Of a stretch of 64,000 nucleotides of DNA, positions 1-64,000 are shown piece by piece (position 1 is the first letter of the stretch; each line of letters begins with the position of its first letter). A program made the translations under genes and the position numbers. This DNA comes from Dulcicalothrix desertica PCC 7102 (GTDB taxonomy: Bacteria; Cyanobacteriota; Cyanobacteriia; Cyanobacteriales; Nostocaceae): contig NZ_RSCL01000001.1 in the NCBI RefSeq assembly GCF_003991905.1, forward strand, positions 310,001-374,000, given 5' to 3'. The notes under the pieces were generated by a model, which saw only the letters and a list, made by a program, of their open reading frames with translations, did not search any database and was not told the origin of the DNA.

Positions 1-579
1 AATAGGGTCTGGAGATGAGCGAAAAGCCGATGCTAATTTAGCTTCAGCACGACGAGCTTGTTTGGAACGCTCCAAAAGTTTAGCTTGAGATACCGTAATT
101 TCCAACTGCGCTGCAATCGATTTAATTTCGCGCTCAGTACATAACTGTTGTTTTTTTATTTCTAATTTATTTTCGAGTTTAATAATTCGTAAATTTTGCC
201 GAACTCGAACTAATAATTCATTTGGTGTAAACGGTCTTTTTAAATAATCAAAATTCAAACTATTAACATCAATATTATTTATAAACGAGAGATTATGATT
301 AATGTCGGTAATAAAGATAATTGGAATATCAGCAAGTAAATTTTCTTGGGATTTATCTTTTAAATTTTTTAAATTTTTATATATTTCAACTTCATCTATG
401 TTATCTGTTGTCACATCCAACACTATTAAATCTGGAGGTGAGACAATTGCTGTGATAGCTTCTTGAGTTGAAGTCGCGATTTGGATATCTAAATTCTCTT
501 CTTGGATAAAATTAATTGGTAAAGCGACATCTTTCTGCTCGCTTAAGACCAATAAGATTTTAATAAAGTTTTTATTCAT
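1..579 (-). CDS. Response regulator, REC domain followed by coiled coil and PAS start (partial, runs off the left edge)
   Basis: Translating the reverse strand from the ATG at 579 gives 193 codons open to the window edge. The N-terminal ~130 residues look like a receiver domain: a hydrophobic first strand (FIKILLVLSE), a likely phosphoacceptor Asp in DLIVLDVTTDN, and the late Lys-Pro pair in DYLKRPF. The acidic pair after strand 1 is degenerate (SEQKD). A charged helical linker of about 40 residues follows (ENKLEIKKQQ through the LLERSKQARR stretch), and the visible end, AFRSSPDP, resembles the first strand of a PAS domain. This order fits a sensor-type response regulator that continues into PAS and probably an output domain such as a kinase or GGDEF; that part lies outside the window. 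Confidence 0.75.
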   Translation of the reverse strand, partial: MNKNFIKILLVLSEQKDVALPINFIQEENLDIQIATSTQEAITAIVSPPDLIVLDVTTDNIDEVEIYKNLKNLKDKSQENLLADIPIIFITDINHNLSFINNIDVNSLNFDYLKRPFTPNELLVRVRQNLRIIKLENKLEIKKQQLCTEREIKSIAAQLEITVSQAKLLERSKQARRAEAKLASAFRSSPDPI

Positions 580-749
580 AATTATCGAAATAATACTTGT
601 ACCTGACGTGCAAAAATTCAAGTAACAAGTTTTCTAATAATTCTATACTATTGTTAAGATATCTATGTCTAAATATTACAACTAAAAGGTTGATACTGTA
701 CACCTGCGGATAACCCTCCATCGCATCCAGCAGCTTGAGGCGCCTGTCT

Positions 750-780
750 TACATCCATTACATCCGTTACATCCGTTGCC
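750..780. repeat. Short tandem repeat of CATCCGTTA units
   Basis: Three near-copies of the nonamer CATCCGTTA end in CATCCGTTGCC. The array touches the stop codon of the neighbouring small membrane protein. The same unit recurs at 22530-22560, 22721-22750 and 51900-51940. Confidence 0.8.
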
Positions 781-983
781 TAGAAGCGCCACCAAGTTTT
801 TTGTACGTAAGCAAGAATAGCGAATACGATTGCGAGTCCAAGTAGCAGCCAAATGATTCCTCCTGGGATGGCAGCTAAAATTCCAACGCCAAGCCCTCGC
901 AGTATCCAGACGGCAAGAGCGATACCAAAAAAGATTCCAAATGCTTGTGTTAATAAACGGTTTAATTTAGAATACTGTGACAT
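780..983 (-). CDS. Small two-helix membrane protein, unknown function
   Basis: A 67-residue protein with a polar N-terminus (MSQYSKLNRLLTQ) and two hydrophobic segments at about residues 14-35 and 38-60, joined by a Gly/Pro turn (AAIPGG), and ending in the aromatic/basic tail KTWWRF. The ATG at 983 is preceded in the transcript by GGAGAG-type purine sequence, a plausible ribosome binding site. It stands alone between the partial response regulator and a gene-free stretch. I do not recognise a named family; hairpin-like membrane proteins of this size are common in cyanobacteria. The coding call rests on the clean membrane topology and start signal. Confidence 0.6.
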   Translation of the reverse strand: MSQYSKLNRLLTQAFGIFFGIALAVWILRGLGVGILAAIPGGIIWLLLGLAIVFAILAYVQKTWWRF

Positions 984-1487
984 TTCGGTCTCTCCAACTA
1001 CTATAAAGATTTAATGAAGTATAAATAGTTATCTTGGTTTTTTGTTTTCATTAACGCTCTTGCTAACGCTGTTTTGGACTTGGTATGGCGCCTGAACGCT
1101 CTTTATCTATAGAATTTGAGATTTCAGACGTTAGGCAACTCTTAAGACAAGACGCACTCGTTATGCTTTTTGTGCTATTGTAACGTCTCTATTTGCAGCT
1201 AACTACATTTGATGTTGCTTATTTCAATAAATGCTTCAGTATTTTTACATAAAAAACATACTGTTGATAAAAAAGACATATTTTTGGTGAATTTTCGGGA
1301 ATAATATGGCAACAAAGCACTATTTCCGGACAATTTAGATAATGTAGTGGAATGAGAACTAGTGCGTTATACAAGCGGTTAGCTGCTAGCCATTAGCTTA
1401 CAGCTTACAGCTAATAGCTATTTCAAAAGTTTCGTCTGTTTGTTTGTACTATCGTAGTAAATGTGTTGAGGAGTGATTGAAAATTTT
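984..1487. other. Gene-free stretch with short repeats
   Basis: No supported gene. It contains one GGCGCC site near 1087 and a short repeat of AGCT/TAGC-type words at about 1378-1421 (TTAGCTTACAGCTTACAGC), another short tandem repeat of the kind scattered in Nostocales. The promoter of the downstream SRPBCC gene must lie here, but I see no clear consensus. Confidence 0.5.
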
Positions 1488-2045
1488 ATGTTTATATCCC
1501 ATACTTCTGATTCAGTGATATATACCGAAGGCACAGCTTGGAGTCCTGACAAGCAAGCGAAAATGCTACAAGGTGAGGTTTTTGTTGAAACTTCATCTCA
1601 TAGTGCTTGGGGTGGAGCGGTGACAGCGTGGATGTATTTGCCAATGAAGCGAAACCAAGTATGGCAACAATTAACAGATTATCCTCGCTGGGTGCAATAT
1701 TTCCCCGATGTGACAAAAAGTGAGATTATACAACGGGGCGAAGTTAAACGTCTGTATCAAGCTGCACAAAAAGCGTTTTTATTTTTGACTGCCCAAGTTG
1801 AAATTTACCTGAATGTAGTAGAGGAATTAGGACAGCGTATCCAATTTAAATTAGAAAAGGGTACTTTCCATGACTTTACGGCAAATCTTGAGCTATCTGA
1901 TTTTGGTAATGGAACCTTGTTAAAATACGCAGTTCAGGCAACACCCACAATTCCTGTACCATCAATTTTAATTCAACAAGCCATGAACCTTGAATTGCCT
2001 GCTAATATGCGTAAAATGCGACAAGTACTCATGTTAGGTCAATAA
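1488..2045 (+). CDS. SRPBCC/START-like (polyketide cyclase/dehydrase type) domain protein
   Basis: About 185 residues. The middle (GGAVTAWMYLPMKRNQVWQQ, then the LTDYPRWVQYFPDV stretch) is the characteristic start of a SRPBCC ligand-binding fold, with helix 1 and the 'W..L.dy..w..y.P.v' signature, followed by alternating beta strands and a C-terminal helix (IPVPSILIQQAMNLELPANM). No catalytic residues can be assigned; such proteins bind lipids or polyketide-like ligands. The frame is open from a GTG at 1473, but GAGGAG at 1468-1473 overlaps that GTG and lies 14 nt before the ATG at 1488, so I prefer the ATG. The gene converges on the sugar transferase, with a stem-loop between them. Confidence 0.75.
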   Translation: MFISHTSDSVIYTEGTAWSPDKQAKMLQGEVFVETSSHSAWGGAVTAWMYLPMKRNQVWQQLTDYPRWVQYFPDVTKSEIIQRGEVKRLYQAAQKAFLFLTAQVEIYLNVVEELGQRIQFKLEKGTFHDFTANLELSDFGNGTLLKYAVQATPTIPVPSILIQQAMNLELPANMRKMRQVLMLGQ

Positions 2046-2079
2046 GAACTAATGTATCAGGTAAACAAGTTTTTAGTAG

Positions 2080-2134
2080 AAAGTGCGCTCGTTATAACTT
2101 CTTACCAACTCAGCACTTTTAACGAGCGCACTTT
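2080..2134. terminator. Stem-loop between convergent genes
   Basis: Perfect 14-bp arms, AAAGTGCGCTCGTT (2080-2093) and its complement at 2121-2134, separated by 27 nt. It lies between the SRPBCC gene and the sugar transferase, whose 3' ends face each other. The arm word AGTGCGCTCGT is the same one found at 4538-4589 and 9264-9306. A bidirectional terminator is the simplest reading. Confidence 0.6.
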
Positions 2135-2140
2135 TAACTA

Positions 2141-2818
2141 TTAAAAGGCGCCGACTTTGGCTAGGATGACATAAATAGTTTTAACGATTATTAATACGTC
2201 GTACATTGGGTACCATTTCTTTTGATAGTGTAAGTCTAAATCGACGACTGCCTCAAAGTCTTTGACGTGAGAGCGACCGTTGACTTGCCACTCACCTGTC
2301 AAACCTGGTTTAACATTTAAGCGTTGCCAGTGATGCTGACTATAGTTCATCACTTCGTCTGCTGTTGGGGGACGGGTACCAACCAAGCTCATATCCCCCA
2401 TTAAAACGTTCCAGAACTGAGGTAACTCGTCTAAACTTGTGCTTCGCAAAAAACGACCGAATTTTGTGACTCTAAAGTCGTTCTTGTTTTTAAAAAATAA
2501 TCCGTTCGCTTCGTTCTCTACCAAGTTCTTTAGCTGTGGAGCTTCCACTACCATTGAGCGAAATTTGCGAATTTTAAATGTCTTTCCATGTAGCCCATAA
2601 CGCTCCTGTACAAAAAAAACAGGCCCGGGACTGTCAAATTTTATCGCAATGGCTATAGGTATGAATACGAGACTTAAAATAACTAACCCGACTATGCTAC
2701 CCACAACATCTAAACAACGTTTAAATTTAGACTTGACTGAAGGGTGGTGTTGAATTTGATTATCCCAAGTTTCAGATGCTGCACCCTGAACTATGGTTGT
2801 AAATAGTATTTGATACAT
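2141..2818 (-). CDS. Bacterial sugar transferase (polyprenyl-phosphate glycosyl-1-phosphate transferase)
   Basis: A 225-residue protein with the hallmarks of the bacterial sugar transferase family that starts exopolysaccharide or O-antigen repeat units by moving a sugar-1-phosphate to undecaprenyl phosphate. Visible are a membrane segment at about 36-60 (CLDVVGSIVGLVILSLVFIP), the basic motif GLHGKTFKIRKFRSM, the catalytic-region motif STSLDELPQFWNVLMGDMSL followed by VGTRPP, and KPGLTGEWQVNGRS. The length fits the short family members that lack the large N-terminal membrane domain of WbaP. No polysaccharide cluster adjoins it, so the product cannot be named. The next glycosyltransferases in the window are about 5 kb away. 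Confidence 0.88.
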   Translation of the reverse strand: MYQILFTTIVQGAASETWDNQIQHHPSVKSKFKRCLDVVGSIVGLVILSLVFIPIAIAIKFDSPGPVFFVQERYGLHGKTFKIRKFRSMVVEAPQLKNLVENEANGLFFKNKNDFRVTKFGRFLRSTSLDELPQFWNVLMGDMSLVGTRPPTADEVMNYSQHHWQRLNVKPGLTGEWQVNGRSHVKDFEAVVDLDLHYQKKWYPMYDVLIIVKTIYVILAKVGAF

Positions 2819-3290
2819 TGTAAAGCCGAATTTTTATTAAAACGTATATCTACGTAAGCTTAATTAGACTATAGACTTGACTTTCCTAAATATAATTACT
2901 ATCAACCGTATATTCACTGAATCTTCATCAGCATAGAGCTTATGATGATTTTTTATAAATCTTATATAAAGTAAATTTAATATATCTTATGAAGGATGAA
3001 AAATCTTTTATGTTGTGTTTATTTGAGGTAGTTGTGCTATAGTTTACTACCAGTAAACTACGTGTAATAAATTCATTCGCCAATGTATAAATTACACGCA
3101 AGTAACGGGTTAAACACCTATTTAGCTTAAATATTTACAATATGTCTGATAAAAAGTCGTCTTAGTGTAATGTATACATTTGACTGTTATGTCAATTTAA
3201 GTTAAACATTAGAAACCATTGTATAAAATCTTGATTAAGTTTGGGATTTAGGTAGTAAATTTTACTACTACTTAAATTCCGAATAACTAT
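2819..3290. other. Gene-free intergenic stretch
   Basis: AT-rich, between divergently transcribed genes (sugar transferase on the minus strand, coiled-coil protein on the plus strand). It contains near-repeats of ACTACTA/TAAACTA type (3050-3062, 3262-3275). I see no gene, RNA or convincing promoter. Confidence 0.4.
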
Positions 3291-3653
3291 ATGTTCCAGG
3301 ACAGGCAATTACAATTGCTTTCTGCTCGTGCTATCGATAGAGGTGCTAAAAAAATGGTTGCTGTAGGATTTGATGTAAAAGTTGGTCGTTTAGAGTCGAT
3401 TGTCGAACAAATCGGAGAAGCAGTACTTGCGACTACGGAGACAATTGAGCGGTTGGGAGACCGTGTTGAAAATTTAAGTGGACAGATTGAAGAGCAAGGA
3501 AAGCAAATTAAACAACAGGGATATCAAATTTTGGCATTGTGCGACGCAGTGCAAACTTTGGCTGAAACTCAAGATGATTCTCTACAAAAGCTTTCGCAGC
3601 TTACACAAACTTTAGACCGCTTGATGACAATGATTCAAGGGTCTCCCGAATAA
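3291..3653 (+). CDS. Small coiled-coil protein, unknown function
   Basis: 120 residues. From about residue 30 to the end it is a heptad-patterned alpha helix (RLESIVEQIGEAVLATTETI, then LGDRVENLSGQIEEQGKQIK), with hydrophobic residues at a/d positions and many Gln/Glu, which predicts an oligomerising coiled coil. There is no signal peptide or membrane segment. An alternative start is the ATG at 3354 (MVAVGFDVKVG), which would remove an N-terminus of different character. I do not recognise a family. It sits alone on the plus strand before another unknown gene. Confidence 0.5.
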   Translation: MFQDRQLQLLSARAIDRGAKKMVAVGFDVKVGRLESIVEQIGEAVLATTETIERLGDRVENLSGQIEEQGKQIKQQGYQILALCDAVQTLAETQDDSLQKLSQLTQTLDRLMTMIQGSPE

Positions 3654-3807
3654 TTAGTACTGAGGTGTATATGTGAGAAGTATCCTACCTTTTTTAATCA
3701 ATTGCAGTATATTAGTACTATAAATAAATTATAACTGGATGCGTGCGTTGTTAGAATGTTTTCGCGTCTGGGTACACTTACTGTAGCGTGCAAGAGAGGA
3801 CGTATGT

Positions 3808-4524
3808 ATGGATATAAAGTTAGGGTTTGGAACGGTTCCAAAAGCGCAATATGTTTTTGTGAGTCGCGAAGGTGATGCTTGCTGGTATAGTCTTTCAGAA
3901 GACGGTAAGCAAGTACCAATTTATGAAAAAGCTTTAACAGGTGTAATTACTGGGATTGAGTGTAATAAGAGCGTTGAAACGCAGTACGGGTCAACTTATA
4001 AAACCGACTTAGCGATTTTGGCGCCAACACCTTGCATAATACGTTCGGGAAACTCATCGTATTTTTCCAAGAGTTTACTGCTGTCGCTTGATGCTTTGAC
4101 TGTTGAGCAACTGCGTAATCCTTTAACAATTGCGGTCAGTCCTGGTGAAAAAACGGTAGTATTTTGCAGCATTTACGACCCAGCGACATATCGAGTCGTT
4201 GATTTTAGTTGGGGTGGACACAAAGAAATTGATTTGCAAGCGTTAGAGCAGAGAGTTAGCGCCAAAATAGAGACTATCGCATCACAAACTCAAACCGCGC
4301 AAGTCAGTACGAGTAAAAACACTGAAATTCGCGCCATGATGATGGCACAGATAGATAAGTATTTAGCGCAGTTGAATTGGACACCAGAAATGGGGCGTAA
4401 ATACTTACAGCAAAATTACGCAAAAACTTCACGCCGACAGTTAAACGACGCTGAACTTTTAGATTTCACATTTAGAGTTATCGAAATGGCGGGAGTGCAA
4501 ACTGCATTATCAATTGCTTCTTAA
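3808..4524 (+). CDS. Cyanobacterial hypothetical protein
   Basis: 238 residues, soluble. The N-terminal ~150 residues look beta-rich (YVFVSREGDACWYSLSEDGK, ITGIECNKSVETQYG, TDLAILAPTP), possibly an OB-like or single-strand-binding-type fold. The C-terminal ~60 residues are helical (MMAQIDKYLAQLNWTPEMGR) and end in a compact domain (NYAKTSRRQLNDAELLDF). The start at 3808 follows AGAGAGGA at 3792-3799, a good ribosome binding site. The gene runs into a long perfect stem-loop shared with the convergent hydrolase gene. No function is assigned. Confidence 0.65.
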   Translation: MDIKLGFGTVPKAQYVFVSREGDACWYSLSEDGKQVPIYEKALTGVITGIECNKSVETQYGSTYKTDLAILAPTPCIIRSGNSSYFSKSLLLSLDALTVEQLRNPLTIAVSPGEKTVVFCSIYDPATYRVVDFSWGGHKEIDLQALEQRVSAKIETIASQTQTAQVSTSKNTEIRAMMMAQIDKYLAQLNWTPEMGRKYLQQNYAKTSRRQLNDAELLDFTFRVIEMAGVQTALSIAS

Positions 4525-4537
4525 AAGTGCTGAGTAG

Positions 4538-4589
4538 AAAGTGCGCTCGTGCTGAGTAAAGAGAATAGTACTCAGCACGAGCGCACTTT
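4538..4589. terminator. Long perfect stem-loop between convergent genes, built from repeat words
   Basis: The arms at 4538-4558 and 4569-4589 are perfectly complementary over 21 bp with a 10-nt loop. They carry the words GTGCGCTCGTGCTGAGTA and its complement, which are also dispersed tandem-repeat words in this genome. The right arm reaches into the stop codon of the minus-strand gene (4588-4590). A bidirectional terminator or cruciform is expected. Confidence 0.7.
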
Positions 4590-6078
4590 ACTGTGTGCGG
4601 CATAATTTACGTTCGCTATCGTGTTGTGGGTCTTGCCAAGAGTAGGCGAAGTGACTAACGGAACGTACACGAGGGGCAAATTGACGGAGTGCTTGCATTT
4701 GAACTTCTAATGATGGGCGCCCGCTAACAGATTTACCCCAAGTACCAGCGACAGCAGGAATAATTTGTGTTTCTGGTCTTGACATACTTAAAACACGCTG
4801 AACTTGTTGAGCAATACAAGCAACGTTTCCACAGTTCGCGTAAGACATTGGATGCCATTCAAAGTTACTAGGAAATCTATCCCACGGTTGTAAGCGTGAA
4901 TCGTAACCTTGACCGTGAATTTGGTTGCCTTCAGGAAAAAAGACGGCGCCTGCGGGAACACCCATTTGTTGTGCTGGATATGCGGCTAAAGTGATAAAAT
5001 CAATAATTCCTTGCATGGTGTGGGCTACCGTTAGCTGCCATAAATCTGATTGAAGTTGTTGTTGACGTTGAGGAAGCGTGCTTATTGATTTGTTAGCAAG
5101 CAGAGTACGGCCCTGCCACATTGGTTCGCCTTCTTTTGGATATAATCTATCTACATCAGTAATATCACTAGTAGTTACATATCCTTTGCCTAAAAAGCGG
5201 CGTATTAAATCTAATCCTTTGGTGTTTTGTGCCCTTCTAAATAAAGCTTTTTGAGTTGCTTCTGTATATAGCCATAAATCAGTAACTCTAGTAGCTATTG
5301 AGTTACTACCTGCCTGACGCGGATAACGCACATAGTCGAATAAAATACCATCTGGGCGCCTACGAGCGACTGCTTGTACCAAGCGTATATAATCTGTTCG
5401 AGCGGTTACGCTGTATGGGTCAATAAAAACATGACTACCACCATCGACAACGTACAAACTGGTTTGTCCTTTACCGTTACGCGCAATTGCACTTTCTCTA
5501 TCTTTTCGTTGAGCGTAGTTAAAACCAAAATTGGCGGTGTACATCCAAGCGTACACTTTTAAACCACGTTCGCGTCCTTTCTGAATCGCTTTCTTTAGTA
5601 AATCAGTATTTTCTTGTCCTGGCGCCCTTACAACAGAAGGCCAAACCGTAGGATTATCGTTTGAGGGTAACATTACCCGTCCATCATAAAAAGTTTCTAC
5701 ATAGACAGCGTTGTAACCCTTATTAACGATTCTATCCATAATCCGGTCGAGGGCGCCTGCTTGAATATCACAAGGATACAAACGTAACCAAATCGCTTGA
5801 ACCTGCAACCAATTGTTTTGACGGCAGCCTCGAACGGCTTCACCGTGTTTTTGTAGTAAATTTTGATACTTTTTATGCGCCGACAAGTTTCCTCGAAGCG
5901 CTGATATACGTAAGTTTTCCTTTTGTTGTACTGCCTTGTTAGGTAACTGACAATACTCGTTTAGTTGAGCCTCTGAAGGTTGTCCCAAAAAGGGAATTAA
6001 TAAGCTACTAATTAAAGCTGCAGCTCCGAAGCGTCGCCAAGAGAACATTTTTACAACATCCAAAGGACGTAGAGACAT
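4588..6078 (-). CDS. Family-10-like glycosyl hydrolase (GHL10/DUF187 type), exported
   Basis: 496 residues. A basic N-terminus and hydrophobic core (RRFGAAALISSLLIPFLGQ) followed by PSEAQ form a signal peptide; translation may start at the second Met (6048). The body begins around residue 92 with VQAIWLRLYPCDIQAGALDR, then GYNAVYVETFYDGRVMLPS, and continues with the barrel strands LKVYAWMYTANFG, VFIDPYSVTAR and DGILFDYVRYPRQAG. This matches the GHL10-like family, TIM barrels related to glycoside hydrolases. Cyanobacteria carry conserved members of unknown substrate, presumably acting on cell-wall or extracellular glycans. DGILFDYVRYPR holds acidic residues typical of the active site. The gene is monocistronic and converges on the gene at 3808. 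Confidence 0.75.
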   Translation of the reverse strand: MSLRPLDVVKMFSWRRFGAAALISSLLIPFLGQPSEAQLNEYCQLPNKAVQQKENLRISALRGNLSAHKKYQNLLQKHGEAVRGCRQNNWLQVQAIWLRLYPCDIQAGALDRIMDRIVNKGYNAVYVETFYDGRVMLPSNDNPTVWPSVVRAPGQENTDLLKKAIQKGRERGLKVYAWMYTANFGFNYAQRKDRESAIARNGKGQTSLYVVDGGSHVFIDPYSVTARTDYIRLVQAVARRRPDGILFDYVRYPRQAGSNSIATRVTDLWLYTEATQKALFRRAQNTKGLDLIRRFLGKGYVTTSDITDVDRLYPKEGEPMWQGRTLLANKSISTLPQRQQQLQSDLWQLTVAHTMQGIIDFITLAAYPAQQMGVPAGAVFFPEGNQIHGQGYDSRLQPWDRFPSNFEWHPMSYANCGNVACIAQQVQRVLSMSRPETQIIPAVAGTWGKSVSGRPSLEVQMQALRQFAPRVRSVSHFAYSWQDPQHDSERKLCRTQ

Positions 6079-6241
6079 AGATGGAATTTAATTTAATTTA
6101 ATTTTAAATATTGAGCCAAGATGAGTCAATAATTAATTCTTTTATATATCTAATTTAGTTCTTTTAATATAAAGGTTCTCTATAGTAGGTTGGGTAACAC
6201 CCAACCCACAGCAAGTACAGTAAGTACAGCACGACAAATGG

Positions 6242-6643
6242 TTAAGCACCACGTTGCAAAGCAGACTCTACCTGTTTCAACTCTTGTTCTAAACGGGTTT
6301 TAAGTTTTTCGGGCACAGGGCGGTTAGGATAAGAGCTATAATGTCCTGCCAAAGAATTTAGGGCAGTTCGCATGGTGGTGAAAGAACTTAAGCTTGCAAC
6401 AGAGGTGTTACGCTGGTAGCGTGCCGAAAAGTCATTAATTTTTTGACGTGCTTCGGTTTGAATTGCTGCTTTAGAAGGCGCATCATTCGGTAGTTCAATT
6501 GCATTACGTATAATGTTGACTACAGTTAACGTGTCTTGGCTATAATTCCCCGTTAAGCTGTTGGGGTCAGAAGACGAACAACCCATCAAACCAATAGTTA
6601 CAACCAAAACCAAGGCAAGTAGGCGTGACAAATAGCGCTTCAT
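6242..6643 (-). CDS. psb27: Photosystem II assembly lipoprotein Psb27
   Basis: 133 residues from the ATG at 6643; a longer reading from a TTG at 6649 is less likely. The signal peptide MKRYLSRLLALVLVVTIGLM ends in the lipobox LMGC, with Cys22 as the lipidation site, so the mature protein is anchored on the lumenal side of the thylakoid membrane. The body is the Psb27 four-helix bundle, recognisable from the NYSQDTLTVVNIIRNAIELP, SLSSFTTMRTALNSLAGHYS and SYPNRPVPEKLKTRLEQELK stretches. Psb27 binds CP43 in immature photosystem II and keeps the oxygen-evolving site open during assembly and repair. The gene lies directly downstream of cofH on the same strand (30-nt gap), so co-transcription is possible. 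Confidence 0.95.
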   Translation of the reverse strand: MKRYLSRLLALVLVVTIGLMGCSSSDPNSLTGNYSQDTLTVVNIIRNAIELPNDAPSKAAIQTEARQKINDFSARYQRNTSVASLSSFTTMRTALNSLAGHYSSYPNRPVPEKLKTRLEQELKQVESALQRGA

Positions 6644-6672
6644 AAGCAATCAAGAGTGAAAAAATACTTAAA

Positions 6673-7842
6673 TCAAGCTTTATCGTATCTTGGATTGGTA
6701 ACAAATTGGGTTTTATATAGGGTGTCACGTTGTTTGTATGGGCGCCCAAGTTCTGATATTGCGTTTTGTAAATCTGAGACGGACATACAGGTTCCACCAA
6801 TAGCGCCTGCCATTGTGGTAATGTGTTCTTCCATTAAGGTGCCACCAATATCGTTACAACCCCATGTCAATGCCTCTTTGGCGCCATTTAGACCAAGTTT
6901 TACCCAACTGGGCTGATGATTTGGTATGTAATTACCTAGATATATTCGAGCAACGGCTGTAAGTAAAAGTGTGTCAAGTAATACTGGTTGGTCACGACCA
7001 ACACGGCGCCGTAAAGGTTTTGGTGCTAATGCTCCTACAAAGGGTAATATTATAAATTCGGTAATTCGGGCTGGATAGTTGTTTTTAATGGCAGTTTGCT
7101 GAAGCGTGCGGAGTTTCTCTAAGTGTTCAATTTGCTGTAAGGGTGTTTCGATATGTCCCGATAACATTGTGCTGGTGGTGGGTAAACCCAATTTATGGGC
7201 TGTTTCGACGATTTCTAACCAAGTTGCTGAATTAATTTTTTCAGGGCATAATACAGCACGAACATTATCATCTAACACTTCGGCGGCAGTTCCAGGCATT
7301 GAGTTGAGACCTGAGTCGTGTAAAGCTGTTATTACCTCGGCGTAAGAAATTCTATCAAGTCTGGCGATAAACTGAATTTCTTGGGGTGAAAATGCGTGGA
7401 GATGTAATTGTGGAAACTCTTGTTTAATAATTTCGACAAGCTTTATATAGTAGTTCAATGACTTGCCGTTGATTAAAGCTTCTGGGTTTAAACCACCCTG
7501 CATACAAATTTCTGTGGCACCTCGTTCTACTGCGTCAATTGTTTTAGCTCTAATTTGCTCCCAATCTAACCAGTATGAACCATCTGAATTTGAATCTCGA
7601 CGGAAAGCACAGAAACTACAGTGCTGTTCACAAATGTTAGTAAAATTGATGTTGCGATTGACGACGTATGTTACAGTATCTCCTACTTGCTGTTGACGTA
7701 ATTTATCAGCAACTATGCCAATTTCAGCAATAATACTAGGGTCAGTTTGTTTTAATAAGAACACGCCTTCCTGTGGAGACAAATCAAACTCTTTAGCGCG
7801 TTCTAAAATAGCGTCAACACTTATAACAACCACAGCGCTCAC
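6673..7842 (-). CDS. cofH: FO synthase subunit 2, 7,8-didemethyl-8-hydroxy-5-deazariboflavin synthase (CofH)
   Basis: 389 residues, a radical SAM enzyme. The cluster motif [10 protein letters not shown] places the three cysteines at 71, 75 and 78. Downstream are [25 protein letters not shown] and [12 protein letters not shown], all typical of CofH. With CofG it joins a tyrosine-derived unit to a pyrimidine precursor to make FO, the deazaflavin used as antenna chromophore by some cyanobacterial photolyases and as precursor of F420. cofG is not in this window. The start used is a GTG at 7842; no better one is visible. psb27 follows 30 nt downstream on the same strand. Confidence 0.93.
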
Positions 7843-8026
7843 TTGTTTGTAATGGGTTTATTTATATTAAATCACTTTATTAATTGTAATATATACAACC
7901 ATTAATCGTTTTGGAAAGTGTAACCAATGCTTGTGAAATTCTGATTTTGACTTAAAATCAAGAGCGATAAATTTTTATATAACCTCATCTCTCTGCTCAC
8001 CCTTGGACATTCCACCATCTTATTGA

Positions 8027-9265
8027 ATGAGTATTATTGAACCAAATCCATTGCTATCGGCGCCATCTGGTGCATTACGGGTTCCAAAGTATCCTGCCAT
8101 TTCTACTGGTAGTAAAGATTGTATCTTATTCTCACTAATAATTCCCACTTATAACGAGCGCGACAATATAACAAACGTTATACAGGTGTTGACGAAGTTA
8201 CTCGATTCGTCGATATATGGAGATTACGAGCTAATTGTTGTAGATGATGATAGTCCTGATGGTACTTGGGAGGTTGCCGCTTCTTTAATGACTTCATACC
8301 CTCAATTACGGGTAATGCGTCGAGTTGGAGAAAGAGGACTATCACAAGCGGTAATTCGCGGTTGGCAAGTGGCAAAGGGACGTATTTTGGGAGTTATCGA
8401 TGGAGATTTACAGCATCCACCGCATGTAATGTTGCAATTGCTACGCGCAGTAGAAGAAGGCGCCGACTTAGCGGTTGGTAGTCGTCATGTAGATGGAGGT
8501 GGGGTAAGCAGTTGGAGTGTAGTTAGAAGATTTTTATCACGAGGCGCCCAAGTATTAGGTCTAATTATTTTACCAGGAGTTTTAGGTAGAGTATCTGACC
8601 CGATGAGCGGCTATTTCATGGTGCAAAGAAACAGTGTAGCTGAAATTACACTTCATCCGGTTGGTTACAAAATACTGTTGGAAATAATTGGACGAGGTAA
8701 TATTCAAGAAATTGCTGAAGTAGGGTATGTTTTTAACGAGCGCGTCGAAGGTGAAAGCAAAGTCACATGGAAACAGTATATAGATTACTTACGCCATTTA
8801 ATCCGCTTGCGTCTAACTACAGGACACTTGGAACGTATGAATAAACGTTTGAATTTTCCTATTGGTAGATTTTTGCGGTTTGGCGTAGTTGGTTTTAGCG
8901 GTTTAGGAGTCGATTTGACGGTATTTTATATACTGCGGCAAATTTTCGAGCTAGGACTGACACGTAGCACTATACTTTCAGCAGAAACCGCAATCATTAA
9001 CAACTTCCTATGGAATGATATCTGGACATTCCACGATATCTCAAGCAGGCAAACGGGAAAAGGCGCCCGTTTAAAAAGATTTTTGAAATTCAACGTTATT
9101 TGTTTGGCTGGAGTCATTTTACAAGCCTTGATAGTAAATTTGCTCTACAACGTTTTGAAGGTCAACGAGTATCTAGCAAAATTAATTGCGATAGCAGTAG
9201 TAGTTTTGTGGAACTTTTGGGTTAATCTCAAGCTCAGTTGGCGTGTAACTGATGTGAAGAAGTGA
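8027..9265 (+). CDS. Glycosyltransferase family 2 (dolichol-phosphate mannosyltransferase type) fused to a GtrA-like membrane domain
   Basis: 412 residues with two domains. Residues ~30-260 are a GT-A glycosyltransferase: FSLIIPTYNERDNI, VVDDDSPDGTW and IDGDLQHPP hold the acidic nucleotide- and metal-binding motifs, and VGSRHVDGGG follows. Residues ~280-405 form a GtrA-like domain with four membrane helices (FLRFGVVGFSGLGVDLTVFY, TILSAETAIINNFLWNDIWT, VICLAGVILQALIVNLLYNV, LIAIAVVVLWNFWVNLKLSW). Such fusions are thought to make polyprenyl-phosphate-linked sugars and help pass them across the membrane. The adjacent GT39-like gene, which would use a lipid-linked sugar as donor, supports a shared role in extracytoplasmic glycosylation. 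Confidence 0.9.
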   Translation: MSIIEPNPLLSAPSGALRVPKYPAISTGSKDCILFSLIIPTYNERDNITNVIQVLTKLLDSSIYGDYELIVVDDDSPDGTWEVAASLMTSYPQLRVMRRVGERGLSQAVIRGWQVAKGRILGVIDGDLQHPPHVMLQLLRAVEEGADLAVGSRHVDGGGVSSWSVVRRFLSRGAQVLGLIILPGVLGRVSDPMSGYFMVQRNSVAEITLHPVGYKILLEIIGRGNIQEIAEVGYVFNERVEGESKVTWKQYIDYLRHLIRLRLTTGHLERMNKRLNFPIGRFLRFGVVGFSGLGVDLTVFYILRQIFELGLTRSTILSAETAIINNFLWNDIWTFHDISSRQTGKGARLKRFLKFNVICLAGVILQALIVNLLYNVLKVNEYLAKLIAIAVVVLWNFWVNLKLSWRVTDVKK

Positions 9266-9306
9266 AAAGTGCGCTCGTGCGCTCGTGCTGAGTGCGCTCG
9301 TGCTGA
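9264..9306 (+). repeat. Direct repeats of GTGCGCTCGTGCTGA words
   Basis: Immediately after the GT2-GtrA stop codon, GTGCGCTCGT occurs three times, twice extended by GCTGA. These are the words that form stem-loops at 2080-2134 and 4538-4589, but here they are in direct orientation. Confidence 0.75.
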
Positions 9307-9354
9307 TTTATCGTTTAAGTTATTCTATTTTTACTGCTCCTTGCTCTCTACCCC

Positions 9355-11103
9355 ATGCTGACGTTTATGTTGAAAAAATTTTTCTCTCACTCTTCACTAA
9401 ATACTCAGCACTCAGCACTTAACACTAAATACTCAGCACTCAGCACTCAGCACTTTCTACTTTTATTCTGGTTTGCTGTTGGTACTATTTTACGCTTCAT
9501 TAATTTGGATGCTAAACCACCTTGGACTGATGAGTTTTCAACTTTGGTATTTAGTCTTGGTAATAGCTTCTTAAATGTACCGCTCGACCAACCTATTGGT
9601 ATTGATACACTTTTACAGCCACTGCAACCGCGCGTAGGTGCTGGTGTACAAGATGTGTTGAAGCACTTATTTACAGAAAGTAATCATCCCCCACTTTATT
9701 TTATATTGACGCATTTGTGGCTGCGACTATTTCCAACAGATGCTGGGTTGGTGTCGGTTTGGGGCGCCCGTGCGTTGGCTGCATTATTTGGTGCTATGAG
9801 TGTTCCAGCAATTTATGCACTCAGTTTTAAGCTGTATCGTTCACGGTTAGTCAGTCATTTAGCTGCTGCTTTTATGGCGACTTCACCCTACGCAATATTT
9901 TTGGCTCAAGAAACACGGCACTATACTTTACCTATTTTGTGGGTAATGGCAACGCTCGCTTGTTTTATCAGTGCCGTTCGCCACGTTCAAAGTCGTAGTC
10001 AATTACCTATTAAAGTCGCTTTAACATGGATTGTAGTTAACGCTTTGGGTATAGCTACACATTATTTCTTTGTTTTAACTCTTTGTTGTGAAGCGATTGT
10101 ATTACTTTTCCTTTTAGTAAAACAAATAAAAAATAAAGAATTAGAAAGTGTATGGTACCGTATATTCGCGGTGGCAGCAGGTACAGCTTCTTCAGGTGCC
10201 GTCTGGATACCCGTATTTTTACAGAATAGCTATGGTGGAAAATTAACCGAATGGATTCAAGGTGATAGAGTTGGACTTGCTTGGTTGAGTCCAATTTTTC
10301 AAGGTTTAGCAGCTTGGATTACAATGATTTCGTTACTGCCCGTTGAGTCTCCACGGTTAGCTGTGATGATTGCTTCGGGAGTTGTAATGCTAGCTTTTTT
10401 TATTTGGGCAACACCAGTATTAGTTCGCGGTTTAAAAGCTAGACTCAATGAACCAGAAAACAAATTTATCACCAAGGTCTTAATTGGATTTATAATTAGC
10501 GCACTGCTGTTATTTGCTATATTTACCTACTTTTTAGGTATTGATTTAACACGTGGCGCCCGCTATAACTTTATTTATTTTCCGGCAGTAATAATACTAG
10601 TGGGAGCAAGTTTAGCTATTTGTTGGCGCCTAGAAACAGTCAAAATGTTTAAATGGCGGATATCAGGGAAAAAAGCCGTGTTAATAATTTGGCTGATGTC
10701 ACTAGCGAGCGGCATAACAGTTGTTAATAACTTAGGCTATCAAAAATACTATCGTCCTGATTTATTCATTGGTATCATTCAGAGAGTATCTAGCCAACCA
10801 GTATTGATTGCCACCACACAAAAAACCCATGTACATATAGGGGAAATGATGGGTGTAGCAAGGGAATTGAAAAAAAATCAGAAATTAACTAATACAAAGT
10901 TTCTACTAGCACATCAAGATGATAATCCTAGCGCTTCATCAAAAACATTAGGCAAAGCCGTAAAAACCCTACCTCGTCCATTTGATTTATGGAAGGTGAA
11001 CTTTTTTGCCGACGACCCCGAAGAACTAGAAACTTGTTCGCTCAATAGTAAACCGTTGCCAGCAGTAAACGGTTATGAGTACAAAGTTTATCGATGTAGG
11101 TAA
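9355..11103 (+). CDS. Membrane glycosyltransferase, GT39/ArnT-like
   Basis: 582 residues with about ten hydrophobic helices spread over residues 35-450. After the first helix (LLLFWFAVGTILRFINL) comes PPWTDEFSTLVFSL, carrying the Asp-Glu pair that GT-C enzymes of the ArnT/PMT type hold in their first loop. ESNHPPLYFILTHLWLRLFP and SPYAIFLAQETRHYTLP are further family motifs. These enzymes transfer a sugar from a polyprenyl phosphate on the outer face of the membrane; acceptor unknown. The first ~30 residues, before the first helix, are largely encoded by heptamer repeats (9403-9452), giving a repetitive NTQHSAL-type peptide, so the true start is uncertain. The gene follows the GT2-GtrA gene, a likely functional partner. 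Confidence 0.82.
   Translation: MLTFMLKKFFSHSSLNTQHSALNTKYSALSTQHFLLLFWFAVGTILRFINLDAKPPWTDEFSTLVFSLGNSFLNVPLDQPIGIDTLLQPLQPRVGAGVQDVLKHLFTESNHPPLYFILTHLWLRLFPTDAGLVSVWGARALAALFGAMSVPAIYALSFKLYRSRLVSHLAAAFMATSPYAIFLAQETRHYTLPILWVMATLACFISAVRHVQSRSQLPIKVALTWIVVNALGIATHYFFVLTLCCEAIVLLFLLVKQIKNKELESVWYRIFAVAAGTASSGAVWIPVFLQNSYGGKLTEWIQGDRVGLAWLSPIFQGLAAWITMISLLPVESPRLAVMIASGVVMLAFFIWATPVLVRGLKARLNEPENKFITKVLIGFIISALLLFAIFTYFLGIDLTRGARYNFIYFPAVIILVGASLAICWRLETVKMFKWRISGKKAVLIIWLMSLASGITVVNNLGYQKYYRPDLFIGIIQRVSSQPVLIATTQKTHVHIGEMMGVARELKKNQKLTNTKFLLAHQDDNPSASSKTLGKAVKTLPRPFDLWKVNFFADDPEELETCSLNSKPLPAVNGYEYKVYRCR
9403..9452 (+). repeat. TCAGCAC heptamer repeats inside a coding region
   Basis: Five copies of ACTCAGCAC, plus degenerate versions, lie in the 5' end of the GT39-like gene. 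They are read in frame and encode the NTQHSALNTKYSALSTQ-type stretch before the first membrane helix. The same heptamer forms intergenic arrays at 28866-28996 and 42812-43012. Confidence 0.85.
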
Positions 11104-11235
11104 ATATCTTTTCTCTGTGCCCTCCGTGCCTCTATGGGTAAAAAAATCTTAAAATGCATAATTTCACCACTCTTACGCAGAGAAACAGAGTAAGAAGTAC
11201 TGTAGAACTTTAGTGAGAGCAAAATAAATATAGTT

Positions 11236-13371
11236 ATGTTGAAAGTTTTTGCTGACCGGGGTGGTACATTTACAGACCTAGTAGCTGTTACAGATAATAG
11301 AGAAATTATAGATAACCTCTCAAATCATCCAGAGCGGTTTTTAATTGTGCCATTAGAAAGTAATCAGTGGGTAATCGTTTATAAGCTTCTCTCCGAGAAT
11401 CCCGAATTATACGAGGATGCCGCAATTCAGGGAATAAGAGATATTATAGGGCTTTCAGGTGAGGCGCCTATTCCCTGTGAAGAAATAGAAGTGGTAAAAA
11501 TGGGAACAACTGTAGCAACAAATGCGCTGTTAGAAAGGAACGGTTCGCGTGTTGTTCTTGCTATTACTAAGGGTTTTAAAGATGCTTTGCGGATAGGTTA
11601 TCAAAACCGTCCTAATATTTTTGCCCGTCGTATTGTTTTACCGACAATGCTTTATGAGCAGGTTATTGAAATTGACGAACGTTACGATGCTCACGGTACT
11701 GAACTTTTGCCTGTAAATATCGAAGCAGTCAAAAAAGACTTACAAGCAGCTTATAATTCAGGCATTCGTAGCTGTGCAATAGTATTTATGCACGCTTACC
11801 GTTACCCTCAACACGAACAACAAGTTGCACAATTAGCTTCAGATATTGGATTTACACAAATATCTATATCACATCAAGTAAGTCCTTTAATGAAACTAGT
11901 TAGTCGAGGAGACACAACTGTTGTTGATGCTTATTTAACTCCGATTTTGCGGCATTACGTTAATCAAGTTGCAAGTCATCTACCTGGAGTTAGATTAATG
12001 TTTATGAAATCTGACGGGGGATTAGTTGCCGCAGAACAGTTTCAAGGTAAGGATAGTATATTAAGTGGGCCCGCTGGTGGTATAGTCGGCGCCGTTCAAA
12101 CAAGCAAACGCGCGGGTTTTTCTAAAGTCATCACCTTTGATATGGGAGGCACTAGTACTGATGTTGCCCATTTTAAAGGCGAATATGAACGACAGTTAGA
12201 AAGCGAAATTGCAGGCGCCAGAATGCGAGTACCTGTATTAGATATTCATACTATCGCAGCAGGTGGTGGTTCAATCTTATTTTTCGATGGTTCCAGTTAT
12301 CGCGTTGGTCCAGAATCTGCTCGCTCAAATCCAGGGCCTGCTTGTTATCGACGTGGTGGCCCATTAGCTGTAACAGACGCGAATGTAATGTTAGGTAAAA
12401 TCCATCCCCAATATTTTCCTTCTGTATTTGGTGTAGATGGGAATTTACCTTTAGATAAAGATATTGTTATTGAGAAATTTACACAGTTAGCACAAGAAAT
12501 AAAAACTAAGACGGGAAATAATAGTACCCCTGAACAAGTAGCTGCTGGATTTATTGCCATTGCTGTAGAGAGTATGGCAAACGCAATTAAAAAGATTAGT
12601 TTACAACGTGGATATGATGTAATGCAGTATGCACTTTGCTGTTTTGGAGGCGCCGGAGCGCAGGTAGCATGTTTAATAGCTGATACTTTAGGGATGACAA
12701 AGATATTTTTACATCCTTATGCAGGAGTACTTTCGGCTTATGGGATGGGACTTGCTGATGTGCGTGCGCTTCGTGAGGCTGCTGTGGAACAAGTTTTAAC
12801 GCAAGAGTTAATACAAGAGTTACGGGTGTTGATGGAAGGTTTGGAGAAACAATGTAAGGGTGAGTTAGAACCCCTCCCCAACCCTCCCCTACAGGGGAGG
12901 GGGCAAGAAATGGAGGAGATAGTTAGGAAAGTTAATTTAAAGTATGAAGGGACAAATTCGATACTGACTGTTAATTTTGACTTTGATGTAACAGTTATGC
13001 AGGAAGAATTTGAGGTTGAACATAAGACGCGCTACGGTTTTATTCAATCTGGTAAGAATTTAATTGTTGAGTCGGTAAGCGTGGAAGTTATTCAAAAAAT
13101 GGATACTCCAGAAGAACCGTTGATTAGTCGTACTCGCTCTCTCGATGAGGCGCCTCAAAGTGTAGATACTGTACAAATGTTTGCTCTAGATACATGGCAT
13201 GATGCTCCAGTTTATCAACGTGACCATTTACAACCAGGAGATAACGTAAATGGACCCGCGATTATTGTAGAGAAAATTAGCACAATTGTAGTTGAGCCTA
13301 ATTGGCAAGCAAAATTAACAGAACATAATCATTTAATTTTAGAGCGTAAAGTGGGCACTGCTACGAAGTAA
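11236..13371 (+). CDS. Hydantoinase/oxoprolinase A-type subunit (5-oxoprolinase N-terminal half)
   Basis: 711 residues. FADRGGTFTDLVAV is the N-terminal phosphate-loop motif of the HyuA/5-oxoprolinase ATPase fold. VKMGTTVATNALLERNGSRV, SILSGPAGGIVGAV, ITFDMGGTSTDVAHF and AAGGGSILFFDG are the further diagnostic blocks. The family hydrolyses 5-oxoproline or hydantoins with ATP; the eukaryotic-style FADRGGTFTD start and the LVSRGDTTVVDAYLTPILRH block favour oxoprolinase. Together with the B half at 14544, the 1,231 residues match the length of a single-chain 5-oxoprolinase, suggesting the gene was split. Around residues 546-556 an extra Pro-rich stretch (PLPNPPLQGRGQ) is encoded by a GC-rich palindrome. 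It follows a small intergenic gap without a clear operon partner upstream. Confidence 0.88.
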   Translation: MLKVFADRGGTFTDLVAVTDNREIIDNLSNHPERFLIVPLESNQWVIVYKLLSENPELYEDAAIQGIRDIIGLSGEAPIPCEEIEVVKMGTTVATNALLERNGSRVVLAITKGFKDALRIGYQNRPNIFARRIVLPTMLYEQVIEIDERYDAHGTELLPVNIEAVKKDLQAAYNSGIRSCAIVFMHAYRYPQHEQQVAQLASDIGFTQISISHQVSPLMKLVSRGDTTVVDAYLTPILRHYVNQVASHLPGVRLMFMKSDGGLVAAEQFQGKDSILSGPAGGIVGAVQTSKRAGFSKVITFDMGGTSTDVAHFKGEYERQLESEIAGARMRVPVLDIHTIAAGGGSILFFDGSSYRVGPESARSNPGPACYRRGGPLAVTDANVMLGKIHPQYFPSVFGVDGNLPLDKDIVIEKFTQLAQEIKTKTGNNSTPEQVAAGFIAIAVESMANAIKKISLQRGYDVMQYALCCFGGAGAQVACLIADTLGMTKIFLHPYAGVLSAYGMGLADVRALREAAVEQVLTQELIQELRVLMEGLEKQCKGELEPLPNPPLQGRGQEMEEIVRKVNLKYEGTNSILTVNFDFDVTVMQEEFEVEHKTRYGFIQSGKNLIVESVSVEVIQKMDTPEEPLISRTRSLDEAPQSVDTVQMFALDTWHDAPVYQRDHLQPGDNVNGPAIIVEKISTIVVEPNWQAKLTEHNHLILERKVGTATK
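12871..12904 (+). repeat. GC-rich palindromic insert inside the oxoprolinase A gene
   Basis: CCCTCCCC...CCCTCCCCT is followed, across two nucleotides, by AGGGGAGGGGG, forming a strong hairpin. It is in frame and adds PLPNPPLQGRG to a region outside the conserved blocks. This looks like a dispersed palindromic element tolerated in a surface loop. Confidence 0.7.
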
Positions 13372-13417
13372 GGTCGCCATTGGCAACCATACAACATCAC
13401 CAAATGAATAAAATAAG

Positions 13418-13720
13418 ATGTCAACTACAGAAATAGAAACAACTTTTTTAGAATTAGGAGAACAATGGCGCCGTGAAACTGGGATGCTCTCTGTCACATC
13501 CAAAATGTCAATGCATCCTGCATATCAAACAATAATTAAAATCGGGCAACCTGCTGTGCCGTTAATTATGCGTGAACTTGAACGTGAACCAGACCATTGG
13601 TTTTGGGCATTAACTGCTATTACAGGTGCAAATCCTGTAAAAGAAGAACAGCGTGGCAGACTCGACCAAATGGCTCAAGCATGGATTGCGTGGGGAAGGG
13701 AAAATGAATACAAATGGTAA
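13418..13720 (+). CDS. Small conserved hypothetical protein
   Basis: 100 residues, soluble and Trp-rich. The core MHPAYQTIIKIGQPAVPLIM, then RELEREPDHWFWALTAITGA, reads like one HEAT-type helical repeat, in which a 'G..avp.L...L..ep..W..AL..itg.np' pattern is common. I know this as a conserved small protein of cyanobacteria without an assigned role. It starts 47 nt after the A half of the oxoprolinase and lies in the segment that separates the A and B halves. An overlapping small reading frame begins inside its 3' end. Confidence 0.7.
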   Translation: MSTTEIETTFLELGEQWRRETGMLSVTSKMSMHPAYQTIIKIGQPAVPLIMRELEREPDHWFWALTAITGANPVKEEQRGRLDQMAQAWIAWGRENEYKW

Positions 13721-13862
13721 GTCGGAAGCTAGGCGCCAAACCTCTCAGGGCAAGCTATATTGTTATTTTTTAATAAGGGCAAAACACGAGTTAAGTAATG
13801 CTTTACCCGCTTGGATGCGAGAACTGATAGAATGCACAACTGAACGGGTTGAAAAGTTATGA
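13704..13862 (+). CDS. Possible small protein or gene remnant, translationally coupled to the GNAT gene
   Basis: A 52-residue reading frame from the ATG at 13704. It overlaps the preceding gene by 17 nt and the GNAT gene by the 4-nt ATGA arrangement typical of translational coupling. The C-terminal part (ALPAWMRELIECTTERVEKL) looks protein-like and helical; the first half is unremarkable and crosses a GGCGCC site. It could be the tail of a partly deleted gene. Support is the ATGA overlap only. Confidence 0.35.
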   Translation: MNTNGKSEARRQTSQGKLYCYFLIRAKHELSNALPAWMRELIECTTERVEKL

Positions 13863-14320
13863 AAATACGTTTATTTCAGGTTCAGGATGCCGAACAAATA
13901 GCGCGCTTGTTTCATGATACTATTCGCGAAGTCAATATTCGTGATTATTCGCTTGAACAGGTTGAAGCATGGGCGCCGGATGATATAAATTTTAGAGACT
14001 GGGCAAAAGCTTGTTCAAGTAAGTTTACTTTTGTTGCTGATGATGAACTTATTATTGCTGGGTTTGGTGAATTAGAAACAAATGGTCATATAGATTGTTT
14101 TTACTGTCACAAAGATTATCAGCGGATGGGTGTTGGTAGTAAGATTTATAGTGCGATAGAAACAAAAGCGCGCGAGTTAGGAATTAATCGTTTATATACA
14201 GAAGCAAGTATTACCTCAAAACACTTTTTTATACGTATGGGTTTTTCAGTTATAAAAGAACAACAAGTTGAGGCAAGAGGACAAACATTTATAAATTTTC
14301 AAATGGAAAAGTTTATTTAA
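13859..14320 (+). CDS. GNAT-family N-acetyltransferase
   Basis: 153 residues with the GCN5 fold: an N-terminal strand and helix (MKIRLFQVQDAEQIARLFHD), the central strand IAGFGELETNGHIDCFYCH, the acetyl-CoA loop QRMGVGSKIYSAIETKA (R/Q-x-x-G-x-G/A type), then NRLYTEASITSKHFFIRMGF. The substrate is unknown; the DTIREVNIRDYSLEQVEAWA region resembles the YafP/ElaA-like small GNATs. The start overlaps the preceding small frame by 4 nt. It lies between the two halves of the oxoprolinase. Confidence 0.85.
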   Translation: MKIRLFQVQDAEQIARLFHDTIREVNIRDYSLEQVEAWAPDDINFRDWAKACSSKFTFVADDELIIAGFGELETNGHIDCFYCHKDYQRMGVGSKIYSAIETKARELGINRLYTEASITSKHFFIRMGFSVIKEQQVEARGQTFINFQMEKFI

Positions 14321-14512
14321 AAGGAAACCAGGTTTCTCTTGCACTGAACACAACAATTTTCAATAGAACGAAAAGAAACCTGGTTTCTCAGCACCAACGA
14401 ATAGTCGTAATTAACCTCTTATTCTTTGCGACCCTCATAATCAAAGAAACCTGGTTTCTTTTCGTTTTGTTGAGGATTATCGTGTTCAGTGCTAAAGAAA
14501 CCAGGTTTCAGG
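14321..14512. repeat. Nested ~190-bp palindrome (MITE-like) built on GAAACCTGGTTTC
   Basis: Four copies of the palindromic core GAAACCWGGTTTC, near 14324, 14375, 14447 and 14498, are arranged symmetrically. Between the outer and inner copies lie GCACTGAACAC (14341-14351) and its exact complement GTGTTCAGTGC (14482-14492). The whole stretch folds on itself about a centre near 14417. It contains no reading frame. Confidence 0.8.
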
Positions 14513-14543
14513 TTTCAAAAATACATTTATCAAGGATTTTACA

Positions 14544-16106
14544 ATGAATATACCATCACAACCTGACCCTGTACGTTTGGAAATCTTTAAAAACTTATAT
14601 CAGTTTATTGCCGAGCAAATGGGGATAGTGTTGCAAAACACCGCTACCTCAGTAAACATCAAAGAAAGATTAGATTTTTCTTGTGCAATATTTGATACTT
14701 CCGGTTTATTAGTGGCAAATGCTCCTCATATCCCTGTACATTTAGGGTCAATGAGTGAAAGTGTTCGCAGTTTAATTCACGATAAAGGAAATTCGATTAA
14801 ACCGGGGAATGTATATTTATCTAATAACCCCTACAACGGAGGTACTCACCTTCCTGATGTTACAGCAATTACACCTGTTTATATAGACGGCGCCAATGTA
14901 TCATCCTCTCCTATATTCTATGTAGCATCGCGGGGACACCAAGCTGATATCGGTGGCATAACTCCTGGCTCAATGCCTCCTAATAGTACTACCATTGAGG
15001 AAGAAGGAATTTTGTTTGATAATTTTCTTTTAGTCGAAGAAGGAAATTTCCAAGAAGTACAATTACGCGAAGTTCTGGCAGACCATCGTTATCCTGCGCG
15101 TAACCCTGACCAAAATATAGCAGACCTGAAAGCACAAATTGCCGCAAACGAACGCGGAGTCCAAGAACTGCAACGCATGGTTTCTCAATACGGTTTAGAA
15201 ACTGTTCAAGCTTATATGCAATTTGTACAAAATAATGCTGAAGAAGCAGTGAGACGCGCTATTGATGTTCTAAAAGACGGCGCCTTCACTTATCATATGG
15301 ATGGCGATGCAGTCATAAAAGTTACAGTTACAATTAATAAACAAAATCGTAGCGCTGTAATAGATTTTACCGGAACATCTCAGCAACTCAGTACAAACTT
15401 TAACGCTCCTAAAGCCGTTACTCAAGCGGCTGTTTTATACGTATTTAGAACATTAGTGGATGATAGCATTCCTCTCAACGCAGGATGCCTTAATCCATTA
15501 GAGATAATTATACCCGAAGGCTCAATGCTCAACCCAGTATATCCAGCAGCAGTAGTTGCGGGTAACGTGGAAACTTCTCAAACGATAGTTGACGCTTTAT
15601 ATGGTGCGTTAGGAGTAATGGCAGCATCTCAAGGAACAATGAATAATTTTACTTTCGGTAATGCACGCTATCAATATTATGAAACAATTTGTGGTGGAAG
15701 TGGAGCAGGCGCCGACTTTGATGGAACCGACGCAGTACACACCCACATGACAAACTCTCGCTTAACCGACCCAGAAGTATTAGAAACAAGATATCCAGTT
15801 ATGGTAGAAAGTTTTGGGATACGTCAAAACAGCGGAGGAAAAGGAAAATATACAGGTGGAAACGGAGTTATTCGTAAAATTAAATTCCTAGAACCAATGA
15901 CGGCAAATATTCTTTCTAATCATAGATTAATTCCCCCCTTTAGTTTGCAAAGTGCCGAAAACGGACAACTAGGACATAACTCAATACAACGTAATAATGG
16001 AAACGAAGAAATATTAGGCAGTACCGGAACAGTAGAAATGCAACCAGGAGACATATTCATCATCGAAACACCAGGAGGAGGAGGATTCGGCGCCGCATCA
16101 TCATAA
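14544..16106 (+). CDS. Hydantoinase/oxoprolinase B-type subunit (5-oxoprolinase C-terminal half)
   Basis: 520 residues, start ATG 14544. DPVRLEIFKNLYQFIAEQMG opens the HyuB domain; NIKERLDFSCAIFD, PHIPVHLGSMSESVR, NNPYNGGTHLPDVTAITPV and ASRGHQADIGGITPGSMPPN are its conserved metal-site and core blocks; CGGSGAGADFDGTDAVHTHM and IFIIETPGGGGFG close it. It works with the A subunit in ATP-dependent opening of the lactam ring of 5-oxoproline or hydantoin. It is separated from the A half by about 1.2 kb. The last 46 nt before the terminal GGCGCC-containing codons reappear 1.9 kb downstream (17980-18025) with only synonymous differences, so the original 3' end may be the downstream copy. Confidence 0.9.
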   Translation: MNIPSQPDPVRLEIFKNLYQFIAEQMGIVLQNTATSVNIKERLDFSCAIFDTSGLLVANAPHIPVHLGSMSESVRSLIHDKGNSIKPGNVYLSNNPYNGGTHLPDVTAITPVYIDGANVSSSPIFYVASRGHQADIGGITPGSMPPNSTTIEEEGILFDNFLLVEEGNFQEVQLREVLADHRYPARNPDQNIADLKAQIAANERGVQELQRMVSQYGLETVQAYMQFVQNNAEEAVRRAIDVLKDGAFTYHMDGDAVIKVTVTINKQNRSAVIDFTGTSQQLSTNFNAPKAVTQAAVLYVFRTLVDDSIPLNAGCLNPLEIIIPEGSMLNPVYPAAVVAGNVETSQTIVDALYGALGVMAASQGTMNNFTFGNARYQYYETICGGSGAGADFDGTDAVHTHMTNSRLTDPEVLETRYPVMVESFGIRQNSGGKGKYTGGNGVIRKIKFLEPMTANILSNHRLIPPFSLQSAENGQLGHNSIQRNNGNEEILGSTGTVEMQPGDIFIIETPGGGGFGAASS

Positions 16107-16114
16107 TACTGTAC

Positions 16115-16168
16115 GGGCGGGTTAACCCACAACCTTCTCTCCAAAAAACAATCTTTGTAAACCCGCCC
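16115..16168. terminator. Stem-loop after hyuB
   Basis: GGGCGGGTT at 16115-16123 pairs exactly with AACCCGCCC at 16160-16168, starting 9 nt after the stop codon. The loop is long (36 nt) and there is no T-run directly after the stem, so termination is only probable. Confidence 0.45.
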
Positions 16169-16252
16169 CCAAATCATTCAATTAATTAAATAACTCACGA
16201 TTACGCCAGCATTTATGATGATTATTTATTGATAATTAAAATTACTTATACA

Positions 16253-16413
16253 GAGGATGTTTGAAAAGTATAAAATTCAACTATAGCCTTAAGAAATCCC
16301 CCCTTCCCCCCTTAATAAGGGGGGTAAAAGCTGCTATTTCCCCCCTTATTAAGGGGGGTTAGGGGGGATTAAACCAAGAATTGCGTATTAAATATAACTT
16401 TTCAAACAACCTC
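16253..16413. mobile_element. 161-bp MITE with 17-bp terminal inverted repeats
   Basis: The left end GAGGATGTTTGAAAAGT (16253-16269) and the right end ACTTTTCAAACAACCTC (16397-16413) are inverted copies with one mismatch. Inside are inverted runs of CCCCCCTTAATAAGGGGGG type (16298-16370) that form strong hairpins. It has no coding capacity, the structure of a non-autonomous insertion element. It lies between hyuB and the Rpn-type gene remnant. Confidence 0.8.
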
Positions 16414-16549
16414 TCAGGCGCCGCTACATTTACATATACTACTTAGATAACTTTAATTATTAAGACTTATTAAAATTCGTTGTATTCAGAATATTTGCTG
16501 TTTAATAATTTCATACCATCCAGGTTGCACAAAAAGGTGAAGTGACTTC

Positions 16550-17543
16550 ATGATTGACCACGATGGCTTGTTTAAAAAGTTAATACAGAATTTTTTTATT
16601 GACTTTATTGAGTTATTCTTTCCAGATATCAGTAATGTTTTGGACAAAGACTCGATAACATTTTTACCACAAGAGATACTGACAGATGTTAGAAAAGGTG
16701 AGAAAAAGATTATAGATGTATTAGTCCAAGCAAAATACAAAAACGAGACGACGCTATTTATTATACACATCGAGCATCAGTCTTATATTCAAAAAGACTT
16801 TAGTGAACGAATGTTTTTATACTTTGCCGATTTATTTAAAATCTATGGAATTCCAATAATACCAATCGTGATTTTCTCTCATGATGCAACCGTTAACTGT
16901 GCAACCGTCTAGCTTCAACATCAGCGCTAGAGGCAAGAATGTATTGCAGTTCGATTATGAAGTTGTTCAGTTAAACCAACTCAACTGGCAGGACTTTGTG
17001 AATATACAAAACCCTGTTGCGAGTGCTTTGATGTCAAAAATGCAAATGGATGTTGCAGAACGTCCAATGGTAAAGCTAATTTCGCTACAATTACTTACTT
17101 CGTTGGGACTAAATGCTGCACAAGTCGGACAAATCTCTGGATTTATCGATACTTACCTAAAACTCAGTACAGAGGAAGAAGAGGTGTTTAATTCACAAAT
17201 TGCTACCATAGAATCAGAGAAAAAGGAGCAAGTTATGGAAATTGTCACTAGCTGGATGGAAAAAGGTATAGAGAAGGGTATAGAGAGGGGCAAGGAACTA
17301 GGTAGAGAGGAAGGTAGAGAAGAAGGTAGAGAAGAAGGTATGCAACTAGGGATGCAACTAGGTGAGCAAAGTGGAACTGCAAAGCTAATCATACGCCAAC
17401 TTCAACGTCGTCTCGGAAACTTAAATCAAAGTCAGCAGGAACGTATTCAAGGTCTTTCTGCAAAACGTTTAGAAGAGTTAGGGGAAGCGCTGCTAGATTT
17501 TAATTCAATTACCGATTTAAGAACCTGGCTCGCGCGCGTTTAA
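16550..17543 (+). pseudogene. Rpn-family (PD-(D/E)XK nuclease/transposase) protein with C-terminal DUF4351, frameshifted
   Basis: Two adjoining frames make one protein of about 330 residues, the usual length. The first (16550-16912) gives MIDHDGLFKKLIQNFFIDFI, IIDVLVQAKYKNETTLFIIH and IEHQSYIQKDFSERMFLYFA, the nuclease core with D...(H/E)xE-like residues. It runs into a stop after FSHDATVNCATV. The second, shifted by +1 from about 16881, continues with NISARGKNVLQFDYEVVQLN and ends in the DUF4351 motif (QRRLGNLNQSQQERIQGLS, LEELGEALLDF). The shift lies in a partly duplicated word (GCAACCGT..GCAACCGTC, 16885-16910). The hinge is a Glu/Gly/Lys/Arg repeat (GIEKGIERGKELGREEGREE). Relatives promote recombination or nick DNA. 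It is inactive unless the shift is bypassed. Confidence 0.8.
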
Positions 17544-17980
17544 ATTGTATATCACCTGGTTGCTGGCGCCTCCACAATACAAAAAATGGGCGCCTTTTAC
17601 ATTGGAGGCAAGTTATGGAAATTGTTACTAGCTGGATGGAAAAAGGTATAGAAAAGGGTATAAAACTAGGTAGAGAAGAAGGTTTTAAAATAGGTTGGGA
17701 AGAAGGTTTTAAACTAGGTATGGAAGAAGGCATAGAACTAGGTAGGCAAAGTGCAGTTGCATCGTTTGTTCTCCACCTACTTCAACATCGTTTCGGCAAC
17801 TTAAGCCAAATTCAGCAGGAACGTATTCAAGGTCTTTCCAGAAAACGTTTAGAAGAATTAGGGGAAGCGCTGTTAGATTTTAATTCAATTACCGATTTAA
17901 AGAACTGGCTCGCGCGCATTTAAATTGTATATCACCTGGTTGCAGGCGCCTTCACAATATAACAAATGGGCGCATTTTAC
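17229..17980 (+). repeat. Tandem duplication, 380-bp period, of the Rpn/DUF4351 gene tail
   Basis: The segment from about 17229 to 17600 is repeated from about 17609 to 17980. Both copies contain ATGGAAATTGT (17235 and 17615), the same DUF4351 end, the stop (17541 and 17921) and the same downstream stretch with GGCGCC and ATGGGCGC. Copies differ mostly in the Glu/Gly hinge codons. Confidence 0.9.
17615..17923 (+). pseudogene. Truncated duplicate of the Rpn gene tail (DUF4351 only)
   Basis: 102 residues from the ATG at 17615, preceded by TTGGAGGCAAGTT, which contains a usable GGAGG. It reproduces the last 103 codons of the upstream gene: the MEIVTSWMEKGIEKG start, a re-patterned hinge (KLGREEGFKIGWEEGFKLGM) and the DUF4351 domain (LLQHRFGNLSQIQQERIQGL, LEELGEALLDF). 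It lacks the nuclease core, so it is either a decaying copy or a stand-alone DUF4351 peptide. The preserved reading frame and ribosome site leave the second option open. Confidence 0.7.
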
Positions 17981-18032
17981 AGGAGATATATTTATCATCG
18001 AAACCCCAGGAGGAGGAGGTTTTGGTAGGTAA
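17980..18032 (+). pseudogene. Second copy of the hyuB 3' end
   Basis: 46 nt at 17980-18025 match 16045-16090 in hyuB at 41 positions; all five differences are synonymous in the hyuB frame. It encodes GDIFIIETPGGGGFGR and then stops (TAA 18030-18032). The match begins exactly where the 380-bp duplication ends. Confidence 0.85.
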
Positions 18033-18244
18033 TAGCAAGGTGGCTTAAGCTACCCTATGTAATTGCTCATCTATAAATTTTCTATGAAGATAGAAAAATA
18101 CTAGTTGATACAAGATATATTAGTACAATAATGCTATAGAGGTTATAAAGTATAAAAAATATCTAGTAGATTATGGCGCCTTTCGTTGATAGAGGCGCTT
18201 AGTTCTCGCTGCAAAAATTACACATTAAAAGCCAGGGTCATTAG

Positions 18245-19186
18245 ATGACGAAAAACCCATTTGACCAATTTTCTAAGCAGTTCTTTGAAACCTTCCTCAG
18301 TCCATATGGTGAAGTCAAAATTAGTGAGGAAGTACCCGGAGAACCTACGCTTATAGATATATATTTTTCGCCAACTGTAAAACCAACAAAGATACCAAAG
18401 TCTCTTGGTTTAATACGTCGCATTGCATCATCACCGTGTTTATTAGAACCTTACCGAAACCAACCAAATTTTGATGATGTTGAAAGCTGTTTAAATAAGT
18501 TATTTCCTGTGCGCGCGGAGTATAGGCGTGATTTTGGGCATACTAATGAAATTGTTAGTAATGAAAAATCCCCAAAGCTATGGATAATTGCACCTTCAGC
18601 ATCTGATGAGTTACTCAACCATTATGGCGCCCGACCAAGCAGTAAATGGGTATCGGGCATATACTTTTGCTCAAAAGGTTTCCACACAAGAATTGTATCA
18701 GTTAACAAACTGCCAAAAGCTCCAGACACAATGTGGTTAAGACTGTTTGGACGCGGTGAAGTCCAAGAAGAAGCAATAGACGAAGTTCTAACTCTGGAAC
18801 AAAATGATAATCAGCGCAACGAAGCACTGCGTCTATTATCGACTTGGAGGATTAGTATAGATTTAATACCACAACCAACTTCGGAAGATTTGGAGTTCAA
18901 AATGATAGTATCAAAAGCTTATCAGGAATGGGAACAAGCTACCAGGCGCCAAGGTATCGAGCAAGGTATCGAGCAAGGTATCGAGCAAGGTATCGAGCAA
19001 GGTATCGAGCAAGGTATCGAGCAAGGTCAACGTATTTTGGTGGAAAATTTGCTCAAAGCTCGTTTTGGAACACTTGATCCTGAGTTAACTAATATTATTC
19101 CATCACTCTTAACCCAACCTACAGAGGAATGTGCCCGTTTATTGCTGCAATTATCTCGCGAAGAGTTAATTAATCGCTTTAGTTAG
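18245..19186 (+). CDS. Cyanobacterial hypothetical protein with (GIEQ)n hinge, Rpn-like architecture
   Basis: 313 residues. The N-terminal ~235 residues (MTKNPFDQFSKQFFETFLSP, PTLIDIYFSPTVKPTKIPKS, KLWIIAPSASDELLNHYGAR, SGIYFCSKGFHTRIVSVNKL) resemble a PD-(D/E)XK-type fold with an acidic residue in LIDIYF; catalytic residues cannot be fixed. Six exact GIEQ repeats (18952-19026 in DNA) form a hinge, and a helical tail follows (LVENLLKARFGTLDPELTNI, CARLLLQLSREELINRF) with a DUF4351-like layout. It follows the Rpn remnant on the same strand and may belong to the same functional class, but I cannot name it. The start at 18245 (ATGACG) follows a GGGTCATTAG stretch without a strong ribosome site. 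Confidence 0.7.
   Translation: MTKNPFDQFSKQFFETFLSPYGEVKISEEVPGEPTLIDIYFSPTVKPTKIPKSLGLIRRIASSPCLLEPYRNQPNFDDVESCLNKLFPVRAEYRRDFGHTNEIVSNEKSPKLWIIAPSASDELLNHYGARPSSKWVSGIYFCSKGFHTRIVSVNKLPKAPDTMWLRLFGRGEVQEEAIDEVLTLEQNDNQRNEALRLLSTWRISIDLIPQPTSEDLEFKMIVSKAYQEWEQATRRQGIEQGIEQGIEQGIEQGIEQGIEQGQRILVENLLKARFGTLDPELTNIIPSLLTQPTEECARLLLQLSREELINRFS
18952..19026 (+). repeat. In-frame 12-bp tandem repeat (AAGGTATCGAGC)
   Basis: Six identical tandem 12-mers encode GIEQ repeats. Copies are identical at DNA level, indicating recent expansion by slippage; copy number may vary between strains. Confidence 0.9.
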
Positions 19187-19218
19187 CTTGCCACAATCCT
19201 GTTTTGAACTGCTCAATT

Positions 19219-19812
19219 TTACCTAGGAATACCCATAGAAGACAACCCAGCAGTCGCGCGCAAGTTCTGGGTGCGAATTAATTCGATAAAATCTAAACTA
19301 GAGCGCCCTTCTATTTTTGCTACTATTTCTATAGCATTTAGCAAATGTTCTGCTGCTTCGGTTTCGGTATAATCTCGACGTTGTGCGATTTTTATTGCCG
19401 CAGTGTCAGCTATAATTTCTGAGTCTTGGTTGTTATTTTGGCGCCATATTCGTAATACAGCCATTGAACTTAAACCCACAGCAGCTATAATACCTACAAC
19501 ATCTCGTTGTGCTAGTTCGACAAACCCACCCAATAACCCAGCGACTGCTACACCTTGATAGATATCAGGCTTAAACCATTTTACAGAAGTTAACCAACTC
19601 ACCGTTCGCAGTAATAACATGTCGCGTTGGGGTTTAGTTAGTCGGCGCCACAAATCAAAGTTAATATATATAGGTCTATCTGAATTCCAAGGCAATGGCA
19701 AAGCTACATCTATTACTTTAGCTTGCTCTGGCTTGCTGATTATTTTTACTGTCATCCTGCTTGATGCTGGCATTATTTCCAACAAGCGGCGAATCTCAAT
19801 GTTCTGCTCCAT
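19219..19812 (-). CDS. DUF3318 family protein
   Basis: 197 residues matching the cyanobacterial DUF3318 family: ASSRMTVKIISKPEQAKVID, YINFDLWRRLTKPQRDMLLL, RTVSWLTSVKWFKPDIYQGV, and a later EIIADTAAIKIAQRRDYTET with a possible metalloprotease-like acidic helix. Two short hydrophobic segments at about 85-115 suggest membrane association. The function is unknown. The 3' end faces the plus-strand repeat-hinge gene across 32 nt. Confidence 0.8.
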   Translation of the reverse strand: MEQNIEIRRLLEIMPASSRMTVKIISKPEQAKVIDVALPLPWNSDRPIYINFDLWRRLTKPQRDMLLLRTVSWLTSVKWFKPDIYQGVAVAGLLGGFVELAQRDVVGIIAAVGLSSMAVLRIWRQNNNQDSEIIADTAAIKIAQRRDYTETEAAEHLLNAIEIVAKIEGRSSLDFIELIRTQNLRATAGLSSMGIPR

Positions 19813-19982
19813 ATTTTTGATATAAAATTGTGATTACTAAAACAAGCAACGAGCGTGGAATCATTGGACTACAGTAATATTTTTTACATAATCAAATAAT
19901 CTTGATTAATAAATATCACATAAAAAACTTCAAAATCAAACCCACACACATACAAATCAAATCAATTCTAATTCAACATACT

Positions 19983-20237
19983 ATGGAAGCTTTTGCATTT
20001 TTTCCGCCTGAATGGACTTCGGAGGCAATTCATGCTTACGATTTTTGTTGTCCCACATGCCATTCGAGTAGTTTGGAAGCAACACAAGTTTGGATTAACC
20101 GACGGGCGCCTGTAACCACCGAAAATTATAAACGTAAATGGCAAGAATTTTACCGTTGCCAGTGCGGTGGTGTTTGGTGGGCTTGGAGTAATGATAGACC
20201 ACCCACCAACTTAAAAAAACCAGACGACGAACTGTAG
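19983..20237 (+). CDS. Small zinc-ribbon-like hypothetical protein
   Basis: 84 residues from the ATG at 19983; the frame is open further upstream, but the extra N-terminus is Lys/Ile-rich and unlike the rest. Two Cys pairs, CCPTCHSSS and RCQCGG, bracket a Trp/Arg-rich middle (VWINRRAPV, YKRKWQEFY), a zinc-ribbon arrangement. No partner or function is evident. It ends before a perfect palindrome shared with the convergent porin gene. Confidence 0.65.
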   Translation: MEAFAFFPPEWTSEAIHAYDFCCPTCHSSSLEATQVWINRRAPVTTENYKRKWQEFYRCQCGGVWWAWSNDRPPTNLKKPDDEL

Positions 20238-20342
20238 GTTGGCTTCAGGAACGGAACCCAACAAAAAATCTCCCAACAAAAATATAAACAAAAAGCCCAC
20301 CATTCGGTGAGCTACAGCAAATTCAATCAAATTAACACATTC

Positions 20343-20370
20343 GTAGAGACGTGATTAATCACGTCTCTAC
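20343..20370. terminator. Perfect 28-bp palindrome GTAGAGACGTGATT... between convergent genes
   Basis: Self-complementary over its full length. The same family, with GCG for GTG, occurs at 42931-42958 and 59660-59722. It lies between the zinc-ribbon gene and the porin gene and probably acts as a bidirectional terminator. Confidence 0.65.
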
Positions 20371-20387
20371 ACAACATGTTCGTATTT

Positions 20388-22121
20388 TTAGAATGTGAAG
20401 GTTGTACGTAATGTACCAATGTAAATGGTATCGTTATCGTTGTTATGCTCAGGGTTAAAGATTACCAACAATGCAGGAGTTACCGAAACGTTGTCATTAA
20501 GTTGTAATCTGTACAAAGTCTCTAAGTGGTAAGAAGTATCTTCATCTATTTGACGTATACCAGCTGCGTTACCTGCACGACCAGTTGCGTCTATTCCTCT
20601 AAAATTGCTACCTGTAATTCTAGGAGGTTGCCCAAAAGTAACACCTAGTAAACTACCTTTGCTACCAAAGTCTCTAAGTGCTAAGTTTGCAGCCCAGTAT
20701 GTAGCAGTTGCATCTAATCTATTGTTATCTACTCCTGTTTCACCTGAGATATCAGCCAAACCGTACCATCCACCAATCGCGATTTTGTCACTTAGACGGA
20801 AGTTAACTTGGGCACCGTAATGATTTGAAGAAGTCGCAATATTACCAAAAGGTTGGCTAGCCAAAGTACTACCTAAACTTTCAAATACGTTTACACCACC
20901 ACCTGCAGTTCTAGCGGCTGTAGCAGTAGCTGCAGTAAATGGATTTTGGTAACTATGTGCATAAGTTAAACCTATACCTAATTGTCTGCTGGGTTGGAAA
21001 GCAATCTGACCAATTGCAGCGTAGTTACTCTCAAAAAGACCATCTCTATCTAATGGACTGCTCGCACGATTTTCGCGTCCACCAGCTAGATAAGCAGCAG
21101 ATACGGAAATTGCACCACTGGGGTTAAAGGTAATGGTCGCACCGGCACCACCAGCACCTTGGCGGTAAATTGGGCTAAAACGACCATAGCGAGAGATTGA
21201 ACCACGGCTAGAGCTAGCAAAGTCTGGGTTAAAGTTATTGATGTTTTCCCACACCTCACCGTTGTTAGCATCAACTTTGATACGAATCGCATCACTCAAG
21301 TTGAAAGCGTAGTTAATTTTATCGATTTCAACACCGTTATTAGTGTTGTTATCGTAAGCTAAACGGGTCATGTTGGTACCCGTAACACTGCTATTATTTA
21401 CAGTGTTTCCTGATTGCAAACGAATTTGCAACTGGTCTTTTCCACTAAAACTGCTAAGTAAGTTCAAACGAACACGCTGCGACAAAACGGTGTTGCTGTT
21501 CTCGTCTAAATCTCTTCTTGTAGCTGGAGCGCCAGTAACTAATGTACGAGAACTAACTGCTTGTTCTTCGCCAAAAGCATCAGAAACGCTGAAGATTGCT
21601 TCCCCGACTAACTTGGTTGTGGTAGAGAACTGGTTCGCTTCCAATTCAGCGGTGCGTGCTTCTAAGTTGTCAACGCGACCACGTAGGGTTGCTAGTTCTG
21701 CACTAAATTCTTCTTGTAAACGCTGTAATGTAGCTAGGTCTTCTTTTCTAACTAAGTCAGCGGTTGCGGTTGCGATTAATTCGTTTACGCGGTCTAAACA
21801 AGCGTTTAAACCTGCTGCGAATTCGTAACGAGTTAATGCGCGGTTTCCACGGTAGGTTCCGTTGGGATAACCTGCGATACAACCGTAACGTTCTACTAAT
21901 GACTGTAATGCTTGGAATGCCCAGTCAGTAGGTTGTACGTCTGAAAATTGTGAAACTGATGTTACTTGACCTATATTGTCGGTCTTTTGCGCTTGTGCCA
22001 TTTCGCTAACCGAAGGCACATTTTGACCCATTTCGCCAGCGAAAGCGCTGTTTGCAGTAGCAAATGCCGCAGCTACAACAACTGGGCTTAACTTAATCGT
22101 GTTCCAAAGTATTTTTCGCAT
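20388..22121 (-). CDS. SLH-domain OprB-type porin (iron uptake porin family), copy 1
   Basis: 577 residues from the ATG at 22121 (MRKILWNTIKLSPVVVAAAF signal peptide, cleavage near NSAFAGE). An upstream in-frame GTG at 22139 is part of the leader shared with the second porin. An SLH domain at ~50-115 (FSDVQPTDWAFQALQSLVER, IAGYPNGTYRGNRALTRYEF) anchors to pyruvylated cell wall. A short coiled coil follows (LQRLQEEFSAELATLRGRVD), then a beta-barrel ending in LLVIFNPEHNNDNDTIYIGT and TLRTTFTF with C-terminal Phe. Such porins are the main outer-membrane channels of cyanobacteria; members have been linked to iron and inorganic-ion uptake. A paralogue lies about 0.7 kb upstream on the same strand. 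Confidence 0.92.
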   Translation of the reverse strand: MRKILWNTIKLSPVVVAAAFATANSAFAGEMGQNVPSVSEMAQAQKTDNIGQVTSVSQFSDVQPTDWAFQALQSLVERYGCIAGYPNGTYRGNRALTRYEFAAGLNACLDRVNELIATATADLVRKEDLATLQRLQEEFSAELATLRGRVDNLEARTAELEANQFSTTTKLVGEAIFSVSDAFGEEQAVSSRTLVTGAPATRRDLDENSNTVLSQRVRLNLLSSFSGKDQLQIRLQSGNTVNNSSVTGTNMTRLAYDNNTNNGVEIDKINYAFNLSDAIRIKVDANNGEVWENINNFNPDFASSSRGSISRYGRFSPIYRQGAGGAGATITFNPSGAISVSAAYLAGGRENRASSPLDRDGLFESNYAAIGQIAFQPSRQLGIGLTYAHSYQNPFTAATATAARTAGGGVNVFESLGSTLASQPFGNIATSSNHYGAQVNFRLSDKIAIGGWYGLADISGETGVDNNRLDATATYWAANLALRDFGSKGSLLGVTFGQPPRITGSNFRGIDATGRAGNAAGIRQIDEDTSYHLETLYRLQLNDNVSVTPALLVIFNPEHNNDNDTIYIGTLRTTFTF

Positions 22122-22529
22122 CTTTGTATTCTCACTCACACCTACGTAATTATTTTACATGTGTCTGGGAGTTTTTTCTCACTTATACAAAGATTTAATT
22201 TAAATTGTTTGCATAAATTTTATAAATTAAGCTCTTGACAATTCAGCAAGTCTCTGAAATGCCGCATTTCACCCTTGTCAAGCCAGTTCAAGATGAGTGA
22301 TGATTTTACTTGACGCTAGGTTAAAGTCAGGTTATGGCGCCTGAAAATTTACCTATAAAGCTATGGAAGTATGATGAAATCTAGATTTTGGTATGTAACA
22401 TTTTTTACAGAAAATTTTAGAAAAGTTTGGGCACAAATAAGTTATATGTAGCGTCTTTTATTATCTTGTTCAAAAATCGCCTATCTCAACATAATTAATA
22501 AAGTATATTTTTGTCAATAAGGTAAACTT

Positions 22530-22750
22530 GGCAACGGATGATAAACGGATGTAACGGATAACTGATTTTAAATAACTATTTTTTATATCCAGGACTTACG
22601 CATAAAACCCGAGAAACCGGGCTTCTTGTCAAGGATATTGCTAGAAAACGTTGATTTATCGTGAAGAAGCCCGGTTTATTGAAAGTCATCGGACGCGGCG
22701 CCTGCTATAAACAAGTAAATCATCCGTTACATCCGCTCTCATCCGTTGCC
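22530..22750. repeat. 221-bp element bounded by inverted ACGGATG repeats with an inner hairpin
   Basis: The left edge GGCAACGGATG..AACGGATGTAACGGAT (22530-22560) and the right edge CATCCGTTACATCC..CATCCGTTGCC (22721-22750) are inverted copies. Inside, AAACCGGGCTTCTT (22614-22627) pairs exactly with 22664-22677. It lies in the 718-bp gap between the two porin genes and has no reading frame. It looks like a non-coding repetitive element. Confidence 0.75.
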
Positions 22751-22839
22751 AGAAAACCCCCATCTGGATAAGAATGGGGGTCGGATTAGATTATTAGAGG
22801 ATTACTGGAGAAATACAGAAAACTAAGATTGATTAAATC

Positions 22840-24417
22840 TTAGAAAGAGAAGGTGGTACGAACGGTACCAACGTAGATGGTGTCATTATTGTTGTTGTGT
22901 TCTGGGTTGAAGATGACCAACAAAGCAGGTGTTACCTGGATTCTGTCGTTCAACTGCATTTTGTAAAGAGCTTCTAAATGGTAAGAGGTGTCAGCATCTT
23001 TTGTTACATTAGCACTACCACCACTTAACTTAGGAGGCTGACCAAAGATTAGACCCAAGGTATTACCTTCACGACCAAAGTCTTTGATGCCCAAGGTAGC
23101 AGCCCAGTAGTTGATATCAGCATTTGCTGTACCATTAACTCTTTCAGCATTGGCAAAACCGTACCAACCACCAAGAGTTGCTTTATCAGTGAGGTTGAAG
23201 CTGGCTTGTACACCGTAGTTATTAGAAGTAGCAGGTACAGTTGTGCCAAAGGGATTGTTCGCTTTAGCGCTACCTGTACCACTAGCAAAACTGTCAAATC
23301 CACCAACGCTATCAGTGTAAGTACGAGCGTAGGTCAAACCAACTCTGAGTTTGTCGCTGGGTTTGATTTCCAACTGACCAAATACAGCATTATCACCATT
23401 AAACACACCCCGATCTACACCGGGATTGCTGTTATCGTTGCTTAAGTAAGCTCCAGTCAAGCTGATTTTACCTTTGGGGTTAAAGGTAGCAGTAACACCA
23501 GCACCACCGGAACCAGAACGGTAGATGGGGCTGAAACGTCCGTAACGAGAGATCGCACCAGTACCACTGCTTTGGAAGTCAGGGTTGAAGTTAGTGACGT
23601 TATCGTTTAACTCAGCACCAGTAGCATCAACTTTAACAGCTAATTTATCGCTCAAGTTGAAGCTATAGTTAGCTTTGTCGATTGAAACGGCGTTAGAGGT
23701 ATTACCATCAAATCCTAAACGGGTCATGTTAGTGCCCGAAGAAGCTGCATTACTAGCGATGTCGCCAGAATTTAAACGAAGTTGCAACTTATCTGTACCA
23801 GAGAAGCTGCTTTCCAAGGTTAGACGAACGCGGTTAGAGAAAATAGCGTTAGTATTTTCTCCAACTTTATTGTTCTCGCCACCAAAAAGATCGGATGCAA
23901 CAAAGATTGCTTCACCCTTAAGTTTGGTGGTGGTGGAGAATTGCTTCGCTTCTAAGGTTGCGGTGCGTGCGTCAAGTTCATCAACGCGACCACGTAGGGT
24001 TGCGAGTTCATCAGCGAACTCTTCTTGTAAGCGTTGTAGTGCAGCTAAGTCATCTTTTCTAACTAAATCTGCGGTGGCTGTGGCAATCAATTCGTTTACA
24101 CGGTCTAAGCACGCATTTACACCAGCCGCAAACTCATAACGAGTCATTGCGCGATTACCACGAAATGTACCGCCGGGATAACCTGCGATACATCCGTAAC
24201 GCTCTACTAAAGACTGTAATGCTTGGAAAGCCCAATCGGTAGGCTGTACATCGGAAAACTGTGAAACGGAAGTTACTTGTCCGATGTTGTTCGATTCTGC
24301 TAGTTTAGCTACTGATGTTTCGTTTGCTTCAACTGCGAATGCGCTGTTAGAAGCAATGAATGTTGCAGCAACTAAAACTGGCGCCAACTTGATAACGTTC
24401 CAGAATAGCTTTGTCAT
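22840..24417 (-). CDS. SLH-domain OprB-type porin (iron uptake porin family), copy 2
   Basis: 525 residues from the ATG at 24417 (MTKLFWNVIKLAPVLVAATF, cleavage near NSAFAVE). The layout is the same as in copy 1: SLH domain (FSDVQPTDWAFQALQSLVER, IAGYPGGTFRGNRAMTRYEF), coiled coil (LQRLQEEFADELATLRGRVD), barrel, and C-terminal VRTTFSF. The leader GGTGTGAGTGAGAG before the ATG matches that of copy 1, so both the start and perhaps translational control are shared. Unlike the rest of the window, this gene and its leader contain four of the ~7 GATC sites found (near 23410, 23560, 23890, 24448), which hints at a different recent history. A small G-C stem near 22755-22780 (ACCCCCATC...GGGGGT) lies just downstream. 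Confidence 0.92.
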   Translation of the reverse strand: MTKLFWNVIKLAPVLVAATFIASNSAFAVEANETSVAKLAESNNIGQVTSVSQFSDVQPTDWAFQALQSLVERYGCIAGYPGGTFRGNRAMTRYEFAAGVNACLDRVNELIATATADLVRKDDLAALQRLQEEFADELATLRGRVDELDARTATLEAKQFSTTTKLKGEAIFVASDLFGGENNKVGENTNAIFSNRVRLTLESSFSGTDKLQLRLNSGDIASNAASSGTNMTRLGFDGNTSNAVSIDKANYSFNLSDKLAVKVDATGAELNDNVTNFNPDFQSSGTGAISRYGRFSPIYRSGSGGAGVTATFNPKGKISLTGAYLSNDNSNPGVDRGVFNGDNAVFGQLEIKPSDKLRVGLTYARTYTDSVGGFDSFASGTGSAKANNPFGTTVPATSNNYGVQASFNLTDKATLGGWYGFANAERVNGTANADINYWAATLGIKDFGREGNTLGLIFGQPPKLSGGSANVTKDADTSYHLEALYKMQLNDRIQVTPALLVIFNPEHNNNNDTIYVGTVRTTFSF

Positions 24418-24561
24418 TATTTTTCTCTCACTCACACCTAGTGGTTTGATCATTGAGTTGCTTCTCATAGTCTTTTTTCTCTACGAGAATTTACTTATGA
24501 CTTCCAAACGAAGTGTAGCAAGAGGCGATGGCTGATTTCTGTCAGCCACCGCACGTTTTAT

Positions 24562-25209
24562 TTATTTTCGCTGAATGGTATTCTGGTTACTATTTGCTGG
24601 TGTACGTAAGATAATCCGACGCTTGTGACGAATCATTGTGTTCTCTTCTTCAAACTGTTGCAACAAACGAGTTACGGTGACTCTAGTAGTATTTAATACT
24701 TCAGCCATTTCTTGATGAGTAACATTGAGGTCAATTAATTTACCTTGCTCAACGTCACGACCAAATTTCTCGCTCAACCATACTAAGAATTGCCACAAGC
24801 GTAGAGAAATAGGTTTACGGTGTACTATGCTCAACAACTCTTCAGCTTGCTGAATGTGTGACAAGAATGAGTTAATGTCTTGATGCCACAACTGAGGAGG
24901 AACGACACTAACTTCAACGCTGGTCAGACATTCAATTTGATAAGGCTTTACACGTGACAAAGGGTAGCCTATTAAATCTCCAGGTCCCCAATATCCCAAG
25001 GTGATGAACGTTCCATCTTCACTCCATGTCAAAGTCCGAACGGCGCCACGCTCTATTTTCCATAACACGTCATTACGTGCAGGAATTGTTTCGCGACGAG
25101 TAAATAACCGTTGCTGCAAACCAGATGTATTTGTACTGGTGTTTGTGTTGGTGTTGGTAGCTGAATTCTGTGGAATACCATTTGTGTTGCGGCTTGTGGA
25201 ATACATCAT
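24562..25209 (-). CDS. Crp/Fnr-family transcriptional regulator
   Basis: 215 residues. After a Thr/Asn repeat-rich N-terminus (TNTNTNTSTNTSG) comes a cyclic-nucleotide-binding-type jelly roll (LFTRRETIPARNDVLWKIER, GAVRTLTWSEDGTFITLGYW, GPGDLIGYPLSR), then a long dimerisation helix and a C-terminal winged helix with the recognition segment NVTHQEMAEVLNTTRVTVTR. The cAMP-contacting Arg/Ser residues of Crp are not obvious, so it more likely senses another ligand or works without one. It lies directly upstream of the porin pair on the same strand, with a 144-bp gap, and a 1.6-kb gene-free region precedes it. Regulation of the porins is a plausible but untested role. Confidence 0.88.
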   Translation of the reverse strand: MMYSTSRNTNGIPQNSATNTNTNTSTNTSGLQQRLFTRRETIPARNDVLWKIERGAVRTLTWSEDGTFITLGYWGPGDLIGYPLSRVKPYQIECLTSVEVSVVPPQLWHQDINSFLSHIQQAEELLSIVHRKPISLRLWQFLVWLSEKFGRDVEQGKLIDLNVTHQEMAEVLNTTRVTVTRLLQQFEEENTMIRHKRRIILRTPANSNQNTIQRK

Positions 25210-26788
25210 AGTTGGGGATTAGGTAAATTAATGTGTTTTGTCGATTTAAACTTTGTCGAAGGTATCCTGGCTCACTGCCCTAAATAACCTACTAATGGCA
25301 GAATTCATTTAGGAACATCTAGCAATTTAGCTGGCGCACGAATGCACGGTTATACCCAAAGATAGATGCCTAAAGGCTTATACTTTAATACCCTGGTAGA
25401 AACTAAATATATCAACCAAAACTTTTTAGTCATCTAACAATCACATTTCTTAAGCTAAGTCGTAATTATTACTTAGTAACTGTGACTGATTGATTGTTGA
25501 TATTTTTATCTGAGCAACACTTCAATACACACCTGCTTTTGTTTAAACCTAAGAGAAACTGATACTTTAAACTACATTCGCAATAGCTACTCAGGACAGA
25601 ACTTGTTCTTCCTGATGTATTCTAAATTACTTGAGAATTATTGTCAAATAATTACTTTGCTCAGATTCAACCGAATCGCGCAGCTTATTCTTTCCAGTAC
25701 TGATTTGTAGCAATGCTGCCCAAGTAAAGTTGCAAAACACCTTCACTTACACTTATTGCAAGTTGTATTTAATGGCAGCGACTATTAATTTTCTAACTGC
25801 TCACCACATACAATATTCCTCAATTGCAAGGAATCAATAACCTGTAATATTTCGCTCAACGATACGATTCACATATTGTTGTGAATCTTCCTTTGTAACG
25901 AGCTTGACGTTCAATCGCATTATTGTGCTTTTTTACGTCATTGTCTGTCACCTTTTATACATTGGTTTTATTTATGGTAACAAACTATTCAATGTCAGGT
26001 TTGCATGTTGAATTTAACGGCGCTTAGTCTGGTTAACAAATGCTTGTAGGCATGTAATATCTACAGAATCAGCGTATTCGATTTTTCCCTGATGTTTTTA
26101 TCAAAATTTCGCACCAGCACTTAATTATCTGATAGAATGAATATCCACTCACATTTTGTCTGGCGCCAAAGTTATTTATATAACTTTTGGAAGAAGTAAG
26201 AACATTGTGTTAGCAATATCTGTTCTTCGTAATTGTACCAGACCGATGAGTGCCATGATAAACACTTTATTGGTGCCTCTGCTAATTTAATCTGACAAGA
26301 TTAAGAATAGGTAAGCGTTACATAAAATGTATGTCATTTAACCGATATTTAACTTGAGTAACAAATCTAACTGGCAAGTACGTAACGCGGCAAAGTCTTG
26401 TTTGGTAATTATTGTAGAGTTCAAAATTGAGACAGTCAAAACTTATACCTAAATTTTACATCCATATATCTTAAGACTTACTTCATATTTGAAGTAACTT
26501 TTAATACTTTATTCAAATACTCAAACTCAAAAATCACAATACTATGCTTTTTTATAAATATTAGGTAACTAATATATATTTTTATCTATAGTCTCTATAA
26601 ACTTTCAAAGCATGTATAACGAATCACTTTACTACTCTATCTAAAATAATAAACTATTTTAAGTAGATGCATTAATTTATTAGGTATAACTGATTAAGTG
26701 CTGTTTACGATATCTACCTTGAGTAGTAATTTATTTAGTTTATAAAATAATGATTCAATACGATACGCAGCTAAATATAACAAGATTA
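25210..26788. other. 1.58-kb gene-free stretch
   Basis: No reading frame of credible length on either strand. It is AT-rich, contains one GGCGCC (near 26162) and no long palindrome that I could find. It lies upstream of the Crp-family gene and downstream of phoU. It may hold the regulator's long 5' region, a small RNA or a decayed gene; the sequence alone does not decide. Confidence 0.5.
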
Positions 26789-27472
26789 TTAAGAACGTTG
26801 CCCTGTGACTATATACGCGACTCGTTGACCGATATTGGTGGCATGGTCTGCCATTCTCTCTAAGCAACGAATTGCTAATCCTAAAAGTAAATATGGTTCT
26901 AAGGCGCCGCTAATATCGCGTTGTTGAGCCAGAGCGTTATAAACTCGTTCATAAGCGTTATCAACTGTGTCATCAAGATATTTAATGTTACGTGCATTAA
27001 CTTCATCTAAATCGGCAAGTGCAACTAAACTAGTTGCTAACATTGCTTGTGCATGGTGTGACATCAGCGCAATTTCTGGAAGCAAACGATGTTGAGGATA
27101 AGGAAATATTTTAACTGCTATTTCTCCCAAGTCTTCAGCATAATCGCCAATACGTTCTAAATCTCGCACTAGCTGCATAAATGCACTCAAACACCTTAAA
27201 TCTCTATCGGTAGGTGCAAGACTTGTCATTATCAATGTGCATTCTAACTCAATTTGCCGATAAAAAGTGTCGATTCTTTTATCGATTTGAGGCAGTTCAA
27301 GGGCTGCTGAAAGGTCGCGAGCGAACAATGCTTGATGACTAAGGCGAAAAGATTTCTCTGTTAAGGCGCCCATACGCAGTACATCTCGCTCAAGGCGCCG
27401 GATATCGCGCGTTAACTGAGATTCAGAATTGTTACTGCTGTTACTGCCGTGATTAGAAAGTGGAGCTTTCAC
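26789..27472 (-). CDS. phoU: Phosphate signalling complex protein PhoU
   Basis: About 227 residues from a GTG at 27472; the frame is open to a TTG at 27520, two nt past the kinase stop, but the family begins near LTRDIRRLERDVLRMGALTE. Two repeats of a three-helix bundle carry the PhoU signatures FMQLVRDLERIGDYAEDLGE and LAIRCLERMADHATNIGQRV, with conserved metal-binding Glu/Asp residues. PhoU links the Pst transporter to the PhoR-type kinase and keeps the Pho regulon off under phosphate excess. It is the last gene of the run sphR-sphS-phoU on the minus strand, directly behind the kinase, so it is probably co-transcribed with it. Confidence 0.93.
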   Translation of the reverse strand: MKAPLSNHGSNSSNNSESQLTRDIRRLERDVLRMGALTEKSFRLSHQALFARDLSAALELPQIDKRIDTFYRQIELECTLIMTSLAPTDRDLRCLSAFMQLVRDLERIGDYAEDLGEIAVKIFPYPQHRLLPEIALMSHHAQAMLATSLVALADLDEVNARNIKYLDDTVDNAYERVYNALAQQRDISGALEPYLLLGLAIRCLERMADHATNIGQRVAYIVTGQRS

Positions 27473-27522
27473 GCTTCGGTAATTCTCAAATAGAGAAGAT
27501 AATTCTAACAATAATATCAACT

Positions 27523-28836
27523 TTAAAATTTTGCCATTATCCCTGGTAAGACTATTTGCATCCAGGCGCCTCCAGTTTCCGGATGATTCATAGCTTTAAT
27601 TGAGCCATTATGTGCTATTACAATTTGCCTAACTATAGCTAACCCAAGACCAGTACCAATTGTCGTAATGCTTTCTTCTGATGCCGTGGCGCGAGTTCTG
27701 GCAGTATCACCTCGGTAAAATCGCTCGAATACGTGGGGTAAGTCCTCTTCTGAAAACCCAAATCCAGAATCAACTATATTAATCTCCACACTTGGCAAAT
27801 AATTACTGGTGTTACCTTCAACTTGCTCTTTGCGAGGGTCAATTTTCACATCAACATGAATTTTAGCACCAGGCGGATTATATTTAATGCAGTTATCAAG
27901 TAAATTAATAAATACTTGAAACATTCTCGAAGAGTCAGCACTAACCCATACATGGTCAGGCCCAGAATACATAAAATGCATTTCTCGCTGTTGCGCGCTG
28001 AGTTCAAGTGTTTCCCAAACAGAAATTATCAACGAGCGTAGGTCTACGGTTTGTCGAGCTAACTGCATCGTCGGATTGGTTTCGAGTTGGGTTAAATCTA
28101 ACCAGCTTTGCACCAAATTAATTAAGCGGTCAACTTCGAGCATCAAACGGTCAACCCAGCGCTTCAACGGTGAATCTAAACGGTCTTGTAAAGTTTCTAC
28201 TACAAGCCGAATCGATGTTAAAGGTGTCCTTAGCTCATGTGCTAAGTCAGAAAATGCCCGGTCTCTAACCTGATTAACTTCGAGTAATGGCTGACGGTTT
28301 TCTAGAAACACACCAACTTGACCTTTCGGTAAAGGCAATCCAGTCGCACGAAGAACTAATGACTTTACATCTAACATTGCCGCCGCATTGTCACAAGAGG
28401 GGTGATACTCCCACTCTTTAATTTGTAACTGTTGACGTTCGCGTGTTCGTTCAACTAATCTATCCAGTTCATACGAACGCACCAGTTCTACCAGTAATCT
28501 AACTTGTCCTGGTTGCCAACGCTGTAAATACAATATTTCGCGTGCTTGTTCATTACACCACAACAATTGATTTTGGTCATCTAGCTGTAAATAACCAATT
28601 GGTGCGAACTCTAACAAATCTTGATAAGTTTGTAATTGCTGCTGTAGCTGTAACCCTTGGTATTTTACCAATGCAAGTTCATGACGCAACCGGGGAATTA
28701 ATGGTAGCGCCACTTTCGATGATTGAGCGGTTAGGGGTCGCAGTACTTGGGATATATAGCGGTTTAGTTGAAACTGCTGCCACACCCAAATACTCAAACC
28801 AACCACCAAACCCAAACAAAAACTCAATAACACCAT
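27523..28836 (-). CDS. sphS: Sensor histidine kinase SphS (PhoR type)
   Basis: 437 residues. One N-terminal membrane helix (VLLSFCLGLVVGLSIWVW), a PAS domain at ~70-110 (LLEFAPIGYLQLDDQNQLLW), a HisKA domain with His200 in FSDLAHELRTPLTSIRL, and an ATPase domain with N-box NLLDNCIKYNPPGA and G-boxes DSGFGFSEED and TGLGLAIVRQI. This one-helix PAS-kinase layout is that of cyanobacterial SphS, the phosphate-limitation sensor. Identification rests on the domain order plus the neighbours: an OmpR-type regulator upstream and phoU immediately downstream. A tract of heptamer repeats lies between this gene and the regulator. Confidence 0.88.
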   Translation of the reverse strand: MVLLSFCLGLVVGLSIWVWQQFQLNRYISQVLRPLTAQSSKVALPLIPRLRHELALVKYQGLQLQQQLQTYQDLLEFAPIGYLQLDDQNQLLWCNEQAREILYLQRWQPGQVRLLVELVRSYELDRLVERTRERQQLQIKEWEYHPSCDNAAAMLDVKSLVLRATGLPLPKGQVGVFLENRQPLLEVNQVRDRAFSDLAHELRTPLTSIRLVVETLQDRLDSPLKRWVDRLMLEVDRLINLVQSWLDLTQLETNPTMQLARQTVDLRSLIISVWETLELSAQQREMHFMYSGPDHVWVSADSSRMFQVFINLLDNCIKYNPPGAKIHVDVKIDPRKEQVEGNTSNYLPSVEINIVDSGFGFSEEDLPHVFERFYRGDTARTRATASEESITTIGTGLGLAIVRQIVIAHNGSIKAMNHPETGGAWMQIVLPGIMAKF

Positions 28837-28865
28837 TACCTATCACTTGCTCATTTATCTATAAT

Positions 28866-28996
28866 AGAGTGCTGAGTAGAAAGTGCTGAGTGCTGAGTAT
28901 AAGTTAAAAGTTAAGATTTTAAAGTTAGGAGTTAGGAGTTAGGAGTTAGTAATTAATAGTTAGCACTCAGCACTCAGCACTCAGCACTCAGCACTC
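28866..28996. repeat. TCAGCAC/GTGCTGA heptamer array between sphR and sphS
   Basis: On the + strand, GTGCTGA copies at 28869-28898 face five or more TCAGCAC copies at 28964-28996, with a TTAGGAG tandem array (28925-28950) between. The outer arrays are inverted to one another, so the tract can fold into a long hairpin. It lies inside the probable sphR-sphS transcript. Confidence 0.85.
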
Positions 28997-29002
28997 AATT
29001 AA

Positions 29003-29767
29003 TTATCCAAATCTATATCCAAAACCACGTACAGTTACAATGTACTCTGGGTGACTAGGGTCTTTTTCGAGCTTTTCGCGCAACCAGCGTATATGTACGT
29101 CAACTGTTTTGCTATCACCTACAAAGTCTGGCCCCCATACTTGGTCTAATAACTGTTCACGTGACCAAACTCGTCGTGCATAGCTCATAAATACTTCTAA
29201 CAAGCGAAATTCTTTTGGTGATAAGTTCACTTGCTGTCCCCGTACCAAAACCCGACATTCTTGGGGGTACAATGTTACTTCTTTATATTGTAAAACAGGA
29301 GATTGCGGTAATGCACTCAACCGCTGGCGCCGTAATAATGCCCGACAACGTGCCACTAACTCTCGAACACTAAACGGTTTAGTCAAGTAATCATCGGCGC
29401 CAACCTCTAAACCTAACACACGGTCGGTCTCGCTACCCTTCGCACTCAACATTAAAATTGGTACAGGATTACCTTGTTGACGTAAAAATCGACAAATATC
29501 TAAACCATTAATTTGCGGCAGCATTAAATCCAAAATCACCAAATCAAAGTTATTCTCACTTAAATTCGATTCGTTAGCCTTCAAATAATCAACTGCCGAA
29601 CGTCCATCCGAAGCCGTTACTACCACATACCCTTCACCCTCTAAAGCCATCAGTAGCATTTCGCGTATCAATTCTTCGTCTTCTACTACCAAAATGCGGC
29701 TTGTTTGTACGAACTCCGTATTCGAGGGATACTTACTTAGTTCATTAGTATACATTGATGATATCAT
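29003..29767 (-). CDS. sphR: OmpR-family response regulator SphR
   Basis: 254 residues from the ATG at 29767 (MISSMYTNEL); a longer frame to 29878 is open but not like the family. The receiver domain has RILVVEDEELIREMLLMALE, the phosphoacceptor Asp80 in FDLVILDLMLPQ, and the switch-region Lys in DDYLTKPFSVREL. A C-terminal winged helix follows (LSPKEFRLLEVFMSY, SREQLLDQVWGPDFVG, DVHIRWLREKLEKDP, VRGFGYRF). This is the PhoB/SphR type that activates phosphate-starvation genes. The partner kinase and phoU follow on the same strand, about 170 bp away across a repeat array. I did not find a convincing Pho box in its promoter. Confidence 0.88.
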   Translation of the reverse strand: MISSMYTNELSKYPSNTEFVQTSRILVVEDEELIREMLLMALEGEGYVVVTASDGRSAVDYLKANESNLSENNFDLVILDLMLPQINGLDICRFLRQQGNPVPILMLSAKGSETDRVLGLEVGADDYLTKPFSVRELVARCRALLRRQRLSALPQSPVLQYKEVTLYPQECRVLVRGQQVNLSPKEFRLLEVFMSYARRVWSREQLLDQVWGPDFVGDSKTVDVHIRWLREKLEKDPSHPEYIVTVRGFGYRFG

Positions 29768-30206
29768 TTTATGAGGTTTTCGCTTGCAGAAATCTTGATT
29801 ATTGCTTATGCGTACTAAATGGTTCGGAGTAATTACTAAAACTTTTAAAAAGTAATTTACACAAAGACACCCACCCAATTATAGACCAAACTCAGTGGAA
29901 ATCATGAGAAGTTCGTTCTCGTTCGTGGTCAAAGTACCAATAATAAGCGGTGCCGTAACCTTATCTCTATTTTTCATCACTCCCTTGACAAGCCATATTT
30001 TCCTTTGTATACTTAATTTAGTACAATAGAACTAAATTAAGTCGTAAGGAACTATGTTTCAAAAGGCTTAATGAAGTCGTTTTCAGCATTTTCACCCTAC
30101 CAAAAATAAGCATTTCAAGGCTAGCCTAATGTCTGCATGGGTAATGCCTTGGTATTGGCTTATGAATGCGAGAATTTCAGATTTCGTATATTAGGAGTTT
30201 GTTTGT
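29768..30206. other. Divergent intergenic region between sphR and the coiled-coil gene
   Basis: No gene is supported. It contains short A/T-rich stretches, a CATGAGAAGTTCGTTCTCGT partial hairpin near 29905-29925, and the perfect inverted repeat listed at 30011-30042. Confidence 0.45.
30011..30042. promoter_or_regulatory. Perfect 12-bp inverted repeat, operator-like
   Basis: ACTTAATTTAGT at 30011-30022 and ACTAAATTAAGT at 30031-30042 are exact inverted copies with an 8-nt spacer. It lies about 165 bp upstream of the coiled-coil gene at 30207 and about 245 bp upstream of sphR. The GC-poor arms and lack of a T-run argue against a terminator; a binding site for a dimeric regulator fits better. 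Confidence 0.5.
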
Positions 30207-31178
30207 ATGGACGTTGCGAATAAAGACGTGAAACGGCAGTTAATGCAAGCTTTTGAGCAAATTATTGCAGAGCGTAAACAGCTTGAGTCGAAGATAGCTA
30301 CAAAGCTCGAAGTCGCGGAGAAAGCTAAAAATAAACAAATTCTCGAAGCCGCTTCTACATATACTGTTGATAGTATAGTTAAAAGCTTGGCAGATTTACA
30401 GCTAGAGTTTGGTGGCATTGTCAATAGCTTATCTGAGAAGTTAGCCAAAGAGAACTCGAAGCTCGATGAACTCAACCGAGGTATAGAGATTGAAACTACT
30501 CTGTTGCAAGAAATTCAACAAGTAAGAGTCGTTGCAGATGCGGTTGATATTTTGACCCAGGAGCATCAAGAGAAATTGAAAACTCTTGAACAAGATACCC
30601 AAAATAAGCGCGAAGCATTATCCAAGGAAGCAGCACAAGCTCGTAAAGATTGGCTCAAGGAACAAGCCGAGTTTGATGAAGCGGTACAAGTGTATAATCA
30701 ACTGCTTTTCAAACAGCGTCAGCAGGAAACTGAAGACTATCAGTATAAACTCGAAAATACTCGTAAAATTAATACCGACGCATACGAAGCTAAAAAGCGT
30801 AACTTAGAACGCGAACTACAATTTGGCGCCATAACAAGAGAAAAAGATTGGGCAGAACGTGAGATAACCCTGAAAGCAAATCAAACATTGTTGGGTGAAT
30901 ATCAAAATATTGTTACTGCATTCCCAGCAGAATTAGAAGAAGCAGTTAAGAAAGCACGCGAAGAAGCAATAAAAGACACAAGCCAAAAAGCCAAAGTTGA
31001 AGCTGACTTACTTGAGAAAGAGTGGGAGGGAGCTCTTCAGAGCTACGAACTCAAGGTAAAGTCTCTCGAAGAAACAATCCAAAAACAAGTCGAACAAATC
31101 GAAAGTATCTCTACCCAACTCCAAACAACGCTCAAACAAGCACAAGATTTAGCAATGCGTGCTTTTAGTAGTAATTAG
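30207..31178 (+). CDS. Long coiled-coil protein, paralogue A
   Basis: 323 residues, almost wholly alpha-helical, with Lys/Glu/Gln-rich heptads from residue 1 to 320 (MQAFEQIIAERKQLESKIA, LEKEWEGALQSYELKVKSLE). A short region around 55-75 (IVKSLADLQLEFGGIVNSLS) is less charged. There is no signal peptide or membrane segment. The central RQQETEDYQYKLENTRKINT, ERELQFGAITREKDWAEREI and the tail STQLQTTLKQAQDLAMRAF correspond to RQREESGYKYDLELQRKLA, the KQWETREKGISEREQ stretch and RQLESALKQVQDLAVKA in the next gene, so the two are paralogues. Coiled-coil proteins of this kind can form filaments in cyanobacteria, which is a guess here. Confidence 0.8.
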   Translation: MDVANKDVKRQLMQAFEQIIAERKQLESKIATKLEVAEKAKNKQILEAASTYTVDSIVKSLADLQLEFGGIVNSLSEKLAKENSKLDELNRGIEIETTLLQEIQQVRVVADAVDILTQEHQEKLKTLEQDTQNKREALSKEAAQARKDWLKEQAEFDEAVQVYNQLLFKQRQQETEDYQYKLENTRKINTDAYEAKKRNLERELQFGAITREKDWAEREITLKANQTLLGEYQNIVTAFPAELEEAVKKAREEAIKDTSQKAKVEADLLEKEWEGALQSYELKVKSLEETIQKQVEQIESISTQLQTTLKQAQDLAMRAFSSN

Positions 31179-31224
31179 CACTTTAGTGCTAGAAAGTACT
31201 GGGAAAGTACTAAAGTACTTTATT

Positions 31225-31292
31225 ACAACAAAAAAGGAACAACAAAAAGGAACAACAAAAAGGAACAACAAAAAAGGAACAACAAAAAAGGA
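31225..31292 (+). repeat. Tandem AACAAAAAAGG repeats between the coiled-coil genes
   Basis: Five units of roughly 13-14 bp (AACAACAAAAAGG) with A-tract length variation. The last unit merges with the AGGAGAG ribosome binding site of the following gene, so changes in copy number could alter its translation. Confidence 0.85.
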
Positions 31293-31300
31293 GAGTAACA

Positions 31301-32404
31301 GTGCCAGCGAAAAAACCAACAGATAAAAACACTAAAGCTGAAATCCTCCAAGCATACGAAGAGTTAGCAAAAGAGAAGTCAGCATTGAAAACAGAGCTTG
31401 ATGCAACCAAAAATAGTTCAAATAATAGTACAGAAAAGGCGCCTAAAACCACAGTCAAAGAAAAACCAGTAGTAGCAGAGAAAACAACTATGAATTCCGG
31501 AGCAAGCATTCAGCAAAAAATGAACTCGACGATTGAAAACTTGATTAAAATTCAAATGGGGTTTGGGAGTGCTGCGAATGAATTATCTGAACTATTAACA
31601 GCAAGAGCATTAAAGCTTGCAGAAGTCAAGCAATCTTTTGAACAAGAAGTACAGCAACTTAAAGAACTACATAAGCTAGAAGTAAAAGAGAATACCCTAG
31701 ATACTCTTGTCGAAACTTATGAAAATAACTCTAAAACTTACCAAGAAGAGTATTTAAAGCAGTCAGAAACGCTATTGCAGCAAATTCAGGAAATGCGAAG
31801 TTCTTGGCAAAAGGAACAAGAAGCGCATAAGTTAGCAATCAAAGAACGTAATGATAATCTTTCTAGAACTCGTCAGCGTGAAGAATCTGGGTATAAATAT
31901 GACTTAGAACTGCAACGCAAACTCGCAATAGACGAGTACGAACAGCAACAAAAAGCTTTATATACTCAGTTAGAAGAATTACAGCAAGAAACGAATAAAC
32001 AATGGGAAACTCGCGAAAAAGGTATTTCTGAGCGTGAACAAAAATTTGAAGAATTAAAAGCGAAAGTCGAAGCTTTGCCAAAAGAAAAAGAAGCAGCAAT
32101 TAAGAAAGCAACTGAAGAAGGTAAAGGAATTGCATATTACCAAGCCAAAATTAAATCTGACTTGTTAGCAAAAGACGTAGACGGACAAAAGCGCTTCTAC
32201 GAACAAAGACTTCAATCTTTAGAGCAAACTATTTCTAACCAAGACGCACGCATTCAAAATCTTTCCAGACAGCTTGAATCTGCATTAAAGCAAGTTCAAG
32301 ATTTGGCAGTCAAGGCAATAGAAGGTTCTTCGAGTGTAAACTCTTATCAAGCAATGAAAGAAATTGCTTTAGAACAAGCCAAAAGTCAAATGAAAGCTAA
32401 ATAG
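31301..32404 (+). CDS. Long coiled-coil protein, paralogue B
   Basis: 367 residues starting at a GTG (31301), chosen because AGGAGAG lies 6 nt upstream and the first residues MPAKKPTDKNTKAEILQAYE align with the start of paralogue A. A Lys/Thr/Ser-rich linker (residues ~40-65) follows, then continuous coiled coil (LIKIQMGFGSAANELSELLT through LSRQLESALKQVQDLAVKAI). The region around 75-95 matches the less-charged LQLEFGGIVNSLS part of paralogue A. The pair is in one orientation with a 122-bp spacer full of A-rich tandem repeats, so co-transcription is likely. Two very small genes on the opposite strand face its 3' end. Confidence 0.8.
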   Translation: MPAKKPTDKNTKAEILQAYEELAKEKSALKTELDATKNSSNNSTEKAPKTTVKEKPVVAEKTTMNSGASIQQKMNSTIENLIKIQMGFGSAANELSELLTARALKLAEVKQSFEQEVQQLKELHKLEVKENTLDTLVETYENNSKTYQEEYLKQSETLLQQIQEMRSSWQKEQEAHKLAIKERNDNLSRTRQREESGYKYDLELQRKLAIDEYEQQQKALYTQLEELQQETNKQWETREKGISEREQKFEELKAKVEALPKEKEAAIKKATEEGKGIAYYQAKIKSDLLAKDVDGQKRFYEQRLQSLEQTISNQDARIQNLSRQLESALKQVQDLAVKAIEGSSSVNSYQAMKEIALEQAKSQMKAK

Positions 32405-32447
32405 TAAATTGGGTTCCGATATGACGGAACCCAAATTCTAGAAACTC

Positions 32448-32570
32448 TTAATGCTTATTCTTTTTGCTATTATTATTTTGTTTGGATGAATCATTTCCTG
32501 GTGTAAAACCTGCTTCGCGAATTATTGGTTGACCTACTGGTGGTGGATTTTGTCTTTTAGGTTTTGCCAT
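32448..32570 (-). CDS. 40-residue basic protein 1, unknown
   Basis: A complete short frame: ATG at 32570, TAA at 32448-32450. AAGGAG lies 7 nt before the ATG, a near-ideal ribosome binding site. The peptide begins MAKPKRQNPPPVGQPIIRE, then AGFTPGNDSS, and ends in an Asn/Lys-rich tail (KQNNNSKKNKH). It is strongly basic and Pro/Asn-rich, so probably disordered. It shares its length, the N-terminal basic-Pro pattern, a GFT motif at residues 21-23 and the Lys-rich tail with the next gene upstream (32660-32782). Below the usual size cut-off for gene callers. Function unknown; no leader-peptide cleavage motif is seen. Confidence 0.65.
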   Translation of the reverse strand: MAKPKRQNPPPVGQPIIREAGFTPGNDSSKQNNNSKKNKH

Positions 32571-32659
32571 GATAATCTCCTTGGTAATTTGTGTTTACAG
32601 TTGATAATGTTTATTTGTCGTATTTAGTGAGAAAATTAAAAAATTAGGGAATAAAGAAT

Positions 32660-32782
32660 TTATGGAGTTGATTTTTTGGTTTTGTCTTTGTCACCATTGG
32701 GTTTATTCGTATCTACAGTAAACCCGTTATCTGTTTTAAATGGTCTATCTTTTGTGGGTGGAGTTGGTCTTCTTCGTGACAT
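32660..32782 (-). CDS. 40-residue basic protein 2, unknown
   Basis: A complete short frame: ATG at 32782, TAA at 32660-32662. AAAGGT lies about 9 nt before the ATG. The peptide begins MSRRRPTPPTKDRPFKTDN, then GFTVDTNKPNG, and ends DKDKTKKSTP. It has the same length as the neighbouring small protein, and GFT falls at nearly the same place (20-22), which points to a pair related by duplication or a common family. Basic, Pro-rich, no hydrophobic segment, so neither membrane-bound nor secreted by Sec. Function unknown. Confidence 0.6.
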   Translation of the reverse strand: MSRRRPTPPTKDRPFKTDNGFTVDTNKPNGDKDKTKKSTP

Positions 32783-33183
32783 TTTAGTTTACCTTTGTTG
32801 TGGTTGGTTACAGGTATTACTACATATCTTGTTTTCTTGAATCCGGAAATGAAAGATATTTTTCTGACATTAGTTACTATGTATTAATGCTGAAATATTA
32901 AAGTTATTGCAAACAAAAATAGAGACGCACTGCGTCTCTATAAAGAGGAAACCCATTAAATTTTTGTTTATTTATAAAGATATTGAAAAAGATATTGAAA
33001 AAAATATTGAAATTACAAATTGAAAGATAGCTGAGAAGCTCTGGAGTAAAATAAGGAACACACAGGCTTTGTAACTATCCATAACTTGAGATACACTTTG
33101 GTAAATTCTGAATCCGGAAATATTGGAAAATATTAAAGTAAAAGATTTTAGAACAGGCAGGATGCCTGTTCCACGTGTCTTTA
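32783..33183. other. Gene-free stretch with two dispersed palindromes
   Basis: Contains TAGAGACGCACTGCGTCTCTA (partial form of the GTAGAGACG palindrome family, near 32921-32941) and GCAGGATGCCTGTTCC (33157-33172), which recurs as CAAGGATGCCTGTTCCAC at 39296-39313. No gene is seen. Confidence 0.5.
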
Positions 33184-33957
33184 TTATGCGAAGGTAGAAA
33201 AGTCTAGGTTTGGAGGAATATCTTGAATGCGTCCGGGGCCTACTGCTTTTATGGCTTCACGCAAGTTAACATCACCTGTGTAAATAGCGCGTCCAACAAT
33301 TGCACCTGTTACACCTTGGGGTTCGAGAGCAAGTAAGCTAAGTAAATCGGTGATAGAACTAACTCCACCAGAAGCGATGATTGGAATTGAGATTTTACTA
33401 GCAAGTTCGCGAAGTGCGTCAAGGTTGGGGCCTTGCATAGTACCATCACGATGGATATCGGTGTATATAATAGCCTCGGCGCCTAATTCTTGCATTTGTA
33501 TTGCGAGTTGGGTTGCTTGTATTTCTGAAGTTTCCAGCCAACCACGTGTAGCGACAAGACCATTGCGAGCATCAATACCAACAATTATTTGACCGGGATA
33601 CTCTTGTGCTAGCGTTTGAACTAATTCAGGTTTTTCAACTGCGACAGTACCTAATATACAGTAGCGTACACCTACATCAAAAAGCTGTTTAACACTTTCT
33701 CTGTCGCGTAACCCTCCACCAACTTCTACAGGTATTGAGACTGCTTGGGTAATTGCTTGTATTGCTTCGAGGTTTACTAGTTTACCCTGTTTGGCGCCGT
33801 CTAGGTCTACTAAATGTAATCGAGTGGCGCCTGCTGCAACCCATTCTTGAGCAACTTCAACAGGGTTAGAATTAAAAACTTGCGACTGCGCGTAGTCTCC
33901 TTGATAAAGTCGTACACAACGTCCTTCGAGTAAATCAATTGCTGGAATAACTTCCAT
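33184..33957 (-). CDS. hisA: Phosphoribosylformimino-5-aminoimidazole carboxamide ribotide isomerase (HisA)
   Basis: 257 residues, a TIM barrel with two half-barrel repeats. [20 protein letters not shown] carries the catalytic Asp8; [17 protein letters not shown] carries the second catalytic Asp in the matching position; VEVGGGLRD and [10 protein letters not shown] are the phosphate-binding loops. It performs the fourth step of histidine synthesis, opening the ring of ProFAR to PRFAR. Monocistronic, as is usual for his genes in cyanobacteria. Start ATG 33957. Confidence 0.97.
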
Positions 33958-34041
33958 AGCGTTCCTATATAAAGAAAAGGGGATTGAGAATTCTCTTTTG
34001 TATTCTCTCCCCTTTACATATATTTTTTACAGTGATGGAAC

Positions 34042-34563
34042 TTAACGATGTACAACTACAGGTGTACCAATCGATGCCCAACTATATAATGCTCTGGCAA
34101 GTCTTGGTCGTAAATTTACACAACCGCGACTAACTGGAGTGCCAAAGCTATTATGCCAATAGGCGCCGTGAATACCATAGCTTCCGTCGTAGTACATGAC
34201 GCTAGGAACATTCTTCCTGTCATAGTCTTCACCACGCATTCTCGCTTTGCGGTGTTTACTTTGGATATTAAAAACACCTGTTAATGTTGGGTCTTTTCTT
34301 CTTCCAGTAGAAACCCGCATCGAATAAATAGGACTTCTACCTCGCCAAGCCACTAATTTTTGTTCAGATAAATCTACCTGAATCCAACGACGCTCTGACT
34401 GTTTGAGTCTTTGAATCGATTGACGAATTCTAGAACCCTTTGATTGCGCTAAAGCTTCTGTAGAACTTGCACCCAGAGAACCGAGAGTTATTGCTGCACC
34501 AACAAATATTGCTGTTAGGGGACGCACCCAATTGTTAGGAATCCAATTTTTCATGATTTGCAT
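34042..34563 (-). CDS. L,D-transpeptidase (YkuD domain), exported
   Basis: 173 residues. The signal peptide contains PLTAIFVGAAITLGSLGAS and probably ends at EALA-Q. The YkuD domain spans ~55-173: RRWIQVDLSEQKLVAWRG, SMRVSTGRRKDPTLTGVFNI, and the active site HGAYWHNSFG followed by SRGCVNL, with the nucleophile Cys and an Arg where many family members have His in S-H-G-C. Such enzymes cross-link peptidoglycan stem peptides or attach proteins to the wall in the periplasm. A second in-frame ATG lies at 34554. It is transcribed as a single gene between hisA and the aldolase. Confidence 0.9.
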   Translation of the reverse strand: MQIMKNWIPNNWVRPLTAIFVGAAITLGSLGASSTEALAQSKGSRIRQSIQRLKQSERRWIQVDLSEQKLVAWRGRSPIYSMRVSTGRRKDPTLTGVFNIQSKHRKARMRGEDYDRKNVPSVMYYDGSYGIHGAYWHNSFGTPVSRGCVNLRPRLARALYSWASIGTPVVVHR

Positions 34564-34665
34564 TCAGTTAATGATTTTTCAGCAAATATCGGCATATTGC
34601 CGTGGTGTGTGAGGTAGCTCTAATTACATAGTATTATTCGTTCGTTTCATTTTTAACACATCAAA

Positions 34666-35301
34666 TTACCCAACATCTAGGGTTTGGAGAAGTTTTTTCG
34701 CATTTTGAGTGATGAGTTCCCAATTTTGCGCTTCTATCAATGCTTTTGGAAATAGTTCTCCACTTAACCCTACTGCAACGGCGCCTGCTTTAAAGAACTG
34801 TAATGCATTGTCTATAGTGACACCTCCCGTAGGAATGAGGGGGATATGTCCGAGAGGCCCTTGTAAACTTTTTATATAATCGGCGCCACCGAGTGATTGA
34901 ACAGGAAATACTTTAACCGTTGCAGCGCCGACTTTCCAAGCTGTAACAATTTCTGTAGGAGTTAAGGCACCGGGAATAACTGGTATATTTTGAGCCATAC
35001 CAGCACGAATTAGTTCAGGGTCAACGTGTGGTGTAAAAATGTATTGCGCTCCACAATCAATCGCCAATTCCAAATCTTGTAAATTAAGTACTGTTCCTGT
35101 ACCAATAATACAGTCTGGCAATTCACAACGCAGCTTGGTAATTAAATCTGCACTTGAATCACTATTCCAAGTAATTTCAATTAAACGCATTCCTGATGCT
35201 GCAACCGCAAGCGCCATTTGCCGTCCCATCTCAAGTTTAGGCGCCCTAATTACAGCAAATGCACGATTTTTACGTAATATCGATAACCAATTATCAACCA
35301 T
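34666..35301 (-). CDS. eda: 2-dehydro-3-deoxy-phosphogluconate (KDPG) / 4-hydroxy-2-oxoglutarate aldolase
   Basis: 211 residues from the ATG at 35301. The class I aldolase barrel shows Glu in MRLIEITWNS, GTGTVLN, QYIFTPHVDPELI, the Schiff-base Lys in ATVKVFPVQSLGG, and the phosphate-binding loop LIPTGGVTIDNA. The enzyme splits KDPG into pyruvate and glyceraldehyde-3-phosphate, the last step of the Entner-Doudoroff route, active in many cyanobacteria. It is divergent from the WD40 gene. Confidence 0.92.
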   Translation of the reverse strand: MVDNWLSILRKNRAFAVIRAPKLEMGRQMALAVAASGMRLIEITWNSDSSADLITKLRCELPDCIIGTGTVLNLQDLELAIDCGAQYIFTPHVDPELIRAGMAQNIPVIPGALTPTEIVTAWKVGAATVKVFPVQSLGGADYIKSLQGPLGHIPLIPTGGVTIDNALQFFKAGAVAVGLSGELFPKALIEAQNWELITQNAKKLLQTLDVG

Positions 35302-35414
35302 CAATTCTTGACTATTAAATAAACTTATTAATTCAATTTACATTAATTTTATTTTTCTCTCTACAAATGTATTCTAATTAAATACACGTAAAAACAGTTT
35401 ATATTTGTGCTTGC

Positions 35415-36497
35415 ATGATAGCAAAAAAAATACTTGACAAAACAGCCATTGGTATGGTTTCACTTCTGGCGATAACTTGTAGCTTGGCGCCAACGATATC
35501 AAAAGCCCAAAAAATTACACCCCCAACAACATCAAAAATCGCTCTAAGCAATTCATACAGCTTACGAGTACATATATGGGATGTCTCAGATTTAGCGTTC
35601 ACAAAAGATGGAAAAACTTTAGTCAGTGGTAGCTTAGACGAAACGATTCAAGTATGGGATTTATCGAAGCGTAAGCTAATACGGTCGTTACCCGGTAATA
35701 AAGATGGTGTAAATGCCGTAGCTTTAACGCCTGACGGACTAACTTTAGCAAATGCGGGTGGTTCAGCGAAACCCAATACTGATACTTCTATTCGCATCAC
35801 GAACTTAAAAACAGGTAAACTGATTCGCACTTTAACAGGTCATACACAAGGTATCACTTCTTTAAGTATAAGCCCTGATGGGCAAACTCTCGTTAGTGGA
35901 AGTTATGACAAAACCATCAAACTGTGGAATTTAAACACAGGCCAACTAATTAATACGTTAAAGGGACATGGCGCCTGGGTGCGAGCAATTGCAATTAGTC
36001 CAGACGGTAACACCCTAGTAAGTGGAGGTGGTTCGCTTTCAGAGAATACCGATACATCTATTAAACTATGGGATTTACGCACCGGAAAACTAATTCGCAG
36101 TATTACAGCAAATACTAATGCCGTTAGTTTTGTAAATTTTACACCTGATGGACAAACTATAGTTAGTGGTGATGAAACCGCCATCAAAACATGGAACGTC
36201 TCAAACGGTGAGTTAATAAATACTATAAAAGCACCATCAGCCGAAGGAATCAAAGCAATTGCCATTAGTCCCGATGGTACAACCGTAGCTACAACTTCTT
36301 TAGATGCATCAGTACGATTATGGAATCTAGCTTCAGGAAAACTTGTAAAAACTGTTGTCCCTGCTGCCAATAATCAAAACTTAGACCGTATATACCCCAG
36401 CAGCGTTCGCTTTAGCCCAGACGGTAAAACCATCGCCATTGGACATGGTGGAGGCGCCTATAACTCCCAATTCCAAATAAACCTACAACCAATATAG
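35415..36497 (+). CDS. Exported WD40-repeat protein
   Basis: 360 residues. The N-terminus MIAKKILDKTAIGMVSLLAI followed by a Thr/Ser/Pro stretch looks like a signal peptide or anchor, with possible cleavage near SKA-QK. Six to seven WD repeats fill the rest: KTLVSGSLDETIQVWDLS, DTSIRITNLKTGKLIRTLTG, QTLVSGSYDKTIKLWNLNTG, DTSIKLWDLRTGKLIRSI, ETAIKTWNVSNGELINTI and DASVRLWNLASGKLVKTV, forming a beta-propeller protein-binding platform. The last blade (FSPDGKTIAIGHGGGAYNSQ) is degenerate and may close on the N-terminus. Partner unknown. Confidence 0.85.
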   Translation: MIAKKILDKTAIGMVSLLAITCSLAPTISKAQKITPPTTSKIALSNSYSLRVHIWDVSDLAFTKDGKTLVSGSLDETIQVWDLSKRKLIRSLPGNKDGVNAVALTPDGLTLANAGGSAKPNTDTSIRITNLKTGKLIRTLTGHTQGITSLSISPDGQTLVSGSYDKTIKLWNLNTGQLINTLKGHGAWVRAIAISPDGNTLVSGGGSLSENTDTSIKLWDLRTGKLIRSITANTNAVSFVNFTPDGQTIVSGDETAIKTWNVSNGELINTIKAPSAEGIKAIAISPDGTTVATTSLDASVRLWNLASGKLVKTVVPAANNQNLDRIYPSSVRFSPDGKTIAIGHGGGAYNSQFQINLQPI

Positions 36498-36528
36498 CTA
36501 TTCCTCTTTTCTTCTCCTATCTTGTCTT

Positions 36529-36558
36529 GTGGAGCGGGCATCCCTGCCCGCCCATCCC
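36529..36558. repeat. Dispersed hairpin GTGGAGCGGGCATCCCTGCC
   Basis: Contains GCGGGCATCCCTGCCCGC, an inverted repeat; a near-identical copy with the same flanks occurs at 62966-62997. Both follow the stop codon of a plus-strand gene, suggesting use as a terminator. Confidence 0.75.
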
Positions 36559-36658
36559 AAAAGATACTACCTTCAATTCAGTCGCGAGCAAGATGCAATG
36601 GCATAAATAAAAATTTAAGCTCATAACAACAAACATTAAAAATATTGTAGTTAAAAAT

Positions 36659-37489
36659 ATGCCTCTCCATAAACTTGAAAGCTTCGACCCAACTTATAAA
36701 GAAACATTTGGTGGTGATGACGTTAAAGGCTTAGAACTATATACCGAAGGCGGTACTCACATTGGTTCAGTTGATGATGCATTAGTTGATGACGAAGGAA
36801 AGTTTCGCTATTTAGTTATCAATACAATGCATGGCTCAACAAATAAAACTATTTTATTACCAATTGGACTATCTCGAATTGCCTATAACGAATCGCGCGT
36901 CTATGTCGATGGGCTGAGTAAAGAACAAGTCGAACATCTACCAGAATATAAAGACAGCATGGTAGTTGATTACGACTATGAAGAAGGAGTACGACAAGCG
37001 TATCGTCCAACCACGCAGAATACAACATACAACCGTGACACTTACAATTATCAACAAGACTCTAACTTGTACGATTTGGACGCACGCGACAATCAGACAT
37101 TCAAATTATACGAAGAACGATTAATTGCCAATAAAAATCGTGTCAAAGCTGGAGAAGTCACTCTTGGCAAACATATCGAAACAGAAACCGCAACAGTTAC
37201 AGTCCCGCTAGAAAAAGAGCGAGTAGTAATTGAAAGAGTTTCAACACCATCTAGCGAAGCAGTTGTAGATTCTACAATAATAAACTTCCAAGAAGGAGAA
37301 ATCGCGCGGATTGAAGTTTACGAAGAAACACCAGAAATTCGTAAAGAAGCATATGTACGCGAAGAAGTGCGAATCAAAAAAATAGTTGAGCAAGAAAACT
37401 TTGAAGCCAAAGAAACAATTCGTCGCGAAGAATTAGACATCGATACTCAAGGCGATTTAAATATCAACGACAAAAAGACCAATATGTAG
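36659..37489 (+). CDS. PRC-barrel and DUF2382 (YsnF/AvaK type) stress-related protein
   Basis: 276 residues. An N-terminal PRC-barrel at ~15-80 (DDVKGLELYTEGGTHIGSVD, RYLVINTMHGSTNKTILLPI) is followed by a Tyr/Asp/Asn-rich linker (~100-145) and a DUF2382 domain (LYEERLIANKNRVKAGEVTL, ETATVTVPLEKERVVIERVS). The tail has further Arg/Glu-rich repeats (YVREEVRIKKIVEQENFEA). The family includes AvaK of Anabaena, accumulated in akinetes, and the general stress protein YsnF of Bacillus; the biochemical role is unknown. Start ATG 36659. Confidence 0.88.
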   Translation: MPLHKLESFDPTYKETFGGDDVKGLELYTEGGTHIGSVDDALVDDEGKFRYLVINTMHGSTNKTILLPIGLSRIAYNESRVYVDGLSKEQVEHLPEYKDSMVVDYDYEEGVRQAYRPTTQNTTYNRDTYNYQQDSNLYDLDARDNQTFKLYEERLIANKNRVKAGEVTLGKHIETETATVTVPLEKERVVIERVSTPSSEAVVDSTIINFQEGEIARIEVYEETPEIRKEAYVREEVRIKKIVEQENFEAKETIRREELDIDTQGDLNINDKKTNM

Positions 37490-37560
37490 TAATTTTTCAG
37501 AGGCGCCTCAAATGGACGCGCATAACGGGGGCATTTTTATAAACTGCCCCTATTGTATTT

Positions 37561-38694
37561 TCACAACCGCGCCAAAAAGTCATTTAGTTTATCTTTGTAA
37601 ATTATCTCTCCGAATATATATTCTGAATACTGAACTTTGTATACATCCTCACGTATCTCGCAAAAATCAATTATTTTTCCATTTCTTTTCGCTTGCGATA
37701 ACTTTCTCACCTCAATTGGTGTAATTGAAACTACCCGGTGCCTTTCTACAGGTGTTAATGTTTCCCAAGCCTGTAGCTTAAACTCTTCATAATCTTTTAA
37801 CGCTACGCTAACTTCTTGCCAAGAGGGCGCCGTTTGTAATACTTCAATCAATTTTTCAACACCTTGTTTATCTGAATCATTAGAAACTGCTGGTGCCAAA
37901 GCTTCTTCCACAACATTTTCTATATCATAATCTTTTTCATCGACTTCAAAAGTCCAGGCACCTTCAACTTCATATTCTTCCTCGCTCCAATCAATAGGCG
38001 CCGCATCTTGTTGTACGTCACTAGCCCAAATAAGGCGCCCGTCAATATAAGCTTGTCGAAGTTCGACACTATCACCAACTACATACTGAAAGGTTCTACT
38101 TTCAGACTTTGCCATCTGTTCTATCATCACACCAGTTTTTTCGTCATAAATCATTATTTGGCATACACGTCCGCCATCAGCAGCATAATGCCAGACACTA
38201 GGTTGAGGTTGAGGTTGAGGTTGAGGTTGAGATTGAGATTGAGATTGAGATTGAGATTGAAGTTTGCGAGTTTGTGACTGGCGTGTTGATGCAATTAAAT
38301 CACGCACACCATCTTGGGTAATCGCAGTAAGTGTATGAAATTGATCTATTACACATTGGTATCTTTTTAGGTTTCCAGCTAGCAGAAAAATAGTTCTTGG
38401 TTCGATTTGCGCGAGTTCATGCGGCTCATACGCAGCAAACGCACAGGCAATTTTTAAATAAATTTTTTCCTCTCCTAACCAACCTAATACGCTTAAAATT
38501 TTCTTAAATTCTTTTCTGGTAAGAATTGCTTTCTGGTTTGCTAGCCAAAATGCGTAGTAAATTATACGTGCTGTTGCTCCAAAAATGGTGCCAATATTAT
38601 TCGCCGCTTCAATCGCACTGTTTACGTGTGCGTGCCAAAAAGCTAAATCATCGAGTTCAATACCGGTGTTTAAACTGTTCATTTGTGTAATCAT
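37561..38694 (-). CDS. Hypothetical protein with (SQ)n(PQ)n linker, divergent from an HTH gene
   Basis: 377 residues from the ATG at 38694 (MITQMNSLNTG); the frame extends upstream without family-like sequence. The N-terminal ~130 residues form a helical domain (DDLAFWHAHVNSAIEAANNI, KAILTRKEFKKILSVLGWLG). A low-complexity Ser-Gln/Pro-Gln linker (38201-38260) follows, then a beta-rich region (WHYAADGGRVCQIMIYDEKT, RTFQYVVGDSVELRQAYIDG). An acidic segment precedes a C-terminal helical domain (SWQEVSVALKDYEEFKLQAW, LTPVERHRVVSITPIEVR). I do not recognise it. The divergent XRE-type regulator suggests an accessory or plasmid/phage-derived module. Confidence 0.7.
   Translation of the reverse strand: MITQMNSLNTGIELDDLAFWHAHVNSAIEAANNIGTIFGATARIIYYAFWLANQKAILTRKEFKKILSVLGWLGEEKIYLKIACAFAAYEPHELAQIEPRTIFLLAGNLKRYQCVIDQFHTLTAITQDGVRDLIASTRQSQTRKLQSQSQSQSQSQPQPQPQPQPSVWHYAADGGRVCQIMIYDEKTGVMIEQMAKSESRTFQYVVGDSVELRQAYIDGRLIWASDVQQDAAPIDWSEEEYEVEGAWTFEVDEKDYDIENVVEEALAPAVSNDSDKQGVEKLIEVLQTAPSWQEVSVALKDYEEFKLQAWETLTPVERHRVVSITPIEVRKLSQAKRNGKIIDFCEIREDVYKVQYSEYIFGEIIYKDKLNDFLARL
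38201..38260. repeat. GGTTGA/GATTGA hexamer repeat coding for an SQ/PQ linker
   Basis: Ten tandem hexamers; the first block is GGTTGA, the second GATTGA. On the minus strand they encode Ser-Gln then Pro-Gln dipeptides. Likely length-variable by slippage. Confidence 0.9.
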
Positions 38695-38899
38695 AGTAGT
38701 CTCATTTTTTTGTGGGCGGCCGCAAAATTCTTTTTGGAATCGCGCGGTCGTTTTTATTTGCCCAATTATTATTATACAATTAAAGTATTTATTTATCAAC
38801 TAATTAGTTACATTTATTTATATGATATATTTATAAATAAGCGTACAGTTTTGATATTTTTTAATAGAACGTAAGTACTAAATAGATGTGGAGTTTGTT

Positions 38900-39241
38900 A
38901 TGAGCAGTGGTTCGATTCGTTGGAAACTAAATGAAATCATGGCGCGGCACCGAATTAAAGGTAAGGACCTTGCCGAATATTTGGGAATTACTCCAAATTC
39001 TGTATCGTTGTTGAAAAAAGCAACGCTGCTACCAGAAATTAGTGGTGAGCGCTGGGTGCAACTTTGTGCAGGCATTAATGAGTTATCGCAAATTAATGAG
39101 CGAATAACTCCGTTTGATATGGTTGAGTATGTAGAAAACCAAAGTTCAAATACGGGAGCGAACATTAGTTCTAAAAACTCAAGCACTGAAGCGAAGGCGC
39201 CTGATAAATCTTCCCAAAAGAGAAAAACTAATGCAGCGTAA
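38900..39241 (+). CDS. XRE-family helix-turn-helix regulator
   Basis: 113 residues from the ATG at 38900, preceded by GGAG at 38890-38893 (7-nt spacing); the upstream GTG at 38888 overlaps that site and is less likely. Residues ~7-65 form a Cro/CI-type HTH (IRWKLNEIMARHRIKGKDLA, EYLGITPNSVSLLKKAT). The C-terminal ~45 residues are disordered and basic at the end (SQKRKTNAA). It is divergent from the unknown gene at 37561-38694 with a 205-bp gap, so it probably controls that gene and itself. Confidence 0.82.
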   Translation: MSSGSIRWKLNEIMARHRIKGKDLAEYLGITPNSVSLLKKATLLPEISGERWVQLCAGINELSQINERITPFDMVEYVENQSSNTGANISSKNSSTEAKAPDKSSQKRKTNAA

Positions 39242-39719
39242 TTAGAAATACTCTTCTGGGGTGGGCATCCAAACAAACACCTCCCCTAAACAGGCAAGGA
39301 TGCCTGTTCCACAAGAAAATTGTAGTGCTGGCTACAAAAAGCCTATATTTAACAAATGGTAATTATAGAAACGAATACTTGTTTACTTAAGTAAATATAC
39401 TGCGACAAGGATTTAAATTATTAAAAGTATCTTAATATAGCTTAATGTCTAACAAAAGCGGCATGATGACTTGTATAAAAGAAAAGTGAACAAGTTTTCT
39501 CGCCTTGTTTTGTGATATTGCTACTGACACAGCTTAAAATCGATACGAACAAGGAACTTTGAGATTACAAATAACGAACTTGCAGTTGCGTATTGTATCT
39601 CCAAAGAGTAAGACTGACTTCTACCTTACTGCATATCTTCTGTTTTATTGGGTGATTATGTAGTAGTTTAGAGGCAATTATTGTGATTAGAACGTGTCAT
39701 CATTAATGGGAGCTACACA
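39242..39719. other. Gene-free stretch
   Basis: Contains the dispersed word CAGGCAAGGATGCCTGTTCC (hairpin, 39290-39311) just after the HTH gene. The remainder is AT-rich, without a supported gene; it must hold the promoter of the CURT1/CAAD gene. Confidence 0.45.
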
Positions 39720-40151
39720 ATGCAAGAACCGGAAATCATGGAAACTCAATCTCCAGAAACTAAGATGCAAGAATTAAATAACCAAACGGGAACGATTACC
39801 AAAATCCAGCCCTCACCGTCACAGGACGAATGGCTTAAGTATGGAGAGCAGGTTTCTAGCTTTCTAGCAACCCTTCCTGAATATGCTGGAACAATTTTTA
39901 ACAAATATAAACAGCCTTTAACCGTCTTAGGCTTGATTGTTGCTGCCATTGTGACTTTAAAGGTAGTGCTTGCTGTATTAGATGCATTAAATGATATTCC
40001 TTTAGTGGCGCCCACTTTTGAGCTAATTGGAATTGGCTACTCAGCTTGGTTTGTCTACCGTTATTTACTCAAAGCTTCGAGTCGTCAAGAGTTAACTTCT
40101 GAAATCACAACCATTAAAAAGCAAGTTGTTGGTAAAGAAGTTGTCAACTAG
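39720..40151 (+). CDS. CAAD/CURT1-type thylakoid membrane protein
   Basis: 143 residues. A disordered acidic N-terminus is followed by an amphipathic helix (WLKYGEQVSSFLATLPEYAG), two membrane helices (TVLGLIVAAIVTLKVVLAVL and FELIGIGYSAWFVYRYLL) separated by the motif NDIPLVAPTFELIG, and a C-terminal amphipathic helix (SRQELTSEITTIKKQVVG). This is the CAAD domain, shared by cyanobacterial CurT/plant CURT1, which bends thylakoid membranes, and found as an appendage on some cyanobacterial aminoacyl-tRNA synthetases. Here it stands alone, so a CURT1-like role is the better guess. ATG at 39720. Confidence 0.88.
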   Translation: MQEPEIMETQSPETKMQELNNQTGTITKIQPSPSQDEWLKYGEQVSSFLATLPEYAGTIFNKYKQPLTVLGLIVAAIVTLKVVLAVLDALNDIPLVAPTFELIGIGYSAWFVYRYLLKASSRQELTSEITTIKKQVVGKEVVN

Positions 40152-40160
40152 GTAGTCATG

Positions 40161-40241
40161 GTAAGGTGGGCAGTGAACCAGTTGGCGCGTCTCGGTTTCC
40201 GTGCGCGTCAAACTGGTGAACCCGGAGGGTGCCCACCCTAC
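40161..40241. terminator. Large imperfect hairpin between convergent genes
   Basis: GTAAGGTGGGCA (40161-40172) pairs with TGCCCACCCTAC (40230-40241) with one mismatch. Inner words (GAACCAGTTGGCGCG / CGCGTCAAACTGG) also pair. It fills the space between the CURT1/CAAD and SLH genes, whose ends face each other. Confidence 0.65.
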
Positions 40242-40243
40242 AT

Positions 40244-41290
40244 TTATTTGACTTGAACGATATTTTCTGACTTAATTGCTGGTAATCTACCTTCTCGTAC
40301 TAATGCTTGATGAATCATTGCTGCGACTTCTGCGCGCGTTGCTTCTCGGTTTGGTGCAAAAGCATTTCGGTCGGGGTAGTTTACTACCAGTCCTTCTGTG
40401 GTTGCTGTTGCGACTCTATCAATGGCGTATTTAGGAATGTCCTTGGCATCAGAGTAGATACTGACTACTTTATCTGGCGCCGCAGATGTTTTAAGGTTTA
40501 AACCGCTAACGAGTGCAACCAATACCTGAACGCGAGGAATTTTTTGTTCAGGTTTAAAGGTTTTATCAGGATATCCTTTCAAAAAACCTGTGGCGATGGC
40601 ATCATTTATTGCACCAGTTGCCCAGTAATTTCCCGGAACGTCGGTAAACGCGAGCTTTGTTTGTCCAATGTCTTTATTAAAAGCGCGTTCTACAATAGCA
40701 GCAAATTCAGCGCGTGTAATTGGTTGGTCTGGACGGAATGAATAGTCTTTAAATCCCTCAATAATTTTACGTGACGACAATACATCAATAAAGCGTCTAG
40801 CCCAAAAGTTATCGGGTACATCTGTAAATGCTCTTGGTGGTGGAGTTACAGGTAAACTCGTTACTGGAGTTGTAATTTGAGGCACCGGGTTAATGTTGGG
40901 TACTGGTACTACTACACCAGGTATTATAGGAGGCGCGACTCCAACGTTGGGTTCAAGATTTTGCTCGTTATTTACTGGAGGCCAAATATTTGAATCGGAA
41001 TTTGAATCTGGGTTGGTGCCAACTGGTGGAATGACAGGTAGTGTTACTTTGCCGTCTGAATTTTGTAATCCAGGTATTACATTATTAGAGGCGCCTGGTG
41101 AAACTTGTACACCTGGAGTTGGTTGGGTTGGAAGTAATGACCCCAAATTCCAACCTGTGTCTCGACGCGAAAATGCCCAGAATAAAATGGCGCCTATAGT
41201 TGTAAATGCAACTATTATTCCAATAAACTCATCAAAGTCAAGGGGACTTCGTTGAGGCGACCTAGGACCACTAGGAGGTAAATTTGTCAT
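40244..41290 (-). CDS. SLH-domain protein with membrane anchor and Pro-rich linker
   Basis: 348 residues. One membrane helix near the N-terminus (FIGIIVAFTTIGAILFWAFS) is followed by a ~100-residue Pro/Asn/Val-rich linker (PVIPPVGTNPDSNSDSN, PGVVVPVPNINPVPQITTP). Three S-layer homology repeats follow: FTDVPDNFWARRFIDVLSSR with FRPDQPITRAEFAA, FTDVPGNYWATGAINDAIAT with GYPDKTFKPEQKIPRVQ, and SDAKDIPKYAIDRVATATTE with NREATRAEVAAMI. The likely role is a link between the inner membrane and the peptidoglycan or its secondary polymer. Confidence 0.88.
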   Translation of the reverse strand: MTNLPPSGPRSPQRSPLDFDEFIGIIVAFTTIGAILFWAFSRRDTGWNLGSLLPTQPTPGVQVSPGASNNVIPGLQNSDGKVTLPVIPPVGTNPDSNSDSNIWPPVNNEQNLEPNVGVAPPIIPGVVVPVPNINPVPQITTPVTSLPVTPPPRAFTDVPDNFWARRFIDVLSSRKIIEGFKDYSFRPDQPITRAEFAAIVERAFNKDIGQTKLAFTDVPGNYWATGAINDAIATGFLKGYPDKTFKPEQKIPRVQVLVALVSGLNLKTSAAPDKVVSIYSDAKDIPKYAIDRVATATTEGLVVNYPDRNAFAPNREATRAEVAAMIHQALVREGRLPAIKSENIVQVK

Positions 41291-41485
41291 ATTACCAAAA
41301 AAGGTGCTTAGTGTTGGGTACTGTGTATAAATATCTGTATGTAACTAGGAAATAGTTACACGAACATAGCCACTAAGTAAAGAATTGCTGCTACAGAGCG
41401 ATTATTAATTACAGCGTACTAGGTTGCTGGGCAAATGTAACAATCGGGGAATTATTTTTAATGTAAGAAAGCACTTCAGTGCTTA

Positions 41486-42781
41486 TTACAATACGCGCAG
41501 GCTGCTGGGGATGCTATCTATTGCCTCGAATGTACGTATTTCTTCTAGCGCTTGTTTGAAGTCTCCTTCTTTGACGTCGTGGGTTACGACTACTATTTCG
41601 GCTAGTTTATCTTGAAATCCTGTTTGTACTATAGATTCTAAGCTAACTCCGTGTTTTCCGAAGCTGGTTCCGAGTTTGCCTATTACTCCTGGTTGGTCTA
41701 AAGTTAAGAATCTTGTATAAAATCTTGCTGTTAGTTCGCTTTGAGGAGCTATTTGACAATAATCTTGATGCGAACAACCTAAAAGTGGGTCTAATGGCGC
41801 CGAAATTTGTCCTGTTTGTAACCGCGCGACTAAATTTAGAATATCTGATGATACTGCGCTAGCTGTGGCGCCTGCACCTGCACCGGGACCGAAAAACATT
41901 ACTTGTCCTAAAGGTTCTCCTTCTACAAGTATTGCGTTATATACACCGTTGATATTAGCAAGCGGGTGAGTTTTGGGGACGAGTGTGGGGTGAACACGAA
42001 CGGATAGTGTACAGTCTGTAGGAGACACTTTTTTGGCGATAGCGAGTAATTTAATTACAAACCCTAAATTGTTTGCGTAAGTAATATCTGTTTTACTAAT
42101 TTGTCGAATACCTTCACAGCTTACTTCTTCGCGGTTGATGCGTCCACCGAAAGCTAATGATGCCAATATAGAAATTTTATCAGCAGCATCCCATCCATCA
42201 ACGTCGGCAGTAGGGTCTGCTTCGGCATAACCTAATTTTTGAGCATCTGCTAAAACTGCGTCAAAGCTGCTGCCTTCGGTTTGCATCCGCGTCAATATAT
42301 AGTTAGTGGTACCGTTGACAATACCTGTAACTGTATGAATTCGGTTAACACTCAAAGATTGTTTCAACGGTTGTATAACTGGAATACCACCACCAACCGC
42401 AGCTTCGAGCATGACGTATACACCTTGACGGTTTGCCAAAGTAAAAATTTCGGCACCGAATCTTGATATTACAGCTTTGTTTGCTGTGACTACGTGCTTA
42501 CCGTTTTGAATTGCTTTTAATATTAACTCGCGCGCAGGCTCTAATCCACCAATTAATTCAACGACAATATCTACTTCTGGGTCATTGACAATTGATTCCA
42601 AATCTGTAGTTATTACTGATTTAGCTAACGTGACATCACGAGGTTTATCGAGGGACTTTACACCAACTCGATGAATTTCAACTAACTGTAACAGCGAATG
42701 GCGCCCGACATTATCTTGAAGTAGTTGTACAGTTCCAGTTCCAACTGTACCTAATCCTAATATTCCTAATTTTATACCCAC
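41486..42781 (-). CDS. hom: Homoserine dehydrogenase with ACT domain
   Basis: 431 residues. An N-terminal NAD(P)-binding fold (GILGLGTVGTGTVQLL) is followed by VVELIGGLEPARELILKAIQ, NGKHVVTANKAVIS, the catalytic block GGGIPVIQPLKQSL with GIVNGTTNYILTRM, and GYAEADPTADVDGWDAADKI. The C-terminal ~80 residues are an ACT domain (YTRFLTLDQPGVIGKLGTSF, GVSLESIVQTGF), the usual site of threonine feedback. It converts aspartate semialdehyde to homoserine in threonine/methionine synthesis. Monocistronic here. Confidence 0.96.
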   Translation of the reverse strand: MGIKLGILGLGTVGTGTVQLLQDNVGRHSLLQLVEIHRVGVKSLDKPRDVTLAKSVITTDLESIVNDPEVDIVVELIGGLEPARELILKAIQNGKHVVTANKAVISRFGAEIFTLANRQGVYVMLEAAVGGGIPVIQPLKQSLSVNRIHTVTGIVNGTTNYILTRMQTEGSSFDAVLADAQKLGYAEADPTADVDGWDAADKISILASLAFGGRINREEVSCEGIRQISKTDITYANNLGFVIKLLAIAKKVSPTDCTLSVRVHPTLVPKTHPLANINGVYNAILVEGEPLGQVMFFGPGAGAGATASAVSSDILNLVARLQTGQISAPLDPLLGCSHQDYCQIAPQSELTARFYTRFLTLDQPGVIGKLGTSFGKHGVSLESIVQTGFQDKLAEIVVVTHDVKEGDFKQALEEIRTFEAIDSIPSSLRVL

Positions 42782-42809
42782 AAATAAAACACCCCAAAAT
42801 AAAGTGATG

Positions 42810-43014
42810 AGTAATGAGTGCTGAGTGCTGAGTTTTTGATAAAGTCAACAATCAGAAGTCAGAAAAAAGAACTCGATAATTTTTATCAACAATAAAAAAT
42901 ATTATAGGGTGGCATACGACCACGATACCAGTAGAGACGCGATTAATCGCGTCTCTACACAATTAATCACGTCTCTACAAGCGCACTCAGCACTCAAAAC
43001 TCAGCACTTTTTAC
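42810..43014. repeat. Cluster of dispersed repeats between petH and hom
   Basis: Holds GTGCTGA heptamers (42815-42832), a perfect 28-bp palindrome of the GTAGAGACG family (42931-42958), half of another copy (42964-42979) and TCAGCAC heptamers (42985-43012). The two heptamer groups are inverted to each other. They lie between the petH stop and the hom start. Confidence 0.85.
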
Positions 43015-43017
43015 TAA

Positions 43018-44280
<1,263 letters not shown>

Positions 44281-44540
44281 TTACCACTCCGATTTTTACT
44301 TAACATACGTTTCAAACCCTCTCTACGGTCAATGTGGCTAACTAACCAGCACTACCGTTGTAAAATCGGCATCTCCGTAACAATGCCTTGCGTCGGAACA
44401 CTCGCCATAGACATGCAGGTACTGAAAAAACACACCTGTGTACCTTCTAAAGTAAAGGATAAGTCTATTGGAGAATGTTAATAATGAGTCAATTTAATCT
44501 TTTCTTCCGATACTTTTTCGTTAACAATTCCCAACACATG

Positions 44541-45665
44541 TTAACAAATACATAATCTAAGATTCTCTCTTAGAAAAGGCGTATCAACCAATGCACGAAG
44601 GAATATCCCTCGCGCACCATTTAAATCTCTGTCCATTTGTTGACCTGTGGACTCGGATTTAATAATTTTAGACCCACCTAAATTTTTAACTATTTCTCCA
44701 GACCAGCTTACTGTTTTTGAGGTGTACGCTTCCGAGACATCTATAACTATCTTATTATGTTCTAAAGCTTTATGTTTAATAAATTCTTTGAACTTATAGT
44801 GAGATAACGTTAACATCTGACGTACTGACTTTGACCTGATTCTACGCTTTCCTTTTTTTGCCATCTGAGAGGTTTCAAAGGTCGGTAGTAAAATCACATC
44901 AAAATTCTTTATCAAAAATAAAGCCGTTTTTTTATGCAGTTCCGAAACCAGATTTTTTATTTTAGCCCTGATTCGGTTAGCTGCTTTTTTGAATCGTCTT
45001 TTTACTTGTCCAGTCGATTTGGAAATTACACTACACAATTCATCTAACTTAAAACAAAGTTTTTGAATCTTGATGTTGGCATCCTTACCTAACCAACCAA
45101 ATGACGACTCAGAGAAAAATGTTAAAAATGTTCTGATTCCAGGGTCTAAAGCGACAACACGTCCTTGATTCTCGGTTTCTAGTTGTAGACTTTCTCCAGG
45201 TACTGCTAAATAGTAATCACCATACGCACATACTAAACGGCAATCTCCGAAGTTTTGAGGTAATGGTTCAGTGTACTTAACTGAACCTAATATTGTGTGA
45301 TATATTCCTTTTTCTGATACGGCAGATTTCGGAATATAACACGATTGTTTAGGGTCTTTTCTCGACTTAAAATTAAAGTCAGAAAACACACCTGTGTTTT
45401 GAAATTTGAGCTTGGCATTGCTTACTGCTTTACAAGCATCTTTAATTGCTATTGATTTAATTTGATATGGAGTGTCTTTACACCAATCCGGTAAATTAGC
45501 CAGGATACTACCTTTTACTTTTTTCCAATTGGCTTTTATAACTCCATCCCGTAACAATTCAATCGTTTGATTGTAAACAAATCTAGCAACACCAAACCAA
45601 TTTCTAATTATCGCTTTCTGTTCCGGGTTGAACCTTAGATAAATCTTCCTTGATTTTTTTGGAGT
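44541..45665 (-). CDS. tnpB: IS607-family TnpB (RuvC-like RNA-guided nuclease), start in another frame
   Basis: TnpB homology spans ~375 residues. IYLRFNPEQKAIIRNWFGVA and RFVYNQTIELL open it; the RuvC residues are Asp in RVVALDPGIRTFLTF, Glu in LLPTFETSQM and Asp in DRDLNGARGIF. The usual zinc-finger cysteines between RuvC II and III are absent (TSKTVSWSGEIVKNLGGSKI). The frame is open upstream to 46130, but that part is tnpA read in another frame, and no ATG, GTG or TTG occurs near the start of homology. Entry may be by slippage from tnpA on the A7 tract (45654-45660), which would give a fused product; otherwise a non-standard start is needed. In active elements TnpB cuts DNA at the element-free site using an RNA from the element's 3' end. 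Confidence 0.75.
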   Translation of the reverse strand, partial: TPKKSRKIYLRFNPEQKAIIRNWFGVARFVYNQTIELLRDGVIKANWKKVKGSILANLPDWCKDTPYQIKSIAIKDACKAVSNAKLKFQNTGVFSDFNFKSRKDPKQSCYIPKSAVSEKGIYHTILGSVKYTEPLPQNFGDCRLVCAYGDYYLAVPGESLQLETENQGRVVALDPGIRTFLTFFSESSFGWLGKDANIKIQKLCFKLDELCSVISKSTGQVKRRFKKAANRIRAKIKNLVSELHKKTALFLIKNFDVILLPTFETSQMAKKGKRRIRSKSVRQMLTLSHYKFKEFIKHKALEHNKIVIDVSEAYTSKTVSWSGEIVKNLGGSKIIKSESTGQQMDRDLNGARGIFLRALVDTPFLRENLRLCIC

Positions 45666-46203
45666 ATTCTCTAAGTCCGTGCATTCTACATGAAAAGACG
45701 TGAAGGATTGAGAGTAAATCGCAGTATAGCTCTGACTCTGGGGAATATACAGTTTTATCGAGAACCACGACTTCTCCACCGTTTTGCTCGACCATGTATT
45801 GTATAAGTTCAAATCCAAACCGTGCGAGTCTGTCACGACAGGCAACAATAAGTGTGAACTTATCTCCCCGCAAAAGTCTGTCCAGTAAGGTTTGCAGTCC
45901 TTTACGCTTAAAATTAATTCCTGAACCAATGTCTCGGATAAATTCTGCGTCTGGGTAGAGGGACTGCATGTAGATGACTTGTCTATTAAGGTCTGAACGC
46001 TGTTTTGGGGAACTGACTCGACAGTAGCAAATAGTGGTAGTTCGAGCTGGTGAACCTCCTCTGATGTATGACTCGACATCATAGAGTCTTTGCCCCGCTT
46101 CGTTTTTGATGCTCCTGATTTTCCCTTCATCCGCGTACTTCCTTAACGTGTTTGCACTTAGACCCAGAAACTCGATTGCTTTCCTGAGTGGTACAAATCC
46201 CAT
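45604..46203 (-). CDS. tnpA: IS607-family serine recombinase TnpA
   Basis: 199 residues. An N-terminal MerR-like HTH (MGFVPLRKAIEFLGLSANTL, RKYADEGKIRSIKNEAGQRL) is followed by a serine-recombinase catalytic domain: CYCRVSSPKQRSDLNRQVIY with the nucleophile near Ser64, DIGSGINFKRKGLQTLLDRL, and VACRDRLARFGFELIQYMVE. This order defines IS607-type transposases, which insert with little target specificity and no inverted ends. It overlaps tnpB at its 3' end. The element carries no GGCGCC site, compatible with recent arrival but not proof. Confidence 0.93.
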   Translation of the reverse strand: MGFVPLRKAIEFLGLSANTLRKYADEGKIRSIKNEAGQRLYDVESYIRGGSPARTTTICYCRVSSPKQRSDLNRQVIYMQSLYPDAEFIRDIGSGINFKRKGLQTLLDRLLRGDKFTLIVACRDRLARFGFELIQYMVEQNGGEVVVLDKTVYSPESELYCDLLSILHVFSCRMHGLREYSKKIKEDLSKVQPGTESDN

Positions 46204-46835
46204 TTGTTTATTTATCAGCGATTACGAGCAAATGGTAGCAAACAGCCAACTAGTTGTCAACCTTACCTTCCCACATGCGGAGCGCAATAACTTACAATAT
46301 TAAGTTTTACTTGATGTGAAAAATCTGTCAACCGTTATCAGTTGACTGTTTTAGCGGTTCGTTTTTCAATACACTATACACAATTGTTCAAATTCAGAGC
46401 AAAAATCTTAAAAAATTATAATTATACCTTATTCGGGGCTTTTATCGTGAGTATGCCTCAAATTAAATTAATTATTTTACCATTTAACAAACACTAATAG
46501 CTTCATAGCTTCTGCTCATATTGCAATAACCCGTAAGTAAGATGTGGACTTAAGATAATTCTTACAAAAATTAAGCCTTGTATAGATTCACCTCCTTCTG
46601 TTAAAATCCCTAATAGCACTAGGATTAAATACTTACCAGCAACAAATCTCACAATTAGCAACTCCAGGTAAAACAAATATTTGTTATTACCTGCGGTTTG
46701 TGATATGGCTTTGCGCTGGGTGGCAGAAACGCTTTTAAGGATGCCAGTGGGGTAACTCCAAACCTCACTCCGAAAGGTCTTTTGTGTGAAAAATCATCAT
46801 TGTAATTCATTGTTTTAGTATAAGTAAGGAGATTT
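46204..46835. other. Gene-free region upstream of prk
   Basis: Contains GTCAAC..GTTGAC inverted words (46328-46347) and a possible structured leader at about 46710-46785 (GGATGCCAGTGGGGTAACTC region). The promoter and leader of prk must lie here; no known riboswitch is recognised. The left part may include the end of the IS607 element. Confidence 0.4.
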
Positions 46836-47840
46836 ATGACAAGTAAGCCGGAACGTGTGGTGCTGATTGGAGTTGCTGGAGACTCTGGGTGTGGTAAGTC
46901 TACGTTTTTGCGTCGCCTGACAGATTTGTTCGGTGAAGAATTAATGACTGTTATTTGTTTGGATGACTATCATTGTCTCGACCGTAAACAACGCAAAGAA
47001 ACAGGAATAACTGCACTTGACCCACGAGCAAATAATTTTGACCTGATGTATGAGCAAATCAAAACGCTCAAAGATGGTCAGGAAATTATGAAGCCTATCT
47101 ACAACCACGAAACCGGCATGATTGACCCGCCGGAAAAAATCGAGCCAAATCACATTATTGTGGTTGAAGGTTTACATCCTTTATATGACGAGCGGGTACG
47201 CGGACTAATTGACTTCAGCGTTTATTTTGATATAAGCGATGAAGTTAAAATTGCTTGGAAAGTTCAGCGCGATATGGCTGAACGTGGTCATAGCTACGAA
47301 GATGTTTTACAAGCCATCAACTCGCGTAGACCAGATTTCCAAAAATATATTGAACCTCAACGCGAATTCGCGGATGTTGTTCTTCAAGTATTGCCCACCA
47401 ACTTAATTAAAAACGACGAAGAGCGTAAAGTTCTGCGTGTGCGAATGCTACAACGCGAAGGCAAGGAAGGATTTGAGCCAGTGTATCTATTCGATGAAGG
47501 CTCAACTATTAACTGGACTCCTTGTGGACGCAAGTTGTCATGTTCTTACCCAGGTATGCAACTGTACTACGGTTCAGATGTATACTACGGTCGTTATGTC
47601 TCTGTTTTAGAGGTTGATGGTCAGTTCGATAATCTCGACGAAGTGATTTACATTGAAACTCACCTCAGTAAGACTTCAACCAAGTATGAGGGTGAAATGA
47701 CCCACTTATTGGTTCAGCACCGTGAATATCCTGGCTCCAACAATGGTACTGGCTTGTTCCAAGTTCTGACTGGCTTGAAAATGCGTGCCGCTTACGAACG
47801 CTTAACTGCAAAAGAAGCAAAATTAGCCGTTAATGTGTAA
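46836..47840 (+). CDS. prk: Phosphoribulokinase
   Basis: 334 residues, start ATG 46836 after AAGGAG. The P-loop GVAGDSGCGKSTFLRRL (residues ~12-28) contains Cys19; Cys41 in MTVICLDDYHC is its partner in the thioredoxin-controlled disulfide. IIVVEGLHPLYDERVRGLID and RDMAERGHSYEDVLQAINSR are family blocks, and the C-terminal Cys pair in NWTPCGRKLSCSYPG is present, the region involved in CP12/GAPDH complex formation. It makes ribulose-1,5-bisphosphate in the Calvin cycle and is switched off in the dark by oxidation and CP12 binding. Confidence 0.97.
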   Translation: MTSKPERVVLIGVAGDSGCGKSTFLRRLTDLFGEELMTVICLDDYHCLDRKQRKETGITALDPRANNFDLMYEQIKTLKDGQEIMKPIYNHETGMIDPPEKIEPNHIIVVEGLHPLYDERVRGLIDFSVYFDISDEVKIAWKVQRDMAERGHSYEDVLQAINSRRPDFQKYIEPQREFADVVLQVLPTNLIKNDEERKVLRVRMLQREGKEGFEPVYLFDEGSTINWTPCGRKLSCSYPGMQLYYGSDVYYGRYVSVLEVDGQFDNLDEVIYIETHLSKTSTKYEGEMTHLLVQHREYPGSNNGTGLFQVLTGLKMRAAYERLTAKEAKLAVNV

Positions 47841-47869
47841 CTAAATACATAAAAAATCAATACAAAATC

Positions 47870-47897
47870 AAGGGCGCCTTCCTGGGTGCCTTTTTTT
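47870..47897 (+). terminator. Rho-independent terminator of prk
   Basis: AAGGGCGCC and GGTGCCTTT pair across a short loop (one bulged G), and a T7 run follows. It lies 30 nt after the prk stop. Confidence 0.8.
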
Positions 47898-48116
47898 ATG
47901 TAACATCACTATCTAATTAAATGTGTATCTACCAAAAGTCATATATTGATTAAATTTATTCCGTGAAAACACTTGATTTTGATGAAGATAACAAAACTCG
48001 CTCGTTGTCAAAGTAGAAATGTTGTTATGATTGCTGATTAAAGCGGCTAAATCAAGTTTGTGTATACAGACTGAATATGGCAGCTTAGTATAAACCTATT
48101 TTGGAGGAATGTTCAT

Positions 48117-49379
48117 TTGTCACGTAGAAATTTATTTACCTCTGAGTCTGTAACCGAAGGGCACCCAGATAAGGTTTGCGACCAAATCTCAGATACTATT
48201 TTGGATGCACTGCTTGCACAAGACTCGCAAAGCCGTGTAGCTGCTGAGGTTGTCGTCAATACTGGCATGGTAGTGATTACAGGTGAAATCACAACTAAAG
48301 CTAACGTCAACTACGTTAAATTAGTGCGTCAGAAAATCGCTGAAATTGGCTACAACGATGCTGATAATGGCTTTTCTGCTACAAGTTGCTCGGTTTTAGT
48401 TGCGTTAGATGAACAGTCACCTGACATTGCTCAAGGTGTAAACACTGCTCAAGAAACTCGCGAACAAACCAGCGATGAACTTTTTGATAAAGTTGGCGCC
48501 GGCGACCAAGGTATTATGTTCGGTTTCGCATGTAACGAAACTCCAGAATTCATGCCTTTGCCAATTTCGCTTTCTCACCGTATCGCGCGTCGTTTAGCTG
48601 TTGTTCGTAAAACAAAACTACTTCCTTACCTTCGTCCAGATGGTAAAACCCAAGTTACTGTCATTTACGAAAACGGTCGCCCAGTTGGCATTGACACTAT
48701 TCTAATTTCAACTCAGCACGATGCCGTAATTGGCGATATCACCGACGAATTAGCTGTTCAAGCCAAAATTAAACAAGACTTATGGGGCGCCGTCGTTGAA
48801 CCTGTGTTTGGCGATTTAGAAATTAAGCCAGACTCAGAAACACGCTTTTTAGTCAACCCCACTGGTAAATTTGTTGTTGGTGGACCTCAAGGTGATGCTG
48901 GTTTGACTGGACGCAAAATTATTGTTGACACCTACGGTGGTTACTCTCGACATGGTGGTGGCGCCTTCTCTGGAAAAGACCCCACAAAAGTAGACCGCAG
49001 TGCAGCATATGCTTGTCGCTATGTCGCTAAAAATATTGTCGCTGCTGGTTTGGCAGAAAAATGCGAAGTACAGTTAAGCTATGCTATCGGTGTAGCAAGA
49101 CCAACAAGTATTTTTGTTGAAACCTTCGGTACAGGTAAAGTTAGCGATGATATCTTGCTAGAAATAATCAAAGAAAACTTTGAATTGCGCCCAGCAGGAA
49201 TTATTCACACCCTAAATCTTAAAAACTTGCCAAACGAACGAGGCGGACGTTTTTATCAGGACGTCGCGGCTTACGGTCACTTTGGTCGAGACGATTTAGA
49301 TTTACCTTGGGAAAAAACCGACAAAGCCGAAATACTCAAAGCCGCAGCTACCAACTTGCAATTAACAGCAGTTGTGTAA
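48117..49379 (+). CDS. metK: S-adenosylmethionine synthetase
   Basis: 420 residues. The start is a TTG at 48117, fixed by GGAGG at 48103-48107 and by the family start [20 protein letters not shown] right behind it; the upstream ATG (48109) is out of frame. [60 protein letters not shown] and [20 protein letters not shown] are the ATP-, methionine- and metal-site blocks. It makes S-adenosylmethionine from methionine and ATP. Three GGCGCC sites lie inside. Two stem-loops follow. Confidence 0.98.
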
Positions 49380-49430
49380 AGCTTTAATGTTGCCCGCGAG
49401 AACGCTTGCTGTAATTTGATGGCAACAACA

Positions 49431-49456
49431 GGGTATGCAGCAACTCCTGCATACCC
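49431..49456 (+). terminator. Stem-loop after metK
   Basis: GGGTATGCAG (49431-49440) and CTGCATACCC (49447-49456) pair perfectly across six nt, followed by TTTG. It lies 52 nt after the metK stop. Confidence 0.65.
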
Positions 49457-49809
49457 TTTGATGTATCAGAAACCCGGTTTCGCTCGCAAAATCGTCATTT
49501 AGTAACATAGACATCAACAATAAACCGGGTTTCTTTGGTTTCTTGGGTTTTTTTCAGAAAACTAAATTCTTTTGATATCATAATATTTGCTTTGTTGATT
49601 TGAGAATCATGGATGAAGCTCAGGTGCATTTGTGTTGAAAGTATGTAATTAGTCATTAATACTTATTTTTGGTCAAAAATAAGAAATTTTGGCACCCCAC
49701 TACTTTCTAATTTAATTTAATAAGTATCAATATAAGAAATCCACACAAAGCAGCAAATTTACGCTTATATATAAATGTCCAATGCGGGAGGGCAAGGGAG
49801 GATTGAGGG
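49457..49809. other. Intergenic region with a dispersed GAAACCCGGTTT inverted repeat
   Basis: GAAACCCGGTTT (49469-49480) and AAACCGGGTTTC (49522-49533) form perfect 12-bp arms. They belong with the GAAACCNGGTTTC family seen at 14321-14512 and 22614-22677. The remaining ~270 bp are AT-rich with no gene seen and should hold the promoter of the sensor kinase. Confidence 0.55.
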
Positions 49810-51537
49810 ATGCGAACGAAGCTTCAGCCGACCGCTTTCAATAAACGTTCCGAAACTAAAACAGTGCCACCAAATCAGCCCTCAACCGATGAACTGCCGA
49901 CGATTGAATTTCCCACACGCGGGAAACTCAAAGCTAGCTCATGGCGGATTCACCAAAAAATCGGCTACGGTTATTTTCTGGCAATTGGCATTGGATTTTT
50001 AGGTTCTTTAACTGGGTTTATTACAGCTAACTATTACCGAGGACACGAAATTAGACAGTTAGACCAAGCTAGTCAACAGTCTAAACTTTTAGCTAGTTAT
50101 AAAGATGCGGCTATGCGGACATTGCTTATTAGCTATAAGCTACCTGCTGTCGTACAAGATAAGCAGCAATTACTCGAAGCGCAAAATAGCTTTCGAGATA
50201 ATTTTACTAGAGCGCAAAAATCCGAGCAAAAATTAGCTTCTTTCCTTGATGATAATCCGCGTTCCAGTTCGCGGCCAAAAGCATTACGTACTTTTTTAAG
50301 TGAGTACGCTGATAACTTAAAATCTTATGTTGGGCAAGTTGAGTCAATTTTACAAGATGTAGAAGCAAAACAACCACTCCAAGGTGAATCTGCTGCGACG
50401 GTTACGAACGAGTTACTTTCGGTGATGCGCCAAGAAACTGCTGTACAGTTAGACCAACTATCACAAAGGTTGCTTGAAACTGCTGAAGCTGCTCAAATTG
50501 AAAGCGAGAAACGTTATAAAGATGTTGAAAATGCCAAAACTTATGAACGTTTAATTACTATCTTGAGTATGTTAGCTTCGGTTGCCGTTGCTGCTATCGT
50601 AGCTTGGAGAACTTCACGTGATATCGCCGAGCCTGTTATTATTGTTACCCAGGTCGCTGAACAGGTCGCAAGAAAATCCAACTTCGATTTAAGGGCGCCA
50701 GTAACAACCGAAGATGAAATAGGGTTACTAGCAAAATCCCTTAATAGATTGATAGAAAGAGTATCAGAAAGAACAAAAGAACTACAGCAGGCAAAAGAAG
50801 AAGCGGAAGCAGCGAGCAAAACAAAAAGTCAATTTCTTGCCAACGTTAGTCACGAGTTGCGTACCCCACTCAATGCTGTTATTGGTTTGAGTCAGTTGCT
50901 ACAAGACGACGCTGCCGACATGGGGTTAGAAGGAGATTTTGCTACTGACTTAGAAACTATTAATTCCGCAGGTAGACACTTACTCGAACTTATTAACGAC
51001 ATTCTCGACTTATCGAAGATTGAAGCGGGTAAAATGACTCTTTATCCGGAAACGTTTGAAATTGCAACGTTAATAAATAATGTTGTTCTAACAGTCAAAC
51101 CATCAATCGAAAAAAATGGTAATGTTTTTGAGATAGACTGCGACCCGCAACTTGGAACAATGTATGCTGACCAAACGCGCGTCCGTCAGGTATTATTGAA
51201 TTTGCTCAGTAATGCTGCTAAATTTACAACGAATGGCAAAGTATGTTTGAGAGTACGCACGGAAAAAGAAGATAGAGGTGGCGAATACCCACAGGAAAAA
51301 ATAATCTTTACCGTTAGCGATACTGGTATTGGCATGACGTACCATCAGCAGCAGCAATTATTTAAGCCATTTACCCAAGGTGATGCTTCGACTACTAAAA
51401 AGTACGGTGGTACTGGTTTAGGGTTAGCTATTAGCCGTCATTTTTGCCAAATGATGGGTGGTGAAATTCTGCTTAAAAGTGAACCTGGTAACGGTTCCAC
51501 TTTCACAGTTAGTTTACCACTTATGGCAGAAGGCTAA
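49810..51537 (+). CDS. Sensor histidine kinase with periplasmic domain and HAMP
   Basis: 575 residues. A ~50-residue cytoplasmic tail precedes the first membrane helix ([20 protein letters not shown]). A periplasmic helical domain of ~165 residues follows ([20 protein letters not shown]), then a second helix ([16 protein letters not shown]), HAMP ([20 protein letters not shown]), a coiled coil, HisKA with His348 in [20 protein letters not shown], and an ATPase domain ([46 protein letters not shown]). No receiver domain is attached and no regulator gene adjoins, so it is an orphan kinase; the ligand is unknown. The ATG follows a GGGAGGATTGAGGG stretch. Confidence 0.92.
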
Positions 51538-51597
51538 GTTTATTTACTTCAACTTATTTACTTCAAATTATTTACTTCAACAAAAAGACTGAAAACT

Positions 51598-51849
51598 ATG
51601 AACATTGGAACAATAAACGCGGAAATTAGATTGCTCGATATTGTCGCTTTAGTCGAAGATTTGCCTGAGTATGGAATATATCGCGGTCAAGTAGGTACTG
51701 TTACTGATATAGTGGCTGAAAATGTGTTTGAAGTCGATTTTAGCGACACATCCGGACAAACTTTTGCCGAACTTAACCTAACGTCTCAACAATTAATGCT
51801 TCTACTTCACGAACCTATTTCATACCTAAGTCAATTCGTACTTAATTAA
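51598..51849 (+). CDS. DUF4926-type small protein
   Basis: 83 residues. The pattern LLDIVALVEDLPEYGIYRGQ, then VGTVTDIVAENVFEVDFSD, is typical of the DUF4926 family: small SH3-like beta proteins frequent in cyanobacteria and often near mobile or toxin-antitoxin loci. The C-terminal TSQQLMLLLHEPISYL is a short helix. It lies 60 nt behind the sensor kinase on the same strand. Function unknown. Confidence 0.75.
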   Translation: MNIGTINAEIRLLDIVALVEDLPEYGIYRGQVGTVTDIVAENVFEVDFSDTSGQTFAELNLTSQQLMLLLHEPISYLSQFVLN

Positions 51850-51899
51850 TTTAATTTGTCATTCTGAACGTAGAGAAGAATCTCCAATCAGCAAAGTTT

Positions 51900-51940
51900 G
51901 CAACGGATGCGTTATTCGTTACATCCGTTACATACGTTGC
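51900..51940. repeat. CATCCGTTA/TAACGGATG repeat, inverted
   Basis: GCAACGGATGCG at the left and TTACATCCGTTACATACGTTGC-type sequence at the right form an imperfect inverted repeat of the same family as 750-780 and 22530-22750. Confidence 0.75.
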
Positions 51941-52046
51941 TTTATTTTTACCACAGAGACTTCTAGTACACAGAGCGGGAGTTGAGGAGATATAAAATTG
52001 GCGCCAACCTCTAGAATTAATAATATTGCTATTAATAATAAAACCG

Positions 52047-52310
52047 ATGAAAAGTCAAAAGCTTCCACAAACTGATTCCATTAAAGAGTTAGCCGAATTT
52101 TGGCAGACCCATGACTTAACAGATTTTGAGGATGAGTTAGAAGAAGTAACAGAACCAGTATTTGAGCGGAAAACAATACTGCAAATAGAATTACAGCCTC
52201 AAGATGTAGAAGCTGTTAGAGAAACTGCTCGGCAACGAGGAGTGAGTGATACAGAGTTAATTCGAGAATGGGTTTTAGAAAAAATTCGTACTGCACTAGG
52301 TAAGTCTTAG
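52047..52310 (+). CDS. CopG-type antitoxin-like protein (PF12441 type), no toxin seen
   Basis: 87 residues from the ATG at 52047 (MKSQKLPQTDSIKELAEFWQ). The block SIKELAEFWQTHDLTDFEDE, then LEEVTEPVF, is the signature of the CopG-antitoxin family PF12441. The C-terminal part (ILQIELQPQDVEAVRETARQ, GVSDTELIREWVLEKI) fits a ribbon-helix-helix DNA-binding unit. Such proteins normally pair with a BrnT-type or related toxin gene; none is visible on either side (DUF4926 upstream, M23 peptidase convergent downstream), so it looks like an orphan. Confidence 0.78.
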   Translation: MKSQKLPQTDSIKELAEFWQTHDLTDFEDELEEVTEPVFERKTILQIELQPQDVEAVRETARQRGVSDTELIREWVLEKIRTALGKS

Positions 52311-52402
52311 AGTCATTTAAGTACATTTATAAGTATATTTACAAGAAGTTGTTTGCACAGTTCGTATGCCTGTGCCACAATTTGCCACAATTTGCTAGGT
52401 TG

Positions 52403-53290
52403 TTATTTTAAATAATCTTGAGGGTTTAGGGCTTTCCAACCTAAATCAGAACTGGTACGAACTTCAAAGTGTAAATGAGGTTGGGGTGATGTTGGTTTTC
52501 CTGTGGTACCGACGGTTCCAACGATGTCACCTTGTTGAACTTTTTGACGTGCTGTGACTTTAATAGTTTCTAATTGAGCGTAACGAGTTTGTATTCCTTT
52601 TCCGTGGTTGATTATTACTAAGTTTCCATAGCTACCTTGTGTACCCGCAAATGCTACGGTTCCATCTCCTGTTGCTTGTACTCCGCTTCCTAATGGCGCC
52701 AGTAGGTCTATTCCACTGTGAAAAAATACTTCGCCGTTTTTAGGATTATTTTGCCATCCGTAGGGTAAAGCTATTGTTGCCAATGAAGTAAGCGGATAAA
52801 CAGCGAAGCGTGTGGACGTAGAATTAGACGTCGAATTATTTGTATTGGCTGTTGATATTTGGTCAGATTGCTCAGAAGGGCGCCTTGATGGAATAAATAC
52901 TAGTCGGGGTATAGATTGGCAACCATTAATTTCATATAGTACATCGGCACGAATTTTATATTGCTTTGCGATATCACGCCAGGTCATTCCACGCGGGACT
53001 TCAACGATGATACCGTTGTAGGGAGGTATCAAGATTTGAGTACCTGCAATAATCGCACGGTTTTGCAGCCCCGGATTCATGGTAAGAATTGATTTAGGCG
53101 TGAGATTGTACTTTTGGGCTATTGTTTCAAGGGTTTCACCACTCGATACCGTATGTCGCAAAAACCGCGATAATGCAGCTCTTGGACAACTGCTACTACT
53201 TTGAGCTAGCGTATTTGATGGAAGTGCTAATAATACGGCAAATATGTTAAATACGTAACAAATTATCGGTAAGTAGATAGGAGATTTCAT
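52403..53290 (-). CDS. Exported M23-family metallopeptidase with LysM domains
   Basis: 295 residues from the ATG at 53290. A signal peptide (YLPIICYVFNIFAVLLALPS) precedes two LysM repeats (HTVSSGETLETIAQKYNLTP with GTQILIPPYNG, and VEVPRGMTWRDIAKQYKIRA with RLVFIPS) that bind peptidoglycan. The M23 domain follows: FHSGIDLLAPLGSGVQATGD holds the first His and Asp ligands, and SPQPHLHFEVRTSS the HxH motif. It cleaves peptide cross-links in the cell wall, or regulates amidases if inactive; the metal ligands look intact. Confidence 0.93.
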   Translation of the reverse strand: MKSPIYLPIICYVFNIFAVLLALPSNTLAQSSSSCPRAALSRFLRHTVSSGETLETIAQKYNLTPKSILTMNPGLQNRAIIAGTQILIPPYNGIIVEVPRGMTWRDIAKQYKIRADVLYEINGCQSIPRLVFIPSRRPSEQSDQISTANTNNSTSNSTSTRFAVYPLTSLATIALPYGWQNNPKNGEVFFHSGIDLLAPLGSGVQATGDGTVAFAGTQGSYGNLVIINHGKGIQTRYAQLETIKVTARQKVQQGDIVGTVGTTGKPTSPQPHLHFEVRTSSDLGWKALNPQDYLK

Positions 53291-53524
53291 GCATGAATCC
53301 AAGTGCAGCAGTCTTATTAATTTTAGGTTTTATTTTAGATTTTAGATGGCGATTTGGTAGTAATCGTTCAGGGGGCACCTTCATATAATACGGTTATTGC
53401 CATAGAACCAATGAATACATGGCTATGACTACCTGGCAACAAGCTTTTTGCTTGATTAAACTTATAAATTAGTACTTGCTCGCTGCTTTGTTCTTAAAAT
53501 TATTGTCTCTTACGTGTTATTACT

Positions 53525-54745
53525 ATGAAATTATCCTTAAAGCAATTAATTGTTTATTTTTCTCTTGTGACGGTCGGTGGAATGTTCGGTGGTACTATGG
53601 CAATGTTTGCTAATTCTTTTCTTGCTCCACAAGCAAGGCGCCAGTTTCAAGAGTTAAGAAATGTTACAGTTACCTCAACCCCAGATACAATTGTGGCGCC
53701 TTCTTTCAGAGGTGTAATTGGGGCAGTTGGAGAGCAAGATGTCAATTTTATTTCTGCTGCGGTTCAACGTACAGGCCCATCAGTTGTACGAATTAATGCC
53801 ACTCGCAAAGTCGCAAACCCCATTTCAGACGCATTCAAAAATCCAATATTAAAGCGGTTTTTTGGTGAAAATGAGCAACCAGTACCCCAAGAAAGAATTG
53901 AACGAGGTACTGGTTCTGGTTTTATTTTGAGTCAAGATGGTCAATTACTTACAAATGCTCATGTTGTAGCTGATACCGACACAGTGCAGGTGACACTCAA
54001 AGATGGTCGGACTTTTGAGGGAAAAGTTGTAGGAGTTGATTCGGTTACGGATGTTGCTGCCGTCAAAATTGAAGGTTCTAAGCTACCAACGGTAAAACTA
54101 GGTAACTCACAAAATTTAATTCCTGGACAATGGGCAATTGCAATCGGTAATCCACTCGGTTTAGATAATACCGTGACTATTGGCATTATTAGCGCAACTG
54201 ACCGTACAAGCGCCCAAGTTGGTGTGCCAGAAAAACGAGTCAGCTTTATTCAAACTGATGCTGCTATCAACCCTGGTAACTCAGGTGGCCCACTTCTCAA
54301 TTCTACTGGTGAGGTAATTGGTGTAAATACTGCCATTCGTGCTGATGCACAAGGTTTGGGGTTTGCTATACCCATAGAAACTGCTGCGCGTATCGCTGGC
54401 GAACTATTTACGAAAGGGCGCGTTGAGCATCCCTTTCTGGGAATTGAAATGGTAGATTTAAGTCCAAACAAAAAACAGCAAATCAATCAAGAAAATAACC
54501 TAAGTATCAAGCAAGATACGGGGATATTGATTAAAGGAATTACCGAAAAATCTCCAGCGCAGAAAGGCGGACTTCAAGTAGGCGATTTAATTGTCAAGGT
54601 TAATCGCAAACCCGTAAGAACGGCCGCTCAAGTTCAAAAGCTCGTAGAATCAAGCTCGGTCGGCGACATTCTAGAAATAGAAGTCAACCGTAATGATAAA
54701 ATTCAGGCTTTCAAAATCCAGTCGGGAACTTACCCGAAGAGTTAA
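53525..54745 (+). CDS. HtrA/Deg-family serine protease with PDZ domain
   Basis: 406 residues. An N-terminal membrane/signal segment (LIVYFSLVTVGGMFGGTMAM) exports it. The trypsin-like domain has His146 in LLTNAHVV, Asp176 in VTDVAAVKIEG and Ser253 in NPGNSGGPLLNSTGEVIGVN, so the triad is complete. One PDZ domain follows (TGILIKGITEKSPAQKGGLQ, VGDLIVKVNRKPVRTAAQVQ). This is the cyanobacterial HhoA/HhoB/HtrA type, degrading misfolded proteins in the periplasm or lumen under light and heat stress; the exact orthologue cannot be fixed. Confidence 0.93.
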   Translation: MKLSLKQLIVYFSLVTVGGMFGGTMAMFANSFLAPQARRQFQELRNVTVTSTPDTIVAPSFRGVIGAVGEQDVNFISAAVQRTGPSVVRINATRKVANPISDAFKNPILKRFFGENEQPVPQERIERGTGSGFILSQDGQLLTNAHVVADTDTVQVTLKDGRTFEGKVVGVDSVTDVAAVKIEGSKLPTVKLGNSQNLIPGQWAIAIGNPLGLDNTVTIGIISATDRTSAQVGVPEKRVSFIQTDAAINPGNSGGPLLNSTGEVIGVNTAIRADAQGLGFAIPIETAARIAGELFTKGRVEHPFLGIEMVDLSPNKKQQINQENNLSIKQDTGILIKGITEKSPAQKGGLQVGDLIVKVNRKPVRTAAQVQKLVESSSVGDILEIEVNRNDKIQAFKIQSGTYPKS

Positions 54746-54802
54746 TTGCGCTTATGGCAGTTTTAAGTGCCGTTAGATAAGCCATTAATTAATTAATTTG
54801 AA

Positions 54803-55150
54803 TTAATGGCTGCTATTTAAATTATCTAAATGCATCCGCTGTTCCATCTGGCGAAGAAAATATCCCGTCATCATCGCCGATGCCAACAGTCCGGCTAAAT
54901 TGTCGCGGTCGGTTGTAATTTGTACGTTGAAGTTGTCGGGAGGCAGCATCCCTACTAAGCCTTGGACGTTTTGCGATATGATTTGCTTAATTTCGGGACT
55001 GACTGACTGGGCGACGCGCGCTAGAACTTCCGGTGATTGGTGCTGGAGGTAATTGAGTAACGGATTTGGATGTTCCTCAAAGCTCTCATTCATGAGTTCC
55101 GAAGTGCGGCCATCGAAGTTGTCATTTAAAAAGTTAGGGTCAAATACCAT
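54803..55150 (-). CDS. DUF760 family protein
   Basis: 115 residues with the DUF760 pattern: HPNPLLNYLQHQSPEVLARV, AQSVSPEIKQIISQNVQGLV, GMLPPDNFNVQITTDRDNLA and GLLASAMMTGYFLRQMEQRM. The family is restricted to cyanobacteria and plastids; its function is unknown to me. The 3' end faces that of the protease gene across 57 nt. Confidence 0.88.
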   Translation of the reverse strand: MVFDPNFLNDNFDGRTSELMNESFEEHPNPLLNYLQHQSPEVLARVAQSVSPEIKQIISQNVQGLVGMLPPDNFNVQITTDRDNLAGLLASAMMTGYFLRQMEQRMHLDNLNSSH

Positions 55151-55267
55151 TGGCTATTTTTTTTAGCTGAGTTGCTAATTCTACTCTAAACCATAGCATT
55201 AAGAGTGAGCCACATTCCAAGGTGTGAAAGGCACTATTGAAAGTGTCCCTACTCAAGCGTGCTGTTA

Positions 55268-55801
55268 TTAACTTGCTTCTGCTTGTGGTAAGAGTTCTAA
55301 TTCTAACTGACGCTCTTCTTGCCGTGCTACAAAAGGCTGTGGAAGTTGGTCGATTTGGAAGTACTGGTTAAATTTTGCAGTTGTTTGTAGCGAGTACGAG
55401 CGAGAATCGCTATCACGACGTTTACGAATAAAGCCTTGCTCAACTAATTCTTGAACATGTTGATATGCTCCAGAACCACGCACGTTGATTAAATCGCTTT
55501 GTTTAATTGGACTATGAAGTGCAATCGCTGCTAGAGTCCTTAAGGCGCCTACACCTAACTCTACAGGAATCAGCGTTTGCACTAAATCTTGATAATCTGA
55601 ACGTACTTGCAGACAGTAACCACCTGAAGTTTCAACTACTTCTAAAGCAGTATCTCGATGGGCATATTCATCAATTAGCTCGATAACTCCCTCTTGTGCC
55701 GTCATTCGGTCACATGCTGCATATTCGGCTATTTCGCCAATAGACAAGGGTCTACCCTTTAAATAGAGAATTGCTTCGATTTTTGCCGCTGCTATACTCA
55801 T
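55268..55801 (-). CDS. scpB: Chromosome segregation/condensation protein ScpB
   Basis: 177 residues from the ATG at 55801 (MSIAAAKIEAILYLKGRPLS). Two winged-helix domains: AEYAACDRMTAQEGVIELID, and VELGVGALRTLAAIALHSPI followed by KQSDLINVRGSGAYQHVQEL and VEQGFIRKRRDSDSRSYSLQ. ScpB forms, with ScpA and SMC, the bacterial condensin that organises the chromosome. ispD lies directly upstream on the same strand with about 70 bp between. Confidence 0.92.
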   Translation of the reverse strand: MSIAAAKIEAILYLKGRPLSIGEIAEYAACDRMTAQEGVIELIDEYAHRDTALEVVETSGGYCLQVRSDYQDLVQTLIPVELGVGALRTLAAIALHSPIKQSDLINVRGSGAYQHVQELVEQGFIRKRRDSDSRSYSLQTTAKFNQYFQIDQLPQPFVARQEERQLELELLPQAEAS

Positions 55802-55871
55802 TGGCTTCCAAGACAAATAACAAGTGAGTGGCACGGATTTTACCATTATATACTGGTAGCGTCAAGGGTAT

Positions 55872-56564
55872 TTATCCAAGATTAATCTTTCTTTGGTTTA
55901 GTATAAATTCGGCGATGGCTAAGTCTTGGGGTGTAGTAACTTTCAAATTGGTTTCCTCCCCAGCCACAACTTTGACTTTGTAACCGCATTTCTCGAATAA
56001 AGCCGCATCATCGGTAACTTCCCAGCCGTTTTCAACTCCTAACTGATGACACTCAATAAGTAATTTAACATCAAACCCTTGTGGAGTTTGCGCCGCCCAT
56101 AAATTTTTACGGTCGGGTGTGCCAGTAATTATCCCACTAGAATCAACAACTTTAATCGTATCTTTTACGGGTATTGCTGCGATTAAACCAGCACATTCAC
56201 GTACTGAAAAAGCACATCTATCAAATAAACCTGGAGTCGCAAGACATCTGGCGCCATCATGAATTAATACTTGTTGTGCTTCTGGTGGCAAAGCCTTTAA
56301 GCCATTGTATACAGATTCTTGACGAGTGGCGCCACCTTGAATCAATTGTACTGGTTTGCTCAAATTTAATGATTCTAAAATTGTATTTATTGCTTCGTAG
56401 TCTGTAGGCTGCGATATAATGCCAATCGAGTTAATTTCCACAGATGAAGAAGCCGCTAATAACGTCCAAGCGAGAATAGGACGCTTTAGAAGCGATAGTA
56501 AAAGTTTATTGCGGTCGCTTCCCATCCGCTTACCCATACCCGCAGCAGGAATTAGTAGATACAT
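55872..56564 (-). CDS. ispD: 2-C-methyl-D-erythritol 4-phosphate cytidylyltransferase
   Basis: 230 residues. The CTP-binding loop LLIPAAGMGKRMGSDRNKLL, the substrate-site blocks LIQGGATRQESVYNGLKALP and VLIHDGARCLATPGL, AAIPVKDTIKVVDSSGIIT, and RKNLWAAQTPQGF are all intact. It makes CDP-methylerythritol in the MEP pathway to isoprenoids (carotenoids, phytol, quinone tails). The next gene downstream is scpB. Confidence 0.96.
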   Translation of the reverse strand: MYLLIPAAGMGKRMGSDRNKLLLSLLKRPILAWTLLAASSSVEINSIGIISQPTDYEAINTILESLNLSKPVQLIQGGATRQESVYNGLKALPPEAQQVLIHDGARCLATPGLFDRCAFSVRECAGLIAAIPVKDTIKVVDSSGIITGTPDRKNLWAAQTPQGFDVKLLIECHQLGVENGWEVTDDAALFEKCGYKVKVVAGEETNLKVTTPQDLAIAEFILNQRKINLG

Positions 56565-56689
56565 AGTTAATAAAAGCTAATAAAAACAAGAATACTCAAT
56601 ATAATGCCTAATCGCTGCGGAAGTTACCATTCGCAGCAAACAACTAATAAAATGATTAGCGAGTAGCCCTAAGAGCCTTAAAAATAATT

Positions 56690-57646
56690 ATGCGAGTAGT
56701 AGCCCTTGTCTCAGGTGGAATAGGCGACCAAATTCTCTTTTTCCCCACAATTGATACAATTAGGCGCCATTATCCAGACGCGCAAATCGATGTCGTTGCA
56801 TCAAGCCGTTCAAAGGCTGCTTACCGGGTAAGTAAGTCAGTGTCAGAAGTGTTAACGTTTGATTTTGAAGACCGTAATAGTTTAGCTGACTGGGGTAACT
56901 TAGTTGGTACAATTCGTGACCGTGAGTACGATGTTGCAATTACCCTTGAACAAAGCTGGGCTGTTGGTCTAATGCTATGGTTAACCGGAATTCCTACCCG
57001 CGTTGGCTTTCTTAGTTTTGGTTCTGGGTTTTTAACTTATAAAATACCTATGAACTCCCAACAGTACCTTGCTACTACATATCATGAACTTGTTCAAGGC
57101 TTGGGTATTAAATCACCTTGCCCAGAATTAGCACTCTCAGTCCCAAAGCCAGATATTGAATGGGCAACGAATGAACAAAAACGCCTTGGTATTAAAGATA
57201 CTGGGTACGTACTATTATACGGTACCTCCGAGTCTTCGTCTGAAACTGGATTGAATAATATTTACCCAACGAAAAATTGGTTGCAAATCATTCAAAATTG
57301 GCAACTCAAACAACCTGATATGCCATTAATTGCTGTTGCGACCTCAGAGAGCGAAGAGTTGATACGTACCCTGAAAGAGTCGGCGCCAAATTTCAAGGTT
57401 ACCGTCCCTGACAATATTGGTAAACTAGCTGCCATGATTGCAGGTGCCAACTTAATGGTATGTGACTCTAGCTACCCAATGCACCTAAGCGTCGCGGTTC
57501 AAACCTTCACTGTTGCCTTATTAGGCGCCAATAACAGCACCAAGTTGTTACCAAAAAACGATAAATTCCTCGCTATTCAATCACCCACTGGTAATATAGC
57601 GGATATTTCAAGTCAAACCGTTTTAGAAAAAATCTGGGGTGGTTAA
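56690..57646 (+). CDS. Glycosyltransferase family 9-like (heptosyltransferase-type) protein
   Basis: 318 residues with the GT9 layout: an N-terminal Rossmann-like domain starting MRVVALVSGGIGDQILFFPT, with DAQIDVVASSRSKAAYRV and YDVAITLEQSWAVGLMLWLT, then a C-terminal domain with NIYPTKNWLQIIQNWQLKQP, VTVPDNIGKLAAMIAGANLM and VCDSSYPMHLSVAVQTFTVA, matching the nucleotide-sugar binding lobe. GG-GD in the first loop is the GT9 signature. The true donor may not be heptose, because cyanobacterial lipopolysaccharide usually lacks it. Confidence 0.88.
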   Translation: MRVVALVSGGIGDQILFFPTIDTIRRHYPDAQIDVVASSRSKAAYRVSKSVSEVLTFDFEDRNSLADWGNLVGTIRDREYDVAITLEQSWAVGLMLWLTGIPTRVGFLSFGSGFLTYKIPMNSQQYLATTYHELVQGLGIKSPCPELALSVPKPDIEWATNEQKRLGIKDTGYVLLYGTSESSSETGLNNIYPTKNWLQIIQNWQLKQPDMPLIAVATSESEELIRTLKESAPNFKVTVPDNIGKLAAMIAGANLMVCDSSYPMHLSVAVQTFTVALLGANNSTKLLPKNDKFLAIQSPTGNIADISSQTVLEKIWGG

Positions 57647-57771
57647 TTAGTTCTATAGGCAGGCAAACTAGTCTGCCTTGATACAAATTACATGATTTAA
57701 TATTTTTCTTTACAACCTCTAGCCATTTAAAATATTTATCTCTTGAAAAACTAGAAATTGGCTTGTTGTAG

Positions 57772-58215
57772 TTAAGCAAACAGTTTAATATTTTCTTTTG
57801 ATTTAAGATTTGATTTAGTTTTTTGAAGAAAAATAAAGCTAACTACAACTCCTTGAGGAAAGATAAGTCTATACCTAAAGACTGATATTTGGTTATGTGG
57901 GATAAAAAGTATATTGCGACTACTTGAATTTTCTTTAATCAAGTTACAAACTAAGTTAACAGTAAATTTTTCAATTCGGTTAATTAAAGCTAAGTTGGCG
58001 AGAGTTGATTGAATATCGAGTTGTATTTGATGCTGGTACCTCAAATACGTTCTTAGGGTGATTTGACCAATTAAAGAAACTTTCAGGAATTGAAACTGTA
58101 TGTTTGTATTTATATTTTGGCAGACTTTTATATAGGTATTAAATATTCTTCGATTGCGAGTAAAGTAACTTTTATGTATGGTAATTGACTGAGCATAAGA
58201 TATTCTAATGCTCAT
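57772..58215 (-). CDS. Doubtful open frame, 147 residues
   Basis: An open frame of 147 codons from the ATG at 58215, rich in Ile/Asn/Gln/Leu, without a recognisable family, signal or clear ribosome binding site. It lies in an otherwise gene-free 1.25-kb stretch between two plus-strand genes. The alternating hydrophobic pattern (FQFLKVSLIGQITLRTYLRY, RNILFIPHNQISVFRYRLIF) could be a small beta-rich protein or chance in AT-rich DNA. Low confidence. Confidence 0.25.
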   Translation of the reverse strand: MSIRISYAQSITIHKSYFTRNRRIFNTYIKVCQNINTNIQFQFLKVSLIGQITLRTYLRYQHQIQLDIQSTLANLALINRIEKFTVNLVCNLIKENSSSRNILFIPHNQISVFRYRLIFPQGVVVSFIFLQKTKSNLKSKENIKLFA

Positions 58216-58221
58216 AATCAA

Positions 58222-58896
58222 GTGCGTTGCGTAACATTACAGTAGCAAGTCGAAAGTTTGTGATGATTGTAATTTATAATACCTAAAAAAATAAAATGAG
58301 TGGTCTCACCCCTCTGTACAAGTCAGAGTAGAGCTAAGTAATATATTAATCTTTCAACGAAGGTTTTGGTTCTGAGGTTAGTGCATCAAGTTGTTATCAG
58401 CTTCATAGGTTTCTTTCCTATTAGAGAGTTCATATATCAACTCTTTGTAGCATTAAGGTGCCTGTTTAGCTTACTCACATAAGTAGTAATTGTAAAACAT
58501 GACACTAACATTGAGTTTAAAAAGCTTATATCGTAAGGGTTTCAGCGGCATCAGCCAAAAAAATAGAAATTTTTTTAATTAATCTGTTAGTTTCGGCAAC
58601 TGTTTGGGAACACTATATAGGACTGAAATTAGAGACGAATACAAAGTCAGTCTCTACACATTGTTATCTAAATTAACATTGTGGTTCTATTATCAACCCT
58701 AGTTTGTCAAGTATACCATTTAACAATTGATAAAGTATCCAGATTGAATCCAAATGACATCTATCTAAAGATAGATAATTAGATAATCTGGAAGACTCCT
58801 AAAAGGAGATGTATGGGTTGAATAGCTGATTAACCAAATTAAAAGTGATTGGCGTGCGTCTACTGATAGATTTGATATTCTCAAGGGGACAATATA
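58222..58896. other. Gene-free stretch upstream of the unknown gene at 58897
   Basis: AT-rich. It holds an imperfect AGAGACG...AGTCTCTACA hairpin (58630-58660), a TATCTAAAGATAGATA inverted word (58760-58777) and an AAAAGGAGATGTATGGG stretch (58801) that resembles a ribosome site without an attached frame. No gene is supported. Confidence 0.4.
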
Positions 58897-59649
58897 ATGG
58901 CGATTAAATTACATAGCTTTGTTATTACCGGAAAACGATACATCCAAGTTGACAGTCAACCACTTCATATCACTGGCATATTCAAAAAAATCACGGAGTG
59001 GATTAAATTACGTAAATGTAGCCTTAATGATATCCGTAATGCTTATTATTATTGTGAAGAAGATGGTACAGTTACCTTCTATCAGGCAGATAAATCGGAA
59101 GTAGAGCATCCTGGAATATGGACTTACATGTTATATGAATGTCCAGAAGGTCAAGAAAATGTATTCCCGGACTCTGGAATTGACACAAGTCTAAAACCGC
59201 TCTATCGACTTTTAGCAGGTGATAAACTCGCGCAAGAAACAATTAACATCAATCAGTACCTTGAGTATCGCTATCAAGAAGGTAAATATCTTGATGTTCA
59301 ATTGCCATTAGGCTGGGATAATACTGAAGCTAGAAAAATTTCTAATTTATTATATAGAGAGTATCAAGTATTTAATACCTCAGCAATTTTTGCCGAAACC
59401 GCAGGTGAAAAATATATGCAAGCGGTTATGAAAAAATTTATTCAAGCTGCTACATCTATTTTAGAAGCGGGTGGTAACTCTCTTGAATTTGAGTACATGC
59501 AGCACGAAATTCTCAGACAAGTTAAAATTGATGATATGGCCAATTTAATCTTAGATTTAAATGATTATCGTATTTGGCAAGCTTTATTACCAAGCGAATC
59601 AAAAGCTGTTGAATATGCTTTCAATACTGCCTTAAGTCGCATTGCGTAA
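58897..59649 (+). CDS. Hypothetical protein, unknown family
   Basis: 250 residues from the ATG at 58897, preceded by AAGGGGAC. It is soluble and acidic, without a signal peptide. The N-terminal third is beta-rich (KLHSFVITGKRYIQVDSQPL, YYYCEEDGTVTFYQADKSEV); the C-terminal half is helical (EARKISNLLYREYQVFNTSA, AVMKKFIQAATSILEAGGNS, QALLPSESKAVEYAFNTALS). I do not recognise it. It is flanked by a long gene-free region upstream and a tandem palindrome downstream. Confidence 0.65.
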   Translation: MAIKLHSFVITGKRYIQVDSQPLHITGIFKKITEWIKLRKCSLNDIRNAYYYCEEDGTVTFYQADKSEVEHPGIWTYMLYECPEGQENVFPDSGIDTSLKPLYRLLAGDKLAQETININQYLEYRYQEGKYLDVQLPLGWDNTEARKISNLLYREYQVFNTSAIFAETAGEKYMQAVMKKFIQAATSILEAGGNSLEFEYMQHEILRQVKIDDMANLILDLNDYRIWQALLPSESKAVEYAFNTALSRIA

Positions 59650-59659
59650 ATTAAATAAC

Positions 59660-59722
59660 GTAGAGACGCGATTTATCGCGTCTAAATACATGTTGTAAAG
59701 ACGCGATTTATCGCGTCTCTAC
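59660..59722. terminator. Two tandem palindromes of the GTAGAGACG family between convergent genes
   Basis: AGACGCGATTTATCGCGTCT occurs twice (59662-59682 and 59698-59718), with outer GTAGAG/CTCTAC completing a larger fold. It separates the 3' ends of the genes at 58897 and 59728, so bidirectional termination is likely. Confidence 0.7.
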
Positions 59723-59727
59723 ATCGA

Positions 59728-60198
59728 TTAAAACATTGAAAATAGACCATCTTCTAGGTCATATCCTAATAACTGCGCCATTGCTTTAAGTCTAGATTGG
59801 TGCGGTATTTCTTGTTTTTTAAGCCAGTCGGTTAAAATAAAAATCTTGCTCATCAAGAATATTTCTAGTGCTTCTGGGTTGTATTGTATTCCTTCTTTTG
59901 TGAATTGGTGCGGTACTAACATTGCCGCATAGCGAGTAAATTCTTTTTCTTGCCAATTTAAAAAAAATGGTAGCCACGGGTAACGTGTATCTAAACGAAC
60001 AAACCACAAACGAATTTCGGGTATTTCTGAAAGTTCGCGTGGGTCTCCGTCTTCTCTTGGATAGTCAATATTGAAAATTAGCTGCTGCTCGTTTGACAGA
60101 ATTGCGTTTTTTGAACTAATTTGTTCTATTACCTCAACAGCGGGTGAAATGTCCAAAGTATTAATTTGGTCAATATTTACTGTAATTGTAGTTGACAT
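59728..60198 (-). CDS. CRR6-like NDH-1 assembly protein
   Basis: 156 residues. The blocks IPEIRLWFVRLDTRYPWLPF, FLNWQEKEFTRYAAMLVPHQ, GIQYNPEALEIFLMSKIFIL and TDWLKKQEIPHQSRLKAMAQ match the chlororespiratory reduction 6 family (PF08847) as I know it. In plants and cyanobacteria it is needed to build the NDH-1 hydrophilic arm (NdhI step). It is soluble, with no cofactors visible. The ubiA-type gene lies 18 bp upstream on the same strand, so the two are probably co-transcribed. Confidence 0.82.
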   Translation of the reverse strand: MSTTITVNIDQINTLDISPAVEVIEQISSKNAILSNEQQLIFNIDYPREDGDPRELSEIPEIRLWFVRLDTRYPWLPFFLNWQEKEFTRYAAMLVPHQFTKEGIQYNPEALEIFLMSKIFILTDWLKKQEIPHQSRLKAMAQLLGYDLEDGLFSMF

Positions 60199-60215
60199 TT
60201 ACTTTCTCGCGCTTT

Positions 60216-61097
60216 TCATAACAAATTACCAGCTATCATGCCTGCAAGCAAAATAAATCCTATCCAAACATTTTGCTTAAACATTTCAGCATATGCTATA
60301 CTAGTGAGGCTGTCATCTTTTAGACGCATTAATTGCCAAGCCCAGCCTAGTGCAGCAAGTGCAAGACTTAACCAGAAAGCAATATGAAGGTGAATAGCAA
60401 AACCTAACCAGCCAAGCAGAGCAACAGTACCAATGTAAAAAAGACCAATTGCAATGGGGGCATAGGCGCCGAAAAACAAGGCGCTAGAATTAACGCCAAT
60501 ACGTTTATCGTCTTCTCTATCGCTCATAGCGTATACAGTATCGAACCCTAAAGTCCATAGTACAGTGGCACCCCATAATAACCAAGTCGGCTGCATTATA
60601 TTTTTTGTAACAGCGCTCCAGCTAATTAAAACGGCAAAACCCCAAGCAATGGATAGTACCAATTGTGGAACGGGAAATACTCTTTTGGCGCCTGGGTAAA
60701 GAACAATAACTGGAACAGCAGCAACACACAACCAAAATGAGAGCGGGTTGAGATAAAAAGCCAGACCTGCCGCACAAACAAAAGAAATAATAGCAACAGC
60801 GATACCAACTTTTACAGAAAGTGCGCGTGAAGCTAAAGGACGGTTTTTAGTGCGCTCAACTTCTGGGTCAATGTTTCTATCCCATAAATCATTAATTACA
60901 CAACCAGCAGCACTAGTAGCAAGGGTGCCAAGCACAATGACGCCAACTAAAGGTAGTGGAGGTTTTCCCGCTGCTGCTAGGAATACAGCCCACAAGGCAG
61001 GAATCATTAAGATTAATCTTCCTTCGGGCTTGTGCCACCTCAAAAGCTGAATTATGGCAACAGCCGTGTTTTGGTGGTTTTCGAGTGACTTTAGCAT
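60216..61097 (-). CDS. ubiA: 4-hydroxybenzoate polyprenyltransferase (UbiA family)
   Basis: 293 residues with about eight membrane helices. The two Asp-rich motifs are NDLWDRNIDPEVERTKNRPL and SDREDDKRIGVNSSALFFG, which bind the prenyl diphosphate via magnesium. The N-terminus LRWHKPEGRLILMIPALWAV is typical of HBA prenyltransferases. In cyanobacteria this enzyme prenylates 4-hydroxybenzoate for plastoquinone. The CRR6-like gene follows directly, and ppx is divergent upstream. Confidence 0.93.
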   Translation of the reverse strand: MLKSLENHQNTAVAIIQLLRWHKPEGRLILMIPALWAVFLAAAGKPPLPLVGVIVLGTLATSAAGCVINDLWDRNIDPEVERTKNRPLASRALSVKVGIAVAIISFVCAAGLAFYLNPLSFWLCVAAVPVIVLYPGAKRVFPVPQLVLSIAWGFAVLISWSAVTKNIMQPTWLLWGATVLWTLGFDTVYAMSDREDDKRIGVNSSALFFGAYAPIAIGLFYIGTVALLGWLGFAIHLHIAFWLSLALAALGWAWQLMRLKDDSLTSIAYAEMFKQNVWIGFILLAGMIAGNLL

Positions 61098-61295
61098 GAA
61101 CAGGAAAAATGATTTGCGAACAATATTTAATACATCTTCACATTTATAGGATAACTTTTTTTGCTATTGATTAAGATGATTCATCAACATAACCTTTTAA
61201 ATACATTTAATTTGTTGTGTTGATGGTAAGCAGCTAAGTGAATGTCATATTTTGTTGGTTTAAAGCTTGCGGTTCGTTCATAGAGATAACTAAAA

Positions 61296-62945
61296 ATGGT
61301 GGATACAGCTACGTCGGCTAGCTTTTCAGTTGGATTAACAACAACTGACCTACAACGGATAATTGCTGCAATTGATTTGGGAACAAATTCATTGCACATG
61401 GTAATTGTACGGATTGAACCGACATTACCAGCATTTAGCATTATTGCTAGAGAAAAAGAAACAGTTCGACTTGGTGACCGAGATTTAGAGACAGGTAATT
61501 TAAAGCCTGAAGTTATGAAGCGGGCAATTGCTGCACTGCGGAGGTTTCAGGATGTTGCGAAAACCTTCAACGCCGAAACTCAGATCGCTGTGGCAACTTC
61601 TGCTGTACGTGAGGCGCCTAACGGTAGAGATTTTCTACATCAAATCGAAACTGAGTTAGCATTAGAGGTTGATTTAATATCCGGTACTGAAGAAGCACGA
61701 CGAATTTATTTGGGTGTGCTATCGGGAATGGAATTTAACAACCAGCCCCACATGATAATCGATATTGGTGGTGGTTCTACCGAGATTATTTTGGGTGATA
61801 GCCACGAAGAACGAGTTCTTACTAGTACAAAAATAGGCGCCGTGCGCTTAACAACTGAACTAATTACCACTGACCCAATTTCTACAGCAGAGTTTGACTA
61901 CCTCCAAGCATATTCAAGAGGAATGCTCGAACGTTCGGTAGAAGAAGTACGAGCAGACTTACGACTGGGTGAGTATCCACGTTTAGTAGGGACAGCGGGA
62001 ACTATCGAAACACTCGCAGCAATTCATGCGCGCGAACATTTAGGTTTTATTCCTTCAACGCTCAACGGTTATCAGTTTCCATTGCGAGACTTACGTGAGT
62101 TAGTAGCTCGTTTACAAACTATGAGCAACGTCGAGCGAGCAACAGTTCCGGGAATGCCAGAAAAGCGTTCAGAAGTAATACTCGCAGGAGCAGTTATTTT
62201 ACAGGAAGCAATGACGCTGCTAGGATGTGAAGCCATTACTGTTTGTGAACGTTCGTTGCGTGAAGGTGTAATTGTTGACTGGATGCTGACTCACGGTTTA
62301 ATAGAAGACCGTTTGCGCTACCAAGGTTCGGTACGTCAACGTAGCGTACTCAAAACAGCCAAGAAGTATCACGTTAATTTGTCTCATAGCGACCGTGTAG
62401 CAAACTTTGCGACAAGTATATTCGACCAAACTTCATGTATTTTACACAACTGGGATAACGAAACACGTCAGCTACTATGGTCAGCAGCAATTTTGCATAA
62501 TTGTGGTCACTACGTTAGCCATTCTGCCCACCATAAACACTCATACTACTTAGTTCGCAACAGCGAATTACTAGGTTACAGCGAAACTGAAATTGAAATT
62601 ATCGCCAACATAGCGCGCTACCAACGAAAATCTCCACCAAAGAAAAAACATGAAAACTACCGCATTTTGGTAAACAAAGAGCATCGTTTAATGGTAGACC
62701 AATTAAGTGCTATATTGCGTCTAGCAACTGCCCTTGACCGCAGACAAATTGGAGCAGTAGCGCGCGTTCATTGCGACTACAACCAACAAGAAAAGCTTTT
62801 TAAGTTAAGAATTCATCCATCAAACCCTAGCGATGATTGTGCGCTAGAACTTTGGAGCTTAGATTACAGCAAAGAAGTGTTTGAGCAAGAGTTTAATCTC
62901 AAAGTCTCCCCCATCTTAGAACCAACTGTAGTCAAAGTCAGTTAA
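61296..62945 (+). CDS. ppx: Exopolyphosphatase/guanosine pentaphosphatase (Ppx/GppA)
   Basis: 549 residues. The actin-like ATPase fold: RIIAAIDLGTNSLHMVIVRI (phosphate 1), ATSAVREAPNGRDFL, DLISGTEEARRIYLGVLSGM, MIIDIGGGSTEIILGDSHEE (phosphate 2), and LVGTAGTIETLAAIHARE. A C-terminal HD-like domain follows (LLWSAAILHNCGHYVSHSAH, HKHSYYLVRNSELLGYSETE). It degrades long-chain polyphosphate and possibly pppGpp. Divergent from ubiA by 198 bp. The length is usual for the two-domain form. Confidence 0.94.
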   Translation: MVDTATSASFSVGLTTTDLQRIIAAIDLGTNSLHMVIVRIEPTLPAFSIIAREKETVRLGDRDLETGNLKPEVMKRAIAALRRFQDVAKTFNAETQIAVATSAVREAPNGRDFLHQIETELALEVDLISGTEEARRIYLGVLSGMEFNNQPHMIIDIGGGSTEIILGDSHEERVLTSTKIGAVRLTTELITTDPISTAEFDYLQAYSRGMLERSVEEVRADLRLGEYPRLVGTAGTIETLAAIHAREHLGFIPSTLNGYQFPLRDLRELVARLQTMSNVERATVPGMPEKRSEVILAGAVILQEAMTLLGCEAITVCERSLREGVIVDWMLTHGLIEDRLRYQGSVRQRSVLKTAKKYHVNLSHSDRVANFATSIFDQTSCILHNWDNETRQLLWSAAILHNCGHYVSHSAHHKHSYYLVRNSELLGYSETEIEIIANIARYQRKSPPKKKHENYRILVNKEHRLMVDQLSAILRLATALDRRQIGAVARVHCDYNQQEKLFKLRIHPSNPSDDCALELWSLDYSKEVFEQEFNLKVSPILEPTVVKVS

Positions 62946-62965
62946 ACTTCTTGTAAATTTCTCTT

Positions 62966-62997
62966 GTGGAGCGGGCATCCCTGCCCGCCCATCCCAC
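62966..62997. repeat. Dispersed hairpin GTGGAGCGGGCATCCCTGCC, second copy
   Basis: Same element as 36529-36558 with the same flanking CTTGT..CCCATCCCA words, 21 nt after the ppx stop codon. Likely used as terminator. Confidence 0.75.
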
Positions 62998-63335
62998 AAA
63001 ATCACCCCAAAAAATATCAAGCTCAAATTGATACAAAATTAAAATAACTATCATTTGATTAAATATATATTTTTCTTCCAATTGAGTAAATATAAAAACT
63101 TATTTTCACGCATTGATACATATTAAATTAATCCATTACTGGAAATAATAGTAGACTCTAAGTTATTAAGGGTGTACCGATAGCATTTAAGTATATAAAC
63201 ATACTTTTTCAACTATCTATAAATAATTTTTATTCAATCTCGCTTCATATCAAAAGCGAGAATATATGCTTTTGTCGCGCATTCTATCTGGTTACGTTGT
63301 TAAAGCAATATTGAAGATAACGCGAGGTTAATTTA
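62998..63335. other. AT-rich intergenic region
   Basis: Very AT-rich, with no gene seen. It contains the promoter region of the partial gene that follows; CTCGCTTCATATCAAAAGCG (63239-63258) has a weak inverted character. Confidence 0.4.
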
Positions 63336-64000
63336 ATGTCGATGTTAAATTTGGCTGCCTATAGTTTGTTAGCTTTTGCTGCTCCAGAAATAAACCATGT
63401 TCAAAATAATTCTTACCTGAATCAAGTAAACCCTAACTCTACTATAACGGTTTCCAGTATTGCATCTAATTCTTCTTCAAATACCGATATTTTTGCTGCT
63501 CACATTGAAAAAATAAAACAGAATTTACCGTCTGATTTGAGAATGCGTTTACCATCCGGGATATTATTAAGCAAAAATACCAAAAATTATACAGTAGAAG
63601 TATTTAGCACTTCTCAATCTCGTTCAACCGTTTATGTTTACGATTGTGAACAGCAGCAGTATAGTTGCTTTATTGGTAGTTTTAGTGTAGCGAATACAAG
63701 CTCGGATGAAGCTTTGCAAGAATTTAAACAATTTCAGAATATTGCCAAACCAATAACTATAGCAAATAATCTTCAGGGATATTTATTAAAGGGTCAAGGA
63801 CAAAACGGACTACCAGATTCGCAAATTATTTGGCAGCAAGATAACCAATTTTATAAAGTTACATTACTGGATGAGTCTAATGATTTATTAAAAATAGTAA
63901 ATTCAATGGTAGATTCGGCGCCAATTGTTAATACGGCTCTTGCGATTATACCAAGTCGGCGCCCTGTTTTAACAACAGCAGAACACCTACGAGGCGGAGA
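63336..64000 (+). CDS. Exported protein of unknown function (partial, runs off the right edge)
   Basis: The ATG at 63336 follows GAGG at 63323-63326; the frame stays open for 221 codons to the window edge. A short hydrophobic start (MLNLAAYSLLAFAAPEIN) may be a signal peptide. An Asn/Ser-rich stretch follows (NSTITVSSIASNSSSN), then a domain with helix and strands (HIEKIKQNLPSDLRMRLPSG, YTVEVFSTSQSRSTVYVYDC, WQQDNQFYKVTLLDESNDLL). The visible part ends PSRRPVLTTAEHLRGG. No family is recognised. Confidence 0.7.
   Translation, partial: MSMLNLAAYSLLAFAAPEINHVQNNSYLNQVNPNSTITVSSIASNSSSNTDIFAAHIEKIKQNLPSDLRMRLPSGILLSKNTKNYTVEVFSTSQSRSTVYVYDCEQQQYSCFIGSFSVANTSSDEALQEFKQFQNIAKPITIANNLQGYLLKGQGQNGLPDSQIIWQQDNQFYKVTLLDESNDLLKIVNSMVDSAPIVNTALAIIPSRRPVLTTAEHLRGG

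Follow-up and report, generated by a model that had tools for sequence, protein, structure and literature searches.

The window, by which we mean the whole stretch of 64,000 nt analysed here, carries the palindrome GGCGCC 98 times in comparison to 3.67 copies expected from base composition (26.7-fold), which agrees with the original prediction of about 100 sites where about four were expected. The first site starts at position 739 and the last one lies at 63958-63963. The features of the window referred to below are as follows.

739..63963, no strand: 98 GGCGCC sites, in and between genes, across the window
42706..47872, no strand: longest site-free stretch, with petH, an IS607-like insertion and prk
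44509..46257, minus strand: strain-specific IS607-like insertion with serine resolvase and TnpB, aligning in 0 of 6 congeners
45604-46203, minus strand: serine resolvase of the IS607-like element
44541-46130, minus strand: TnpB RNA-guided nuclease of the IS607-like element
57530..60464, no strand: second site-free stretch, with one site there in 4 of 6 congeners

A maximal-order Markov model of the window also ranked GGCGCC first among hexamers (98 copies in comparison to 52.1 expected), although this is a weak test because the counts of GGCGC and GCGCC stem mostly from GGCGCC itself. The whole genome (11,419,637 bp in 109 contigs) contains 19,393 sites, or one per 589 bp. For a sample of 460,289 bp of this genome, made up of the window and 20 stretches, GGCGCC was counted 796 times in comparison to 23.0 expected (34.6-fold), which places it at the top of all hexamers. 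The palindrome second in over-representation was CGCGCG with 6.5-fold, GCGCGC reached 4.6-fold, and the all-GC palindromes besides GGCGCC were at 6.5-fold or below, the majority being avoided. GGCGTC/GACGCC and GACGTC were found at 0.30 and 0.08 times expectation, respectively, CGATCG was depleted (2 in comparison to 59 expected), and GGTGCC was at 1.66 times expectation; in 180 kb from two other genera, GGTGCC and GGCACC together numbered 13, roughly 0.3 times expectation by arithmetic. The HIP1 octamer, GCGATCGC, had not been seen by the original prediction and has indeed 0 copies in the window; in the whole genome it occurs only 58 times, so that it is not frequent elsewhere either.

Some other words in the same material deserve mention. 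Seven palindromic hexamers (TGCGCA, GTGCAC, GTCGAC, GCATGC, CGTACG, CCATGG and CCGCGG) were at zero in the 460 kb, and hexamer palindromes containing GATC were strongly depleted; the missing and depleted palindromes may reflect many restriction systems. The 8-mers CTCAGCAC and GTGCTGAG were conspicuous in the window with 16 and 8 copies, respectively, and are possibly a short repeat family.

The position of the sites relative to codons was counted over 304 kb using simple ATG-ORF calls. Among 434 sites inside ORFs, all three phases were occupied, with 234 in the phase GGC GCC and 78 and 122 in the other two, and 79 of 513 sites fell outside the ORF calls in comparison to 123 expected by length. 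The earlier statement that the hexamer is not tied to one codon phase is thus correct as far as occupancy goes, but the phases are uneven. Likewise, it was correct that no 8-mer extension is fixed, but the flanks are mildly biased: in the 460-kb sample a G immediately precedes GGCGCC in 9.9% of cases, and the commonest 8-mer is CAGGCGCC. The spacing of the sites was random (CV 1.07 in comparison to 1.00 +/- 0.04 for random placement), except that gaps shorter than 50 bp were scarcer (22 in comparison to 41). Regular spacing was therefore rejected, and the random spacing provides no support for a set point of site density or repair distance.

Both site-free gaps named in the original prediction, at 42.7-47.9 kb and 57.5-60.5 kb, are real. 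The longer one, of 5.2 kb, is mildly unusual, with P 0.026 in the window and P 0.08 as the largest gap in 304 kb. The IS607-like insertion has no GGCGCC and, together with one small unaligned block, shows 0 sites in comparison to 3.1 expected; the aligned parts of the gap (2.7-3.4 kb) have no site in any of the six congeners either. The gap is hence not due to the insertion alone, because the aligned remainder is site-free in all seven genomes.

The genus comparison comprised the genome of the window (G000) and six other genomes: the MAG C42_A2020_038 (G001), PCC 7716 (G002), NIES-4105 (G003), Calothrix PCC 7103 (G004), the MAG FI2-JRJ7 (G005) and HK-06 (G006). Identity over the window was 95.6% to PCC 7716 and 94.3% to PCC 7103. 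The GGCGCC counts of the congeners were 7,475 (6.5 Mb), 20,380 (12.4 Mb), 18,131 (12.0 Mb), 17,704 (11.6 Mb), 14,889 (8.7 Mb) and 15,449 (10.0 Mb), so that the excess was found in all seven genomes of the genus (7,475-20,380), where HIP1 numbers 31-163. The other genera of the family, represented by one genome each, were without excess in 29 of 29 cases, with 3-530 GGCGCC and 535-7,721 HIP1. That GGCGCC takes here the role which HIP1 has elsewhere, as had been proposed, is borne out by the whole-genome counts and by this genus-wide pattern within a family rich in HIP1.

The genome was found to have 13 matches to PF00145 in 11 genes, one of them truncated, and a matching methyltransferase lacking its own nuclease, which the original prediction had suggested looking for, was identified by homology as follows.

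Contig C4 of G000, 441,733-442,689, minus strand: C5 methylase L004 (PF00145)

L004 shares 54-69% identity with the 13 long methylases that adjoin the nuclease RE_HindVP in relatives, a fourteenth such methylase being a fragment, and in the alignment with these 13 its recognition segment is nearly identical to theirs. By its C5 domain and recognition segment, as judged against these nuclease-linked members, L004 would belong to the GRCGYC C5 methylases of the BsaHI/HindV type. Its specificity for GRCGYC rests on homology, and the cyanobacterial pairs of methylase and RE_HindVP would presumably share this target. A shift of specificity to strict GGCGCC was not visible, as the recognition segment is nearly that of the nuclease-linked relatives; within it, the motif TIR[S/G]VNRP has S in five and G in two of the seven genomes. 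The L004 family is present in all seven genomes at one syntenic locus, flanked by a RuBisCO-like gene on one side and an SLH/GHL10 gene on the other (in G006 it is split across contig ends). Additional copies were found in G002-G006, whereas G000 and G001 each have a single copy, which rules out a need for two. RE_HindVP (PF09519), in contrast to 14 of 80 relatives that have it, was found in none of the seven genomes, so that by this marker the genus does not have a HindV-type restriction-modification system.

The absence of the nuclease was also compared with the GGCGCC counts across 388 cyanobacterial genomes, using a methylase cut-off of E 1e-60. An L004-type methylase was found in 40 of them, and 37 of the 40 also had RE_HindVP sequence, in six cases only partial or in pieces. 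The 37 genomes with both had 0-152 GGCGCC, in comparison to 19,393 (G000), 9,489 (G293) and 208 (G426) in the three without nuclease, and the association of nuclease absence with GGCGCC excess gave a Fisher P of 0.004 with kinship ignored. G426 has the methylase without the nuclease, yet shows only these 208 sites and has kept HIP1 (3,327). G293 has lost HIP1 (74 copies; its congeners G280, G320 and G042 have 3,110, 3,424 and 134) and is possibly an independent switch. It is not a clean replicate, as its enriched words are broader (GCGCCG 11-fold, GGCGCC 8-fold and AGCGCC 7-fold in 24 kb with GC 0.515). The GGCGCC counts over the 388 genomes are raw and uncorrected for GC: genomes of family f34 that look GC-rich reached up to 5,932, but the control pattern was in the thousands there too, and this control pattern, CCGCGG, is a poor one for the genus of the window, which has an Eco29kI pair. 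G043, with 2,493 GGCGCC (raw), was rejected as a second case since its GC is 0.48-0.52 and the count in 78 kb is about twice expectation. G422, G306 and G371 also have raised raw counts, but they retain HIP1 and none is among the 40 methylase-bearing genomes. In G042, which bears the same genus label (g37) as G293 and consists of one contig, HIP1 is nearly gone (134) and GGCGCC is few (343); this genome may carry yet another iterated word.

Two further C5 methylase families, L009 (370 aa) and L010 (Eco29kI-type), occur in all seven genomes, although in G006 one of the two is fragmentary. The methylases L010 (contig C62) and L012 (contig C4) share 78% identity, and a similar reading frame follows each of them; the frame adjoining L010 was confirmed as RE_Eco29kI. 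This Eco29kI pair, whose target we take to be CCGCGG, fits with the absence of CCGCGG from the 460 kb. There are also a 661-aa C5 methylase about 3 kb from L004 (L066, 13483-15465 of its own stretch of contig C4), present in five of the seven genomes, and, elsewhere in the genome, a 464-aa C5 methylase with a truncated paralogue (L001 and L008, 81% identical over 192 aa).

To follow the sites among close relatives, as had been suggested, 304 kb of contig C1 were aligned with the six congeners, with a coverage of 37-193 kb each. The results showed that the sites outlast nearby hexamers: from G000 to G003, 128 of 169 GGCGCC were retained (0.757) in comparison to 0.469 for nearby hexamers, and from G000 to G001, 30 of 61 in comparison to 0.304. 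The codons GGC, GCC, CGC and GCG with unchanged amino acid were further compared inside and outside sites of the same genes (ATG-ORF calls of at least 100 aa; Mantel-Haenszel procedure with 125 strata). Against G003, 195 of 218 such codons inside sites were identical in comparison to 273 of 457 outside (odds ratio 6.8, z 7.4), and the odds ratio was 4.5 against G005 and 5.0 against G004. Because synonymous codons inside sites are better kept than the same codons outside, protein constraint does not explain the conservation, demonstrating that it is the DNA sequence of GGCGCC sites which is maintained.

The spectrum of losses and gains was then compared with expectation. Over 403 ancestral site-branches there were 32 single-base losses in comparison to 48.0 expected; 23 of the 32 were central C>T changes, where trinucleotide context predicts 16.2 (a figure that the sites themselves inflate), and all remaining changes together accounted for 9 in comparison to about 32. 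Of the 229 variable site columns, 118 showed C3>T, 32 G1>A and 10 G2>A, and none showed C3>A or C3>G. Polarised gains numbered 2 over 94 ancestral one-off site-branches (0.53 expected), with 1 of 13 from GGTGCC. A three-state model without branch classes gave a rate of 21.9 for GGTGCC>GGCGCC, in comparison to 3.9 for CGCGCG, 2.9 for GCGCGC and 0.2-0.6 for four other palindromes. When extra terminal losses were allowed, this rate was 7.0, with a fit 19.5 log units better than at 0.5, while eight of nine control palindromes reverted at 0.20-0.91 and CGCGCG at 3.5. The terminal loss scale was 7.1-fold for GGCGCC and 1.4- to 6.5-fold for the nine controls, so that some of the surplus of terminal losses is not particular to GGCGCC. 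A clear difference was observed for internal losses other than C3>T (0.39 in comparison to 1.8-3.6 in the controls). The C3>T rate of GGCGCC was 0.56 on internal branches (controls 0.31-2.4) and 4.0 on terminal ones (controls 1.2-4.4), and since it lies within the control range, hypermutation at the supposedly methylated base is not shown by rate; rather, it is the scarcity of all other losses that makes C-to-T at the presumed target base of such a methylase the prevailing change. The model suggests a fast reversion of GGTGCC to GGCGCC, although the GC-rich controls revert fairly fast too. No Vsr-type repair endonuclease was found in any of 80 relatives, and such an enzyme was rejected as the agent.

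We consider it quite probable that GGCGCC is the alternate HIP of the Calothrix genus, accompanied by a solitary GRCGYC-type methylase, with sites lost via GGTGCC/GGCACC and this loss counteracted. The palindrome is in great excess over the whole genome and across the genus, HIP1 has been lost, and the sites are conserved beyond background, synonymous positions included. Homology supports a solitary C5 methylase of predicted GRCGYC type at one syntenic locus, without nuclease and kin to restriction-modification methylases. This enzyme would methylate the central C to give GG-m5C-GCC, the majority of site losses would go via GGTGCC/GGCACC, and the loss would be countered either by a repair bias that methylation directs, namely the G-meC-dependent mismatch repair proposed by Elhai, or by selection that favours methylated sites. 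We lean slightly toward biased restoration over selection, with data that are compatible with both. Going further, and in our view rather unlikely, the HIP may be the footprint of a former restriction system: in a lineage lacking HIP1, a GRCGYC pair would have shed its nuclease, and the leftover methylase together with methylation-guided repair would have spread GGCGCC and reverted GGTGCC. This is rated lower because the reversion signal has to be weighed against control palindromes rich in GC and against a C>T rate that is not raised; if true, HIPs would be products of methyl-directed mutation correction instead of protein-binding sites.

Another explanation, to which we would give somewhat less than an even chance, is that GGCGCC, methylated or not, serves as a binding or processing site in replication, nucleoid organisation, recombination or repair and is kept because purifying selection removes losses, neither mutation nor repair driving its upkeep. 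The conserved synonymous positions within sites, the rarity of non-central losses, the small number of direct gains and the greater frequency of losses on terminal than on internal branches, as with mildly harmful changes that are later purged, would all agree with it. However, the terminal excess is seen in control palindromes too, the model still needs the fast reversion of GGTGCC by 19.5 log units after correction for terminal losses, and some 19,000 randomly spaced sites give no sign of positional function. It seems improbable that another methylase is the driver and L004 a bystander: the L009 and L010 families are likewise in all seven genomes and the enriched words of G293 fit GRCGYC poorly, but L010 adjoins RE_Eco29kI with its CCGCGG at 0 in 460 kb and is hence an unlikely driver, and no other methylase in the comparison comes nearly as close as L004 to the nuclease-linked HindV type. 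An artefact of composition or of codon usage, i.e., of Gly-Ala encoded as GGC GCC, can practically be dismissed and was rejected; it would account for the preferred phase (234 of 434), but not for sites in all three phases and outside ORFs, for other all-GC palindromes that stay at or below 6.5-fold and are mostly avoided, for the lack of excess in other genera of the family, or for the lower conservation of the same codons outside sites.

Why a single short palindrome is repeated thousands of times in many cyanobacteria is unsettled, as the consulted sections of Elhai 2015 (PMC4390886) show. The present genus has one palindrome where relatives have another, with congeners so close that the gain and loss of sites can be followed directly, and the link to the missing nuclease, the prevalence of C>T among losses and the synonymous conservation make the idea of methylation and repair testable. 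Selection on HIP1 has reportedly been treated by Xu and others in a 2018 NAR paper. Among the matches listed, no account of the GGCGCC motif besides Elhai 2015 was found in titles or abstracts. In the sections consulted of that paper (PMC4390886), GGCGCC is called an "alternate HIP" in Calothrix PCC 7103, where HIP1 is low; that strain has two GrCGyC methylases, the second possibly critical, a mismatch repair dependent on G-meC is proposed, and the data come from a single genome and a further 19 kb from Calothrix D253. The iteration of GGCGCC is thus an already published phenomenon, now seen in a sister genome of PCC 7103, to which we add its genus-wide extent, its link to the missing nuclease, the spectrum of site losses and the synonymous-site test.

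In comparison to PCC 7103 as described in these sections of Elhai 2015 (PMC4390886), the present genome shares the genus, the hexamer, a low HIP1, a GrCGyC methylase, the top 8-mer CAGGCGCC, and the strong under-representation of GACGTC and moderate one of GACGCC/GGCGTC. As in that description of an alternate HIP, a GC-rich palindrome lies far above its genome-wide expectation (19,393 sites; 34.6-fold), HIP1 is nearly absent (58 in comparison to 535-7,721 in 29 genera), and an enzyme predicted by homology to methylate the site, of the L004 family, is encoded in 7 of 7 genomes. Loss of a CGATCG-specific methylase also belongs to that description, and the count made here concerns the word CGATCG itself (2 in comparison to 59 expected). 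Where Elhai described one genome, the pattern here covers all seven, of which G000 and G001 have one GrCGyC methylase each. HIP1 is likewise a very frequent GC-rich palindrome, tied by Elhai to solitary methylases; it differs in sequence (GCGATCGC) and in methylase targets and is essentially absent here. The restriction-modification systems of the BsaHI/HindV type have the target GRCGYC (Neely and Roberts 2008, PMC2413257, as given in the part consulted), and L004 is homologous to RE_HindVP-linked methylases with the same recognition segment; unlike these systems, the genus is without RE_HindVP, and instead of avoiding all forms of the site the genome accumulates one of them.
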